A DNA stretch of 64,000 nt from Blumeriella jaapii (Eukaryota; Ascomycota; Leotiomycetes; Helotiales; Drepanopezizaceae), in the NCBI GenBank assembly GCA_009599575.1, contig VWND01000003.1, positions 1,130,001 through 1,194,000 of the forward strand, in the 5' to 3' direction. The notes under the pieces are model-generated. The model did no database searches and had not been told where the DNA came from. It saw nothing but the letters and a program-made list of their open reading frames with translations. Position 1 is the stretch's first letter. Each line of letters opens with the position of its first letter. This document shows, piece after piece, positions 1-64,000 of this stretch. The position numbers and the translations under genes are program-made.

Positions 1-225
1 TAGCTATGGTCGAGGCATGGACCCCTCCGAGACCCCCTGCCATTGACTACCTTCAACAAGTATAAAAGCAAAGCATCCCCTTAAATAGTACCATAGGCAC
101 GCAATCCAATTTATACTTTCATTTATTTTTTTTTTCTTTTCTTTAGTTTTTTTTAGGAATTTCCTAGACTATTTTACCCACCGACATATGGCCGTATCAG
201 TCTGGTTTTTCTACCTACTTTTACA
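1..225 (+). repeat. 5' LTR of element 1 copy A (left end outside window)
   Basis: Matches the 266-bp LTR seen whole at 23355-23620 and 45136-45401. It ends in CTTTTACA just before the primer-binding site. Complete copies start TGTAAAACGG, so the LTR has 7-bp terminal inverted repeats TGTAAAA/TTTTACA. Confidence 0.92.
61..68 (+). promoter_or_regulatory. TATA box of the element 1 LTR
   Basis: TATAAAAG lies about 103 bp from the LTR start in the full LTRs and is kept in most copies (for example 45238 and 56270, the first slightly altered). This is the expected position for the core promoter driving the genomic RNA. No polyadenylation signal is obvious in the LTR. Confidence 0.6.
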
Positions 226-227
226 TT

Positions 228-252
228 TGGTGATTTACGCAGGGATTCAAAC
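228..252 (+). other. Primer-binding site of element 1 copy A
   Basis: Two bases after the LTR end, a stretch starts TGGTGATTTACGCAGGG. Its complement reads as a tRNA 3' end terminating in CCA. The similarity seems to run on into a T-loop-like GAATCCC, giving up to 25 nt, although the T-loop register is off by one base. The donor tRNA was not identified. The same site appears in copies D (60294-60318, minus), E (32332-32356) and F (45404-45428) with RIP changes. Confidence 0.7.
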
Positions 253-710
253 TTCGGTATTTCGTTTTTATACATTCGCCGATGCATCTTTTAAATTCGC
301 AGTCAAAATCGACTTCGATATTTCGCTATTACGGCTTAAAAAACTTCTTATATAATATTGTTCGCAGCTGCATTATATAAAGGACCTTTAATAGCTTCCT
401 TTATTTTGCGCATAATTATTAAATTATAAAAATACAATATATTTCAGAAACGTTTGAAATTACGATCAGGCAATTCTGAATCGTGCGAAGTTTAAAGCTC
501 GAAAATCGCTTTTTCGTTTAAAAATACAAATCGAATATTAATTCGTACGCTTCGACCGCTGCGCTCGACCCTTTTAAATTAGATCTTTTTTAATTAAACA
601 CTTAGCGAGAACTTAACTTTTTGATTTTACGCTTTGTGATTATAACAATTACAATTTGCGACTTTTTATTAAAAATAATAAAAAAATGGTTGTACGTGCA
701 TTGGCCTGAG
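253..710 (+). other. Untranslated leader of element 1 copy A
   Basis: About 460 bp between the primer-binding site and gag with no convincing frame. It is well conserved in copies D, E and F, which suggests it carried the packaging signal and 5' UTR. An ATG at 686 is conserved in E and F (ATGGCTGTACGT), but it is not in the frame of the gag body in these copies, so the true gag start remains open. Confidence 0.6.
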
Positions 711-732
711 CCACGGAATATCGAGACCGTGG
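711..732 (+). other. Conserved hairpin at the gag start
   Basis: CCACGG and CCGTGG arms enclose a 10-nt loop (AATATCGAGA). The arms are intact in A, D (59813-59834, minus strand) and F (45888-45909); in copy E, RIP-type changes break one side. It lies at the leader/gag boundary, where dimerisation or packaging structures usually lie. The role is inferred only from position. Confidence 0.5.
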
Positions 733-2420
733 ATTATACAATAATATCATATCAATCCAATTAATTTATCAAAAAACAAATTTTTTAATATACTATTCAA
801 ATATCTGGACGCAATCTTATTTTATTTAATTTTTTTAGAGAACACAAAAACTTTTTTAATAGCTCCCTTATTAAAAACGATTTATTTTATACTAAAAACT
901 CTTAATTTACAATTTTAGAAAATACTTATTCGTTTAATTCAAACCTTACCAACACTTTTACTAATATTATAGATAACGACGCCTTTCGTTTTCTTATACG
1001 AGGCCGCATGCTTTTTCTTGGTTCCTCTGGTACACTTTTATTTAATGGCGCCAATATTACCGATTTTATCGAGAAATATAAAAAAACCTATAAGAATTTC
1101 GGAGTTTTTAAAACTGAGATATTCGATAAACTTTTTCGCTATTATAACCCAATTATCAAAAATATTATTAAATCGATAAATAAATAAAAAACTATTGGGA
1201 TTCGAGACTGGCGTAAGCTAATTAAAGCTTTAAAATCGGAATTCCGAAACTACGATCGCTAGCAAATTCGCGATACTATCGCTTTTCTCAAACAATTTGT
1301 TATAATAATTTACCAAACCAAAAAACTCAAAGCTTATTATCGTACTTATACGAAAGTTTCTAACGTTTTCGTTAATAAAAAGGTTTTAAGCGAGATTAAG
1401 CAAAAGAAATTGTTTTTATTTGGCCTTTCAACTAGCATTCGCAATAAAATTATTAAATATTTTAAGGTTGATAAGCAAAACCCTGAAACCTTCGATTAAT
1501 ATTTCAAATTTGTAAAATTCGTTTTTAAACAAAACTAAAGCGAACGTATTATCGAAGTTATAAACCAAAAAAAATCTCTTTCCTCTATTTACAAAAAAAA
1601 CGTAGAAGTTCTAATGCAAAAACATGCCCAACTATTAAAAGTTACCGAAATCGCCAAAAACAATTAGTTATTATACTATTCAATCGTTCTGCAAAGCTTA
1701 CAGGCTTGGAAAAGCTTAATAAAAATATCGAAACTTTCGTATTAAAATTTACCGATATTAAAATTCAAAAACTTTAAAGCAAAATCGAAGATTTTATGCA
1801 ATAGCAAAAAAAACTCTTTTACGTTAACTCGGATAATAAAAACGATCAAAATAGCCTTTATAATAACTACTTCCCTTAAAATGCGCGGAGCGATCAATTT
1901 CGCCAAGCCATCGTAGAAGTAATAGCTGTCTAGTGGCAACTTCCCCGTACTAGCGATTAAAATCAGCGAAATACTAATTATAATAACGATTATCAGGGGA
2001 AAGGAAACCAACGCGGGAACCAGAATCGCGGCTACCAAAATAATAAAGGTAATTATCAAAACAGACTCCGTGGCCTTAAATATGAATTTTGTAACAATAG
2101 AGAAATTCACTGCGAAAAACCCTATATTCGCTCTGAATGCAAGGCATTTAATTTTTGTATGAATAATAATATTTGCTATATTAACAAATACGAAGCGATT
2201 TGCTTCGGACCGACGGAAACAGAAATAAGCTCTCTTAACAAAGCTGAAAATCAAAGCTGGTTAAATATTATTCGCTTAAAAATAAAAAGTACGAAATGAA
2301 ACGATTGCTTAAAAAACAGAAAAAATGCAAAAACGATTTTCACTGATAAAAAAAAAAACATCTTAAAAAGCGTACTAATCAAAAAAACCTTTATTTTTAA
2401 TATAAATAAAATTTAAATAT
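711..2420 (+). pseudogene. gag: gag of element 1 copy A (capsid/nucleocapsid), RIP-inactivated
   Basis: Gag would form the virus-like particle in the cytoplasm. The N-terminal part is polar and low in complexity. From about 970 a capsid-like helical region follows, with the block RDWRKLIKALKSEFR near 1210. The nucleocapsid end (2090-2203) has six Cys at relative positions 1, 8, 17, 23, 29 and 38 instead of a plain CX2CX4HX4C knuckle. Stops are almost all CAA/TGG-derived. A loss of one A near 1655 moves the frame from 0 to 2; copies E and F keep the extra A. The tail then runs in the protease frame without a break that RIP cannot explain, so gag and protease look like one ancestral ORF. The exact start is uncertain. 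Confidence 0.8.
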
Positions 2421-3502
2421 ATAAATAAAAAATAAATACGCATATTGCTAATGCAAATATCGCATCTGCAAATATTATAGCTACATAATTAAGCCAGCGA
2501 ATTATAAGAAAGCAAAATGCTTCTGTTCTATTCGCTAAACCAGCTGGTATAAAAAAAAACGTTAAAATCGAAAAAAAAAAAGATTTTGAAATTCGAAAAA
2601 AAATCGATAAAACTATTAGAAAAACGCCTACGGTAAAAAAAATTAACGACGATATAAAAAATATTAACACCGATATTCCGGTTTAAATTATTCAGAAAAT
2701 ACTAGCTTTTAAACGCCTATCACTAATGCGAAGCGAGAAATAAATCGACAAATACATCAGCCTCGAAGCCGTCGACGAAACTATTAAAAAAATCATAAAA
2801 CAAAAAATTAAATTAAAATTCAGCGATTTATTTAATACAAAAGAAAAATTCGACAAAATTATTAACAAACAAATCCTTATATTAAAAAAAAACGAAAAAG
2901 TTAAAATTATCCGAAAAAAAAACGATCTTAAATTGGAAAAAAACCAAAAAGAAATTTACAACACCGCAATTAATTTAGCCGATAAAAAGGAATTTTCGGA
3001 AAAAATCAGCTTTTTGACCTTCGCTATAAAAATCCAAAAGTCAAAACGACGAAACTGCTTTTACACGGCTATAAAAGCATTAAAAATAAAAATTATGCTT
3101 AAGAAAAGTACGACCGCCTTCGCTTTATTCGACAATAAAACCGAAGTCAATTACATAAACCAAAAAACAGCTAAAGCCAATAATGTTTCGATTATCACCG
3201 ATAAGCGAATGATTTATACGACCGTTAATAGAAATATTATTAAATTTAATAAAATTATACGAAATATAAAAATCGACGTTGAAAATATTATTACTTATAA
3301 AGATTTCTTAATAATAAAAAAATGCCTTTATTTTATTATTTTTAAAATGCCTTGGATTCTGAAAAGTCTTGTCAACTTTAAATATACCGAGAACGGCCAG
3401 ATAAAAACCTTTTTTTGAAATTGAAACCGGTCCTTTTAAAGCCAAATCACTGTCGCCGGCGACAAAGTTTTTTTAATCGACGTTCTATCGAGAAACGAAT
3501 AG
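2421..3502 (+). pseudogene. Retropepsin (protease) part of the gag-protease ORF, copy A
   Basis: An aspartic protease that would process the polyproteins. The longest open part (2933-3415) contains the active-site region as LFDNKTEVNYIN at about 3125-3160. The family motif is D-[ST]-G-A, so the Gly has become Lys by G to A changes. A second conserved block near 3250-3400 ends in MPWIL...VNFKYTENGQ, the flap/C-terminal part seen in fungal gypsy retropepsins. A TAG at 3500 is TAG in E and F and TAA in D, and may be the genuine stop of this frame. RT continues in the -1 frame. Upstream 2421-2930 is Lys/Glu-rich linker with RIP stops. Confidence 0.8.
3469..3475 (+). promoter_or_regulatory. Candidate -1 frameshift heptamer T-TTT-TTA
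   Basis: In the protease frame the codons are GTT TTT TTA, giving the classic slippery heptamer. A -1 slip here enters the frame used by RT. The offset between the protease frame and the following palindrome is the same in copies A, D, E and F. The heptamer is present in A, E (35581-35587) and F (48652-48658). Copy D reads C-TTT-TTA on the minus strand (57065-57071), which could be ancestral, because RIP makes T from C. Confidence 0.4.
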
Positions 3503-3566
3503 CCGGCTTTAATCCTAGGATAAACGCTGGGTTATAACAAAACTTAGAAAATACTCGGCTAAAAGC

Positions 3567-3599
3567 ATTCGCGTTATTAATCGAAATAGCACCGCGAAT
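3567..3599 (+). repeat. 33-bp palindromic insert, protease/RT site, copy A
   Basis: Outer arms ATTCGCG and CGCGAAT enclose a 19-bp core. In the RT frame it reads FALLIEIAPRI. The same 33-bp unit recurs at three other places in this element and in element 3. Confidence 0.8.
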
Positions 3600-5514
3600 A
3601 AAATTGGCTAATATTAACATTTTTAGCTATTAATTCGGAAATAAAAGTTCCGAAGATTTCGTTTTCGTATTAAACAAGCCAGACCCATATATTTTACTTT
3701 TTTGTATTAATATTAATATTTTTTACAAGCGCAAAGCTGATAAAATACGATCCGTGAATTTTAGCGAATCCGATAAAAATATTTTCGAAAAAATAAACGA
3801 TTGATTTAAAAAAAATAAAACAATAAAACTATTTTAATTAATTATTAGCGAGCTCGAAGGATTTATTACCGGCCGCTTTTCCAGCTTATTATTTGGCAGC
3901 CGATTTATAAAAAAACGATTTAATAATTTAGTAATCGGAACTCAATTTTTGCTAAAAAAAAAAAAAATCTTATACGAAATCTTACGCAACCGAGAAAAAG
4001 CTATAACCTTCGATTTCACCGAAATAAGCCAATTTAGCCTCGACGTTACGCTTTATATCGATATTAAAACCGTGCTTTACGAAGCCTGGCAAAAAAAAAC
4101 CTTTTTAATTCTTAAAGCTTTTTAAAATAAAATAGTCGAAATGCTAAAAAAACGAATTAAGCAAAAAATCTTCGAATTCTGCTACGGCCTATACAAAAAC
4201 AAATAATTTATTATTACGAAAAAAAAAAAAAGCATTTACAAATTTATTACCGCGGTCGTCGAAATAAATAAAATAACGATACGAAACGCTAACGTATTAT
4301 TCAACGTCGATCAATTTTCAAACGAATTCGCAGAATTAACGATCGCTTTTCTTTTCGACCTGTTTTCCGGCTACGACCATTTAATATTTAATTCACGATT
4401 TCGAAACATAACGGCAATTTAAATTTCAATCGGTTTATTGCGTATAACGAAAATACTTATAAAAGCCATTAATTTAATCGCTTAATTCGTAAAAATCATG
4501 TACAAAATCTTTATAATTTGCATTTCCGATATTGTTTTGCTTTACGTTAACGACGTCGAAATAAAAAATCTCAAATTATATTATAATAATAAAAAGATTT
4601 TTTCTAAAATTCGACGCTATATAATAAAACATATTTAAAACATCGACAAAATCATAATCTGCTTCGAAAAAGCCAAAGCTATTATTGGTCCTCGATTAAA
4701 ATTTTGCATATCCGAAATAAATATTATCGGTTATATAACTAACAGCGCCGGCCGCTATTTTTAACGAAAAAAAATTAAAAAGATTTGCGAATAAAAAAAA
4801 TGTAAAAATATTACCGAAGCCAAAGCTTTTATTAGCGTTATGATTTACTACCGCAATTAAATCAAAAACTTTTTTCAAAAAGCTGCATCCATTTACGCTA
4901 CGATAAAAAAAAAAGTCGATTTCGTTTGAGAAAAAAAAGCAGAGCAAAACTATAAAAGTTTTTAAAAACGATTTTTTATCGGCCTTATTATTTATGCGGA
5001 TCGATTACAGCCCAAACGCAGAAAAAATTATTTTAATTGTCGACGCTAATATTTTCGGTTAAAAAGCTGTATTGCAATAAATCGATAAAAACAAAAAACG
5101 GCATTTTTCACGATTCGAAAGCGATTTATAATTCTTCGCAAAAACACGTTACGATATTATTAAACGAAAATATCGAGGCGCTTTTAAAATAATAAAAAAA
5201 ATAAAAAACGAATTATACGGCGTATATTTTATTTTAAAAACAAACGCAAAAGTTTTTGTCGATTAATTAAATAAAAAAGCCAATAATTTATTAAAAGCGC
5301 TCGTTATTAATTAAATAGCTTGGATGCGATTTATAAACTTCGAAATCAGGCATATCAAAAAAACAATTAATACAGCGGCAAACGGTTTTTTTAAACGAAA
5401 ACGTTTTTATCCGTTTGATTTCGCTAAATAAAGCGAATAAAATATCGACGAATAAATCGCTAACGAAATCGGCTGCTTCGCTATTTATACTCTGGGTTTT
5501 ACAAAATCAAAACT

Positions 5515-5610
5515 ATTCGCGTTGCTATTTCGGCTAGCATTGCGAATAAAAAATATTAATTCTCGGGCCGAAAAAGCATTCGCGTTATTATTTCGAATAG
5601 CACCGCGAAT
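5515..5610 (+). repeat. Two 33-bp palindromic inserts in the RNase H-integrase linker, copy A
   Basis: Units at 5515-5547 and 5578-5610 start exactly 63 bp (21 codons) apart and read FALLFRLALRI and FALLFRIAPRI. Each can form a hairpin with arms of about 13 nt (ATTCGCGTTGCTA against TAGCAYYGCGAAT) and a 7-nt loop TTTCGGC in the better-kept copies. Confidence 0.82.
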
Positions 5611-7158
5611 AGGTTTGACCGAAAACGATCGGAATAAGCCGATTAACAACGGAAATAAACTTTTGATCGATAATTACGAAACCGAAGATTTTTATTTAAT
5701 CGCATATTATTTAATTATTTTGTTTAAACCACTTAGCGTGTCAAATCATTAGTTTAAATTATTTAAAAACCAGGCTTTCGATTATATTTTAGCCGATAAA
5801 AAATTATATAAAATAAAAAATAATATATATTAAAAGCGGCTAATAATAAACAATAAGGCCGATAAGTTTTAAGTTATAAAAAAAACCTACGAAAAAATAT
5901 TTCATCGAAAAGCTAAAATCATTTATCACCGAATTAAAAACGACTTTTGATAAAAAAAATGCTTCGAAAACTGTAAAGCTTTCGTTAAAAGCTGTATCTT
6001 TTACTAAAAACGAAAGTCTGGCCGAAAAAAAAATCTATTATATCCGATGTAATTTTTTAAAATATAAAAAAAAATCAATTTCGATGTTATACGCGTATCA
6101 ATTACCGATCGCGATTATATATACTTCGTATTCGCTATTAACGACTTATTTAAATAGCTTAAAAAGCGACCGCTCCGAAACGTTATTTTCGAAATTATAA
6201 CGATCTTTTTTTAAAAAAACGTTATATATCGATACGGTTTATTTAAAAAATTAAACGTCGATAATAAATCCGAAAACAAAAGCGTTATCGAAATTTTCAC
6301 AAAAAAATACGGAATCCAACGCATTTAAATTTTAGCTTATAATTCGAAAAGCAACGAATCCGTGAAACGAAATCACAGAAATATTTTTAACGGCTTTTCA
6401 AAAGCTATTCGAAAGGGCTATAAGCGTTAATCGCGGAAATTTTCGGAAATGCTTTTTATTATACGCATATATATATACGCTTTTATTAAAATAATTTTAT
6501 TTTTCATTTAGTACGGCAGAAACGCTCGACTGCCTTTGGAAACAAAATGGCTTGTATAAAAATTTTATAACGTAGTTAAAATAAAAACAAAAACAGATTT
6601 ATTAATAATAAAATTTAAATAGCTAACTACCGCGATATAAATATGAAAAAAATAATTTTAAAAAAAAAAAAATATAAAAAAACAGCTAAAAAAGTTTAGG
6701 ATAAAATCAAAATTCTAAAAAAGACGCTAATTAAAAAAAAAAATCTGATTTTAATTTACGACGTTCAGCGCGTTATTAACAAATCGGCCGATATTAAGCT
6801 TAATTATAAATGGCTCGAATCCTATAAAATATACGAAGCCGAATTAAATAAAAGCTATTACAAGCTTACGAAACTCGATAAAACAAAACTAAAAGAAACG
6901 TTCGCCGCCAACCGGTTAAAACGATTTTATAAAAAAAACCAGCAAGTTTATTTCCTGAATTTTAAATTAAACAGCGATTCCGACTCCAGCGATTCCGACG
7001 ACGACTCCGATCAAAACGATTATACTTTTGAAAAAAAAAAAACTTCTAGAAAAGTCTGAAAACAACCAAACGACGATTCCGCTGCTAAAAGCATAATTCA
7101 AGTCGTAATTCTACCCATAACCGAAAAAAAGAAAAGTATATATAAGATTGTTTACTAA

Positions 7159-7583
7159 CTGTTTTATTGTTTTTATTATCTATTGTTTTTTTTTTTATTA
7201 TATACTGTTTTACTGTTTTTGTTTTGCCTTGCTTGCATACAACCTAATTATTCTGTTTATTTTTAAAACCTTTTTTTATATTATTTAGAACACCTACTGT
7301 ATTTTTCTTTATTTAACTGTATTTTTGTTTACTAAAACAAAAGCTTTGTACATATTTAAGCCGCATATTTAATACATTTATATTGCTCGCATATTTTACG
7401 AAAACTATTTTTTATGCATTTTATTATTTGCTACTTTCTGTACTGTTTACTTTTTTCGTTGCTCTGAACGGATGCTTACCTAAACAATTATAATTTATTA
7501 AAAAAATAGCATGCGGATTTCCGTAGCTTTTAAATACAAATATTTTACAATTCCCGTATTTTTTTCCATTTACTTTTTAACAA
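7159..7583 (+). other. T-rich spacer between pol and ORF3, copy A
   Basis: About 425 bp, dominated by T runs, with no frame kept between copies. ATGCGGAT at 7511 is conserved in A and B but lies out of the ORF3 frame (169 bp before a shared ORF3 codon in both). No splice acceptor at a fitting distance was found. How ORF3 was expressed is therefore open. Confidence 0.6.
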
Positions 7584-8478
7584 ATACAATACACTTTTTT
7601 AATTAACAAACCCATCGATATTATATCGTTCTTTAAACAAAGCGTTGCTAAACCTAGCAAGCTTATTTTTAACCTACTTTGGAACGGAATTATTATACGC
7701 AATCTTTCCGAATTTAAGCAAATATATAATGCCGCTATTTTAAATTAACAAACAGCTTTCGTAAAAATATTTATAAAATAATTCGATATAATAACTGGAA
7801 ACGTTAACGAATTTCTATTCGATTACAAAAGTTTCGTTAAAATTAAATTCGTTCGCAAAAGCTTTAATTACGACAAATTCCTACTAAACTACGATAACGC
7901 TTCAAAAGCCCTCGCCGGAACAAAAAAAGCTCGAAACAACAAAAAAAAAATAACAGACCGTATTTTGCGCTTTTTGTTAAATTAACGAAAAAAAAATATC
8001 TAAAAATACGTTTTTAATAAGATTATCGGTGTTATTCTATTTCGGCATTTCGCTCGCTTTTTCGAAACCATTACCTTTATTAAGAAAAAAGTCTGGATAC
8101 TAAACGCTTACATTTTCAAGGCGCAAGCTTTAAAAGCCAACAACCCAAAGGCCCGCAGGTTCACAAGCTTTTTTACAGCTGTCTGCAAACTGGTCGACGA
8201 CGCTATATAATCGCCAGAAAAGTCCTAATCGGCTGCGAAACTCCAAATCTGACCCTTTTTCAAAGCAAAAGACTGAGCGTCGCCAAGTGCGGCATTTTCA
8301 TACCGAAGAAAAAAGACGACGCCATTCCGACATTTCAAACCTACGACGACGAAAGGGACGAAAAAGCCAATATTATCCTCGTTCAGTTCGAAGAGACACA
8401 CGCAGTAGCAACCAACACTCCCAGGGCAGCTAAGACAACTCAGCGACCTCCACCGCCAACTGTCGAAGACGAATCCGA
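7584..8478 (+). pseudogene. ORF3 of element 1 copy A, 5' third, least mutated copy
   Basis: Unknown protein encoded downstream of integrase. From about 7590 the frame reads LINKPIDIISFFKQSV, then LLWNGIIIRNLSEFKQIY near 7680, a charged helical stretch around 7800-7960, and from about 8090 a stretch almost free of RIP: KVWILNAYIFKAQALKANNP and later CGIFIPKKKDDAIPTF. Only about four stops remain in the last 500 bp. The end is a Pro/Thr-rich and acidic tail. No family was recognised, and no signal peptide or transmembrane segment is seen in this part. The deletion at 8478 fuses the frame to the LTR, and it stays open into element 2. The start may be an ATG turned into ATA at 7584. Confidence 0.65.
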
Positions 8479-8613
8479 CCACAGGCACGCAGTCCAATTC
8501 ATACCTTCACTCATTCTTCTTTTCCTTTCTTCAGTCTCTTCTAGGGATTCCCTAGACTATCTTACCCACCGACATGTGGCCGTATCAGTCTGGTTTTCCT
8601 ACCTACTTTTATA
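8479..8613 (+). repeat. 3' LTR remnant (last 135 bp) of element 1 copy A
   Basis: Corresponds base for base in length to 91-225 of the 5' LTR and is clearly less RIP-mutated than that copy. The first ~131 bp, including the TATA box, are deleted. It ends CTTTTATA against element 2 sequence starting CTATCAGATC. Confidence 0.88.
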
Positions 8614-8615
8614 CT

Positions 8616-9338
8616 ATCAGATCAATTAAAAAGCTCGATAATAAGTTTTACGGTTTTTATAAAATCGCCGAAGTTTTAGGCTTTTATAATTATAAATTGA
8701 AATTACTTTTCGAGCAAAAACTATTACATTCCGTTTTTTATATTAATTTGCTCAAACCTGTTTACAACGATTCTTTTTTAAAGCAGAAAAACCCTTTTTT
8801 ACCATTTGTTTTTATCGACGCCGACGGCAGCTTGCTATAAGTTATAAACGCTATTTTCGATTTTAAACGAAATCTTAACTTTTTTTATTTTATATAATAG
8901 CGCGGTTATAACGCCGAAAACCAATTTTAAAAATTATTAAAAAATGTTATTAACGCATATAATTTTATAATTAAATTCGCTATACGTTTTTTTTAAAAAT
9001 CTTATCCGACCAAAACAAAATTAGCTAAAACCAAAATTGCTAATAAAAAACGTGCTAAATCGACGAATAACAAAAACGAGCTTTTACCACTAAAAAAGGT
9101 TTTTACAACCGTTATTAAACACAAAAAAACTGCTATCAATTCCTTTTTTATTACAAAAGAATTAGTTATTTTGCTTCCGAAACTAAAAAAGCCTGCCTTT
9201 TCTACTATTTCTTTTATTATTCTAATTAAACTTCGCATTCGTTTACAAAAACGCTTCGCGAACGAAGCTCGATTTATAAAAGTAAATTCCGACGATAAAA
9301 AAATTAAAAAAAAAAATAAAAAAAAAAACCATATGTAA
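8616..9338 (+). pseudogene. Integrase C-terminus with chromodomain, element 2
   Basis: The reading frame starts with KLDNKFYGFYKIAEVLGFYN, a form of the gypsy integrase C-terminal GPY/F-type domain, and continues to the HSVFYINLLKPVY block (usual form HPVFHVSLLKPY). A chromodomain follows at about 8840-9000, with RGYNAEN preceded by a stop from TGG, as in the usual [YF]-x-[VI]-x-W-x-G-Y-x2-E-x2-[ST]-W pattern. It would target insertion to modified histones. The tail (9000-9335) is Lys-rich, and its TAA stop at 9336 falls in the first bases of the LTR. Only about five in-frame stops occur over 720 bp, so RIP is milder than in most element 1 copies. Confidence 0.82.
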
Positions 9339-9507
9339 AAGGATGGAACGTCAGTTCGTTGATTACGTGGTCCGAAAGTCACGTTGTTATTACGTGATAT
9401 CGGAGCCCGCATATATTGTATTTTAGACTTTACGACATTTTTAAACTTGGAACCCCGTAGTTAATGCAATTTATCCACGAACCTTCTGCTCGTTCACACC
9501 CCTGACA
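9334..9507 (+). repeat. 3' LTR of element 2 (174 bp)
   Basis: Begins TGTAAAAGGATGG and ends CCCCTGACA, with a purine-rich A/G tract just upstream. It is GC-richer than its surroundings and shows little RIP. It contains TCACGT (9379) and ACGTGA (9392) as an inverted pair and a further TTACGTGG at 9363, which resemble E-box/bZIP sites. Only one copy is in the window, so the ends are inferred from TG...CA and from the junction with copy B. Confidence 0.75.
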
Positions 9508-12500
9508 AATGTTTTTGATTATTAATTCGGAAATAAAAGTTTCGAAAACTTCGTTTTCGTATTAGACAAACCCGATTTATATATTTTATTTTTTTGTATT
9601 AATATTAATATTTTTTATAAGCGCAAAACTAATAAAATACGATTCGTGAATCTTGGCGAATCCGATGGGAATATTTCCGGAAAAATAAACGATTAATTTA
9701 AAAAAAATAAAATAATAAAATTATTATAATTAATTATTAGCGAATTCGAAAGATTTATTATCGGCCGATTTTTTAATTTATTATTTGGCAGCCGATTTAC
9801 AAAAAAACGATTTAATAACTTAGCAATTAAAATTTAATTTCTGTTAAAAAAGAAAAAGGTTTTGTACGAAATTTTACGCAACCGAGAAAAAGTTATAGCT
9901 TTCGATTTCACCGAAATGGGCCAATTTAATTTTAACGTTACGTTTTATATCGATATCAAAACCGTATTTTACGAAATCTGGCAAAAAAAAATCTTTTTAA
10001 TTTCCAAAGCTTTTTAAAATAAAATAATCGAAATATTAAAAAAACGAATTAAGCAAAAGATTTTCGAATTCTGCCACGGTTTATATAAAAATAAATAGTT
10101 TATCGTTGCGAAAAAAAAAAAAGCATTACAAATTTATTATCGCAATCGTCGAAATAAATAAAATAACGATACGAAACGCTAACGTGCTATTTAACGTCGA
10201 TTAATTTTTAAACGAATTCGCAGAATTAACGATCGCTTTTTTTTTCGATTTGTTTTCAGACTACGATTATTTAATATTTAACCTACGATTTCGAAATATA
10301 ACGGCAATTTAAATTTTAATCGGTTTATTACGTATAACGAAAATACTTATGGGAGCTATTAATTCGGTCGCTTAATTCGTGAAAATCGTATATAAAGTTT
10401 TTATAATTTGCATTTTTGATATTGCTTTTTTTTACGTTAACGACGTCGGAATAAAAAGCCTTAAATTATATTATAATAATAAAATTTTTTTTTTTTAAAA
10501 TTCGACGCTATATAATAAAATATATTTAAAATATCGACAAAATTATAATTTGCTTCGAAAAAGCCAAAGCTATTATTGGCCTTCGATTAAAATTTTGCAT
10601 ATCCGAAATAAATATTATTAGCTATATAATTAATAGCGTTGGCCGCTATTTTTAACGAAAGAAAATTAAAAAAATTTGCGAATAAAAAAGATATAAAAAT
10701 ATCACCGAAGCCAAAGCTTTTATTAGCGTTGTGATTTATTATCGTAATTAAATTAAAAACTTTTTTTAGAAAATTATATTAATTTACGCTACGATAAAAA
10801 AAAAAGTCGATTTCGCTTAGGGAAAAAAACAAAACAAAACTATAAAAGTTTTTAAAAACGATTTTTTATCGGTTTTATCGCTTATACGAATCGATTATAG
10901 CTTAGACGCAGAAAAAATTATTTTAATTATCGACGCTAATATTTTCGGTTAAAAAGCTGTATTATAACAAATCGATAAAAACAAAAAACGGCATTTTTTA
11001 CGATTCGAAAGCGGCTTATAATTTCCTGCTAAAATATGCTACGATATTATTAAACGAAAATATCGAAGCGCTTTAAAAGCAATAAAAAAAATAAAAAGCG
11101 AATTGTACGGCGTATATTTTATTTTAAAAATAAACGCGAAAGTTTTTATCGATTAATTAAATAAAAAAGCTAATAATCTACCAAAAGCGCTCGTTATTAA
11201 TTAAATAGCTTAAATGCGATTTATAAACTTCGAAATCAAATATATTAAAAAAATAATTAATATAGCGGCAAACGGCCTTTTCAAACGAAAACGTTTTTAT
11301 CCGTTTGATTTCGCTAAATAAAACGAATAAAATATCGACGAATAAATCGCTAACGAAATCGGCTGTTTCGTTATTTGCGCTTTGGGTTTTATAAAGCCGA
11401 AATTATTCGCGTTGCTATTTCGGCTGGCATCGCGAATAAAAAATATTAATTTTCGGGCCGAAAAAGCATTCGCGTTATTATTTCGGCTGGCATCGCGAAT
11501 AGATTTAATCGAAAACGATCGGAATAAGCCGATTAGCGACGAAAATAAACTTTTAATCGATAATTACAATATCGAAAATTTTTATTTAATCGCATATTAT
11601 TTAATTATTTTATTTAAATTATTTAGCGTATTAAATTATTAATTCAAATTATTTAAAAACCAAGCTTTCGATTATATTTTAGCCGATAAAAAACTATATA
11701 AAATAAAAAATAATATATATCAAAAACGCTTAGTAGTAAATAATAAAGCCGATAAGTTTTAAATTATAAAAAAAGTTTACGAAAAAGTGTTTTATAAAAA
11801 AGCTAAAACCATTTATCACCGAATCAAAAACGACTTTTAATAAAAAAGATATTTCGAAAATTGCAAAGCTTTTATTAAAAACTGCATTTTTTGTTAAAAA
11901 CGAAAATCCGGGCGAAAAAAAAATCTATTATATTCGACGTAGTTTTTTGAAATTTAAAAAAAGATTAATTTCGACGTTATACGCGTACCGATTACCGACC
12001 GCGGGCATACGTGCTTTGTATTCGCTATCGACGATTTATTTAAATAGCTTAAAAAGAAACTTTTTCGAAACGCTATTTTCGAAATTATAACGATTTTTTT
12101 TTAAAAAAACGTTATATATCGATACGGTTTGTTTAGCAAATTAAACGTCGATAATAAATCCGAAAACAAAAGCGTTATCGAAACTTTTATAAAAAAATAC
12201 GATATTTAGCGTATTTAAATTTTAGTTTATAATTCGAAAAGCAACGGATCCGTAGAATAAGATTATAAAAATATTTTTAACGGCTTTTTAAAAGCCATTC
12301 GAAAGGGTTATAAGCGTTGGTTACGGAAATTCTCGAAAATGCTTTTTATTATACGCATATATATATACGCTTTTATTAAAATAATTTTATTTTTTATTTA
12401 ATACGGCAAAAACGCCCGATTATTTATAAAAACAAAATAGTTTGTATAAAAGCTTTATAACGTGATTAAAATAAAAACGAAAGCTGATTTATTAATAATA

Positions 12501-13045
12501 AAATCTAAGCAGCTAGATTACCGCGATATAAATATAAAAAAAATAATTTAAAAAAAAAAAAAGTATAAAAAAGCAGCTAAAAAAGTCTGAAATAAAACTA
12601 AAGTTTTAAAAAAAACGTTAATTAAAAAGAAAAATCTGATTTTAATTTACGACGTTCAGCGCGCTATCGATAAATCGGCCGATATTAAACTTGATTATAA
12701 ATGGTTCGGATTTTACGAAATATGCGAAGCCGAATTGGATAAAAGCTATTATAAGCTTACGAAATTCGATAAAATAAAACTAAAAAAAACGTTCGCCGCC
12801 AACCGGTTAAAGCGATTTTACAAAAAACCAGCAAATTTACTTTTTGAATTTTAAATTAAATAACGATTCCGATTTTAGCGATTCCGATAACGATTCCGAT
12901 TAGAGTAATTATATTTTTTAAAAAAAAAAACCTTTGGAAAAGTTTGGAAATAACCGAACGATAATTCTATTGCTAAAAGCATAATTTAGATCGTGATTTT
13001 ATTTATAACCGAAAAAAAAAAAGTGTTTATAAAATTGTTTATTAA
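9508..13045 (+). pseudogene. pol: pol fragment of element 1 copy B: RT, RNase H, integrase
   Basis: Co-linear with copy A from just before RT. The RT LFDLFS block is at about 10250, with YVND (from YVDD) at 10433. RNase H VDANIFG lies near 10930, and its initial ATG has become ATA. RT and RNase H are in one frame here, supporting a single ancestral RT-RNase H-integrase ORF. The integrase linker with two palindromic inserts is at 11405-11500. The integrase core keeps the catalytic Glu in S-N-G-S-V-E near 12250, which copy A has lost. Stop TAT-TAA at 13043. Many CAA-derived stops. Confidence 0.86.
11405..11500 (+). repeat. Two 33-bp palindromic inserts in the integrase linker, copy B
   Basis: Units at 11405-11437 and 11468-11500, again 63 bp apart, reading FALLFRLASRI twice. 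Outer arms ATTCGCG/CGCGAAT are intact in both. Confidence 0.82.
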
Positions 13046-13495
13046 TTGTTTTATTGTTTTTGTTGTTTATTATTTTTCTTTTTAATTATATATTGTTTTA
13101 TTGTTTTTGTTTTGCTTTGCTTGTATATAATTTAATTATTTTGTTTTATATATATTATTTATTTTTAAGATCTTTTTTTATATTGTTTGGAACATTTATT
13201 ATACTTTTTTTTATTTAATTGTATTTTTGTTTACTAGAACAAAAGCTTTGTATATGTTTAAGCTATATATTCGATATATTTATATTATTGGCATATTTTA
13301 CGAAAGTTATCTTTTATATATTTTATTATTTGCTACTTTTTGCATTGTTTATTTTTTTCGCTATTTTGAACGGGTGCTTGTCTGAACAGTTATAATTTAT
13401 TAAAAAAATAGCATGCGGATTCCCGTGATCTTTAAATACAAATATCTTACAGTTTCCGTACTTTTTTTCAGCTATTTTTTAATAAATACAACGCA
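13046..13495 (+). other. T-rich spacer between pol and ORF3, copy B
   Basis: Same T-rich spacer as in copy A with the conserved ATGCGGAT at 13413. No gene or structured signal seen. Confidence 0.55.
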
Positions 13496-14505
13496 TTTTT
13501 TTAATTAACAAACCTATCGATATTATATCGTTTTTTAAGCAAAGCGTTGCTAAATCTGGCAAATTTATTTTTAATTTATTTTAAAACGGAATTATTATAC
13601 GCAATTTTTCCGAGTTTAAACAAATATATAATACCGCTATTTTAGATTAATAAGCAGCTTTCGTAAAAATATTTATAAAGCAATTCGATATAATAACTAA
13701 AAACGTTAACGAATTTTTATTCGATTACGAAAGTTTCGTTAAAATTAAATTCGTTCGCAAAAGCTTTAATTACGATAAATTTCTGCTAAATTACGACAAC
13801 GCTTTAAAAGCTTTCGCCGGAGCAAAAAAAGCTCGAAATAATAAAAAAAATAACAGATCGAATTTTGCGCTTTTTGCTAAATTAACGAAAAAAAAATATT
13901 TAAAAATACGTTTTTAGCAAAATCACCGATATTATTTTATTTCGGCATTTCGCTCGCTTTTTCGAAATTATTACTTTTATTAAAAAAAAAGTTTGAATAT
14001 TAAACGCTTATATTTTCAAAGCGCAAATTTTAAAAGCTAATAACCCAAAGGCCCGCAGATTCACAGGTTTTTTTATAACTGTTTGCAAATTGATCGACGA
14101 CGTTATACAATCGTTAAAAAAAGTTTTAATCGGTTGCGAAATTTTAAATTTGATTTTTTTTTAAAACAAAAAATTAAGCGTCGCTAAATGCGGCATTTTT
14201 ATATCGAAGAAAAAAAACGACGCCATTCCGGCATTTTAAATTTACGACGACGAAAAAAACGAAAAAACTAATATTATTTTCGTTTAATTCGAAAAAATAT
14301 ACGCGGTGGCAATTAATATTTTTAAAATAGCTAAAACAATTCGGCGATTTTTATTTTCAATTGTCGAAAACGAATTCGAAAACGAAATTAAAAACGTAAT
14401 AATAAATAATCGTTTATTCGAATATAAAAAACTTATTATATTTATAAAAACAATTCCGAAAAAAATAAAAACGGAAAACGTAAAAAAGCGCGCCGATATT
14501 TCCGA
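13496..14505 (+). pseudogene. ORF3 of element 1 copy B, 5' third
   Basis: Matches ORF3 of copies A and C, including the FLFDYESFVK and FVRKSFNYDKFLLNYDNA blocks near 13720-13800. It extends past the copy A deletion into ENEFENEIKNVIINNRLFEYKK near 14370 and is interrupted by element 3 at the target duplication TCCGA (14501-14505). The reading frame resumes at 20988. Confidence 0.7.
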
Positions 14506-14541
14506 TGTGACGATTCACTCTGTTGCCACCTTTCGTATCAT

Positions 14542-14597
14542 CCCAGCAACTACGTATAGCTGCAAGCTCCCCAGCAACTACGTATAGCTGCAAGCTC
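14542..14597 (+). repeat. 28-bp tandem duplication in the element 3 LTR
   Basis: Two identical 28-bp units (14542-14569 and 14570-14597), each holding TACGTA and AGCTGCAAGCT, upstream of the TATA box. The 3' LTR keeps both units with C to T changes (about 20722-20777). An enhancer-like repeat upstream of the promoter is likely. Confidence 0.75.
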
Positions 14598-14637
14598 TCT
14601 GGTCTTCTGGTGGGTCTTCCCATCAACTATAGAAACT

Positions 14638-14653
14638 ATTTATATATATAAGG
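14638..14653 (+). promoter_or_regulatory. TATA box of the element 3 LTR
   Basis: ATTTATATATATAAGG lies about 135 bp into the LTR, after the tandem repeat, and is unchanged in the 3' LTR. It is the likely core promoter for the element RNA. Confidence 0.6.
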
Positions 14654-14802
14654 CTTTTTTTTTTTAGCAACTTCTGCTTTTTGCAATTGTTGATTTTAAA
14701 TAAATATTTTTGTTACAAAATCAAAAGCTCGTTTTTTATATTATATAAATACGGCGACCAGTTGATTGATTTTTTAGCCTTTCGATTAATTAAATCGTTA
14801 TA

Positions 14803-15119
14803 TTATTAATAACTTTTTTTTTACGCTAGCGACGGCGTAAATTATTTTTCTTTTCGAATTTTTTACGGATTATACTAAAATAATCGACCGGTCGTAAAAA
14901 AGCTTATTTCCGCATTTTACGAAAAATAGCTTTTGTTTAACGATTTCTTTTTTAGCAGAGCTTTTCAGCTTCTGCTATTATATTTTAATTTTCCTTTTTT
15001 TAATCAGCGAAAAAGCAGCTTTCCTTAAAAGCTTTTTTTTTTGAAAAACAGTTCTTTCTCCGAGGAAAAAAAAACAAAGGAAAAAGCAGAGCGCTAATTA
15101 TTTCGCTTGCCATTTTTTT
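14803..15119 (+). other. Leader of element 3
   Basis: About 320 bp after the LTR. No clear TGG primer-binding site is left (TTATTAATAAC directly follows), probably because RIP changed it. No gene seen. Confidence 0.5.
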
Positions 15120-16640
15120 TTTGCAGCTTAGCGCTGAGAGCGTTTAATTAAGACTTTTGCAAAATCAATTGAAAAAAGCGCAAAAACGTAAACGATAACT
15201 TTTGGAAATTATACGATTACGACAAACCTTTTAATCAGAACGTTTGATAAAATTTATCGAACGTGCTTTTACTAGTCGCGAATCTGCTGCTTTTTTTCGC
15301 AACGTTTTATTTTAATTAATAAACGCTGCAGATTAATTTCCACGCTTTTTGCGAACTTTTTTTAAATTTTTTTATAACGGCCAAGATTTTAACGCGCTTT
15401 TTAAACGTTATGGTTTTTATTTATTTGCTGACTTTCGACTAGCTCGTATAAAACGCGTTCCGAATCTTAAATTTAAATTAAATAATAATGAAAATTACAA
15501 AGCACGCCATTAAAAAACTAAAGTTTTCGATAACCTCGAATTTTATTACGATTATTTCGCTAACGATCGATTTCGCAAAAATTATATATTCGATTAGACC
15601 GAAAGCGTAATAAAAAAGTTTCTAACCCCGCGTATTTTGAACCGTTCCGATTTTACATTTTCCGAAGAATTAATTAAAAAGGTCGCCGATTTTCTGGCCG
15701 ATTTTTCCGACGTTTAAAAGGCCGAAAACGAATTTAAAATACTTGTAATAAATACGCACGACGATTTTTAGCGATTTTATCTGCGATTTTTTATTTTCGT
15801 AGCGAACGCTTAAATACGAACTGATAAACAGCTTCGAAACGCTTTTCGCGACAAAATACCAAAGCGTTTACGAAAAAAGCTGCATTTAAAATAAGCGCGT
15901 ATAACGATTTTTAAAAATTGGCTTACCGCCGTCCGTTAAAAAAAACAAAGTCAATTAATTAAACGAATTTTATACGCGAATCGCTTTTCAATCAAATTTA
16001 TTATTTATTAAAATAATAGATTTTTAACCAAAGCGTATTACGAATCAAATCGTACGTACGAAAGTCGTTTAAATATTTCACAAGCTTTTTTTCAGCCCTT
16101 TGCTACTTTTCCTTTTTTTTTACGTCAAAACGCTCTTTTTGGCGTTTTTTTTTTTCGATCGGACCAACGACAACGCTCGTTTTTTATTTTATATTAAAAA
16201 GTTTAAAAAAGCTAATTTGCACGATTTTTTACGGGCCGATTCTCGGTTCCATTTAAAAGCTTTTTCAAGCTGGTAAATATAAACGAGGTCGAACCGGCCG
16301 AAGATTCGCTTTTTAATAATAATAATAAAAACGAAAACCCTTTTCCAAACGACTTTCAAAACGCATACGAAAAAGTTAAAAATTCTTCCGCCAGTCGAAA
16401 ACGCCCAGACCTAAGCAAAGCTTTTTTCTTAGGCGTATTGCGCGATATGCGTTATTTTAACGTTCGAAAACTTTTTAATAACGATTTATTAATAATTTCC
16501 GTTATATTTATTAAAAATAGCTTTTCGTACAAAATAAAAGCGCTCGCCGATTTTGAAACGAACGGTTATGCGTTAATCGATTCGGCGCTGATCAAATCCT
16601 TTTTTTTTTTTTTTAAACTTTTGATTTAATTTTTCCCGGT
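15120..16640 (+). pseudogene. gag: gag of element 3
   Basis: Recognised mainly by position between leader and pol and by a gag-like stretch near 15810-15900 with residues TDKQLRNAFRDKIPKRL, similar to the capsid C-terminal region of fungal gypsy Gag. An acidic, Asn-rich part follows near 16310-16400. Frames change several times and many stops are present, so neither the start nor a CCHC knuckle could be placed. Confidence 0.55.
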
Positions 16641-19600
16641 TTTTTTTTTATAAAAGGGTATAATAAAGCTCGTGGCTATTTAATTATATATTTTACGCTT
16701 TTTAATCTTATTATTAATAATCGAATACAATCGTTTACTTTTTTTTTAATTACTAACCTCGGAAATCATGGTATAATTCTAGAAAAAGCTTGGTTGGCCG
16801 AATATTAAATTTTATTAAATTGTAATAAACGCAAGCTTTATTGGCCGAAGTTTTATTTTTTTATAGCTTTTTACGCTCGTTGTATTAAAGTTTTTTATTT
16901 GCATTTCCGAAAAATTTAATTTCGCTATTAAAACGACGCTATAAAACGTAATAAAAACCTTGATTAATTATGGCAGATTTACGACGTTATGCGAAACGCG
17001 AAAAGGTCGAATTTTATTCGCGGTGCTAATTTCGATAGCGACGCTAATAAAATAATATAAGAAATTATACTATTACCTTTCCAGGCTGACGATTCTTTTT
17101 TATTATTTTTTTTTCTTTTTTTTTTTTTTCGTCAGAACAGCTTTCTCGTTTTACGAAAAACAGTTATATTAAAAACCGAAAAAAGGCTTTCGCCGCGATA
17201 GTCTTTTAGTTTAATATAATCGATAGTTCAGACAAGCCACCTTCTGAACTTTTTAAACGACCAATTCGAAAACGAGTTTTTTAACCTACTGCTTATCCAA
17301 TTTTTATTTGTCAGATTATTGCATATGCTTTTAAGCTGATTTTCAGAAAAAAAGCAGTTAAAATGTTTTTAACTTTTTTGTACGAGATCGACAAAATACT
17401 AAACGATTTTACGTATAACACTTTTTTTAAAATTTAATTTTATAGTTTTTTCGAACGTTTCAAAATCAACGAAATATCGATTTCGACTTTTTCAACCAGC
17501 TTAGCAGAGCTAATTTCGAATAAACCTTTTTTCGAATTTTTCCTTCCGGAGTACAAAAACCTCGAATACGTGTTTTTTAAGGCCGCCAGTAACGAACTAG
17601 CTTTTTACCGGCCTTACGATTATAAGATCGAATTTATTATAAATGAAAAAAAGCTGAAATATATTTTTTTATATAAAATATCGATTTCAAAGCTCGAAAT
17701 TATTAAGATTTATTTGCAAAATAATTTTAATAAAAGCTTTATCGAATCTTTTACCGTTTTTTTCGCTGTTCCAGTGTTTTTTGCCAAAAAACCCGACGGT
17801 TTATTACGTTTTTATATCGATTATCGAGCTTTTAATAATATTATTCGTAAAAATCGCTATTTCTTTTTTTTTATCGATAAGATTTTCGTTCGTTTTTCGG
17901 AAATACGAATTTTTACGAAGCTCGATATTCGTCAAGCTTTTTACAAAATTCGAATAAACTCCGCTAATAAAAAATTAACGACGTTTCGTACGCGTTACGG
18001 CGCTTATAAATGCAAGATGCTACTTTTTGGCTTTATTAATAAATTCGCAATTTACCAACGTTATATAAACGACGTTTTTTTCGATTATTTAAACGATTTT
18101 TGCATTGTATATCTGAATAATATTTTTATTTATTCGTCCGACCTTTTGAAACACGCTATATACGTTCGCAAAATGCTTCAAAGGCTCGTTAACGCTGGAT
18201 TACAGGCCGATATTCGGAAATTTAAATTTAACGTTATTCGGATCCGTTACTTAAGCTTTATTATTTTTATTAAAGGCTTAGAAGTAAATTCAGAAAAAGT
18301 CTCCGTGGTCGCTTATTAAAAGCTTTTTATTATTGTAAAAAATATATAAAGCTTTTTTGGTTTTTGTAACTTTTACCGACGTTTTATTCGAAACTACGGT
18401 ATAATTGCAAAGCTTTTGATTTATTTGATTAAAGCTAACGTTTTTTACAATTTTATTTCTGAATATTAGAAAAGTTTCGACTTTTTTATACTAGCTTTTA
18501 CTACTGCATCAGTTCTATAATATTACAGGCAAGATTTTTTTTGTATATTAAAAACTAACGCTTCCGACGGCGTAATAGCTTTTGTGTTTTCGCAATTCTA
18601 TAGTAACGATTAGCTTCCAGTCGCTTATTTTAGCAAAACTATAACTTTCGCAAAGTTAAACTACGTCGTATACGACAAAAAAATGTTCGCAATCGTGAAA
18701 TCTTTAGGCAACTTTCGTATTAAATTAGCTGGCTTAGTTTATTAAATTAAAATAATTATTAATTATAAAGCTTTAGAGTATTTTATAATTTTCAAATTTT
18801 TAAACGCTCGACAAGCATGCTAGGCCGAGCTTTTCGCCGACTACAACTTTTTTATTACGTACAGACCAAATAAACACAATTTTCTGGCTGACGTATTAAT
18901 ACGTCGTACGAGCGAATTCGACCGTAAAATTCTTTTAAACGCATCCAGCGCCTGCAAATCTTTTTTTAAGCAAATCAGATCGATCACCGCTTTTTGATTA
19001 AAAAACTTCGACTTTTCACGGCCTTCGAAACAACTGTTTTTATCGTTGAAATAACTGATTTTTCTTTCGCATTCCGTATCGTTAATCAAATTCTCCACGC
19101 TAATCGTACAGCTAGCAGTCTGATGGCCTTTCGAAAAAAAGCTGTACGAAACGCTACGAAAAGAAACGACGCTAATAATATTTCGTTTTCGTATATATTT
19201 AAACGCGATTTGCTGCTATATTACGGTCGCTTAATAATACCAGACGTCGATTATTTTCGTTTGACTTTTGTACGAAAAATACACGACCAGATTTTTACCG
19301 CTTATTTCAACGCTCGCAAAACTACGCAATTGCTTTCGGACTAATATTATTAGCGAGGTATAACAGCTTTCGTAAAACAATATTATCGCAATTATTATGC
19401 TTATCGAAAAAGTTTTATTTTAAAAAATAAGCGCCCCGGCTTTTTTCAGCTTTTTTCTGTTTTTAACCATTTTTGGAAACACGTTATAATAGATTTTTGC
19501 AGCTTTAACAAAAACAAATACGGTTACGACAACGTATTCGTAATAATAAATCGCTTTTCCAAACAGATTATTTTAATTTTTTGCTATAAAAATATCGACG

Positions 19601-20685
19601 TTCGAAAGCTCGCCAAATTATATATATTTTATATATACAAGTATTTTGGCCTTTTAAAAAGTATTATTAGCGATTATAGTTTTTAGTATTAGTTTACCTT
19701 TTGGTTTAAATTAAATAAAATATTCGGTACGCAATTAAAGCTTTCGATAGCCGCTCACTTTAAAACCGACGGTCAGACCGAAATTTACAACTAATATTTG
19801 CAAAAACGCTTTCGATCTTTCGTAAATTTTTATCAAAACGATTGGAACGAATTTCTTTTAATAATGGATTTCGCTTAAATAATCTTTTTTTACGAAAGTC
19901 TAAATAGTTTTTTATTTTTTGAAATTGTATACGATTATATTCCTTATACTAATTGAAACTAAAAGCTCGATACTTTCTTTTTTCCCAATCTTTTACATAA
20001 GTTAAACGTAAACGAAGCTCGTACGTACGCTCGCCGCCATTACGACGCTTAAAATCTCGCCAAATCGCATTTTTAATAAACTTACGACAAAATAAAAAAA
20101 AGTACGAATAAATTTCGCCGCGCGATCGATTTTAATATTAGCGATTACGTATGGCTCGATATGCGTTTATTTCCGACCTTCCGGCCTTTCCGCAAGCTCG
20201 ACAATCTTATAAACGGCTTTTTTAAAATTATAGCCAAAATTTTCGATAACGCTTTTAAGCTAAACCTTTTTAATATTATAAACGTACATCCAGTTTTTCA
20301 CGCTAATCGACTGCGTAAAGCAGCTGACGACGCGCTTTCAAATCAAATTAACTTAGCTTCTGAATTTATTAATATAACTGATAAGTTTAAATACGAAATC
20401 GAGAAATTAATCGCCTGTCGAATGCAACGGAAAACCTTTTAGTATAAAGCTTTTTGAATAGGCTTAAATAAAAATCTTATATAATACCTCGCGTCTAACT
20501 TTATATACGCTTTTTTAAAAATGCGCGATTTTTATTTGACGCATAAAAAGCTCTCCGGTTCTTTTGCAAAACTTGTAGACTGGCTAAAAGCGTATTCCGA
20601 AAGTTTGAATTCGTACGATTATTTAGATAGTAACGTACCAATGGATAAAAGCTCGAAAGCGCGCTTTTTTCGGACGGAAGGGTAG
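16641..20685 (+). pseudogene. pol: pol of element 3: protease, RT, RNase H, integrase, chromodomain
   Basis: The protease end, near 16760-16860, reads NHGIILEKAWLAEY, the usual gypsy HDIILG-x-W-L pattern. RT is open from 17570 to 18319, with YRPYDYKIEF, KKPDGLLRFYIDYRAFN (about 17790), TKLDIRQAFYKIRI (about 17920) and catalytic YLDD changed to YLNN (about 18110). RNase H is at about 18540-18930, with TNASDG (TDAS-G in the family) and YRPNKHNFLADVL (Y-R-P-G-K-x-N-x2-A-D family pattern). The integrase core is at about 19470-19900: IIDFCSF, IISDYSFQ and a KTDGQTEIYNQYLQ block carrying the catalytic Glu. The C-terminus KLDNLINGFFKI...VHPVFHANRL starts at 20161. A chromodomain-like stretch lies at about 20370-20520. 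The ORF end abuts the 3' LTR. Confidence 0.88.
17016..17048 (+). repeat. 33-bp palindromic insert in element 3
   Basis: ATTCGCG, a 19-bp core and CGCTAAT: the same 33-bp length as the element 1 units. It matches their reverse complement in 24 of the 26 arm positions (13 nt left, 11 of 13 right). It lies between protease and RT. The coding phase here is unclear because frames are broken. Confidence 0.7.
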
Positions 20686-20982
20686 TATAACGATTTATTC
20701 TGTTGCCACCTTTCGTATTACCCCAGCAATTACGTATAGCTGCAAGCTTTTCAGCAACTACGTATAGCTGCAAGCTTCCTGGTCTCCTAATAAATCTTCC
20801 TATCAACTGTGAAAACTATTTATATATATAAGGCTCTTTTCTTTTAGCAACTTCTGCCTTTTGCAGTTGTTAATTCTAAATAATTATTTTTGTTATAGAA
20901 CCAAAGGCTCGTTTTTCATACCATATGAACACGGCGACCAGTTGACTGATCTTCCAGCCCTCCGACTGATTAGATCGTCATA
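20686..20982 (+). repeat. 3' LTR of element 3
   Basis: 297 bp, TATAACGAT (from TGTGACGAT) to ATCGTCATA, preceded by the purine-rich tract GGACGGAAGGGTAG. Here the right half is nearly RIP-free and the left half mutated, the reverse of the 5' LTR. The LTR pair differs almost only by C/T and G/A changes. Confidence 0.95.
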
Positions 20983-23367
20983 TCCGAAACCTTTTTTGTT
21001 TGGAAAAGAAAATCATTTATATCGCTAGCAAAAAAAGCATCGCGAATAAAAACAGCCGGAAATCGACGCCGAGCTATAGGTTTTAAACTAATTAATAAAA
21101 AACGCGACGATTTTATAAAATCAGATTCAGAAAACGCCGGCATTTCGAAAAGGAAAAATTTAAACGATTTTAAATTTGATTTTTCGAAATTGAATACGCA
21201 AATACTAAAAACGCTTGCTGCGTTTAAAAACGTCGTACCGCTAATATTTCAGATTTTAATAAAAGCATTTAAAATTTCGATTATTATACGATTCGACCGA
21301 AAAGGTTTAAAAAGAAATATCGAAGTTATCGCGGAAAAAATCATATAAAAAGTATAAAATCAAATTACTTTGTTTAAAACTTTCGTTTTCGACGACGAAA
21401 CGATTTAAAAATTTTATTTCGATACTTTTATATAAAAATTAAATAAATCCGTCAGCTTTTTTCTTTTTGCTTCGAACGAAAACTAAATCAAGCTTTTTTC
21501 GGAAGATTGCAAATATAATACGTTAAAGCAAATAAAAAAAACTTTTAAAAACGGTGATCCGTTTTTATTCGAGCTTTTTTTCGTTAAAAAACTTCGATTT
21601 TTTAATTTCGTTTTTACGAATAACGTTAACGCCAAAAAAGACGGCAAATTCTGCCATTTTTACGTACGCTGTTACGCGGCGTATTGCGATTTAATTATAA
21701 AAAAAATTAACGTTGTCGGCTTTGCTAATTAATTCGCTGCTATTAAAAATTCGGATTACGACGTGTTCGAAATTGATTTTAATAACCAGTTTATATTCCG
21801 ACGAAAAACTGAAAATTATTTAAGCGCGTGCGAAAGTTTATTTAAGTTACGCAAATTTTAAAATAAATTCTAAAGTTTTTAGCGCGATTATAAAGCTCGA
21901 TTAAAACGTAAAAAAATAAAAGTAACGAATATTTTTAAAAGCCGACTTTTTTGGCTTTTCGACCGAAGGTATATTTTAAAATTTATTCGAATTAAGCTGC
22001 GAATTCGTTAATTACGTAGAGTTTTACAACGGAAAAAACAAGCTATTATTGCATTTTATAAAAAAAAAAGTAGTTATATATAAGCATTATTTCCGACTGG
22101 TTAAAACTTAAAAAACGTTTACAGCTTTTTTCGCCAATATGCTTTACAGTTTTATTTAATAAGCTTTTAAAATATATCCCGGCTTTTACTTCGCTGTTTT
22201 AATTATTCGAAATTTTAAAAACTGCCGTTTCGTAGCATATCCTAACGTTCCGATCGTTTTAAGTTTCGCTGGTCCCGATCGTATTACAATTATAAAATTC
22301 GATATCGCCGATTTTTAAAAAAAAAAAAAAATCGAAGATTTTACCGACGCCATTTTCGATTACCACGTTTTGCTTGCATTCGCATATAATTCGAAAATAA
22401 TCGAAATTTATTTATAATTATATTACGACGCTAAGCTAATTAAAACCATTTAAAAAAGCTTAGCTTTTTCGTATTTCAGCGCGTTTAAAATAATAGCTTC
22501 GGCTATTTTATCGGATTACGAAATCGAAAACTACGAAATAAAAAATAAAATAACTTTTGTTAGCTTTTCGATTAAGCAAAAGGTTTTCGTTAGATTCAGA
22601 ACTTAAAAAACCGACGGCGCAATACTAATTTATTCGAATAATTATACGGCGCAGAAATACAAAAACCATTTCGAAAACGACGTTCCGATAGGCTATTTAA
22701 CGCTATTTGTTTTGCAACGAAAGCAATTATAGCATTTTCGATAGTTTCGATTGCAAACGACTATTTTCGAATTATTTCGTAAAATAATTTTTTTTACAAA
22801 TTTCGAAGCCTTTTCAAAAGCATTCGTCGGTAAACAACCGTGATTCGATCTATTAGTTTTACGCGAAGCAAAAGCGTTAATCGGATTTAATTACGACGAA
22901 TTAATCGATTATTTTAACGATTTTAATACAAAACTTTTTAGCGCTTTTTGCAAAGCGTAAAACCACGTTCAAAAGCTGGAATCTATTATTTACGCAGAAA
23001 AATCGTAAAAAGCATTCGTCGCGGCGATATTTAATAATATTATCGACGAAAAAGCTATTAAAACGTTTCGTAGATTTAAACGATATTTCGATTGATATTT
23101 TATCGAGCCATTTTTTAAAAAAGCAAAGTAAATAAAATAACTTAAACGATAAGCGAAACGCTATTTTTCCGCAGAAGCTAACAGCGAAAAAGCCAAAAAC
23201 GGATTAAAAAACTAAAAAAATATAAAAACTAAAAAGTTCGGTTTTTAAATAATTAGTTTTTAAATCATATAAAATAAATTAAATTGCATTTATTGGAATT
23301 ATGTTTTTTTTTGGTCGTAATTAAAAACGATTACGTATATTATTTGGGACAGAATATAAAACGGTAA
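20983..23367 (+). pseudogene. ORF3 of element 1 copy B, 3' two thirds
   Basis: Continues the frame interrupted at 14505. Recognisable blocks shared with copies C, E, F and G are a palindromic insert, a Lys/Arg-rich stretch (AGNRRR), ITLFKTFVFDDET near 21360, AAYCDLI near 21675, DRITIIKFDIADF near 22280 and a C-terminal DYFNDFNTKLFSAFCKA stretch near 22910. The frame passes the usual RIP stops and ends at a TAA (ancestrally TGA) in the LTR. No known domain recognised. Confidence 0.7.
21015..21047 (+). repeat. 33-bp palindromic insert in ORF3, copy B
   Basis: ATTTATA (RIP form of ATTCGCG), 19-bp core and intact CGCGAAT. Read in the ORF3 frame it ends A-S-R-I, as in the other copies. Confidence 0.75.
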
Positions 23368-23620
23368 TATTTTATATTAATAAGAATTAATAGTTTTAGC
23401 TATAATCGAAGTATGGATTTTTTCGAGACCCTTTGCCATTAACTACTTTTAACAAATATAAAAGCAAAGCATCTTTTTAAATAGTATTATAAGTACGCAA
23501 TCCAATTTATATTTTTACGCATTTTTTTTTTTTTTTTCCAGTTTTTTTTAGGGATTTCCTAAACTATTTTACCCACCGATATATGGCCGTATCAGTCTGG
23601 TTTTCCTACCTACTTTTACA
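23355..23620 (+). repeat. 3' LTR of element 1 copy B
   Basis: Complete 266-bp LTR from TATAAAACGG (TGTAAAACGG in origin) to CTTTTACA. It is preceded by TTTGGGACAGAA, a short purine-rich tract that probably primed plus-strand synthesis and also encodes the last residues of ORF3. Confidence 0.92.
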
Positions 23621-25803
23621 TTATCGGCCTTATCGCTTATGCGAATCGATTATAATTTAGACGCAAAAAAAATTATTTTAATTATCGACGCCAGTATTTT
23701 CGGTTAAAAAACTATATTATAACAAATTAATAAAAACAAAAAACGGCACTTTTTACGATTCGAAAGCGGCTTATAATCCTCCGCGAAAATACGCTACGAT
23801 ATTATTAAACGAAAATATCGAAGCGCTTTTAAAATAATAAAAAAAATAAAAAGCGTATTATACGACGTATATTTTATTTTAAAAACAAACGCAAAAATTC
23901 TTATCGATTAATTAAACGGAAAAGCCAATAATCTATCAAAAGCGCTCGTTATTAATTAAATAACTTAAATACGATTTATAAATTTCGAAATTAAATATAT
24001 TAAAAAAATAATTAATATAACGGCAAACGGCCTTTCCAAACGAAAACGTTTTTATCCGTTTAACTTCGCTAAACAAAGCGAATAAAATATCGACGAATAA
24101 ATTGCTAACGAAATCGGCTGCTTCGTTATTTGCGTTTTAAATTTTATAAAGCCGAAATTATTCGCGTTGTTATTTCGGCTGACACCGCGAATAAAAAATA
24201 TTAATTTTCGGGCCGAAAAAGCATTCGCGTTATTATTTCGGCTAGTATCGCGAATAAATTTAATCGAAAACGATCGAAATAAACCGATTAATAACGAAAA
24301 TAAATTTTTAATCGATAATTACGAAACCGAAAATTTTTATTTAATCGTATATTATTTAATTATTTTATTTAAATTATTTAACGTATTAAATTATTAATTT
24401 CAATTATTTAAAAATCAAGTTTTCGATTATATTTTAGCCGATAAAAAATTATACAAAATAAAAAACAATATATATCAAAAACGCTTAATAATAAATAATA
24501 AAACCGACAAGTTTCAAATTATAAAAAAAGCCTACGAAAAAGTGTTTTATAAAAAAACTAAAACTATTTATTACCGAATCAAAAACGACTTTTAATAAAA
24601 AAAATATTTCGAAAATTGCAAAGTTTTCGTTAAAAATTGCATTTTTTATTAAAAACGAAAACCTGGCCGAAAAAAAAACTTATTATATCCGACGTAGTTT
24701 TTTAAAATTTAAAAAAAAGTTAATTTCGACGTTATACGCGTATCGATTATCGATCGCGAATATATATGTTTTATATTAATTATCGACGATCTGTTTAAAT
24801 AATTTAAAAAAAAACTTTTTCAAAACGCTATTTTCGAAGCTATAACGACCTTTTTTTAAAAAAACGTTGTATATCGATACGATTTATTTAGTAAATTAAA
24901 CGTCGATAATAAATCCGAAAACAAAAGCGTTATCGAAACTTTTACAAGAAAATACGAAATCTAACGCATTTAAATCTTAGCTTATAATTCGAAAAGCAAC
25001 GGATTCGTTAAACGAAATTATAAAAATATTTTCGACGGCTTTTTAAAAGCTATTCGAAAAAGCTATAAGCGTTGGTCGCGGAAATTCTCGAAAATGCTTT
25101 TTGCTATACGCATATATATATACGCTTTTATTAGAATAATTTTATTTTTTATTTAATATAGCAAAAACGCTCGATTGCTTTTGGAAACAAAATGGCTTAT
25201 ATAAAAGCTTATAATATAATTAAAATAAAAACAAAAGCAGATTTATTAATAATAAAATTTAAACAATTAAATTACCGCGATATAAATATTAAAAAAAAAA
25301 TTCTAAAAAAAAAAAAATATAAAAAAACAACTAAAAAAATTTGAAATAAAATCAAAATTCTAAAAAAAACGCTAATCAAAAAAGAAAATCTGATTCTGAT
25401 TTACGACGTTTAGCGCGCTATTAACAAATCGGCCGATATTAAATTTAATTATAAATGGCTCGGATCTTACGAAATATACGAGGCCGAATTAAATAAAAAC
25501 TATTATAAGCTTACGAAACTCGATAAAACAAAACTAAAAAAAACGTTCGCCGCCAACCGGTTAAAACGATTTTATAAAAAAAACCAGCAAATCTACTTTT
25601 TAAATTCTGATTTAAATAACGATTTCGATTTTAGCGAATCCGACGACGATTCCGACCAAAGCGATTATATTTTTTAAAAAAAAAAACCTTCTGAAAAAGT
25701 TTGAAAACAGCCGAATAATAACTCCGCTGCTAAAAGCACAGTTCAAATCGTGATTCCATTTATAACCGAAAAAAAGAAAAATGCATATAAAATTGTTTAC
25801 TAA
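23621..25803 (+). pseudogene. pol: pol 3' part of element 1 copy C: RNase H and integrase
   Basis: RNase H begins at the M-R-I-D-Y block (23638) and shows the DASIFG form of the first catalytic Asp motif near 23680. The integrase linker with two palindromes is at 24160-24255. The zinc region is near 24540-24660, the core near 24880-25200 and the GPY/F-like YKWLGSYEIYEAE near 25450, closer to the family consensus than copy A. The pol stop is TAC-TAA at 25801. RIP stops throughout. Confidence 0.85.
24160..24255 (+). repeat. Two 33-bp palindromic inserts in the integrase linker, copy C
   Basis: Units at 24160-24192 and 24223-24255, 63 bp apart; outer arms intact in both. Confidence 0.82.
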
Positions 25804-26200
25804 TTATTCTATTGTTTTTGTTTTGCTTTGCTTATATACAACTTAATCATTCTGTTTTATATATACTGTTTATTTTTAAAACTTTTTTTTTTATTATTTA
25901 AAACACCTACTGTACTTTTTTTTGTTTGATTATACTTTTATTTATTAAAACAAAAGCTTTGTATATGTTTATGCCGCATATTTGATACATTTATACTTAT
26001 TATTCGCACATTTTATAAAAACTATTTTTTATGCATTTTATTATTTGCTACTTTTTGCATTATTTACTTTTTTTGCTATTTTAAACGGATGCCTGCCTAA
26101 ATAATTATAATTTATTAAAAAAACAATATGCGAATTTCCGTAATTTTTAAATACAAATACTTTACAATCTCCGTACTTTTTTTTAATTACTTTTTAACAA
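25804..26200 (+). other. T-rich spacer between pol and ORF3, copy C
   Basis: Same spacer as in copies A and B, slightly shorter. No gene seen. Confidence 0.55.
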
Positions 26201-29200
26201 ATATAATATATTTTTTTAATTAACAAATTTATCGATATTATATCGTTTTTTAAATAAAACGTTATTAAATTTAGCAAATTTATTTTTAATTTACTTTGAA
26301 ACGAAACTATTATACGCAACTTTTCCGAATTTAAATAAATATATAATGCCGCTATTCCAGATTAATAAGCAGCTTTTCGTAAAAACGTTTATAAAGCAAT
26401 TCGATATAATAACTAAAAATATCAACGAATTTTTATTCGATTACGAAAATTTCGTTAAAGCTAAATTCGTTCGCAAAAGCTTTGATTACGACAAATTTGT
26501 GCTGAATTACGACAACGCTTTAAAAACCTTCGCCGAAGCAAAAAAAGCTCGAAATAATAAAAAAAAAATAACAAACCGAATTTTACGCTTTTTGCCAAAT
26601 TAATAAAAAAAAAAATTTAAAAATACGTTTTTAATAAAATCACCGGTGTTATTTTATTTCGGTATTTCGCTCGTTTTTTCGAAACTATTACTTTTACGAA
26701 AAAAAAAGTCTGAATACTAAACGCTTATATTTTTAAAACGCAAGTTTTAAAAGCTAATAACCCAAAAGTTCGCAGATTTACAAGCTTTTTTACAACTGTT
26801 TGCAAATTGGTCGACGACGTTATATAATCGCTAAAAAAAGTTTCAATCGACTGCGAAATCTTAAATTTGATTTTTTTTCAAAGCAAAAAACTAAACGTCG
26901 TTAAATGCGACATTTTTATATCGAAAAAAAAAAAACGACGCTATTCCGATATTTTAAATTTACGACGACGAAAAAAACGAAAAAGCTAATATTATTTTCG
27001 TTTAATTCGAAAAAATATACGCGATAGTAATTAATATTTCTAAAATAGCTAAAACAATTCGACGATTTTCATTTTTAATTATCGAAAACGAATCCGAAAA
27101 CGAAATTAAAAACGTAATAGCAAACAACCGTTTATTCGAATACAAAAAACTTATTATATTTATAAAAACGATTTCGAAAAAAATAAAAATAAAAAACGTA
27201 AAAAAGCGCGCCGATATTTTTGAAATCTTTTTTATTCGAAAAAGAAAACCATTCGCGTCGCTAATAAAAAAGGCACCGCGAATAAAAACAGCCGGAAATC
27301 GACGCCGAATTATAATTTTTAAGTTAATTAACAAAAAACGCGACGATTTTACGAAATCAAATTTAAAAAACTCCGGCATTCCGAAAAAAAAAAATTTAAA
27401 CGATTTTAAATTTGATTTTTCGAAATTAAATACGCAAATACCAAAAACGCTTATTACGTTTAAAAACGTCGTATTATTTCCGCTAATATTTTAAATATTA
27501 ATAAAAGCATTTAAGATTTCGATTATTATACGATTCGACCGAAAAAATCTGAAAAAAATATCGAAATTATCGCGGAAAAAATTATATAAAAAACACAAAA
27601 TTAAATTATTTTATTTAAAACTTTCGCTTTCGACGACGTTACGATTTAGAAATTTTATTTCGATATTTTTATATAAAAACCAAATAAATTCGTTAGTTTT
27701 TTTTTTTTTTGCTTCGAACGAAAATTAAACTAAGTTTTTTTCGGAAAATTGCAAATATAATACGCCGAAATAAATAAAAAAAACTTTTAAAAACGGTAAT
27801 CCGTTTTTACTTAAGCTTTTTTTCGCTAAAAAACTCCGATTTCTTAATTTCGTTTTTACAAATAACGTTAACGCTAGAAAAAACGGCAAATTCTATTATT
27901 TTTATATATGCTATTACGCGGCGTATTACGATTTAATTATAAAAAAAATCGATGTTATCGGCTTCGCTAATCGATTCGCTATTATTAAAAATTCGGATTA
28001 CGACGTATTTAAAATTAATTTTAATAATTAATTTATGTTCCGACGAAAAACCGCGAAAATTATTAAAGCGCGTGTTAAAGCTTATCTGGGCTACGCGAAT
28101 TTTAAAACAAATTTTAAAACTTTTAACGCGATTATAAAACTCGACTAAAATAAAAAAAAATAAAAACAACGAATATTTCTAAAAGCCGATTTTTTTGGCT
28201 TTTCGACCGAAAATATATTTTAAAATTTATTTGAACTAAGCTGCGAATTCGTTAATTACGTAAGATTTCATAACGGAAAAAATAAGCTATTGCTGCATTT
28301 TATAAAAAAAAAGTAATTATATATAAGTATTATTTCCGATTAGTCAAAATTCAAAAAGCGCTTATAATTTTTTTCGCTAATATATTATACAATTTTATTT
28401 AATAAGCTTTTAAAATGCATTTCGGCTTTTATTTCGCTGCTTTAATTATTCGAAACTTCGGAAATTGCTGCTTCGTAGTTTATTTTAACGTTTCGATCGT
28501 TTTAAGCTTCGCTGATCCCGACCGTATTACAATTATAAAATTCGATATCGCCGATTTTTTTAAAAAAAAAAAATCGAAAACCTTACCGACGCTATTTTCG
28601 ATTATTACGTTTTGTTTGCATTCGCATACAGCTCGGAAATAATCGAAGCTTATTTGCAATTATATTACGACGCTAAATTAATTAAAACTATTTAAAAAAG
28701 CTCAGCTTTTTCGTATTTTAGCGCGTTTAAAGCAGTAGCCTTAGCTATTTTATCGGATTACGAAACCGAAAGCTACGAAATAAAAAATAAAATAACTTTT
28801 GTTAGTTTTTCGATTAAGTAAAAAGTTTTCGTTAAATTCAGAACCTAAAAAATCGACGGCGCGATACTAATTTATTCGAACAATTATACGGCGCAAAAGT
28901 ATAAAAATTACTTCGAAAACGACGCTTCGATAAACAATTTGATATTATTTATTTTACGACGAAAGCAATTATAATATTTTCGGTAGTTTCGATTGCAAAC
29001 GATTATTTTCGAACTATTTCGTAGAATAGTCTTTTTTACAGGCTTCGGAGCTTTTTTAAAAGCATTCGTCGGTAAACAATCGTAATCCGACCTATTAGTT
29101 TTACAGAAAATAAAAACGTTAATCGGTTTTAATTACAACGAATTAGTCGATTATTTTTATGATTTTAATATAAGATTTTTCAGCGCTTTTTGCAAAACGT

Positions 29201-29607
29201 GAAATCATGTTTAAAAACTGAAATCTATTATTTACGAAAAAAAGTCGTAGAAAGCATTCGTCGCAACGATATTTAACGATATTATCGACGAAAAAGCTAT
29301 TAAAACGTTCGTAAATTTAAACGATACTTCGACTGATATTTTATCGAGTTATTTTTTAAAAAAACAAAAAAAACAAAATAATTCAAACGATAAGCGAAAC
29401 GCTATCCTTTCGCAAAAGCCAATAGCAAAAAAGCCAAAAACGGATTAAAAAACTAAAAAAGTGTAAAATTAAAAAGTTCGGTTTTTAATTAATTAATTTT
29501 TAAATTATATAAAATAGACTAAATTGCATTTATTAAAATTATGTTTTTCTTTGGTTGTAATCAAAAACGATTACGTATATTATTTGGGACAAAATATAAA
29601 ACGGTAA
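26201..29607 (+). pseudogene. ORF3 of element 1 copy C, complete length (about 1,135 codons)
   Basis: Uninterrupted by insertion, so one of the best copies for length. Order seen: N-terminal PIDIISF block; charged helix FLFDYENFVKAKFVRKSFDYD (26430-26500); KNNPK/FTSFFT-type block near 26760; Glu/Lys-rich disordered middle with the palindrome at 27251; Asp-rich FDDVT block near 27630; YAAYYDLI near 27915; GFYFAALIIRNFGNCCFV near 28420; DRITIIKFDIADFF near 28520; LQLYYDAKLIKTI near 28660; NNYTAQKYKNYFENDAS near 28880; and a Lys-rich tail. The last codons K-N-D-Y-V-Y-Y-L-G-Q-N lead into a stop in the LTR. An extra T near 26390 shifts the frame locally. No family recognised. A 13-residue hydrophobic run near the C-terminus is the only membrane-like part. 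Confidence 0.7.
27251..27283 (+). repeat. 33-bp palindromic insert in ORF3, copy C
   Basis: ATTCGCG + 19-bp core + CGCGAAT, read in the ORF3 frame as FASLIKKAPRI. Same phase as the integrase-linker units. Confidence 0.8.
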
Positions 29608-29861
29608 TATTTTATATTAATAAAAGTCGGTAGTTTTAGCTATAATTAAAGTATAAATTCTTCCGAAACCCTCTGCCATTAATTACTTTCGACAGGTATA
29701 AAAGCAAAGCACCTTTTTAAATAGTACTATAAGCACGCAGTTTAATTCACACCTTTACTTATTTTTCTTTTTCTTTTTTCGGTTTTTTTTAGAAATTCCC
29801 TAGATTATCTTACCTACCGATATATGGCCGTATCAGTCTGGTTTTCCTATCTACTTTTACT
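29595..29861 (+). repeat. 3' LTR of element 1 copy C
   Basis: Full LTR; its last base is T instead of A (CTTTTACT), the only non-RIP change noted at an LTR end. Followed by GTAATAATTTCG, which is copy D ORF3 in reverse. Confidence 0.9.
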
Positions 29862-30352
29862 GTAATAATTTCGAAAAAGCGAGCGAAATGCCGAAATAAA
29901 ATAATACCGGTGATTTTATTAAAAACGTATTTTTGAATATTCTTTTCTCGTTAATTTAATAAAAAGCGCAATATTCGGTTTGTTATTTCTTTTTTATTAT
30001 TTCGAGCTTTTTTTGCTTCGGCGAAAGCTTTTAAAGCGTTATCGTAATTTAGCAGGAATTTGTCGTAATTAAAGCTTTTGCGAACGAATTCAGCTTTAAC
30101 GAATTTTTTGTAATCGAATAAAAATTCGTTAACGTTTTTAATTATTATATCGAATTGCTTTATAAATGTTTTTACAAAAGCTGTTTATTAATTTAAAATA
30201 ACGATATTATATGCCTGCTTAAACTCGGAAAAATTGCGTATAATAGTTCCGTTTTAAAATAGATTAAAAATAAGTTTGCTAGATTTAATAACGCTTTGCT
30301 TAAAAAACGATATAATATCGATAAATTTATTAATTAAAAAAGTGTATTATAT
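29862..30352 (-). pseudogene. ORF3 N-terminal fragment, element 1 copy D
   Basis: First ~490 bp of ORF3 on the minus strand, with the PIDIISF, NEFLFDYKKFVKAEF and LNYDKFLLNY blocks. Cut by the insertion of copy C. Confidence 0.68.
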
Positions 30353-30791
30353 TTATTAAAAAATAATTGGAAAAAAGTACGAAAATTGTAAAATATTTGT
30401 ATCCGAAAATCACGGGAATTCGCATGCTGTTTTTTTAATAAATTATAATTGTTTAAGCAAGCATTTGTTTAAAATAACGAAAAAAATAAATAATATAAAA
30501 AATAGCAAATAATAAAATGTATAAAAAATAGTTTTCGTAAAATATGCGAATAATATAAATATATCAGATATACGGCTTAAATATATATAAAGCTTTTGTT
30601 TTAGTAAACAAAAATACAGTTAAATAAAAAAATATATAATAAATATTTTAAATAATATAAAAAAAAGTTTTAAAAATAAACAGTATATATAAAACAAAAT
30701 GATTAAATTGTATATAAGCAAAGCAAAACAAAAATAATAAAATAATATATAATAATAAAAAAAACAATAAATAATAAAAATAACAAAACAG
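30353..30791 (-). other. T-rich spacer between pol and ORF3, copy D (A-rich as shown)
   Basis: The reverse complement equals the spacer of the other copies. Hydrophobic short frames here (for example 30620-30814) are composition artefacts. Confidence 0.55.
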
Positions 30792-32062
30792 TTAGTAAAC
30801 AATCTTATATGCACTTTTTTTCTTTTCGGTTATAAGTAAAATCACGATTTAAATTCTGCTTTTAACAGCGGAGTTATTGTTCGATTGTTTTTAAACTTTT
30901 TTAAAAAGTTTTTTTTTTTTTAAAATATAATCGTTTTGATCGGAGTCGTCGTCGGAATCGCTAAAATCGAAATCGGTTTTTGCTTTAAAATCCAAGAAAT
31001 AAATTTGCTGGTTTTTTTTGTAAAATCGCTTTAATCGATTAGCGGCGAACGTTTTTTTTAGTTTTGTTTTATCGAATTCCGTAAGCTTATAATAGCTTTT
31101 ATTTAATTCGGCCTCGTATACTTCGTAAAATTCGAGCTATTTATAATTAAGCTTAATATCGGCCGATTTGTTAATAGCGCGCTAAACGTCGTAAATTAAA
31201 ACCAGTTTTTTTTTTTAATTAGCGTTTTTTTTAAAATTTTGATTTTATTCCAGATTTTCTTAGCTGCTTTTTTATATTTTTTATTTAAGATTATTTTTTT
31301 TATATTTATATCGCGGTAATTTAACTGCTTAGATTTTATTACTAATAAGTTTGCTTTCGTTTTTATTTTAACTACGTTATAAAACTTTTATATAAATTAT
31401 TTTGTTTTCAGAAATAATCGAGCGTTTTTGCCGTATTAAATAAAAAATAGAATTATTTTAATAAAAGCGTATATATATATACGCATAGCAAAAAGCATTT
31501 TCGAAAATTTCCGCGACCAACGTTTATAATCTTTTCGAATAGCTTTTAAAAGGCCGTCGAAAATATTCTTATAGCTTTATTTAACGGATCCGTTGCTTTT
31601 CGAATTATAAACTAAAATTTAAATGCGCTGAATCCCGTATTTTTTTATAAAAGTTTCGATAACGTTTTTGTTTTCGGATTTATTATCGACGTTCAATTTG
31701 CTAAATAAACCGTATCGATATACAACGTTTTTTTTTTAAAAAAAATTATTATAATTTCGAAAATAGCGTTTCGGAAAAATCTTTTTTTAAATTATTTAAA
31801 CAGATCGTCGATAGCGAATACGAAGCACGTATATTCGCGGTCGATAATCGGTACGCGTATAACGTCGAAATTGATTTTTTTTTAAATTTTAAAAAATTAC
31901 GTCGGATATAATAAGTTTTTTTTTCGGCCAAGCTTTCGTTTTTAGCAAAAAATACAGCTTTTAACGAAAGCTTTATAGTTTTCGAAATATTTTTTTTATT
32001 AAAAATCGTTTTTGATTCGGTAATAAATAGCTTCAGCTTTTTTATAAAACATTTTTTCGTAA
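30792..32062 (-). pseudogene. pol: Integrase part of pol, element 1 copy D segment 3
   Basis: Minus-strand integrase from the region after the zinc-binding motif to the TAC-TAA stop (30794-30792). The GPY/F-like domain and acidic Ser/Asp tail are at about 30940-31150, the core at about 31500-31720. Interrupted on the right by copy E at GTAA. Confidence 0.82.
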
Positions 32063-32329
32063 TATAAAACGGTGATACTTTGTATTAATAGGAATTGGTA
32101 GTTTTAGCTATGGTCGAGGCATGGACCTTTCCGAAACTCTCTGCCATTGACTACCTTCAACAGGTATAAGAGCAAAATACCCTCTTAAATAGTATTATAG
32201 GCACGCAGTCTAATTTATACTTTTATTTATTTTTTTTTTCCTTTCTGCAATCTTTTCTAGGAATTCCCTAGATTATTTTACCCACCGACATATAGCCGTT
32301 TTAATTTGATTTTTTTATTTACTTTGATA
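32063..32329 (+). repeat. 5' LTR of element 1 copy E
   Basis: TATAAAACGG to CTTTGATA; about 267 bp. The CCGTATCAGTCTGG end block is altered to CCGTTTTAATTTGA by RIP-type and one other change. Confidence 0.92.
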
Positions 32330-32814
32330 TTTGATAATTTACGTAAAAATTCAAACTTCGGTATTTCGTTTTTATATATTCGCCGATGCATTTTTTAAAT
32401 TCGCAATTAAAATCGATTTCGATATTTCGCTATTACGGTTTAAAAAACCTTTCATATGGTATTATTCGCAGCTGTATTATATAAAAAACCTTTGATAGCT
32501 TTTTTTATTTTGCGCACAATTATTAAATTACAAAAATGCAATATATTTCAGAAACGTTTGAAATTACGGTTAGGCAATTTTGAACCGTGCGAAATTTAAA
32601 GCTCGAAAATCGCTTTTTTATTTAAAAATAAAAAATCGAATATTGATTCGTACGTTTCGATCGCTGCGCTCGGCCTTTCTGAATTAAATCTCTTTTAGTC
32701 AAACGCTTGGCGAAAACTCAACCTTTTGATTTTACGTTTTATAATTATAGCAATTACAATTTGCGGCTTTTTATTAAAAGTAGTAAAAAGATGGCTGTAC
32801 GTGCATTAGCTTAA
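32330..32814 (+). other. Primer-binding site and leader, copy E
   Basis: The primer-binding site 32332-32356 begins TGATAATTTACG (RIP form). The leader is co-linear with copy A; the hairpin at its end is broken by RIP. Confidence 0.6.
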
Positions 32815-35614
32815 GCTACGGAATATCGAAACCGTGAATTATATAACAATATTATATTAATTTAATTAACTTACTAAAAAACAAATTTTTCAATATACTA
32901 TCCAAATGTTTAGACGCAATCTTATTTTATTTAATTTTTTTAGAAAATACAAAGACTTTTTTGATAGCTCCTTTATTAAAAACGATTTTTCTTATATTAA
33001 AAACCTTTAATTTGCAATTTCAAAAAACATTTATTTATTTAATTTAAATCTTATTAATACGTTTACTAATATTATAAACAACGACGCTTTTCGTTTTTTT
33101 ATACGAAGCCGCATGCTCCTCCTTGGCTTTTTTAGTACATTCTTATTTAATAGCGTTAACGTTACCGATTTTATCGAAAAATATAAAAAAACCTATAAGA
33201 ATTTCGGAATTTCTGAAACGAAAATGTTCGATAAACTTCTTCGCTATTATAACTTAATTATTAAGAATATTATTAAATCGATAAATAAATAAAAAGCTAT
33301 TAAAGCTCGAAACTGGCGTAAGCTAATTAAAGCTTTGAAATCGGAATTCCGAAACCACGATCGCTAACAAATCCGCAATATTATCGCTTTTTTTAAACAA
33401 TTTGTTATAATAATTCGCCAAGCTAAAAAACTTAAAACTTATTGTCGTATTTATACGAAAGTTTCTAACGTTTTTATTAACAAAAAAGTTTTAAGCGAAA
33501 TTAAGCAGAGAAAACTGTTTTTATTTGGCTTTTCAACCAGCATTCGTAACAAAAAAATTAAATATTTTAAAATTAATAAATAAAACTTTAAAATCTTCGA
33601 TTAATATTTCAAATTTAAAAAATTCGTTTTTAAACAAAACCAAAGCGAACGTATTATTAAAGCTATAAATCAAAAGAAATCTTCTTTTTTTATTTATAAA
33701 AAAGACGTGGAAGCTTTAGTGCAAAAACATGCCCAGCTATTAAAAATTACCGAAATCGCTAAAAAACAATTAATTATTATATTATTTAATCGTTCTGCAG
33801 AATCTATTGGCTTGGAAAAACTTAATAAAAATATCGAAACTTTCGTATTAAAATTTACCGATATTAAGATTTAAAAATTTTAAAGCAAAATCGAAGGTTT
33901 TATGCAATAGCAGAAAAAACTCTTTTACGTTAACTCGGATAATAAAAACGATTAAAATAGCTTTTATAATAACTATTCCTTTTAAAATACGCGAAACGAT
34001 CAGTTTCGCTAAGCTATCGTAAAATTAATAGCTGTCCAATAGCAATCTTTCCGTATTAGCGATCAAAATTAGTAAAACACTAATTACAATAACGATTATT
34101 AAAAAAAAAAAAAAAACCAACGCGGAAATCAAAATCGCGGCTATTAAAATAATAAAAATAATTATTAAAACAGATCTCGTGGCCTTAAATGTAGGTTTTA
34201 TAACAACAGAAAAATTCATTGCGAAAAACCTTATATTCGCTTAAAATGCAAAGCATTTAATTTTTATATAAATAATAATATTTGTTATATTAATAAATAC
34301 GAAGCGATTTGCTTCGGACCGATAGAAGCAGGAATAGGCTTTTTTAATAAAGCTGAAAATCAGAATTAATTATATTATTCGTTTAAAAGTGAAAAGTACG
34401 AAATGAAACGATTGTTTAAAAAACAGAAAAAATGCAAAAACGATTTTTACTAGTAAAAAAGAAAATATCCCAAAAAGCGTACTAATTAAAAAAAAAACAT
34501 TTATCCTAAATATAAATAAAATTTAAATATATAAATAAAAAACAAATATATATATTGTTAATGCAATTATCGTATCTGCAGATATTATAGCTGCATAATT
34601 AAGCCAGCGAATTATAAAAAAGCAATATGCTTTTATTTTATTCGCCAAATTAATTAATATAAAAAAAAACATTAAAATCGAAAAGGAAAAAGATTTTGGA
34701 ATTCGAAAAAAAAACCGATAAAACTATTAAAAAAACGCTTATAATAAAAAAAATTAACGACGATATAAAAAATATCGATACCGATATTCCGATTTAAATC
34801 ATTCAGAAAATACTAGCTTTTAAGCGCTTTCTACCGATGCGAAGCGAAAATTAAATCGATAAATATATTAGTTCCGAAGCCGTCGACGAAGCTATTAAAA
34901 AGATTATAAAACAAAAGATTAAATTAAAATTCAGCGATTTATTTAATACAAAAAAAAATTCGATAAAATTATTAATAAACAAATCTTTATATTAAAAAAA
35001 AACGAAAAGATTAAAATTATTCGAAAAAAAAAAACGATTTTAAATTGAAAAAAAATCAGAAAGAAATTTATAATACCGCAATTAATTTAGCCGATAAAAA
35101 GAAATCTTCGGAAAAAATCAGCTTTTTAGCTTTCGCTATAAAAACGCAAAAGTCAAAACGACGAAACTGCTTTTACACGGCTATAAAAGCATTAAAAATA
35201 AAAATTATACTTAAGAAAAGTACGACCGCCCTCGCTTTATTCGATAATAAAACCGAAATCAATTGCATAAATCAAAAAACGGCCGAAGCTAATAATATTC
35301 CGATTATCACCGATAAATAAATAATTTATACGACCGTTAATAAAAATACTATTAAGTTTAATAAAATTATACGAAATATAAAAATCGACGTTAAAAATAT
35401 TATTATTTATAAAAACTTTTTAATAATAAAAAAATACTTTCATTTTATTATTTTTAAAATATTTTGAATTTTGGAAAATCTCGTCAATTTTAAATATACC
35501 GAAAACGGCCAAATAAAAATCTTTTTCTAAAATTAAAACCGATTCTTTTAAAATCAAATCACCGTCGCCGGCGACAAAGTTTTTTTAATCGACGTTTTAT
35601 CGGAAAACAAATAG
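32815..35614 (+). pseudogene. gag: gag-protease ORF of element 1 copy E
   Basis: The capsid region with RNWRKLIKALKSEFR-like block is near 33310, the six-Cys nucleocapsid region near 34190-34320 and the retropepsin LFDNKTEINCIN near 35240. The nucleocapsid region and protease share one reading frame here as in copy A, supporting a fused ancestral gag-protease. TAG at 35612 matches the candidate genuine stop of copy A. Several CAA/TGG-derived stops lie in between. Confidence 0.8.
35581..35587 (+). promoter_or_regulatory. Candidate -1 frameshift heptamer T-TTT-TTA, copy E
   Basis: Same place and frame as in copy A (GTT TTT TTA), 25 nt before the TAG. Confidence 0.38.
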
Positions 35615-35678
35615 CCGGCTTTAATTTTAAAATAAACGCTGAATTATAACAAAACCTGAAAAATATTCGATTAAAAAC

Positions 35679-35711
35679 ATTTACGTCGCTAATCGAAATA
35701 GCACCGCGAAT
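35679..35711 (+). repeat. 33-bp palindromic insert, protease/RT site, copy E
   Basis: ATTTACG + core + CGCGAAT; reads FTSLIEIAPRI in the RT frame, 635 bp from the same protease codon as in copy A. Confidence 0.8.
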
Positions 35712-37621
35712 AAAATTGGTTAATATTAATATTTTTAGTTATTAATTCGAAAATAAAAATTCCGAAAACTTCGTTTTCGTATTAAACAAACCCGATTTAT
35801 ACATTTTATTTTTTTATATTAATATTAGCACTTTTTATAAACGCAAAGCTAATAAAATACGATTCGTAAATTTTAGCGAATCCGATAAAAATATTCCCGA
35901 AAAAATAAACGATTAATTTAAAAAAAATAAAGCAACAAAACCATTCTAATTAATTATTAGCGAATTTAAAAAACTTATTACCGGCCGATTTTCCAGCCTA
36001 TTATTTGGCAGCCGATTTATAAAAAAACGATTTAATAACTTAGCAATCGGAATTTAATTTTTGCCGAAAAAAAAAAGATTTTATACGAAATTTTACGCAA
36101 TCGAAAAAAAGCTATAGTTTTCGATTTTACCGAAATAGGCCAATTCAGCTTTAACGTTAGGCTTTATATCGATATTAAAACCGTATTTTACAAAGCTTGG
36201 CAAAAAAAAACTTTTTCAATTTTTAAAACCCTTCAGAATAAAATAATCGAAATGCTAAAAAAACAAATTAAACAAAGAATTTTCGAATTTTGCCACGGCT
36301 TATATAAAAACAAATAATTTATCGTTGCGAAAAAAAAAAAAATATTTACAAATTTATTATCGTAGTCGTCGAAATAAACAAAATAACGATACGAAACGCT
36401 AACGTGCTATTTAACGTCGATTAATTTTCAAATGAATTTGCAAAACTAACGATCGTTTCCTTTTTCGATTTGTTTTCCGGCTACGATTATTTAATGCTTA
36501 ATTCACGATTTCGAAATATAATAGCAATTCAAACTCTAATCGGTTTGCTGCGTATAATTAAAATATTTATAAAAGCTATTAATTTAATCGTTTAATTCGT
36601 AAAAGTCGTATACAAAGTTTTTATAATTTGCATTTCTGATATTACTTTTTTTTACGTTAACGACGTTAAAATAAAAGGCTTTAAATTATATTATAATAAT
36701 AAAAAAATTCTTTTTAAAATTCGACGTATATAATAAAACATATTTAAAACATCGACAAAATTATAATCTGCTTCGAAAAAGCCAAAACTATTATTGATTT
36801 TCGATTAAAATTTTATATATCCGAAATAAATATCGTTGGCTATATGACCGACAGCGCTGGCCGCCATTTTTAATAAAAAAAGATTAAAAAAATCTGCGAA
36901 TAAAAAAAATGTAAAAATATTACCGAAGCCAAAGTTTTTATTAGCGTTATAATTTACTACCGCAATTAAATCAAAAACTTTTTTCAAAAAGCTGCATTTA
37001 TTTACGCTACGATAAAAAAAGAAATCGATTTCGTTTAGAAAAAAAAGCAAAGCAAAATTATAAAACTTTTTAAAAACAATCTTTTATCGGCCCTATTATT
37101 TATGCGAATCGATTATAGCCCAAACGTAAAAAAAATCATTTTGATTATCGACGCTAACATTTTCGGTTAAAAAACTATATTGCAACAAATCGATAAAAAC
37201 AAAAAACGGTATTTTTTACGATTCGAAAATGGCTTATAATTTTTCGCGAAAGCACGCTACGATGCTATTAAACGAAAATATCGGAGCGCTTTTAAAATAA
37301 TAAAAAAAATAAAAAGCGAATTATACGGCGTATATTTTATTTTAAAAACGAACGCAAAAGTTTTTATCGATTAATTAAATAAAAAAGCTAATAACTTATT
37401 AAAAGCGCTCGTTATTAATTAAATAACTTAAATGCGATTTATAAATTTCGAAATCAAGCATATTAAAAAAACAATTAATACAGCGGCAAACGGCTTTTCT
37501 AAACGAAAACGTTTTTATTTATTTGATTTCGCTAAACAAAGCGAATAAAATATCGACGAATAAATCGCTAACAAAATCGGCTGCTTTGCTATTTGCGTTT
37601 AAATTTTATAAAACCGAAATT

Positions 37622-37717
37622 ATTCGCGTTGCTATTTCGGCTGGCACCGCGAATAAAAAATATTAATTTTCGGGCCGAAAAAGCATTCGCGTTATTATTT
37701 CGGCTAGCATCGCAAAT
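37622..37717 (+). repeat. Two 33-bp palindromic inserts in the integrase linker, copy E
   Basis: Units 37622-37654 and 37685-37717. The first is the cleanest copy of the right arm (GCACCGCGAAT). Confidence 0.82.
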
Positions 37718-39262
37718 AGATTTAATTAAAAACGATCGGAATAAGCCGATTAACGACGAAAATAAATTTTTAATCGATAATTATAAAACCGAAAACTTTT
37801 ATTTAATCGTATATTATTTAATTATTTTGTTTAAACTATTTAGCGTATTAAATTATTAATTTAAATTATTTAAAAACTAAGCTTTCGATTATATTTTAGC
37901 CGATAAAAAGCTGTATAAAATAAAAAATAATATATATTAAAAACGCTTAGTAATAAATAACAAAGCCGACAAATTTTAAATTATAAAAAAAGCCTACGAA
38001 AAAATGTTTTATAAAAAAGCTAAAATTATTTATCACCGAACCAAAAACGATTTTTAATAAAAAAAATGCTTCGAAAACTGCAAAGCTTTCGTTAAGAATT
38101 GCATTTTTTATTAAAAACGAAAGCTTGGCCGAAAAAAAAACTTATTATATCCGACGTAATTTTTTAAAATCTAAAAAAAAGTTAATTTCGACGTTATACG
38201 CGTATCAATTATTAATCGCGGTTATATATGTTTTATACTCGTTATTAACGATTTATTTAAATAATTTAAAAAAAGATTTTTCCGAAACGTTATTTCCGAA
38301 ATTATAACGATTTTTTTTTAAAAAAACGTTGTATATCGATACGGTTTGTTTAGCAAATTAAACGTCGATAATAAACCCGAAAACAAAAGCGTTGTCGAAA
38401 CTTTTATAAAAAAATACGGCATTCAGCGTATTTAAATTTCAGTTTACAATTCGAAAAGCAACGGATTCGTAAAACGAAGCTATAAAAATATTTTTAACGG
38501 CTTTTCAAAAGCTATTCGAAAGAATTATAAACGTTGGTCGCGGAAATTTTCGGAAATATTTTTTATTATACGCATATGTATATACGCTTTTACTAGAATA
38601 ACCCTATTTTTTATTTAATACGGCAAAAACGCCCGACTGCTTTTGGAAACAAAATGGCTTGTGTAAAAGCTTTATAACGTAGTTAAAATAAAAACGAAAA
38701 CAGACCTATTAGTAATAAAATTTAAACAATTAGATTACCGCGATATAAATATTAAAAAAAAAATTTAAAAAAAAAAATAGAAAAAAACGGCTAAAAAAGT
38801 TTAAAATAAAACTAAGGTTTTAAAAAAAACGCTAATCAAAAAAAAAACCTAGTTTTAATTTACGACGTTCAGCGCGCTATTAATAAATCGGCTGATATTA
38901 AATTTAATTATAAATGGCTCGGACCTTACGAAATATGCGAAGCCAAATTAAATAAAAGCTATTACAAGCTTACGGAATTCGATAAGATAAAACTGAAAAA
39001 AACGTTCGCCGCCAATCGGTTAAAACGATTTTACAAAAAAAACTAGCAAATTTATTTTTTAAATTTTGATTTAAACAGCGATTTCGATTTTAGCGATTCC
39101 GACGACGATTCCGACCAAAGCGATTATATTTTTAAAAAAGAAAAAACCTTTGAAAAAATCTGAAAGCAACCGAACGATAACTTTCCGGCTAAAAACACAA
39201 TTTAAATCGTGATTTTATTTATAACCGAAAAAAAGAAAAATGCTTATAAAATTGTTTATTAA

Positions 39263-39700
39263 TTATTTTATTATTTTTGTTATTTATTATTTTCTTTTTT
39301 ATTATATACTATTTTACTGTTTTTATTTTGCTTGCTTATATATAATTTAATTATTCTGTTTTATATATATTGTTTATTTTTAAAACCTTTTTTTATATTA
39401 TTTAAAATATTTATTATACTTTTTTTTGTTTAATTATATTTTTGTTTATCAAAACAAAAACTTTGTACAAATTTAAACCGCATATTTAATACATTTATAT
39501 TGCTCGCATATTTTACGAAAGCTATTTTTTATACATTTTATTATTTGCTACTTTCTGTACTATTTACTTTTTTCGTTATTTTAAACGAATGCTTGCCTAA
39601 ACAATTATAATTTATTAAAAAAACAGTATGCGAATTTCCGTAACTTTTAAATACAAATACTTTATAATCTTCGTACTTTCTTTTAATTATTTTTTAATAA
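39263..39700 (+). other. T-rich spacer between pol and ORF3, copy E
   Basis: Same spacer; nothing else seen. Confidence 0.55.
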
Positions 39701-42700
39701 ATATAATATATCTTTTTAATCAACGAACTTATCGATATTATATCGTTTTCTAAGCAAAGCGTTGTTAAACCTGGCAAACTTATTTTTAATTTATTTTAAA
39801 ACGAAATTATTATACGCAACTTTTTCGAATTCAAGCAAATATATAATACCGCTACCCCAGATTAATAAGCAGCTTTCGTAAAAACATTTATAAAACAATT
39901 CGATATAATAATTAAAAACGTTAACGAATTTTTATTCGATTACAAAAGATTCGTTAAAGCTGAATTCGTTCGCAAAAGTCTTAATTACGACAAATTTCTA
40001 TTAAATTACGATAACGCTTTAAAAGCTTTCGCCGAAGCAAAAAAAGCTCGAAATAACAAAAAAAAAATAACAAACCGAATATTGCGTTTTCTGCCAAATT
40101 AATAAAAAAAAAAATATCTAAAAATACGTTTTTAGCAAAATCATCGGTATTATTCTATTTCGGCATTTCGTTCGCTTTTTCGAAACTATTATTTTTACGA
40201 AAAAAAAATCTGGATATTAAACGCTTATATTTTTAAAACGCAAGCTTTAAAAGCTAATAATTCAAAAGTCCGCAGATTTACAAGCTTTTTTACAACCGTT
40301 TGCAAACTGATCGACGACGTTATATAATTATTAAAAAAAGTTTTAATCGGCTGCGAAATCTTAAATCTGATTTTTTTTTAAAATAAAAAATTAAGCGTCG
40401 CCAAATACGGGATTTTTATACTAAAAAAAAAAGACGATATTATTCCGATATTTTAAAGCTACGACGACGAAAAAGACGAAAAAGCTAATATTATTTTCGT
40501 TTAATTCGAAAAAATATACGCGGTAATAATTAATATTTTTAAAATAATTAAAACTATTCGGCGATTTTTATTTTTAATTATCGAAAACGAATCCGAAAAC
40601 GAAATCAAAAGCGTAATAATAAACAATCGCTTATTCGAATATAAAAAACTTATTATATTTGTAAAAACGATTCCGAAAAAAATAAAAATAAAAAACGTAA
40701 AAAAGCGCGCCGATATTTTCGAAATTTTTTTTATTCGAAAAAAAAAATTATTCGCGTCGTTAGCAAAAAAAGCATCGCGAATAAAAACAGCCGGAAATCG
40801 ACGCCGAATTATAGCTTTTAAGCTAATTAATAAAAAACGCGACGATTTTACGAAATCAGATTTAAAAAACGCAAGCATTTCGAAAAAGAAAAACTTAACC
40901 GATTTTGAATTTGATTTTTCGAAATTAAATACGCAAATATTAAAAACGCTTGCTGCGTTTAAAAACGTCGTACTATTATCGCTAATATTTCAAATTTTAA
41001 TAAAAGCATTCAAAATTTCGATTATTGCACGGCTCGACCGAAAAAGCCTAAAAAAAAATATCGAAGTTATCGCGAAAAAAATTATATAAAAAGCATAAGA
41101 TTAAATTATTTTGCTTAAAACTTTCGCTTTCGACGACGAAACGATTTAAAAATTTTATTTCGATACTTTTATATAAAACCCAAATAAATTCGTTAGCTTT
41201 TTTTTTTTTGTTTCGAACGAAAACTAAATTAAAGTTTTTTCGGAAAATTATAAATATAATACGCCGAAACAAATAAAAAAAACTTTTGAAAACGATGATC
41301 CGTTTTTATTCGAGCTTTTTTTCGCTAAAAAACTTCGATTTTTTAATTTCGTTTTTACGAATAATATTAACGCTAAAAAAAACGGCAAATTCTGCTATTT
41401 TCACGTGCGCTATTACGCGGCGTACTGCGATTTAATTACAAAAAAAATCGACGTTGTCGATTTCGCTAATCGATTCGCTATTATAAAAAATCGAATTATA
41501 ATATGTTCGAAATTAATTTTAATAATCAATTTATATTCCGACGAAAAACTACGAAAACTATTAAAACGCGTGCTAAAACTTATTTAGGCTACGCGAATTT
41601 TAAAGCAGATTTTAAAGCTTTTAGCGCGATTACAAAGCTCGACTAAAACAAAAAAAAATAAAAGCAACGAATATTTTTAAAAGCCGACTTTTTTAGCTTT
41701 TCGACCGAAAATATATTTTAAAATCTATTTAAATTAAGCTGCGAATTCGTTAATTACGTAAAGTTTTATAACGAAACAAACAAGCTACTGCTATATTTTA
41801 TAAAAAAAAAAATTATATATAAGTATTATTTTCGACTAATCAAAACCCAAAAAGCGCTTATAATTTTTTTCGCTAATATATTATACAATTTTATTTAGCA
41901 AGCTTTTAAAATATATTCCGGCTTTTATTTCGCTGTTTTAATTATTCGGAATTCCGGAAATTGCTATTTCGTAATTTATTTTAACGTTCCGATCGCTTTA
42001 AGCTTCGCTGATTCCGACCGTATTATAATTATAAAATTCGATATCGCCGATTTTTAAAAAAAAAAAAAATCGAAGATTTTACCGACGCTATTTTCGATTA
42101 TTACGTTTTGTTTATATTCGCATATAATTCGAAAATAATCGAAGCTTACCTGCAATTATATTACGACGCCAAACTAATTAAAACCATCCAAAAAAGCCCA
42201 GCTTTTTCGTATTTCAGCGCGTTTAAAGCAATGGCCTTAGCTATTTTATCGAATTACGAGACCGAAAACTACGAAATAAAAAATAAAATAATTTTTATCA
42301 GCTTTTCGACTGAGCAAAAAATTTTCGTTAAATTTAAAATTTAAAAAACCGACGGCGCGATACTGATTTATTCGAATAATTATACGGCGCAGAAATACAA
42401 AAATCACTTCGAAAACGACGCTTCGATAAACAATCTAATACTATCTGTTTTGCGACGAAAGCAATTATAATATTTTCGGTGATTTCGACTGCAAACGACT
42501 ATTTCCGAATTATTTCGTAAAATAATTTTTTTTACAAGCCTCGGAACTTTTTTAAAAATATTCGTCGGTAAACAACCGTAATCCGACCTATTAATCTTAC
42601 GCGAAGCAAAAACGTTAATCGGTTTTAATTACGACGAATTAATCGATTATCTTTACGATTTTAATACAAAACTTTTCAGCGCTTTTTGCAAAGCGTAAAA

Positions 42701-43103
42701 CCACGTATAAAAGCTAAAATTTATTATTTACGAAAAAAAATCGTAAAAAACCTTTGTCGCCGCGACGCCTAATAATATTATCGACGAAAAAGCTATCAAA
42801 ACGTTCGTAAAACAAAACGATACTTCGACTGATATTTTATCGAGCTATTTTTTAAAAAAGCAAAATAAACAAAATAATTCAAACGACAAGCGAAACGCTA
42901 CCTTTTCGCAGAAGCTAATAGCAAAAAAGCTAAAAACGGGTTAGAAAACCGAAAAAGTATAAAATTAAGAAATTCGGTTTTTAATTAATTGGTTTTTAAA
43001 TCATATAAAATAAACTAGATTGCATTTATTAAAGTTATATTTTTTTTTGGTCGTAATCAAAAACGACTACGTATATTATTTAAAACAGAATATAAAACGG
43101 TAA
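39701..43103 (+). pseudogene. ORF3 of element 1 copy E, complete length
   Basis: About 3.4 kb. Shares all blocks with copy C: FLFDYKRFVKAEFVRKS near 39940, the palindrome at 40750, KFCYFHVRYYAAYCDLI near 41390 (an open, little-mutated part), DRITIIKFDIADF-like near 42020, AYLQLYYDAKLIKTIQKS near 42150 and LIDYLYDFNTKLFSAFCKA near 42640. The tail has NKQNNSNDKRNA and Lys-rich residues. The stop is in the LTR. Comparison of C, E and F would allow a frame-level consensus; product unknown. Confidence 0.7.
40750..40782 (+). repeat. 33-bp palindromic insert in ORF3, copy E
   Basis: ATTCGCG + core + CGCGAAT, reading FASLAKKASRI in the ORF3 frame. Confidence 0.8.
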
Positions 43104-43357
43104 TATTTTATATTAATAAAAATTAATAATTTTAGCTATAATCGAGGCATAGACCCTTTCGAAACCCTTTGCTACTAACTACCTTCAACAGATATAAAAG
43201 CAAAGCACCCTTTTAAATAATACTATAAGCACGCAGTCCAATTCATACCTTTATTTATTTTTCTTTTCCTTTCTGCAGTCTTTTCTAGAAATTCCCTAGA
43301 CTATCTTACCCACCGATATATGGCCGTATCAGTCTGGTTTTCCTACCTACTTTTATA
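43091..43357 (+). repeat. 3' LTR of element 1 copy E
   Basis: TATAAAACGG to CTTTTATA. The part from CGCAGTCCAATTCATACC onward is less mutated than its first half. Confidence 0.92.
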
Positions 43358-45135
43358 ATAAGCTTTTTTATAATTTGAAATTTATCGATTTTATTATTTA
43401 TTATTAAGCGTTTTCGATATATATTATTTTTTATTTTATACAACTTTTTGTCGGCTAAAATATAATCGAAAGCTTGGTTTTTGTATAATTTAAACTAATA
43501 ATTTAGCACGCTAAATAATTTAAACAAAATAATTAAATAATACGCGATTAAATAAAAGTTTTCGGTTTTATAATTATCGATTAAAAATTTATTTTCGTCG
43601 TTAATCGGCTTATGTCGATCGTTTTCGATTAAATTTATTCGCGATACTAGCCGAAATAATAACGCGAATGCTTTTTCGGCCCGAAAATTAATATTTTTTA
43701 TTCGCGGTGCTAGCCGAAATAGCAACGTGAATAATTTCGGCTTTGTGAAATTCAAAGCGCAAATAACGAAGCAGCCGATTTCGTTAATAATTTATTTATT
43801 AATATTTTATTCGTTTTGTTTAACGAAATTAAACGAATAAAAGCGTTTTCGTTTGGAAAAGCCGTTTGCCGTTGTATTCATTGTTTTTTTAATATATTTA
43901 ATTTCGAAATTTTTAAATTTCATTTAAGCTATTTAATTAATAACGAGCGCTTTTAATAAATTATTAGCTTTTTTATTTAATTAATCGATAAAAACTTTTG
44001 CGTTTGTTTTTAAAATAAAATATACGCCGTATAATTCGTTTTTTATTTTTTTTATTGTTTTAAAAACGTTTCGATATTTTCGTTTAATAATATCGTAACG
44101 TATTTTCGCAAAAAATTATAAGCCGCTTTCGAATCGTAAAAAATGCTGTTTTTTATTTTCGTCGATTTGTTATAATACAGCTTTTTAACCGAAAATACTA
44201 GCGTCGATAATTAAAATAATTTTTTTTGCGTTTGGATTATAATCGATTCGCATAAGCGATAAAGCCGATAAAAAGTCGTTTTTAAAAACTTTTATAATTT
44301 TGTTTTGATTTTTTTTCTAAACGAAATCGATTTTTTTTTTATTATAACGTAAATAAATACAGCTTTTTAAAAAAAGTTTTTGATTTAATTACGATAATAA
44401 ATTATAATTTTAATAAAAGCTTTAGCTTCGGTAATATTTTTATATTTTTTTTATTCGCAAATCTTTTTAATTTTTTTTCGTTGAAAATAGCGGCCAGCGC
44501 TGTTAGTTATATAACCGACGATATTTATTTCGGGCATATAAAATTTTAATCGAAGACTAATAATAGCTTTGGCTTTTTCGAAGCAAATTATAATTTTATC
44601 GATGTTTTAAATATGTTTTATTATATAACGTCGAATTTTAAAAAAAAAATTTATTATTATAATATAATTTAAAGCTTTTTATTCCGACGTCGTTAACGTA
44701 AAAAAAAGCAATATCAGAAATGCAAATTATAAAAACCTTATATACGATTTTTACGAATTAAGCGATTAAATTAATAATTTTTATAAGTATTTTAATTATA
44801 CGCAGCAATCCGATTGAAATTTGAATTGTTATTATATTTCGAAATCGTAAATTAAATACTAAATAATCGTAGCCGGAAAACAAATCGAAAAAAAAAGCGA
44901 TCGTTAGTTTTGCAAATTCGTTTAAAATTTAATCGACGTTAAATAACACGTTAGCGTTTCGTATCGTTATTTTATTTATTTCGACGATTGCGATAATAAA
45001 TTTATAAATGCTTTTTTTTTTCGCAACGATAAATTATTTGTTTTTATATAGGCCGTAGCAGAATTCGAAGATTTTTTGCTTAATTCGTTTTTTTAGCATT
45101 TCGATTATTTTATTTTAAATAGCTTTAGAAATTAA
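43358..45135 (-). mobile_element. Element 1 copy D, segment 2 (RT end to integrase start), minus strand
   Basis: Lies between copies E and F. The reverse complement is co-linear with about 4125-5890 of copy A. Confidence 0.9.
43358..45135 (-). pseudogene. pol: RT C-terminal half, RNase H and integrase linker, element 1 copy D
   Basis: On the minus strand: RT YVND near 44695, RNase H with VDASIFG near 44205 and the two-palindrome integrase linker at 43732-43637. The linker reading frame (43755-43495) is open over 86 codons. Both ends are cut by insertions (ATTAA at 45131-45135 is the copy F target). Confidence 0.84.
43637..43732 (-). repeat. Two 33-bp palindromic inserts in the integrase linker, copy D
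   Basis: Units 43637-43669 and 43700-43732, again 63 bp apart. Confidence 0.82.
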
Positions 45136-45401
45136 TGTAAAACGGTGATACTTTGTATTAATGGGAGTTGGTAGTTTTAGCTATAATTGAGGCATGGACC
45201 CTTCCGAGACCCCCTGCTACTGACTACCTTTAACAAATATAAGAGCAAAGCATTTCTTTAAATAGTACTATAGGCACGCAGTCCAATTTATATTTTTATT
45301 TATTTTTTTTTTTTTTTTTCAGTTTTTTTTAGGGATTTTTTAAATTATTTTACCCACCGATATATAGCCGTATTAATTTGGTTTTCCTATTTATTTTTAT
45401 A
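45136..45401 (+). repeat. 5' LTR of element 1 copy F
   Basis: 266 bp; the best-preserved LTR start in the window, used here to define the left end of the family LTR. Confidence 0.94.
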
Positions 45402-45887
45402 TTTAATAATTTACGCAGGGATTTAAATTTCGGTGTTTCGTTTTTATATATTCGCCGATATATTTTTTAAATTTATAATTAAAATCGATTTCGATATTTC
45501 GCTACTACGGCTTGAAAAACCTTTTATATGGTGTTGTTCGCAGTTGTATTATATAAAGGATTTTTAATAGCTTTTTTTATTTTACGCATAATTATTGGAT
45601 TATAAAAATGCAATACATTTTAGAAACGTTTGAAATTACGGTTAGGCAATTTTGAATCGTGCGAAATTTAAAGCTCGAAAATCGCTCTTTTGTTTAAAAA
45701 TAACAAATCGAATATTGTTTTATACGCTTCGACCGCTGCGTTCGGTTTTTTTAAATTAAATCTTTTTTGATTAAACGCTTGGCGAAAACTCAATTTTTTG
45801 ATTTTACGCTTTGTAATTATAATAATTACAATTTGCGGCTTTTTATTAAAAATAGTAAAAAAATGGCTGTACGTATATTAGCCTGAG
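45402..45887 (+). other. Primer-binding site and leader, copy F
   Basis: Primer-binding site 45404-45428, starting TAATAATTTACGCAGGG. The leader ends in the intact hairpin 45888-45909. No gene seen. Confidence 0.6.
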
Positions 45888-48685
45888 CCACGGAATATCG
45901 AAACCGTGGATTATATAGCAATATTATATTAATTTAGTTAACTTATTAAAAAACAAATTTTTTAACACGTTATTTAAATATTTGGACGTAATTTTATTTT
46001 ATTTAATTTTTTTAAAAAACACAAAGACTTTCTTGATAGCTTTCTTATTAAAAACGATTCTTTTTACATTAAAGATTTTTAATCTGCAATTTTAGAAAAC
46101 ACTTATTCGTTTAATTTAAATTTTATTAATTTTTTTATTAATATTATAGACAACGACGCTTTTTGTTTTCTTATGCGAGGCCGTATATCTCTTTTTGGCT
46201 CTTCTGGTGCACTTTTATTCAATAGCGCTAATATTACCGATTTTATCGAAAAATATAAAAAAACTTGTAAAAATTTCGGAGTTTTTAAGACTAAGATGTT
46301 CGATAAGCTTTTTCGCTATTATAATTTAATTATCAAAAATATTATTAAATCGATAAATAAATAAAAGGCTATTAGAGCTCGAGATTAACGTAAGCTAATT
46401 AAAGCTTTGAAATCGGAATTTCGAAATTACGATCGTTAGCAAATCCGCGATACTATCGCTTTTTTCAAACAATTTGTTATAATAATTCGCTAAACTAAAA
46501 AACTTAAAGCTTATTATCGTATTTATACGAAAGTTTCTGACGTTTTCGTTAATAAAAAGGTTTTAAGCGAAATTGAGCAAAAAAAATTGTTTTTACTTGG
46601 CTTTTTAATTAGCATTCGCAATAAGATTATTAAATATTTTAAGGTTGATAAACAAGATTTTGAAATCTTCGATTAGTATTTCAAATTTGTGAAATTCGTT
46701 TTTAAACAAGATTAAAGCGAACGTATTATCGAAGCTATAAACTAAAAAAAATCTCCCTCTTTTACTTATAAGAAAAACGTAAAAGCTTTAATGCAGGAAT
46801 ATGCCCAGCTATTAAAAGTTATCGAAATCGCCAAAAAACAATTAATTACTATATTATTTAATCGTTTTGTAAAATTTATTAATTTAAAAAAGCTTAATAA
46901 GGATATCGAAACTTTCGTGTTAAAATTTACCGATATTAAAATTCAAGGATTTTAAAATAAAATCGAAGGTTTTATGCAATAGCAGAAGAAACTTTTTTAC
47001 GTTAATTTAAATAATAAAAACGATTAAAATAGCTTTTACAACAACTACTTTTTTTAAGATGCGCGAAACGATCAATTTCGCTAAGCTATCGTAAAAGTAA
47101 TGGCTGCTCAGTGGCAATCTTTTCGTATTAGCGATTAAAATCAGCGAAATATTAATTATAATAACGATTATCAAAAGAAAAAAGGAAACCAACGCGGAAA
47201 CTAAAATCGCGGCTATTAAAATAATAAAAATAATTATTAAAACAGATCCTGTGGCCTTAAATATGAATTTTGTAATAATAAAGAAATTTATTGCGAAGAA
47301 TTTTATATTCGTTTTAAATGCAAAGTATTTAATTTTTGTATAAATAATAGTATTTGCTATATTAACAAATACGAAGCGATCTGCTTCGGATTTACGAAAG
47401 CAGAAATAGGCCTTTTTAATAAAACTGAAAATTAAAGCTGATTAAATATTATTCGTTTGAAAATAAAAGGTACGAAATGGAACGACTGTTTAGAAAACAA
47501 AAAGAATGCAAAGACGATTTTTACTAGTAAAAAAAAAACATTTCAAAAAGCGTACTAATTAAAAAGAAAACCTTTATCCTAAGCGTAAATAAAGTTTAAG
47601 TATATAAATAAAAAACAAATATATATATTACTAATGCAAATATCGCATTTGCAAATATTATAATTGCATAATCGAATCAGCGAATTATAAAAAAGCAAAA
47701 TGTTTCTGTTTTATTCGCTAAATCAGCTGATATGAAAAAAAACGTCAGAATCGAAAAAAAAAAAGATTTTGGAATTCGAAAAAAAATCGATGAAATTATT
47801 AGAAAAACGCTTATAATAAAAAAAATTAACGACGATATAAAAAATATCGATACCGATATTCCGGTTCAAATTATTTAGAAAATATCAGCTTTTAAACGCT
47901 TATTATTAATGCGAAGCGAAAAATAAATCGACAAATATATTAGTTCCGAAGCCGTCGACGAAGTTATTAAAAAAATTATAAAATAAAAAATTAAATTGAA
48001 ATTCAGCGATTTATTTAATATAAAAAAAAAATTCGACAAAATTATTAATAAACAAATCTTTGCATTAAAAAAAAACGAAAAAATTGAAATCATTCGAAAA
48101 AAAAACGACTTTAAATTGAAAAAAAACCAGAAAGAAATTTATAATACCGCAATTAATTTAGCCGATAAAAAGGAATCTTCGGAAAAAATCAGCTTTTTAG
48201 CTTTTGCTATAAAAACCCAAAAGTCAAAACGACGAAACTGCTTTTATACGGCTATAAAAGTGCTAAAAATAAAAATAATGCTTGAAAAAAGTACGACCGC
48301 TTTCGCTTTATTCGATAATAAAGCCGAAGTTAATTATATAAACCAGGAAACAGCCGAAGCCAATAGTATTTCGATTATCACCGATAAACGAATAATTTAT
48401 ACTATCGTTAATAAAAATACGATTAAATTTAATAAAATTATACGAAATATAAAAATCGACGTTGGAAGTATTATTATTTATAAAAACTTTTTGATAATAA
48501 AAAAATGCTTTTATTTTATTATTTTTGGAATATTTTAAATCTTGGAAAGTTTCGTCAGCTTTAAATATATCGAGAACGGCCAAATAAAAGCTTTTTTTTA
48601 GAATTGAAACCGGTTTTTTTAAAATTAAATTATTATCGCCGGCGATAAGATTTTTTTAATCGACGTTTTATTAGAAAACGAATAG
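45888..48685 (+). pseudogene. gag: gag-protease ORF of element 1 copy F
   Basis: The capsid region is open from 46173, with KKTCKNFGVFKTKMFDKLFR. This copy keeps the A-run missing in copy A, so the frame stays the same up to the six-Cys region (47262 on). A later indel then brings the protease into another frame (47996-48535, 180 codons open), with LFDNKAEVNYINQ (from D-S/N-G-A) near 48310. TAG at 48683. Confidence 0.82.
48652..48658 (+). promoter_or_regulatory. Candidate -1 frameshift heptamer T-TTT-TTA, copy F
   Basis: Codons ATT TTT TTA in the protease frame; same position as in copies A and E. Confidence 0.38.
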
Positions 48686-48749
48686 CCGGCTTTGGTTTTA
48701 GAATAAACGCTGGGCTGTAACAAAACCTGGAAAATATTCGTTTAAAAGC

Positions 48750-48782
48750 ATTTACGTTATTAATCGAAATGGCACCACGAAT
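48750..48782 (+). repeat. 33-bp palindromic insert, protease/RT site, copy F
   Basis: ATTTACG + core + CACGAAT; reads FTLLIEMAPRM in the RT frame. Confidence 0.78.
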
Positions 48783-50695
48783 GAAATTGGCCAATATTAA
48801 TATTTTTGGCTATTAATTCGGAAATAAAAGTTTCGAAGATTTCGTTTTCGTATTAAACAAACCCGACTTATATATTTTACCTTTTTGTATTAATATCAGC
48901 ATTTTTTACAAGCGCAAAGTTAATAAAATACGATCCGTGAATCTTGGTGAATCCGGTGGAAATATTTCCGGAAAAATAAACGATTAATTTAAAAAGGATA
49001 AAATAACAAAATTACTTTAATCAGTTACTGGCGAACTCGAAGAATTTATTACCGGCCGATTTTCCAGCTTATTATTTAGCAGCCGATTTATAAAAGATCG
49101 ATTTAATAATTTAGCAATCGGAACCCAATTTTTGCTAAAAAAAAAAAAGGTTTTGTACGAAATTTTACGCAACCGAAAAAAGGTTATAGCCTTCGATTTC
49201 ACCGAAATAGGCCAATTCAGCTTTAACGTTACGTTTTATATCGATATTAAAACCGTATTTTACGAAGCCTGGCAAGAAAAGACCTTTTTAATTTTTAAAG
49301 TTTTTTAAAATAAAATAGTCGAAATGCTGAAAAAACGAATTAAGCAAGGAATCTTCGAATTTTATTACGGCTTATATAAAAATAAATAGTTTATCGTTGC
49401 GAAAAAAAAGAAAAGCATTTACAAATTTATTATCGTAATCGTCGAAATAAACAAAATAACGATACAAAACGCTAACGTGCTATTTAACGTCGATTAATTT
49501 TCGAACGAATTCGCAGAATTAACGATCGCTTTTTTTTTCGATTTGTTTTTCGGCTACGATTATTTAATATTTGATTTACGATTTCGAAATATAACGGCAA
49601 TTTAAATACTAATCGGTTTGCTGCGTATAACGAAAGTATTTATAGAAGCTATCAATTCAGTCGCTTAATTCGTAAAAATCGTATATAAAATCTTTATAAT
49701 TTGCATTTTTGACATTGTTTTTTTTACGTTAACGACGTTAAAATAAAAGGCTTTAGATTATATTATAATAATAAAATTTTTTTTTTTAAAATTCGACGTT
49801 ATATAATAAAACATATTTAAAATATCGACAAAATTATAGTCTGCTTCGAAAAAGCCAAAGCTATTATTGGCCTTCGATTAAAATTTTGCATATCCGAAAT
49901 AAATATCGTTGGCTATATAACTAATAGCGCTGGCCGCTATTTTTAACGAAAAAAAATTAAAAAGATTTGCGAATAAAAAAGGTATAAAAATATTACCGAA
50001 GCTAGAGCTTTTATTAACGTTGTGATTTACTATCGTAATTAAATTAAAAACTTTTTTTAAAAAGCTGTATTTATTTACGCTACGATAAAAAAAAAAATCG
50101 ATTTCGTTTGGGAAAAAAAGCAAAGCAAAATTATAAAAATTTTTAAAAACGACTTTTTATCGGCTTTATTGCTTATGCGGATCGATTATAGCTTAAACGC
50201 AGAAAAAATCATTTTAATTATCGACGCTAATATTTTCGGTTAAAAAGCTGTATTATAATAAATCGATAAAAACAAAAAACGGTATTTTTTACGATTCGAA
50301 AGCGATTTATAATCTTTCGCGAAAGCACGCTACGATATTATTAAACGAAAATATCGAGGCGCTTTTAAAGCAATAAAAAAAATAAAAAACGAATTGTACG
50401 GCGTATATTTTATTTTAAAAACAAACGCAAAAGTTTTTGTCGATTAATTAAATAAAAAAACCAGTGATTTATTAAAAGCGCTCGTTATTAATTAAATAGC
50501 TTAGATACGATTTAAGAATTTCGAAATCAAACATATTAAAAAAACAATTAATACAACGGCAAACGGCTTTTTTAAACGAAAACGCTTTTATTCGTTTGAT
50601 TTTGCTAAATAAAACGAATAAAATATCGACGAATAAATCGCTGACGAAATCGGCTGCTTTGCTATTTGCGCTTTGGGTTTTATAAAGCCAAAATT

Positions 50696-50791
50696 ATTCG
50701 CGTTATTATTTCGGCTGGCATCGCGAATAAAAAATATTAATTTTCGAGCCGAAAAAACATTCGCGTTATTATTTCGGCTGGCATTGCGAAT
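50696..50791 (+). repeat. Two 33-bp palindromic inserts in the integrase linker, copy F
   Basis: Units 50696-50728 and 50759-50791; reads FALLFRLASRI and FALLFRLALRM. Confidence 0.82.
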
Positions 50792-52339
50792 GGATTTGAT
50801 CGAAAACGATCGGAATAAGCCGATTAGCGACGAAAATAAACTTTTGATCGATAATTACGAAACCGAAAACTTTTATTTAATCGTATATTATTTAATTATT
50901 TTATTTAAATTATTTAGCGTATTAAATTATTAATTTAAATTATTTAAAAACCAGGCTTTCGATTATATTTTAGCCGATAGAAAGTTATACAAAATAAAAA
51001 ATAATATATATTAAAAACGCTTAGTAGTAAATAATAAAGCCGATAAGTTTCAAATTATAAAAAAAACTTACGAAAAAGTGTTTTATAAAAAAGCTGAAGC
51101 TATTTATTACCGAATTAAAAACGATTTTTAATAGAAAAAATATTTCGAAAACTGCAAAGCTTTCGTTAAAAGCTGTATTTTTTGTTAAAAGCGAAAATTT
51201 GGCCGAAAAAAAAACTTATTATATCCGACGTAATTTTTCGGAATTTAAAAAAAAATTAATTTCGACGTTATACGCGTACCGATTACCGACCGCGAATATA
51301 CGTATTTCGTATTCGTTATCGACGATTTGTTTAGATAGCTTAAAAAGCGATTTTTCCGAAACGCTATTTCCGAAATTATAACGATTTTTTTTTGGAAAAA
51401 CGTTGTATATCGATACGGTTTGTTTAGTAAATTAAACGTCGATAATAAATCCGAAAACAAAAGCGTTATCGAGACTTTTACAAAAAAATACGGGATTTAG
51501 CGTATTTAAATTTTAATTTACAATTCGAAAAGCAACGGATTTATTAAACGAAATTATAAAAATATTTTTAACGGCTTTTCAAAAACCATTCGAAAAGATT
51601 ATAAACGTTAATCGCGGAAATTCTCGGAAATGCTTTTTATTATGCGCATATATATATACGCTTTTATTAAAATGATTTTATTTTTTATTTAATACGGCAA
51701 AAACGCTCGACTGCTTCTGAAAACAAAATGGCCTGTATAAAAGCTTTATAACGTAGTTAAAATAAAAACGAAAACAAATTTATTAATAATAAAATTTAAA
51801 TAATTAAATTACCGCGATATAAATATAAAAGAAATAATTTTAAAAAAAAAAAATATAAAAAAGCAGTTAAAAAAATTTAAAATAAAACCAAAGTTTTAAA
51901 AAAAACGCTAATCAGAAAAGAAAATCTGATTTTAATTTACGACGTTCAGCGCGCTATCGACAAATCGGCCGATATTAAGCTTAATTATAAATAGCTCGGA
52001 TTTTACGAAATATGCGAGGCCGAGTTAAATAAAAGCTATTATAAGCTTACGGAATTCGATAAAACAAAACTAAAAAAAACGTTCGCCGCTAACCGGTTAA
52101 AACGATTTTATAAAAGAAATTAGCAAGTTTATTTTTTGGATTTTAAATCAAAAAGCGATTCCGATTTTAGCGACTTCGACGACGATTCCGACCAAAGCGA
52201 TTATATTTTTAAAAAAGAAAATCCTTTTGAAAAAGTTTAAAAACAACCGAACGATAATTCCGCTGCCGAAAGCACAGTTCAAATCGTAATTTCATTTATA
52301 ATCAAAAAAGAAAAAAATGCATACAAAATTGTTTACTAA

Positions 52340-52778
52340 TTGATTTATTGTTTTTATTGTTTATTGTTTTCCTTTTTATTATATACTGTTTTATTATTTT
52401 TGTTTTGCTTTGTTTGTATATAATTTAATTATTTTGTTTCATATATATTATTTATTTTTAAGTTTTTTTTTTATATTATTTAAGATATTTATTATATTTT
52501 TCTTTGTTTGACTATACTTTTGTTTATCAGAATAAAAGCTTTATATATATTTAAGCCGCATATTTAATATATTTATATTGCTCGCATATTTTACGAAAAC
52601 TATTTTTTATATATTTTATTATTTGCTATTTTCTGTATTATTTATTTTTTTCGTTGTTTTGAACGGATGTCTGCCTGAACAGCTATAATTTATTAAAAAA
52701 ACAGCATACGGATTTCCGTAACTTTTGGATACAAATATTTTATAATTCTCGTACTTTTTTTTAATTATTTTTTAACAA
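52340..52778 (+). other. T-rich spacer between pol and ORF3, copy F
   Basis: Same spacer; nothing else seen. Confidence 0.55.
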
Positions 52779-55700
52779 ATATAATATATTTTTCTAATTA
52801 ATAAATCTATCGATATTATATCGTTTTCTAAGCAAAGCGTTGCTAAATCTAATAAATTTATTTTTAATTTATTTTGGAACGGAATTATTATACGCAACTT
52901 TTCCGAATTTAAACAAATATATAATACCGCTATTTTTAATTAACAAGCAGCTTTCGTAAAAACATTTATAAAATAATTCGATATAATAACTGAAAACGTT
53001 AACGAATTTTTATTCGATTACGAAAGTTTCGTTAAAACTGAATTCGTTCGTAAAAGCCTTAATTACGATAAATTTCTATTAAACTACGATAACGTTTTAA
53101 AAGCCTTCGCCGAAGCAAAAAAAACTCGAAATAATAAAAAAAAAATAATAAATCGAATTTTGCGCTTTCTGCTAAATCAATAAGAAAAAAATATTTAAAA
53201 ATACGTTTTTAACAAAATCACCGGTATTATTTTATTTCGGCACTTCGCTCGTCTTTTCGAAACTATTACCCTTATTAAAAAAAAAGTTTGGGTATTAAAC
53301 GCTTATATTTTTAAAACGTAAGCTTTAAAAGCCAATAATCCAAAAGCCCGCAAGTTTATAAATCTTTTTACAACTGTTTGCAAATTAATCGACGACGCTA
53401 TGCAATCGCTAAAAAAAGTTTTAATCGGCTGCGAAACCTTAAATTTGATTTTTTTTTAAACTAAAAATTAAATATTATTAAATATAACATTTTTATATCG
53501 AAAAAAAAAAACGACGCCATTCCGATATTTTAAATTTACGACGACGAAAAAAACGAAAAAATTAATATTATTTTCGTTTAATTCGAAAACATACGCGGTG
53601 ATAATTAATATTTTCAAAGCAGCTAAAACAATTCGGCGATTTTTATTTTTAATTATCGAAAACGAATCCGAGGACGAAATCAAAAGCGTAATAATAAACA
53701 ATCGTTTATTCGAATATAAAAAACTTATTGTATTTATAAAAACGATTCCGGAAAAAATAAAAACAAAAAACGTAAAAAAACGCGCCGATATTTTCGAAAC
53801 TTTTTTTGTTCGAAAAAGAAAACTATTTACGTCGCTAGCAAAAAAGGCACCGCGAGTAAAAACAGCCGGAAATCGACGCCGAATTATAAATTTTAAGCTA
53901 ATTAATAAAAAACGCGACGATTTTACAAAATCAGATTTAAAAAATCTTAGTATTCCGAAAGGAAAAAACTTAAACGACTTTGAATCTGACTTTTCGAAAT
54001 TAAATACGCAAATATTAAAAACGTTTGCTGCGTTTAAAAACGTCGTGCCGCTAATATTTTAGATTTTAATAAAAGCATTTAAAATCTCGACCATTACACG
54101 ACTCGACCGAAAAAGCCTGAAAAAAAACATCGAAATTATTACGAAAAAAATCATACAAAAAGCTTAAAATCAGATTATTTTATTTAAAACTTTCGCTTTC
54201 GACGACGAAACGATTTATAAGTTTTATTTCGATATTTTTATATAAAAATCAAATAAATCCGTCAACTTTTTTTTTTTTGCTTCGAACGAAAACTAAATTA
54301 AGTTTTTTTCGGAAAATTGCAAATATAATACGTTAAAGCAAATAAAAAAAACTTTTGAAAACGGTAATTCGTTTTTATTCGAATTTTCTTTCGCTGAAAA
54401 ACTTCGATTTTTTAATTTCGTTTTTACAAATAACGTTAACGCTAAAAAAAACGGCAAGTTTTGCTATTTTCACGTACGCTATTACGCGGCGTACTGCGAT
54501 TTAATTATAAAAAAAATCGACGTTATCGGCTTTGTTAATCGATTCGCTGCTATTAAAAATTCGAACTACGACGTATTTAAAATTGATTTTAATAACCAAT
54601 TTATATTTCGACGAAAAACTGCGAAAATTATTTAAGCGCATATTAAGATTTATTTGGGCTACGCAAATTTTAAAGCGGATTTTAAAATCTTTAGCGCGAT
54701 TATAAAACTCGATTAAAACGTGGAAAAATGGAAGCAACGAATATTTTCAAAAGCCGACTTTTCTGGCTTTTCGACCGAAGGTATATTTTAGAATTTATTC
54801 GAATTAAATTGCGAATTCGTTAATTACGTAAAGTTTTACAACGGAAAAAACAAGCTATTATTGTATTTTATAAAAAAAAAAATAGTTATATACAAGTACT
54901 ATTTCCGATTAATTAAAACCTAAAAAACGCTTACAGCTTTTTTCGCTAATATATTTTACAATTTTATTTAATAAATTTTCAAAATGCACTCCGGTTTTTA
55001 CTTCGCTATTTTGATTATTCGAAATTTTAAAAACTGCCGTTTCGTAATATATTTTAACGTTTCGATCGCTTTAAATTTCGCTGGTTCCGATCGTATTACG
55101 GTTATAAAATTCGATATCGCCGATTTTTAAAAAAAGAAAAAAATCGAAAATCTTATCGACGCCATTTTCGATTATTACGTTCTGTTTGTATTCGCATACA
55201 ATTCGGAAATAATCGAAGCTTATTTATAATTACATTACGACGCCAAGCTAATTAAAACTATTTAAAAAAGCTTAGTTTTTTTGTATTTCAGCGCGTTTAA
55301 AATAATGGCCTCGGCTATTTTATCGGATTACGAAACTAAAAGCTACGAAATAAAAAATAAAATAATTTTTGTCAGCTTTTCGATTAAGCAAAAGGTTTTC
55401 GTAAAATTCAGAACCTAAAAAACCGACGGCGCAATACTGGTTTATTCGAATAATTATACGGCGCAAAAGTACAAAAACCATTTCGAAAACGACGTTTCGA
55501 TAAGCTATCTGATATTATTTATATTGCGGCGAAAGCAATTATTGCATTTTCGGTGATTTCGATTGCAAACGATTATTTCCGAATTATTCCGTGGAATAGT
55601 TTTTTTTACAAGCTTCGGAGCCTTTTCAAAAGCATTCGTCGGCAAACAACCGTAATCCGACCTATTAGTTTTACGCGAAGCAAAAGCGTTAATCGGTTTT

Positions 55701-56176
55701 AATTACAACGAACTAATCGATTATTTCTACGATTTTAATATAAGATTTTTTAGCGCTTTTTGCAAAGCGTAAAACCACGTTTAAAAACTGAAATCTATTA
55801 TTTACGAAAAAAAATCGTAAAAAACATTTATCGCGGCGATATTTAATAATATTATCGACGAAAAAGCTATTAGAACGTTCGTAAATTTGGACGATACTTC
55901 GACTAATATTTTATCGAGCTATTTTTTAAAAAAGCAGAATAAACAAAATAATTTAAACGATAAGCGAGACGCTATCCTTCCGCAGAAGCTAATAGCGAAA
56001 AGGCCAAAAACGGGCTAGAAGACCGAAAAAATATAAGGCTAAAAAATTCGTTTTTGGTTAATTAGTTTTTAAATTATATAAGATAAATTAAATTGCATTT
56101 ATTAAAATTATGTTTTTTTTTGGTCGTAATCAGAAACGATTATATATATTATTTAAAATAAAATATAAAACGGTAA
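52779..56176 (+). pseudogene. ORF3 of element 1 copy F, complete length
   Basis: Contains the longest clean ORF3 stretch outside copy A: 53598-54059 (154 codons), with IENESEDEIKSVIINNRLFE, KKRADIFETFFVRKRK, the palindrome, then NKKRDDFTKSDLKNL. This central third is charged and probably disordered. Downstream blocks are co-linear with copies C and E (KFCYFHVRYYAAYCDLI near 54450, KSRSLF-type C-terminal part near 55610-55990). The stop is in the LTR. No recognised family; Lys/Arg richness is partly a RIP effect, since Glu to Lys is a G to A change. Confidence 0.7.
53825..53857 (+). repeat. 33-bp palindromic insert in ORF3, copy F
   Basis: ATTTACG + core + CGCGAGT; reads FTSLAKKAPRV inside the 154-codon open stretch, which confirms the translated phase. 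Confidence 0.8.
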
Positions 56177-56430
56177 TATTTTGTATTAATAAAAGTTGAT
56201 AGTTTTAGCTATAATTAAAGCATGGACCTTTCCGAAACCCTTTGCTATTAACTATTTTTAACAGGTATAAAAGCAAAGCACTTTTTTAGATAATATTATA
56301 GGCACGCAGTCCAATTCATATTTTTATTTATTTTTCTTTTTTTTTCTTCAGTCTTTTTTAGGAATTTCCTAGATTATTTTATCCACCGACATATGGCCGT
56401 ATCAGTCTGGTTTTCCTATCTACTTTTATA
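56164..56430 (+). repeat. 3' LTR of element 1 copy F
   Basis: TATAAAACGG to CTTTTATA; compared with its 5' LTR the differences are of the C/T and G/A type. Confidence 0.92.
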
Positions 56431-57071
56431 TTAAAAAGGTTTTTTTTTGCTAAGCTTCGTAAAACACGGTTTTAATATCGATATAAAGCGTAACGTTAAA
56501 GCTAAATTGGCCCATTTTAGTAAAATCGAAAGTTATAGCTTTTTTCCGGTTGCGTAAAACTTCGTATAAAACTTTTTTTTTTTTTTAATAAAAATTGGGT
56601 TCCGATTACTAAGTTATTAAATCGTTTTTTTATAAATCGACTGTCAAATAATAGACTGGAAAATCGGCCGGTAATAAGTTTTTCGAATTCGTTAATAATT
56701 AATTAAAATGGTTTTATTATTTTATTTTTTTCAAATCAATTGTTTATTTTTTCGAAAATATTTTCATCGGATTCGCTAAGATTTACGAATCGTATTTTAT
56801 TAGCTTTGCGCTTGTAAAAAGTGCTAATATTAATACAAAAAAGTAAAATATATAAATCGGATTTGTTTAATACGAAAACGAAATCTTCGGAATTTTTATT
56901 TCCGAATTAATAATTAAAAATATTAATATTAGCCAATTTTATTCGCGATGCTATTTCGATTAGCGACGTAAATGCTTTTAGCCGAATATTTTTCAGGTTT
57001 TGTTATAGCTTAGCGTTTATCCTGAAATCAGAGCCGATTATTCGTTTTTCGATAAAACGTCGATTAAAAAG
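56431..57071 (-). pseudogene. pol: RT N-terminal part, element 1 copy D
   Basis: Minus-strand RT start from the frameshift region to the copy F insertion. Blocks ISEFEKLITGRFSSLLF-like (56700-56650) and TFDFTKMGQFSFNVTLYIDI-like (56530-56460) are co-linear with 3840-4080 of copy A. Confidence 0.8.
56941..56973 (-). repeat. 33-bp palindromic insert, protease/RT site, copy D
   Basis: On the minus strand ATTTACG + core + CGCGAAT; frame offset from the protease identical to copies A, E and F. Confidence 0.78.
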
Positions 57072-59834
57072 ATTTTGTCGCCGGCGACGATGATTTAATT
57101 TTAAAAAAATCGGTTTCAGTTTTAAAAAAAAACTTTTATTTGGCCGTTTTCGATGTATTTAAAATTAACGAAATTTTTTAAAATTTAAAACATTTTAAAA
57201 ATAATAAAATAAAAGTATTTTTTTATTATTAAAAAGTTTTTATAAATAATAATATTTTTAATATCGACTTTTATATTTCGTACAATTTTATTAAACTTAA
57301 TAATATTTTTATTAACGGTCGTGTAAATTATTCGTTTATCGATAATAATCGGAATATTATTAGCTTCGGCCGTTTTTTAGTTTATACAATTGATTTCGGC
57401 TTTATTATCGAATAAAACGAAAGCGGTCGTACTTTTTTTAAATATTATTTTTATTTTTAATGCTTTTATAGCCGTGTAAAAGCAGTTTCGTCGTTTTAAT
57501 TTTTAAATTTTTATAACGAAAATTAAAAAGCTGATTTTTTCCGAGGATTTTTTTCTATCGGCTAAATTAATTACGATATTATAAATTTCTTTTTGGTTTT
57601 TTTTTAATTTAAAATCGTTTTTTTTTCGAATGATTTTAATTTTTTTGTTTTTTTTTAAAATAAAAATTTGTTTATTAATAATTTTGTAGAATTTTTTTTT
57701 TATATTAAATAAATCGCTGAATTTCAATTTAATTTTTTGTTTTATAATTTTTTTAATAATTTCGTCGACGGCTTCGAAGTTAATATATTTATCGATTTAT
57801 TTTTCGCTTCGCATTAATAATAAGCGTTTAAAAGCTGGTATTTTTTAAATAATTTGAACCGAAATATCGATATCGATATTTTTTATATCGTCGTTAATTT
57901 TTTTTATTATAAGCGTTTTTTTAATAATTTTATCGGTTTTTTTTCGAATTTCAAAATCTTTTTTTTTTTCGATTTTAACGTTTTTTTTTATATCCGTCGG
58001 TTTGGCGAATAAAACAAAAGCGTTTTGTTTTTTTATAATTCGCTGGCTTAATTATATAATTATAATATTTGCAAATACGATAATTATATTAGTAATATAT
58101 GTATTTGTTTTATAATTATATATTTAAATTTTATTTACGCTTAAAATAAAGGTTTTTTTTTTAATCAATACGCTTTTTGAAATGTTTTTTTTTTATTAAT
58201 AAAAATCGTTTTTGCATTTTTTTTGTTTTTTAAGCAGTCGTTTTATTTCGTACTTTTTATTTTTAAACGAATAATATTCAATCAGCTTTGATTTTTAGCT
58301 TTATTAAAAAGGCTTATTCCTGTTTTTATCGGTCCGAAGCAAATCGCTTCGTATTTATTAATATAACAAATATTATTATTTATACAAAAATTAAATGCTT
58401 TGCATTTAAAACGAATATAAGGTTTTTCGCAGTAAATTTTTTTGTTATTATAAAATTTATATTTAAGGCCACGGGATTTGTTTTAATAATTACTTTTATT
58501 ATTTTAATAACCGCGATTTTGGTTTTTGCGTTGGTTTTCTTTTTTTTTAAATAATCGTTATTATAATTAATATTTCGTTGATTTTAATCGCTAGCACGGA
58601 AAAATTGCTATTAGACAGCTATTACTTTTACGGTAGCTTGGCGAAATTAATCGCTTCGCGTATTTTAAAAAAAATAATTATTATAAAAGCTATTTTAATC
58701 GTTTTTATTATCCGAATTAACGTAAAAAAGTTTTTTTTGCTATTGTATAAAATCTTCGATTTTGCTTTAAAGTTTTTAAATTTTAATATCGGTAAATTTT
58801 AATACAAAAGTTTCGATATTTTTATTAAGCTTTTCCAAGCTAATAGGTTTTGCAAAACGATTAAATAATATAATAATTGATTGTTTTTAGCGATTTCGGT
58901 AATTTTTAATAGCTGGGTATATTTTTATATTAAAGCTTCCACGTCTTTTTTATAAGTAAAAAAAAGAGATTTTTTTTGGTTTATAGTTTTAATAATACGT
59001 TCGCTTTGGTTTTGTTTAAAAACGAATTTTATAAATTTGAAATATTAATCGAAAATTTCAGGGTTTTGTTTATTAATTTTAAAATATTTAATAGTTTTGT
59101 TGCGAATACTGGTTAAAAGGCTAAGTAAAAACAATTTTCTTTGTTTAACTTCGCTTAAAAAATTTTTATTAACGAAAACGTCAGAAACTTTCGTATAAAT
59201 ACGATAATAAGCTTTAAGTTTTTTGACTTGGCGAGTTATTATAACAAACTGTTTAAAAAAAGCGATAATATCGCGAATTTGTTAACGATCGTAGTTTCGA
59301 AACTCCGATTTTAAAGCTTTAATTAATTTACGTTAGTTTCGAATTTTAATAATCTTTTATTTATTTATCGATTTAATAATATTTTTAATAATTGGATTAT
59401 AATAGCGAAGAAGTTTATCGAATATTTCAGTTTTAAAAATTCCGAAATTTTTATAAGTTTTTTTATATTTTTCGATAAAATCGGTAATATTGGCGCTATT
59501 AAATAAAAGTGTATCAAAAAAGCCAAGGAAAAGCATGCGGCCTCGTATAAAAAAAACGAAAAGCGTCGTTGTTTATAATATTAATAAAAGTATTGGTAAA
59601 GTTTGAATTAAATAAATAAATGTTTTCTGGAATTGCAGGTTAAAGGTTTTTAGTATAAAAAAAATCGTTTTTAATAAAAGAATTATTAAAAAAGTTTTTA
59701 TATTTTTTAAAAAAATTAAATAAAATAAAATTGCGTCCAGATATTTAAATAATACGTTGAAGAATTTATTTTTTAATAAGTTGATTCGATTGATATAATA
59801 TTGCTGTATAATCCACGGTTTCGATATTCCGTGG
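57038..59834 (-). pseudogene. gag: gag-protease ORF of element 1 copy D
   Basis: On the minus strand: hairpin 59834-59813, capsid region about 59540-58950, six-Cys region about 58450-58330 and retropepsin LFDNKAEINCI-type block near 57420. The stop position is TAA (57040-57038) where A, E and F have TAG. Copy D keeps C at the first base of the T-run heptamer (57071-57065), the only copy to do so. Confidence 0.8.
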
Positions 59835-60320
59835 CTCAAGCTAATACACGTACAGCCATTTTTTTACTACTTTTAATAAGAAGCCGCAAATTGTAGTTGT
59901 TATAATTATAAAGCGTAAAATCAGAAAATTAAGTTTTCGCTAGGCGTTTAATCAAAAAAGATTTAGTTTAAAAAGGCCGAGCCCAGCGGTCGAAGCGTAC
60001 GAACCAATATTCGATTTGTTATTTTTAAATAAAAGAGCGATTTTCGAGTTTTGAATTTCGTACGGTTCAAAATTGCCTAATCGCAATTTTAAACGTTTTT
60101 AAAATATATTGCATTTTTATAATTTAATAATTATGCGCAAAATAAAAGAAGCTATTAAAGATTTTTCATATAATATAGCTGCGAATAATATTATATAAAA
60201 GGTTTCTTAAGCCGTAATAGCGAAATATCGAAATCGATTTTAATTGCGAATTTAAAAAATGCATCGGCGAATATATAAAAACAAAATACCGAAGTTTAAA
60301 TCTCTGCGTAGATTATCAAA
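59835..60320 (-). other. Leader and primer-binding site, copy D
   Basis: Primer-binding site at 60294-60318 on the minus strand (plus-strand end ...GATTATCA). The leader is co-linear with copy A. Confidence 0.6.
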
Positions 60321-60586
60321 TATAAAAATAAGTAGAAAAACCAAACTAATACGGCTATATATCGGTGGATAAAATAATCTAGGGAATTCCTAAAAAAAAC
60401 TAAAGAAAAAAAATAAAAATAAATGAAAATGTGAATTAAACTGCGTGCTTATAATATTATCTAAAGGGGCGCTTTGCTTTTATACCTGTTGAAAATAGTC
60501 AGTGGCAGAGGGTTTCGGAAAGGTCCATGCCTTAATCATAGCTAAAACTACCAACTCCCATCAATACAAAGTATCACCGTTTTATA
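60321..60586 (-). repeat. 5' LTR of element 1 copy D
   Basis: 266 bp in reverse orientation, from TATAAAAATAAG (reverse of the LTR end) to ATCACCGTTTTATA. Relatively little mutated near 60480-60580. Confidence 0.92.
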
Positions 60587-63500
60587 TTAATTAATAAATT
60601 TATCGATATTATATCGTTTTCTAAGCAAAACGTTGCTAAATTTAACAAATTTATTTTTAATTTATTTTAAAACGGAATTATTATACGTAATTTTTCCGAA
60701 TTTAAGCAAGTATATAATACCGCTATTTCAGATTAAGAAGCAGCATTTGTAAAAGTATTTATAAAATAATTTAATATAATAATTAAAAACGTTAACAAAT
60801 TTTTATTCGATTACGAAAGTTTCGTTAAAGCTAAATTCGTTCGCAAAAACTTTAATTACGACAAGTTTCTGCTGAATTACGACAACGCTTTAAAAGCCTT
60901 CGCCGAAGCAAAAAAAGCTCGAAAAAAAAAAAAAAAAATAACAGATCGAGTTTTGCGTTTTTTGCTAAATTAATAAAAAAAAAATATTTAAAAATACGTT
61001 TTTAATAAAATCACCGGTATTATTTCATTTCGGCATTTCGCTCGCTTTTTCGAAACTATTACTTTTACGAAAAAAAAAATCTAAGTACTAAACGCTTATA
61101 TTTTTAAAACGCAAGCTTTAAAAGCTAATAATTTAAAAGCCCGTAAATTTACAAGCTTTTTTACAGCCGTTTGCAAATTGGTCGACGATATTATATAATC
61201 GCTAAAAAGAATTTTGATCGGCTACGAAATCTTAAATTTGACTTTTTTTAAAAATAAAAAACTAAGCGTCGCTAAATACAGCATTTTCGTACCGAAAAAA
61301 AAAACGACGCTATTTCGATATTTTAAATTTACAACGACGAAAAAAACGAAAAAGCTAATATTATTTTCGTTTAATTCGAAAAAATATACGCGGTAGCAAT
61401 TAATATTTTTAAAACAACTAAAATAATTCGGCGATTTTTATTTTTAATTATCGAAAACGAATTCGAAAACGAAACCAAAAGCGTAATAGCAAACAACCGA
61501 TTATTCGAATATAAAAAACTTATTATATTTATAAAAACGATTCCGAAAAAAATTAAAATAAAAAACGCAAAAAAGCGCGCCGATATTTTCGAAACTTTTT
61601 TTATTCGAAAAAAAAAACTATTCGCGTCGCTAGCAAAAAAAGCACCGCGAATAAAAATAGCCGGAAATCGACGCCGAATTATAATTTTTAAGCTAATTAA
61701 TAAAAAACGCGACGATTTTATAAAATCAAATTTAAAAAACTCCGGCATTCCGAAAAAAAAAGATTTAAACGATTTTAAATCTGACTTTTCGAAATTAAAT
61801 ACGCAAATACCGAAAACGCTTGTTGCGTTTAAAAACATCGTATTATTTCCGCTAATATTTTAAATTTTAATAAAAACATTTAAAAACTCGATTATTATAC
61901 GATTCGACCGAAAAAATTTAAAAAGAAATATCGAAATTATCGCGGAAAAAATTACGCAAAAAGCATAAAATCAAATTATTTTATTTAAAATTTTCGTTTT
62001 CGACGATATTACGATTTAAAAGTTTTACTTTTATATTTTTATATAAAAATCAAATAAACCCGTCAGCTTTTTTTTCTTTGCTTCGAACGAAAACTAAATC
62101 AAGCTTTTTTCGAAAGATTACAAATATATTACGTTAAAACAAATAAAAAACTTTTAAAAACAGTAATCCGTTTTTGCTCGAATTTTCCTTCGTTAAAAAA
62201 CTTCGATTTTTTAATTTCGTTTTTACAAATAACGTTAACGATAAAAAAACGGCAAGTTTTGCTATTTTTATATACGCTATTACGCGGCGTATTGCGATTT
62301 AATTACAAAAAAAATCGATATTATCGGCTTTGCTAATCGATTCGCTGTTATTAAAAATTCGGACTACGACGTATTCGAAATTGATTTTAATAATTAATTT
62401 ATATTCCGACGAAAAATTGCGAAAATTATTAAAACGCGTGCTAAAATTTACTTAAGCTACGCAAATTTTAAAATAAATCTTAAAACTTTCAGCGCGATTA
62501 TAAAACTCGACTAAAATAAAATAGAATAAAAATAATAAATATTTTCAAAAGCCGATTTTTTTAGCTTTTCGACCGAAAATTTATTTTAAAATTTATTTAA
62601 ACTAAGCTGCGAATTCGTTAATTACGTAAAGTTTTACAACGGAAAAAACAAATTATTATTGGATTTTATAAAAAAAAAAATAGCTATATATAAATATTAT
62701 TTCCGATTAATTAAAATCCAAAAAGCGCTTATAGTTTTTTTCGTTAATATATTTTATAATTTTATTTAACAAATTTTTAAAATGCACTCCGGCTTTTTTT
62801 TCGCTGTTTTAATTATTCGGAATTTCGGAAACTGCTGCTTCGTAGCATATTTTAATATTCCGATCGTTTTAAATCTCGCTAATTCCGACCGTATTACAAT
62901 TATAAAATTCGATATCGCCGATTTTCAAAAGAAAAAAAAAAATCGAAAACCTTACCGACGCTATTTTCGATTATTACGTTTTGCTTATATTCGTATACAA
63001 TTCGAAAATAATCGAAATTTATTTGCAATTATATTACGACGCCAAGCTGACTAAAACTATTTAAAAAAGCCCAGCTTTTTTGTATTTCAGCGCGTCTAAA
63101 GCAATAGCCTTAGCTATTTCATCGGATTACGAAACCGAAAGCTACGAAGTAAAAAATAAAATAACTTTTATTAGCTTTTCGATTAAGCAAAAGGTTTTCG
63201 TTAAATTTAAAACTTAAAAACCGACGGCGCGATACTAATTTATTCGAATAATTATACGACGCAAAAATACAAAAACCATTTCGAAAACGACGCTTCGATA
63301 AATAATTTAATATTATTTGTACTGCGACGAAAGCAATTATAATACTTTCGGTGATTTCGATTGCAAACGATTACTTTCGAATTATTTCGTAAAATAGTTT
63401 TTTTTATAAGCTTCGGAGCCTTTTCGAAAGCATTCGTCGGTAAATAGCCGTAATCCGACCTATTAGTTTTACGCGAAACAAAAGCGTTAATCGGTTTTAA

Positions 63501-63975
63501 TCACGACGAATTAATCGATTATTTTTACGATTTTAATATAAGATTTTTTAGCGTTTTTTGCAAAGCGTAAAACCACGTTTAAAAGCTGAAATTTATTATT
63601 TACGGAAAAAAATCGTAAAAAGCATTCGTCGCGGCGACGCTTAATAATATCATCGATGAAAAGATTATTAAAACGTTCGTAAATCAAAACGATACCTCGA
63701 CTAATATTTCGTCGAGCCATTTTTTAAAAAAGCAAAAAAAATAAAATAATTTATACGATAAGCGAAACGCTATTCTTTTATAAAAGCTAATAGCAAAAAA
63801 ACCAAAAACGGATTAAAAAACTGAAAAAATATAAAATTTAAAAATTCGGTTTTTAATCGATTAGTTTTTAAATTATATAAAATAAACTAAATTGCATTTA
63901 TTAAAATTATATTTTTTTTTGGTCGTAATTAAAAACGACTACGTATATTATTTAAAACAGAATATAAAACGGTAA
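60587..63975 (+). pseudogene. ORF3 of element 1 copy G, nearly complete
   Basis: Same blocks as C, E and F: FLFDYESFVKAKFVRKN near 60810, charged middle with the palindrome at 61620, YAAYCDLI near 62285, DRITIIKFDIADF near 62890 followed by QKKKK (one copy where the Gln after IADF is not a stop), LQLYYDAKL near 63025 and LIDYFYDFNIRFF near 63510. The stop is in the LTR. Being the oldest layer it should carry the most RIP stops. Confidence 0.7.
61620..61652 (+). repeat. 33-bp palindromic insert in ORF3, copy G
   Basis: ATTCGCG + core + CGCGAAT, arms intact; reads FASLAKKAPRI. Being in the oldest layer, it shows the insert predates amplification of the family seen here. Confidence 0.82.
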
Positions 63976-64000
63976 TATTTTATATTAATAAAAATTAGTA
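63963..64000 (+). repeat. Start of the 3' LTR of element 1 copy G
   Basis: First 38 bp (TATAAAACGG...); the rest lies outside the window. Confidence 0.85.

Follow-up and report, generated by a model that had tools for sequence, protein, structure and literature searches.

The 33-bp unit and its copies in the window

How did one short palindrome come to lie at several coding sites of two retrotransposons, and does it spread as a mobile element in its own right? The window (the whole stretch of DNA that was analysed, 64,000 nucleotides of Blumeriella jaapii contig VWND01000003.1) contains 22 copies of the unit, one of which has a decayed arm. The unit is an imperfect palindrome of 33 bp (possibly 35 bp): an outer stem of 7 bp is separated by a short mismatch from an inner stem of approximately 4 bp, which encloses a variable loop of approximately 7 bases. 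A search of the window for the arms, allowing up to 3 mismatches over the 14 arm bases, returned 25 rows: 21 are units (12 of these with exact arms) and four, at 9231, 11532, 41566 and 50823, are unrelated. The near-palindrome at 9231, in element 4, has the same length but differs in its inner arms and so was not counted as a unit; it has 96 sites at up to 3 mismatches. The 22nd unit, a full-length copy with a decayed 5' arm, was recovered by profile search. The fixed 33-bp palindrome, its coordinates and the count of 22 units given in the initial annotation are thus borne out, as are its five positions: four in element 1 (A, B1, B2 and C) and one in element 3 (E3). The copies are listed below; all were found by the arm search unless another search is named.

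3567-3599, plus strand: unit A, protease/reverse transcriptase (RT) linker of element 1
35679-35711, plus strand: unit A, protease/RT linker
48750-48782, plus strand: unit A, protease/RT linker
56941-56973, minus strand: unit A, minus-strand copy of element 1
5515-5547, plus strand: unit B1, RNase H/integrase linker of element 1
5578-5610, plus strand: unit B2, 63 bp after B1
11405-11437, plus strand: unit B1
11468-11500, plus strand: unit B2
24160-24192, plus strand: unit B1
24223-24255, plus strand: unit B2
37622-37654, plus strand: unit B1
37685-37717, plus strand: unit B2
43700-43732, minus strand: unit B1, minus-strand copy
43637-43669, minus strand: unit B2, minus-strand copy
50696-50728, plus strand: unit B1
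50759-50791, plus strand: unit B2
21015-21047, plus strand: unit C with decayed 5' arm, directly 3' of the element 3 insertion (profile search)
27251-27283, plus strand: unit C, ORF3 of element 1
40750-40782, plus strand: unit C, ORF3
53825-53857, plus strand: unit C, ORF3
61620-61652, plus strand: unit C, ORF3
17016-17048, minus strand: unit E3, protease/RT linker of element 3 (arm search and profile)

The unit length recurs in 35 of the 37 exact arm pairs (TTCGCG...CGCGAA, with lengths up to approximately 85 bp) from the window and loci L005-L038, a biased sample in that L023-L038 were taken for the pattern and L005 was picked to contain a listed site. The hairpin that had been described holds for B1: with one flanking base included on each side, a B1 copy has a folding energy of -15.1 kcal/mol and a UUUCGGC loop, and none of 200 shuffles matches it, whereas the B2 fold is weak (z -0.87) and that of E3 moderate (z -1.35). 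When pair covariation was judged by eye, no compensatory changes between positions were seen. On average, 4.1 of the six reading frames are open in the observed unit variants, compared to 3.3 in shuffles, and all six are open in one of 21 variants.

Carrier elements

Both carriers were delimited by self-comparison:

32061-43357, plus strand: element 1 reference copy, LTR retrotransposon of approximately 11.3 kb
14510-20983, plus strand: element 3, LTR retrotransposon of approximately 6.5 kb carrying E3

The LTRs of the element 1 reference copy are approximately 270 bp in length (32061-32329 and 43089-43357) and 82.9% identical; this copy contains A, B1, B2 and C and has frame-shifting gaps. 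The element 3 LTRs are 294 bp in length (14510-14803 and 20690-20983) and 84.4% identical, and the insertion of this element lies within a copy of element 1. An RT domain (PF00078) was identified in element 3 at 17438-18316 (E 1.1e-15). Pfam searches returned no domain in the ORF3 piece, the element 1 PR-RT piece or two short pieces from the RT and integrase of element 1, one protein search with an RNase H-integrase piece gave no homologs at E 0.001, and exact scans of the viral contig and genome contig collections gave 0 matches. In line with the earlier view of element 3 as unrelated to element 1, the comparisons made here showed no similarity between them beyond the unit itself.

Reading phase and orientation

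For several copies of element 1, the reading frames were compared with those of RNase H, integrase and RT; the element 3 frame was taken from copy L067. B1, B2, C and E3 are in frame within protein genes. The single reading phase claimed for the four element 1 sites is confirmed at three of them, B1, B2 and C all being read as F-A-[LS]-L; unit A lies where the protease and RT frames are offset by one base. All four element 1 units have the same polarity as judged by their arms. E3 is inverted relative to them and also differs in phase, reading I-R-G-A-N-F-D-S-D-A-N on the coding strand. At the DNA level it matches the other units: a profile built only from units at A, B1, B2 and C scores E3 at 21.4 bits on the reverse strand, compared to a top score of 12.4 bits among 400 dinucleotide-shuffled versions of element 3. 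Given this inversion and the difference in phase, the two elements share DNA and not peptide, in two orientations and at least two reading phases, and a peptide motif or cleavage site was rejected for E3.

Distribution in the genome and flanking sequences

Genome-wide, there are 1083 exact-arm sites and 0 sites for a reversed control pattern; the element 3 unit has 546 close matches. All units examined fall at the five positions A, B1, B2, C and E3. The exact-arm sites examined belong to element 1 in 20 of 20 and 8 of 8 cases, and the E3 sites examined (20 of 20, all among the closest matches) have one set of flanks in common. A pyrimidine after the unit, absent at the known positions, occurs at three of the 1083 exact-arm sites, and all three are in element 1. 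No units were found in host DNA or other elements by genome searches with exact-arm or half-unit patterns. Within the limits of these searches, in which other LTR families are thinly sampled, the unit is restricted to five positions in two LTR families. Spread through the genome was therefore not supported by searches of this kind; absence of the unit elsewhere, named in the initial annotation as an argument against mobility, is nearly what was observed.

Empty sites at C, B2 and E3 were sought in this genome by three sensitive searches, and none was found; the patterns used match local filled copies by their flanks in 28 of 29, 14 of 14 and 21 of 21 cases, respectively. This suggests that the unit copies are older than the spread of both families. 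Conservation of the unit among copies barely exceeds that of the flanks. No clear target duplication was seen in the flanks by eye, both sides being A-rich. The flanks of the five positions are mostly dissimilar, apart from A and B2, where most copies share six additional bases on the left flank as well as an inner TTATTA.

Origin of the unit

We tentatively favour an origin in which a small number of copying events between retrotransposon templates spread a hairpin module before the families multiplied, after which it was passively inherited. The unit would have been copied as DNA into two LTR retrotransposons, at linkers and in a single accessory gene, with inheritance alone accounting for its numbers as both families multiplied. 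Copying may have taken place during reverse transcription, by a polymerase template switch or re-priming at the hairpin, either within one template or between two that were co-packaged, and survival would be limited to in-frame copies at tolerant places. That the unit was detected in LTR retrotransposons only is consistent with such a route. No copying events in progress were seen, and no empty site was available to show insertion borders. Template-switch junctions usually vary in extent, so the constant length of the unit counts against this mechanism; the one polarity of the four element 1 units and the one phase of three of them would also fit a functional reason.

It is possible, though rather doubtful, that the hairpin is selfish and confined to LTR retrotransposon genes, and that template switching during reverse transcription spreads it within an element and between families, as a retrotransposon parasite obliged to stay readable.

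We consider it unlikely that the unit is a mobile palindrome like that of Rickettsia, which would insert itself into coding sequence and of which E3 and the element 1 units would be the insertions that survived. Its fixed length (a multiple of three), its hairpin, its DNA-level likeness across two orientations and two phases and the excess of open frames over shuffles would all be expected of such an element, but just five positions in two LTR families are occupied, empty sites at C, B2 and E3 and a clear target duplication (by eye) are lacking, and 33 bp is short compared to 105-146 bp in Rickettsia.

A functional module, in which a hairpin (RNA or DNA) or peptide works at domain borders and was duplicated for that role (for example to cause a pause, to signal packaging or frameshifting, or to serve as a cleavage linker), appears equally unlikely. 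Enzyme domains flank A, B1, B2 and E3 on either side, A coincides with the one-base offset of the protease and RT frames, and B1, B2 and C share a phase; however, a peptide role leaves out E3, conservation of the unit barely exceeds that of the flanks, B2 pairs weakly and no compensatory changes were seen between positions, and C is in an ORF with no known domain.

DNA exchange (recombination or gene conversion) between nested or neighbouring copies, with the hairpin as the break point, is improbable. The two elements are nested in one another's sequence, one element 3 copy (L072) directly adjoins a unit A, and the left-flank bases and inner TTATTA shared by A and B2 in most copies point the same way, but more flank than 33 bp would be expected to travel, and apart from these bases the five positions differ in their flanks.

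A resemblance due to chance, or to repeat-induced point mutation (which targets CpA) leaving CG-rich islands as an artefact, can be dismissed as very improbable given the E3 score (21.4 against 12.4 bits) and the exact-arm counts (1083 against 0), even though the arms have few CpA targets and so stay recognisable in decayed copies.

If copying between retrotransposon templates is the correct explanation, short hairpins can travel through coding sequence as DNA even when they have no transposase of their own, and the occurrence of the unit in both families, in opposite orientations, would suggest reverse transcription as the spreading route.

Comparison with known palindromic repeats

In-frame palindromic repeats are described in parts of the published record as a rare route to added peptide, known from Rickettsia and some mitochondria (PMC2229807, PMC6649704); no case in fungal retrotransposons was found among the matches listed in the open-licence literature. 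The likeness to Rickettsia palindromic elements noted initially is one of form: both are palindromic hairpin repeats in frame within protein genes. It does not extend to length or distribution, as the bacterial elements, in the account given in sections of PMC2229807, are 105-146 bp in length and occupy many host genes and intergenic DNA, whereas the unit here is 33 bp and occupies five positions in two retrotransposon families. MITEs, too, are short repeats of non-coding-like character that have inverted ends and can extend gene reading frames, but bacterial MITEs are approximately 100-200 bp, with target duplications in most of the families listed there (PMC2229807); the 33-bp unit has no clear target duplication by eye. 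Nematomorph mitochondria also have inverted repeats within coding sequence; as outlined in PMC6649704, these are perfect palindromes of up to 284 bp that are thought to be actively maintained, in contrast to the one imperfect unit found across positions here. The bypassing elements of Magnusiomyces mitochondria are likewise short palindromic inserts in yeast coding sequence, but, according to portions of PMC6649704 and PMC5009743, they are skipped by the ribosome; the unit described here is a multiple of three in length, and judging from its sequence such skipping would be unnecessary.

Host elements and genomic setting

The window is AT-rich (GC content 0.21-0.37 in 1-kb steps), and self-comparison shows that nested repeats make up most of it. 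The genome comprises 47.4 Mb, spread over 91 contigs. GC content is 0.17-0.31 in 6 of 18 sampled 10-kb stretches (one of these being partly without bases) and 0.45-0.55 in 11, with 1 stretch mixed. Differences among element copies are chiefly C/T and G/A, the pattern expected from repeat-induced point mutation. Two LTR retrotransposons carry a 33-bp imperfect palindrome (the unit), in which the arms ATTCGCG and CGCGAAT enclose a 19-bp core with a variable loop. Features in the window are as follows; the element 1 unit positions have equivalents in other copies:

32061-43357: element 1 copy, approximately 11.3 kb, LTRs approximately 270 bp
39800-41600: ORF3 of element 1, downstream of the integrase
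35679: unit A, protease/RT linker of element 1
37622: unit B1, RNase H/integrase linker of element 1
37685: unit B2, same linker, 63 bp from B1
40750: unit C, ORF3 of element 1
14510-20983: element 3, approximately 6.5 kb, LTRs 294 bp
17016: unit E3, the only one in element 3, inverted, between protease and RT
21015-21047: a further unit at position C, untruncated, one arm decayed

In an element 1 piece (10791-12383), the Pfam match to the reverse transcriptase RNase H domain exceeds the cut-off, and that to the integrase zinc-binding domain is weak and falls below it. The labels protease, RT and integrase core in element 1 are our assignments from motifs, none confirmed by Pfam, and a 446-residue piece of ORF3 has no Pfam match. 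In element 3, Pfam detects a reverse transcriptase (E 1.1e-15); the match to a protease is weak and below cut-off (E 0.028).

A patch at 8101-8600 has a GC content of 0.44-0.58 and sharp edges within AT-rich DNA. It looks little affected by C-to-T decay, since the beginning of ORF3 is encoded in its first part, at 44.7% identity to a copy that has decayed. Another locus (L006, 1667-2299) holds one more retroelement; over 211 residues, its RT and that of element 3 are 32% identical. No unit with two or fewer arm mismatches was found in L006.

Form and similarity of the units

An arm-pattern search finds 21 units in the window, and the decayed unit at 21015-21047 completes the 22 counted in the initial annotation. 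When one representative per position is aligned, with E3 reversed, 19 of the 33 columns are invariant; nearly all of these lie within the arms, while the loop differs. Judged by their arms, B1 and B2 have the same orientation as A and C, although this is not beyond doubt because inverting the B loop slightly improves its fit to A. The bases neighbouring the outer stem are unpaired at A and C and partly paired at B1. In most copies, A and B2 have in common six extra left-flank bases (AAAAGC) and an inner TTATTA, which is weakly suggestive of copying between positions. The sole length variant seen is a B1 unit at another locus (L035, 1440-1470), whose loop has lost 2 bp, leaving 31 bp.

The likeness between the two elements exceeds chance. 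A profile of element 1 units scores reversed E3 at 21.4 bits, whereas element 3 shuffled 400 times with dinucleotides preserved reaches 12.4 bits at best. Only one substitution and two single-base gaps distinguish reversed E3 from the A representative, which combines two observed states. Genome-wide, there are 1083 sites with both arms exact, versus none for the reversed pattern used as a control.

Distribution across the genome

All 20 element 1 loci (approximately 3 kb each) map to element 1. Among the matches listed for one contig (C1, 53 sites), 44 have a same-strand partner at element 1 spacing, and the other nine all lie within element 1 (4 and 5 in two sets of locus comparisons). For E3-type sites, 20 of 546 were compared, all with 0 or 1 mismatch, and all 20 have the same flanks. 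A query for other cores returned 16 sites, all variants of known cores; one for a different first arm base returned 11 rows (nine with known cores and two for a single unrelated palindrome) and its control two. A pyrimidine directly after the unit, absent at known positions, occurs at 3 of the 1083 exact-arm sites, a query that would miss a new unit bringing along its own flanking pair; all three fall in element 1, one (L072) directly adjoining an element 3 LTR. Half units from the 3' side, followed two bases later by a pyrimidine, were found at two sites, against a chance expectation of approximately 3 assuming even base use; both lie in GC-rich DNA without similarity to element 1 or 3. In AT-rich DNA (the window and loci L001-L038), the search found no further site matching at least 11 of 12 arm bases, except a near-palindrome in element 4.

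This 33-bp near-palindrome, near the end of element 4 (window 9231-9263; L001 1921-1953), has outer TTCGCR arms and inner arms unlike those of the unit, and 96 sites genome-wide lie within three mismatches of it. It may be distantly related to the unit, or the resemblance may be coincidental. In two cases only, element 3 copies lie beside units: directly behind unit A (L072, 101-138) and approximately 30 bp before unit C (window 20983-21047).

Joined-flank patterns found no empty sites at C, B2 or E3 genome-wide; the patterns fit the flanks of local filled copies in 28/29, 14/14 and 21/21 cases, respectively. The mobile dispersal through the genome proposed initially is thus not borne out: the searches place units in two LTR families and turned up no empty site at these three positions. 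The distribution argues that unit positions were settled before both families spread.

Reading frames

The initial annotation also proposed a single reading phase (F-A-[LS]-L) within element 1. This holds for B1, B2 and C in frame checks. At B1/B2, the RNase H and integrase pieces share the F-A-L-L frame in five of the six window copies having both, the exception (32061-43357) having its RNase H piece in another frame; at C, the unit lies in a stop-free stretch of 124 to 196 codons in this phase in all five window copies. At A, the F-A phase and the frame of the protease piece differ by one base (4/4 copies), and the RT core is in the F-A phase in two of the three copies having both; in the third, two single-base gaps lie between unit and RT. 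Stops common to all 12 copies occur in both frames, so we only lean towards F-A at A: three in the protease frame, one immediately behind the unit, and one in the F-A frame, 11 codons before it. Two further F-A stops lie downstream in all three copies read further.

The protease piece and RT core of element 1 are in frames one base apart in two of three copies (3100-4500 and 48283-49683), as a frameshift between them would give.

In one element 3 copy (L067), protease, unit and RT share one frame, with the unit read as I-R-G-A-N-F-D-S-D-A-N; in the window copy, changes in T-run length put the protease and RT frames apart. Given the frame checks of B1, B2 and C versus inverted E3, at least two phases, and both strands of the unit, are used in reading it.

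Substitution rates and folding

Transitions per site in the unit versus 45-bp flanks are 0.068 versus 0.081 at A (12 distinct copies), 0.063 versus 0.069 at B1 (11), 0.040 versus 0.063 at B2 (12) and 0.056 versus 0.077 at C (22). Few transversions occur, and they go in both directions; the low figure for E3 copies, which were picked as close matches, carries no meaning. These rates give no reason to invoke selection on the unit once it had arrived. RNA folding z-scores are -3.17 (a B1 copy), -2.74 (A), -2.53 (C), -1.35 (E3) and -0.87 (B2), and DNA z-scores of units range from -1.60 to -2.75. No compensatory changes between positions were seen by eye in the aligned representatives.

Origin and comparison with known systems

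For E3, a plain peptide explanation is excluded, because the likeness is at the DNA level and the unit occurs in two orientations and is read in two phases. A palindrome still moving through the genome is argued against by restriction to two LTR families and by positions apparently fixed before these spread. The simplest account would be that a hairpin module was copied a few times, with copies retained where frame and protein tolerated insertion. Polymerase can switch template at hairpins during reverse transcription of retroelements. Since the searches found the unit in retroelements only, reverse transcription would be the likeliest stage of the copying that we infer.

Among the papers listed by searches of an open-licence library, none described units of this kind in retrotransposons of fungi. 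The bypassing elements of fungal mitochondria and the coding palindromes of nematomorphs are more distant from the unit than the Rickettsia palindromic elements (PMC6649704, PMC5009743). The latter are closest in form, but the unit does not match their length and wide dispersal (PMC2229807).
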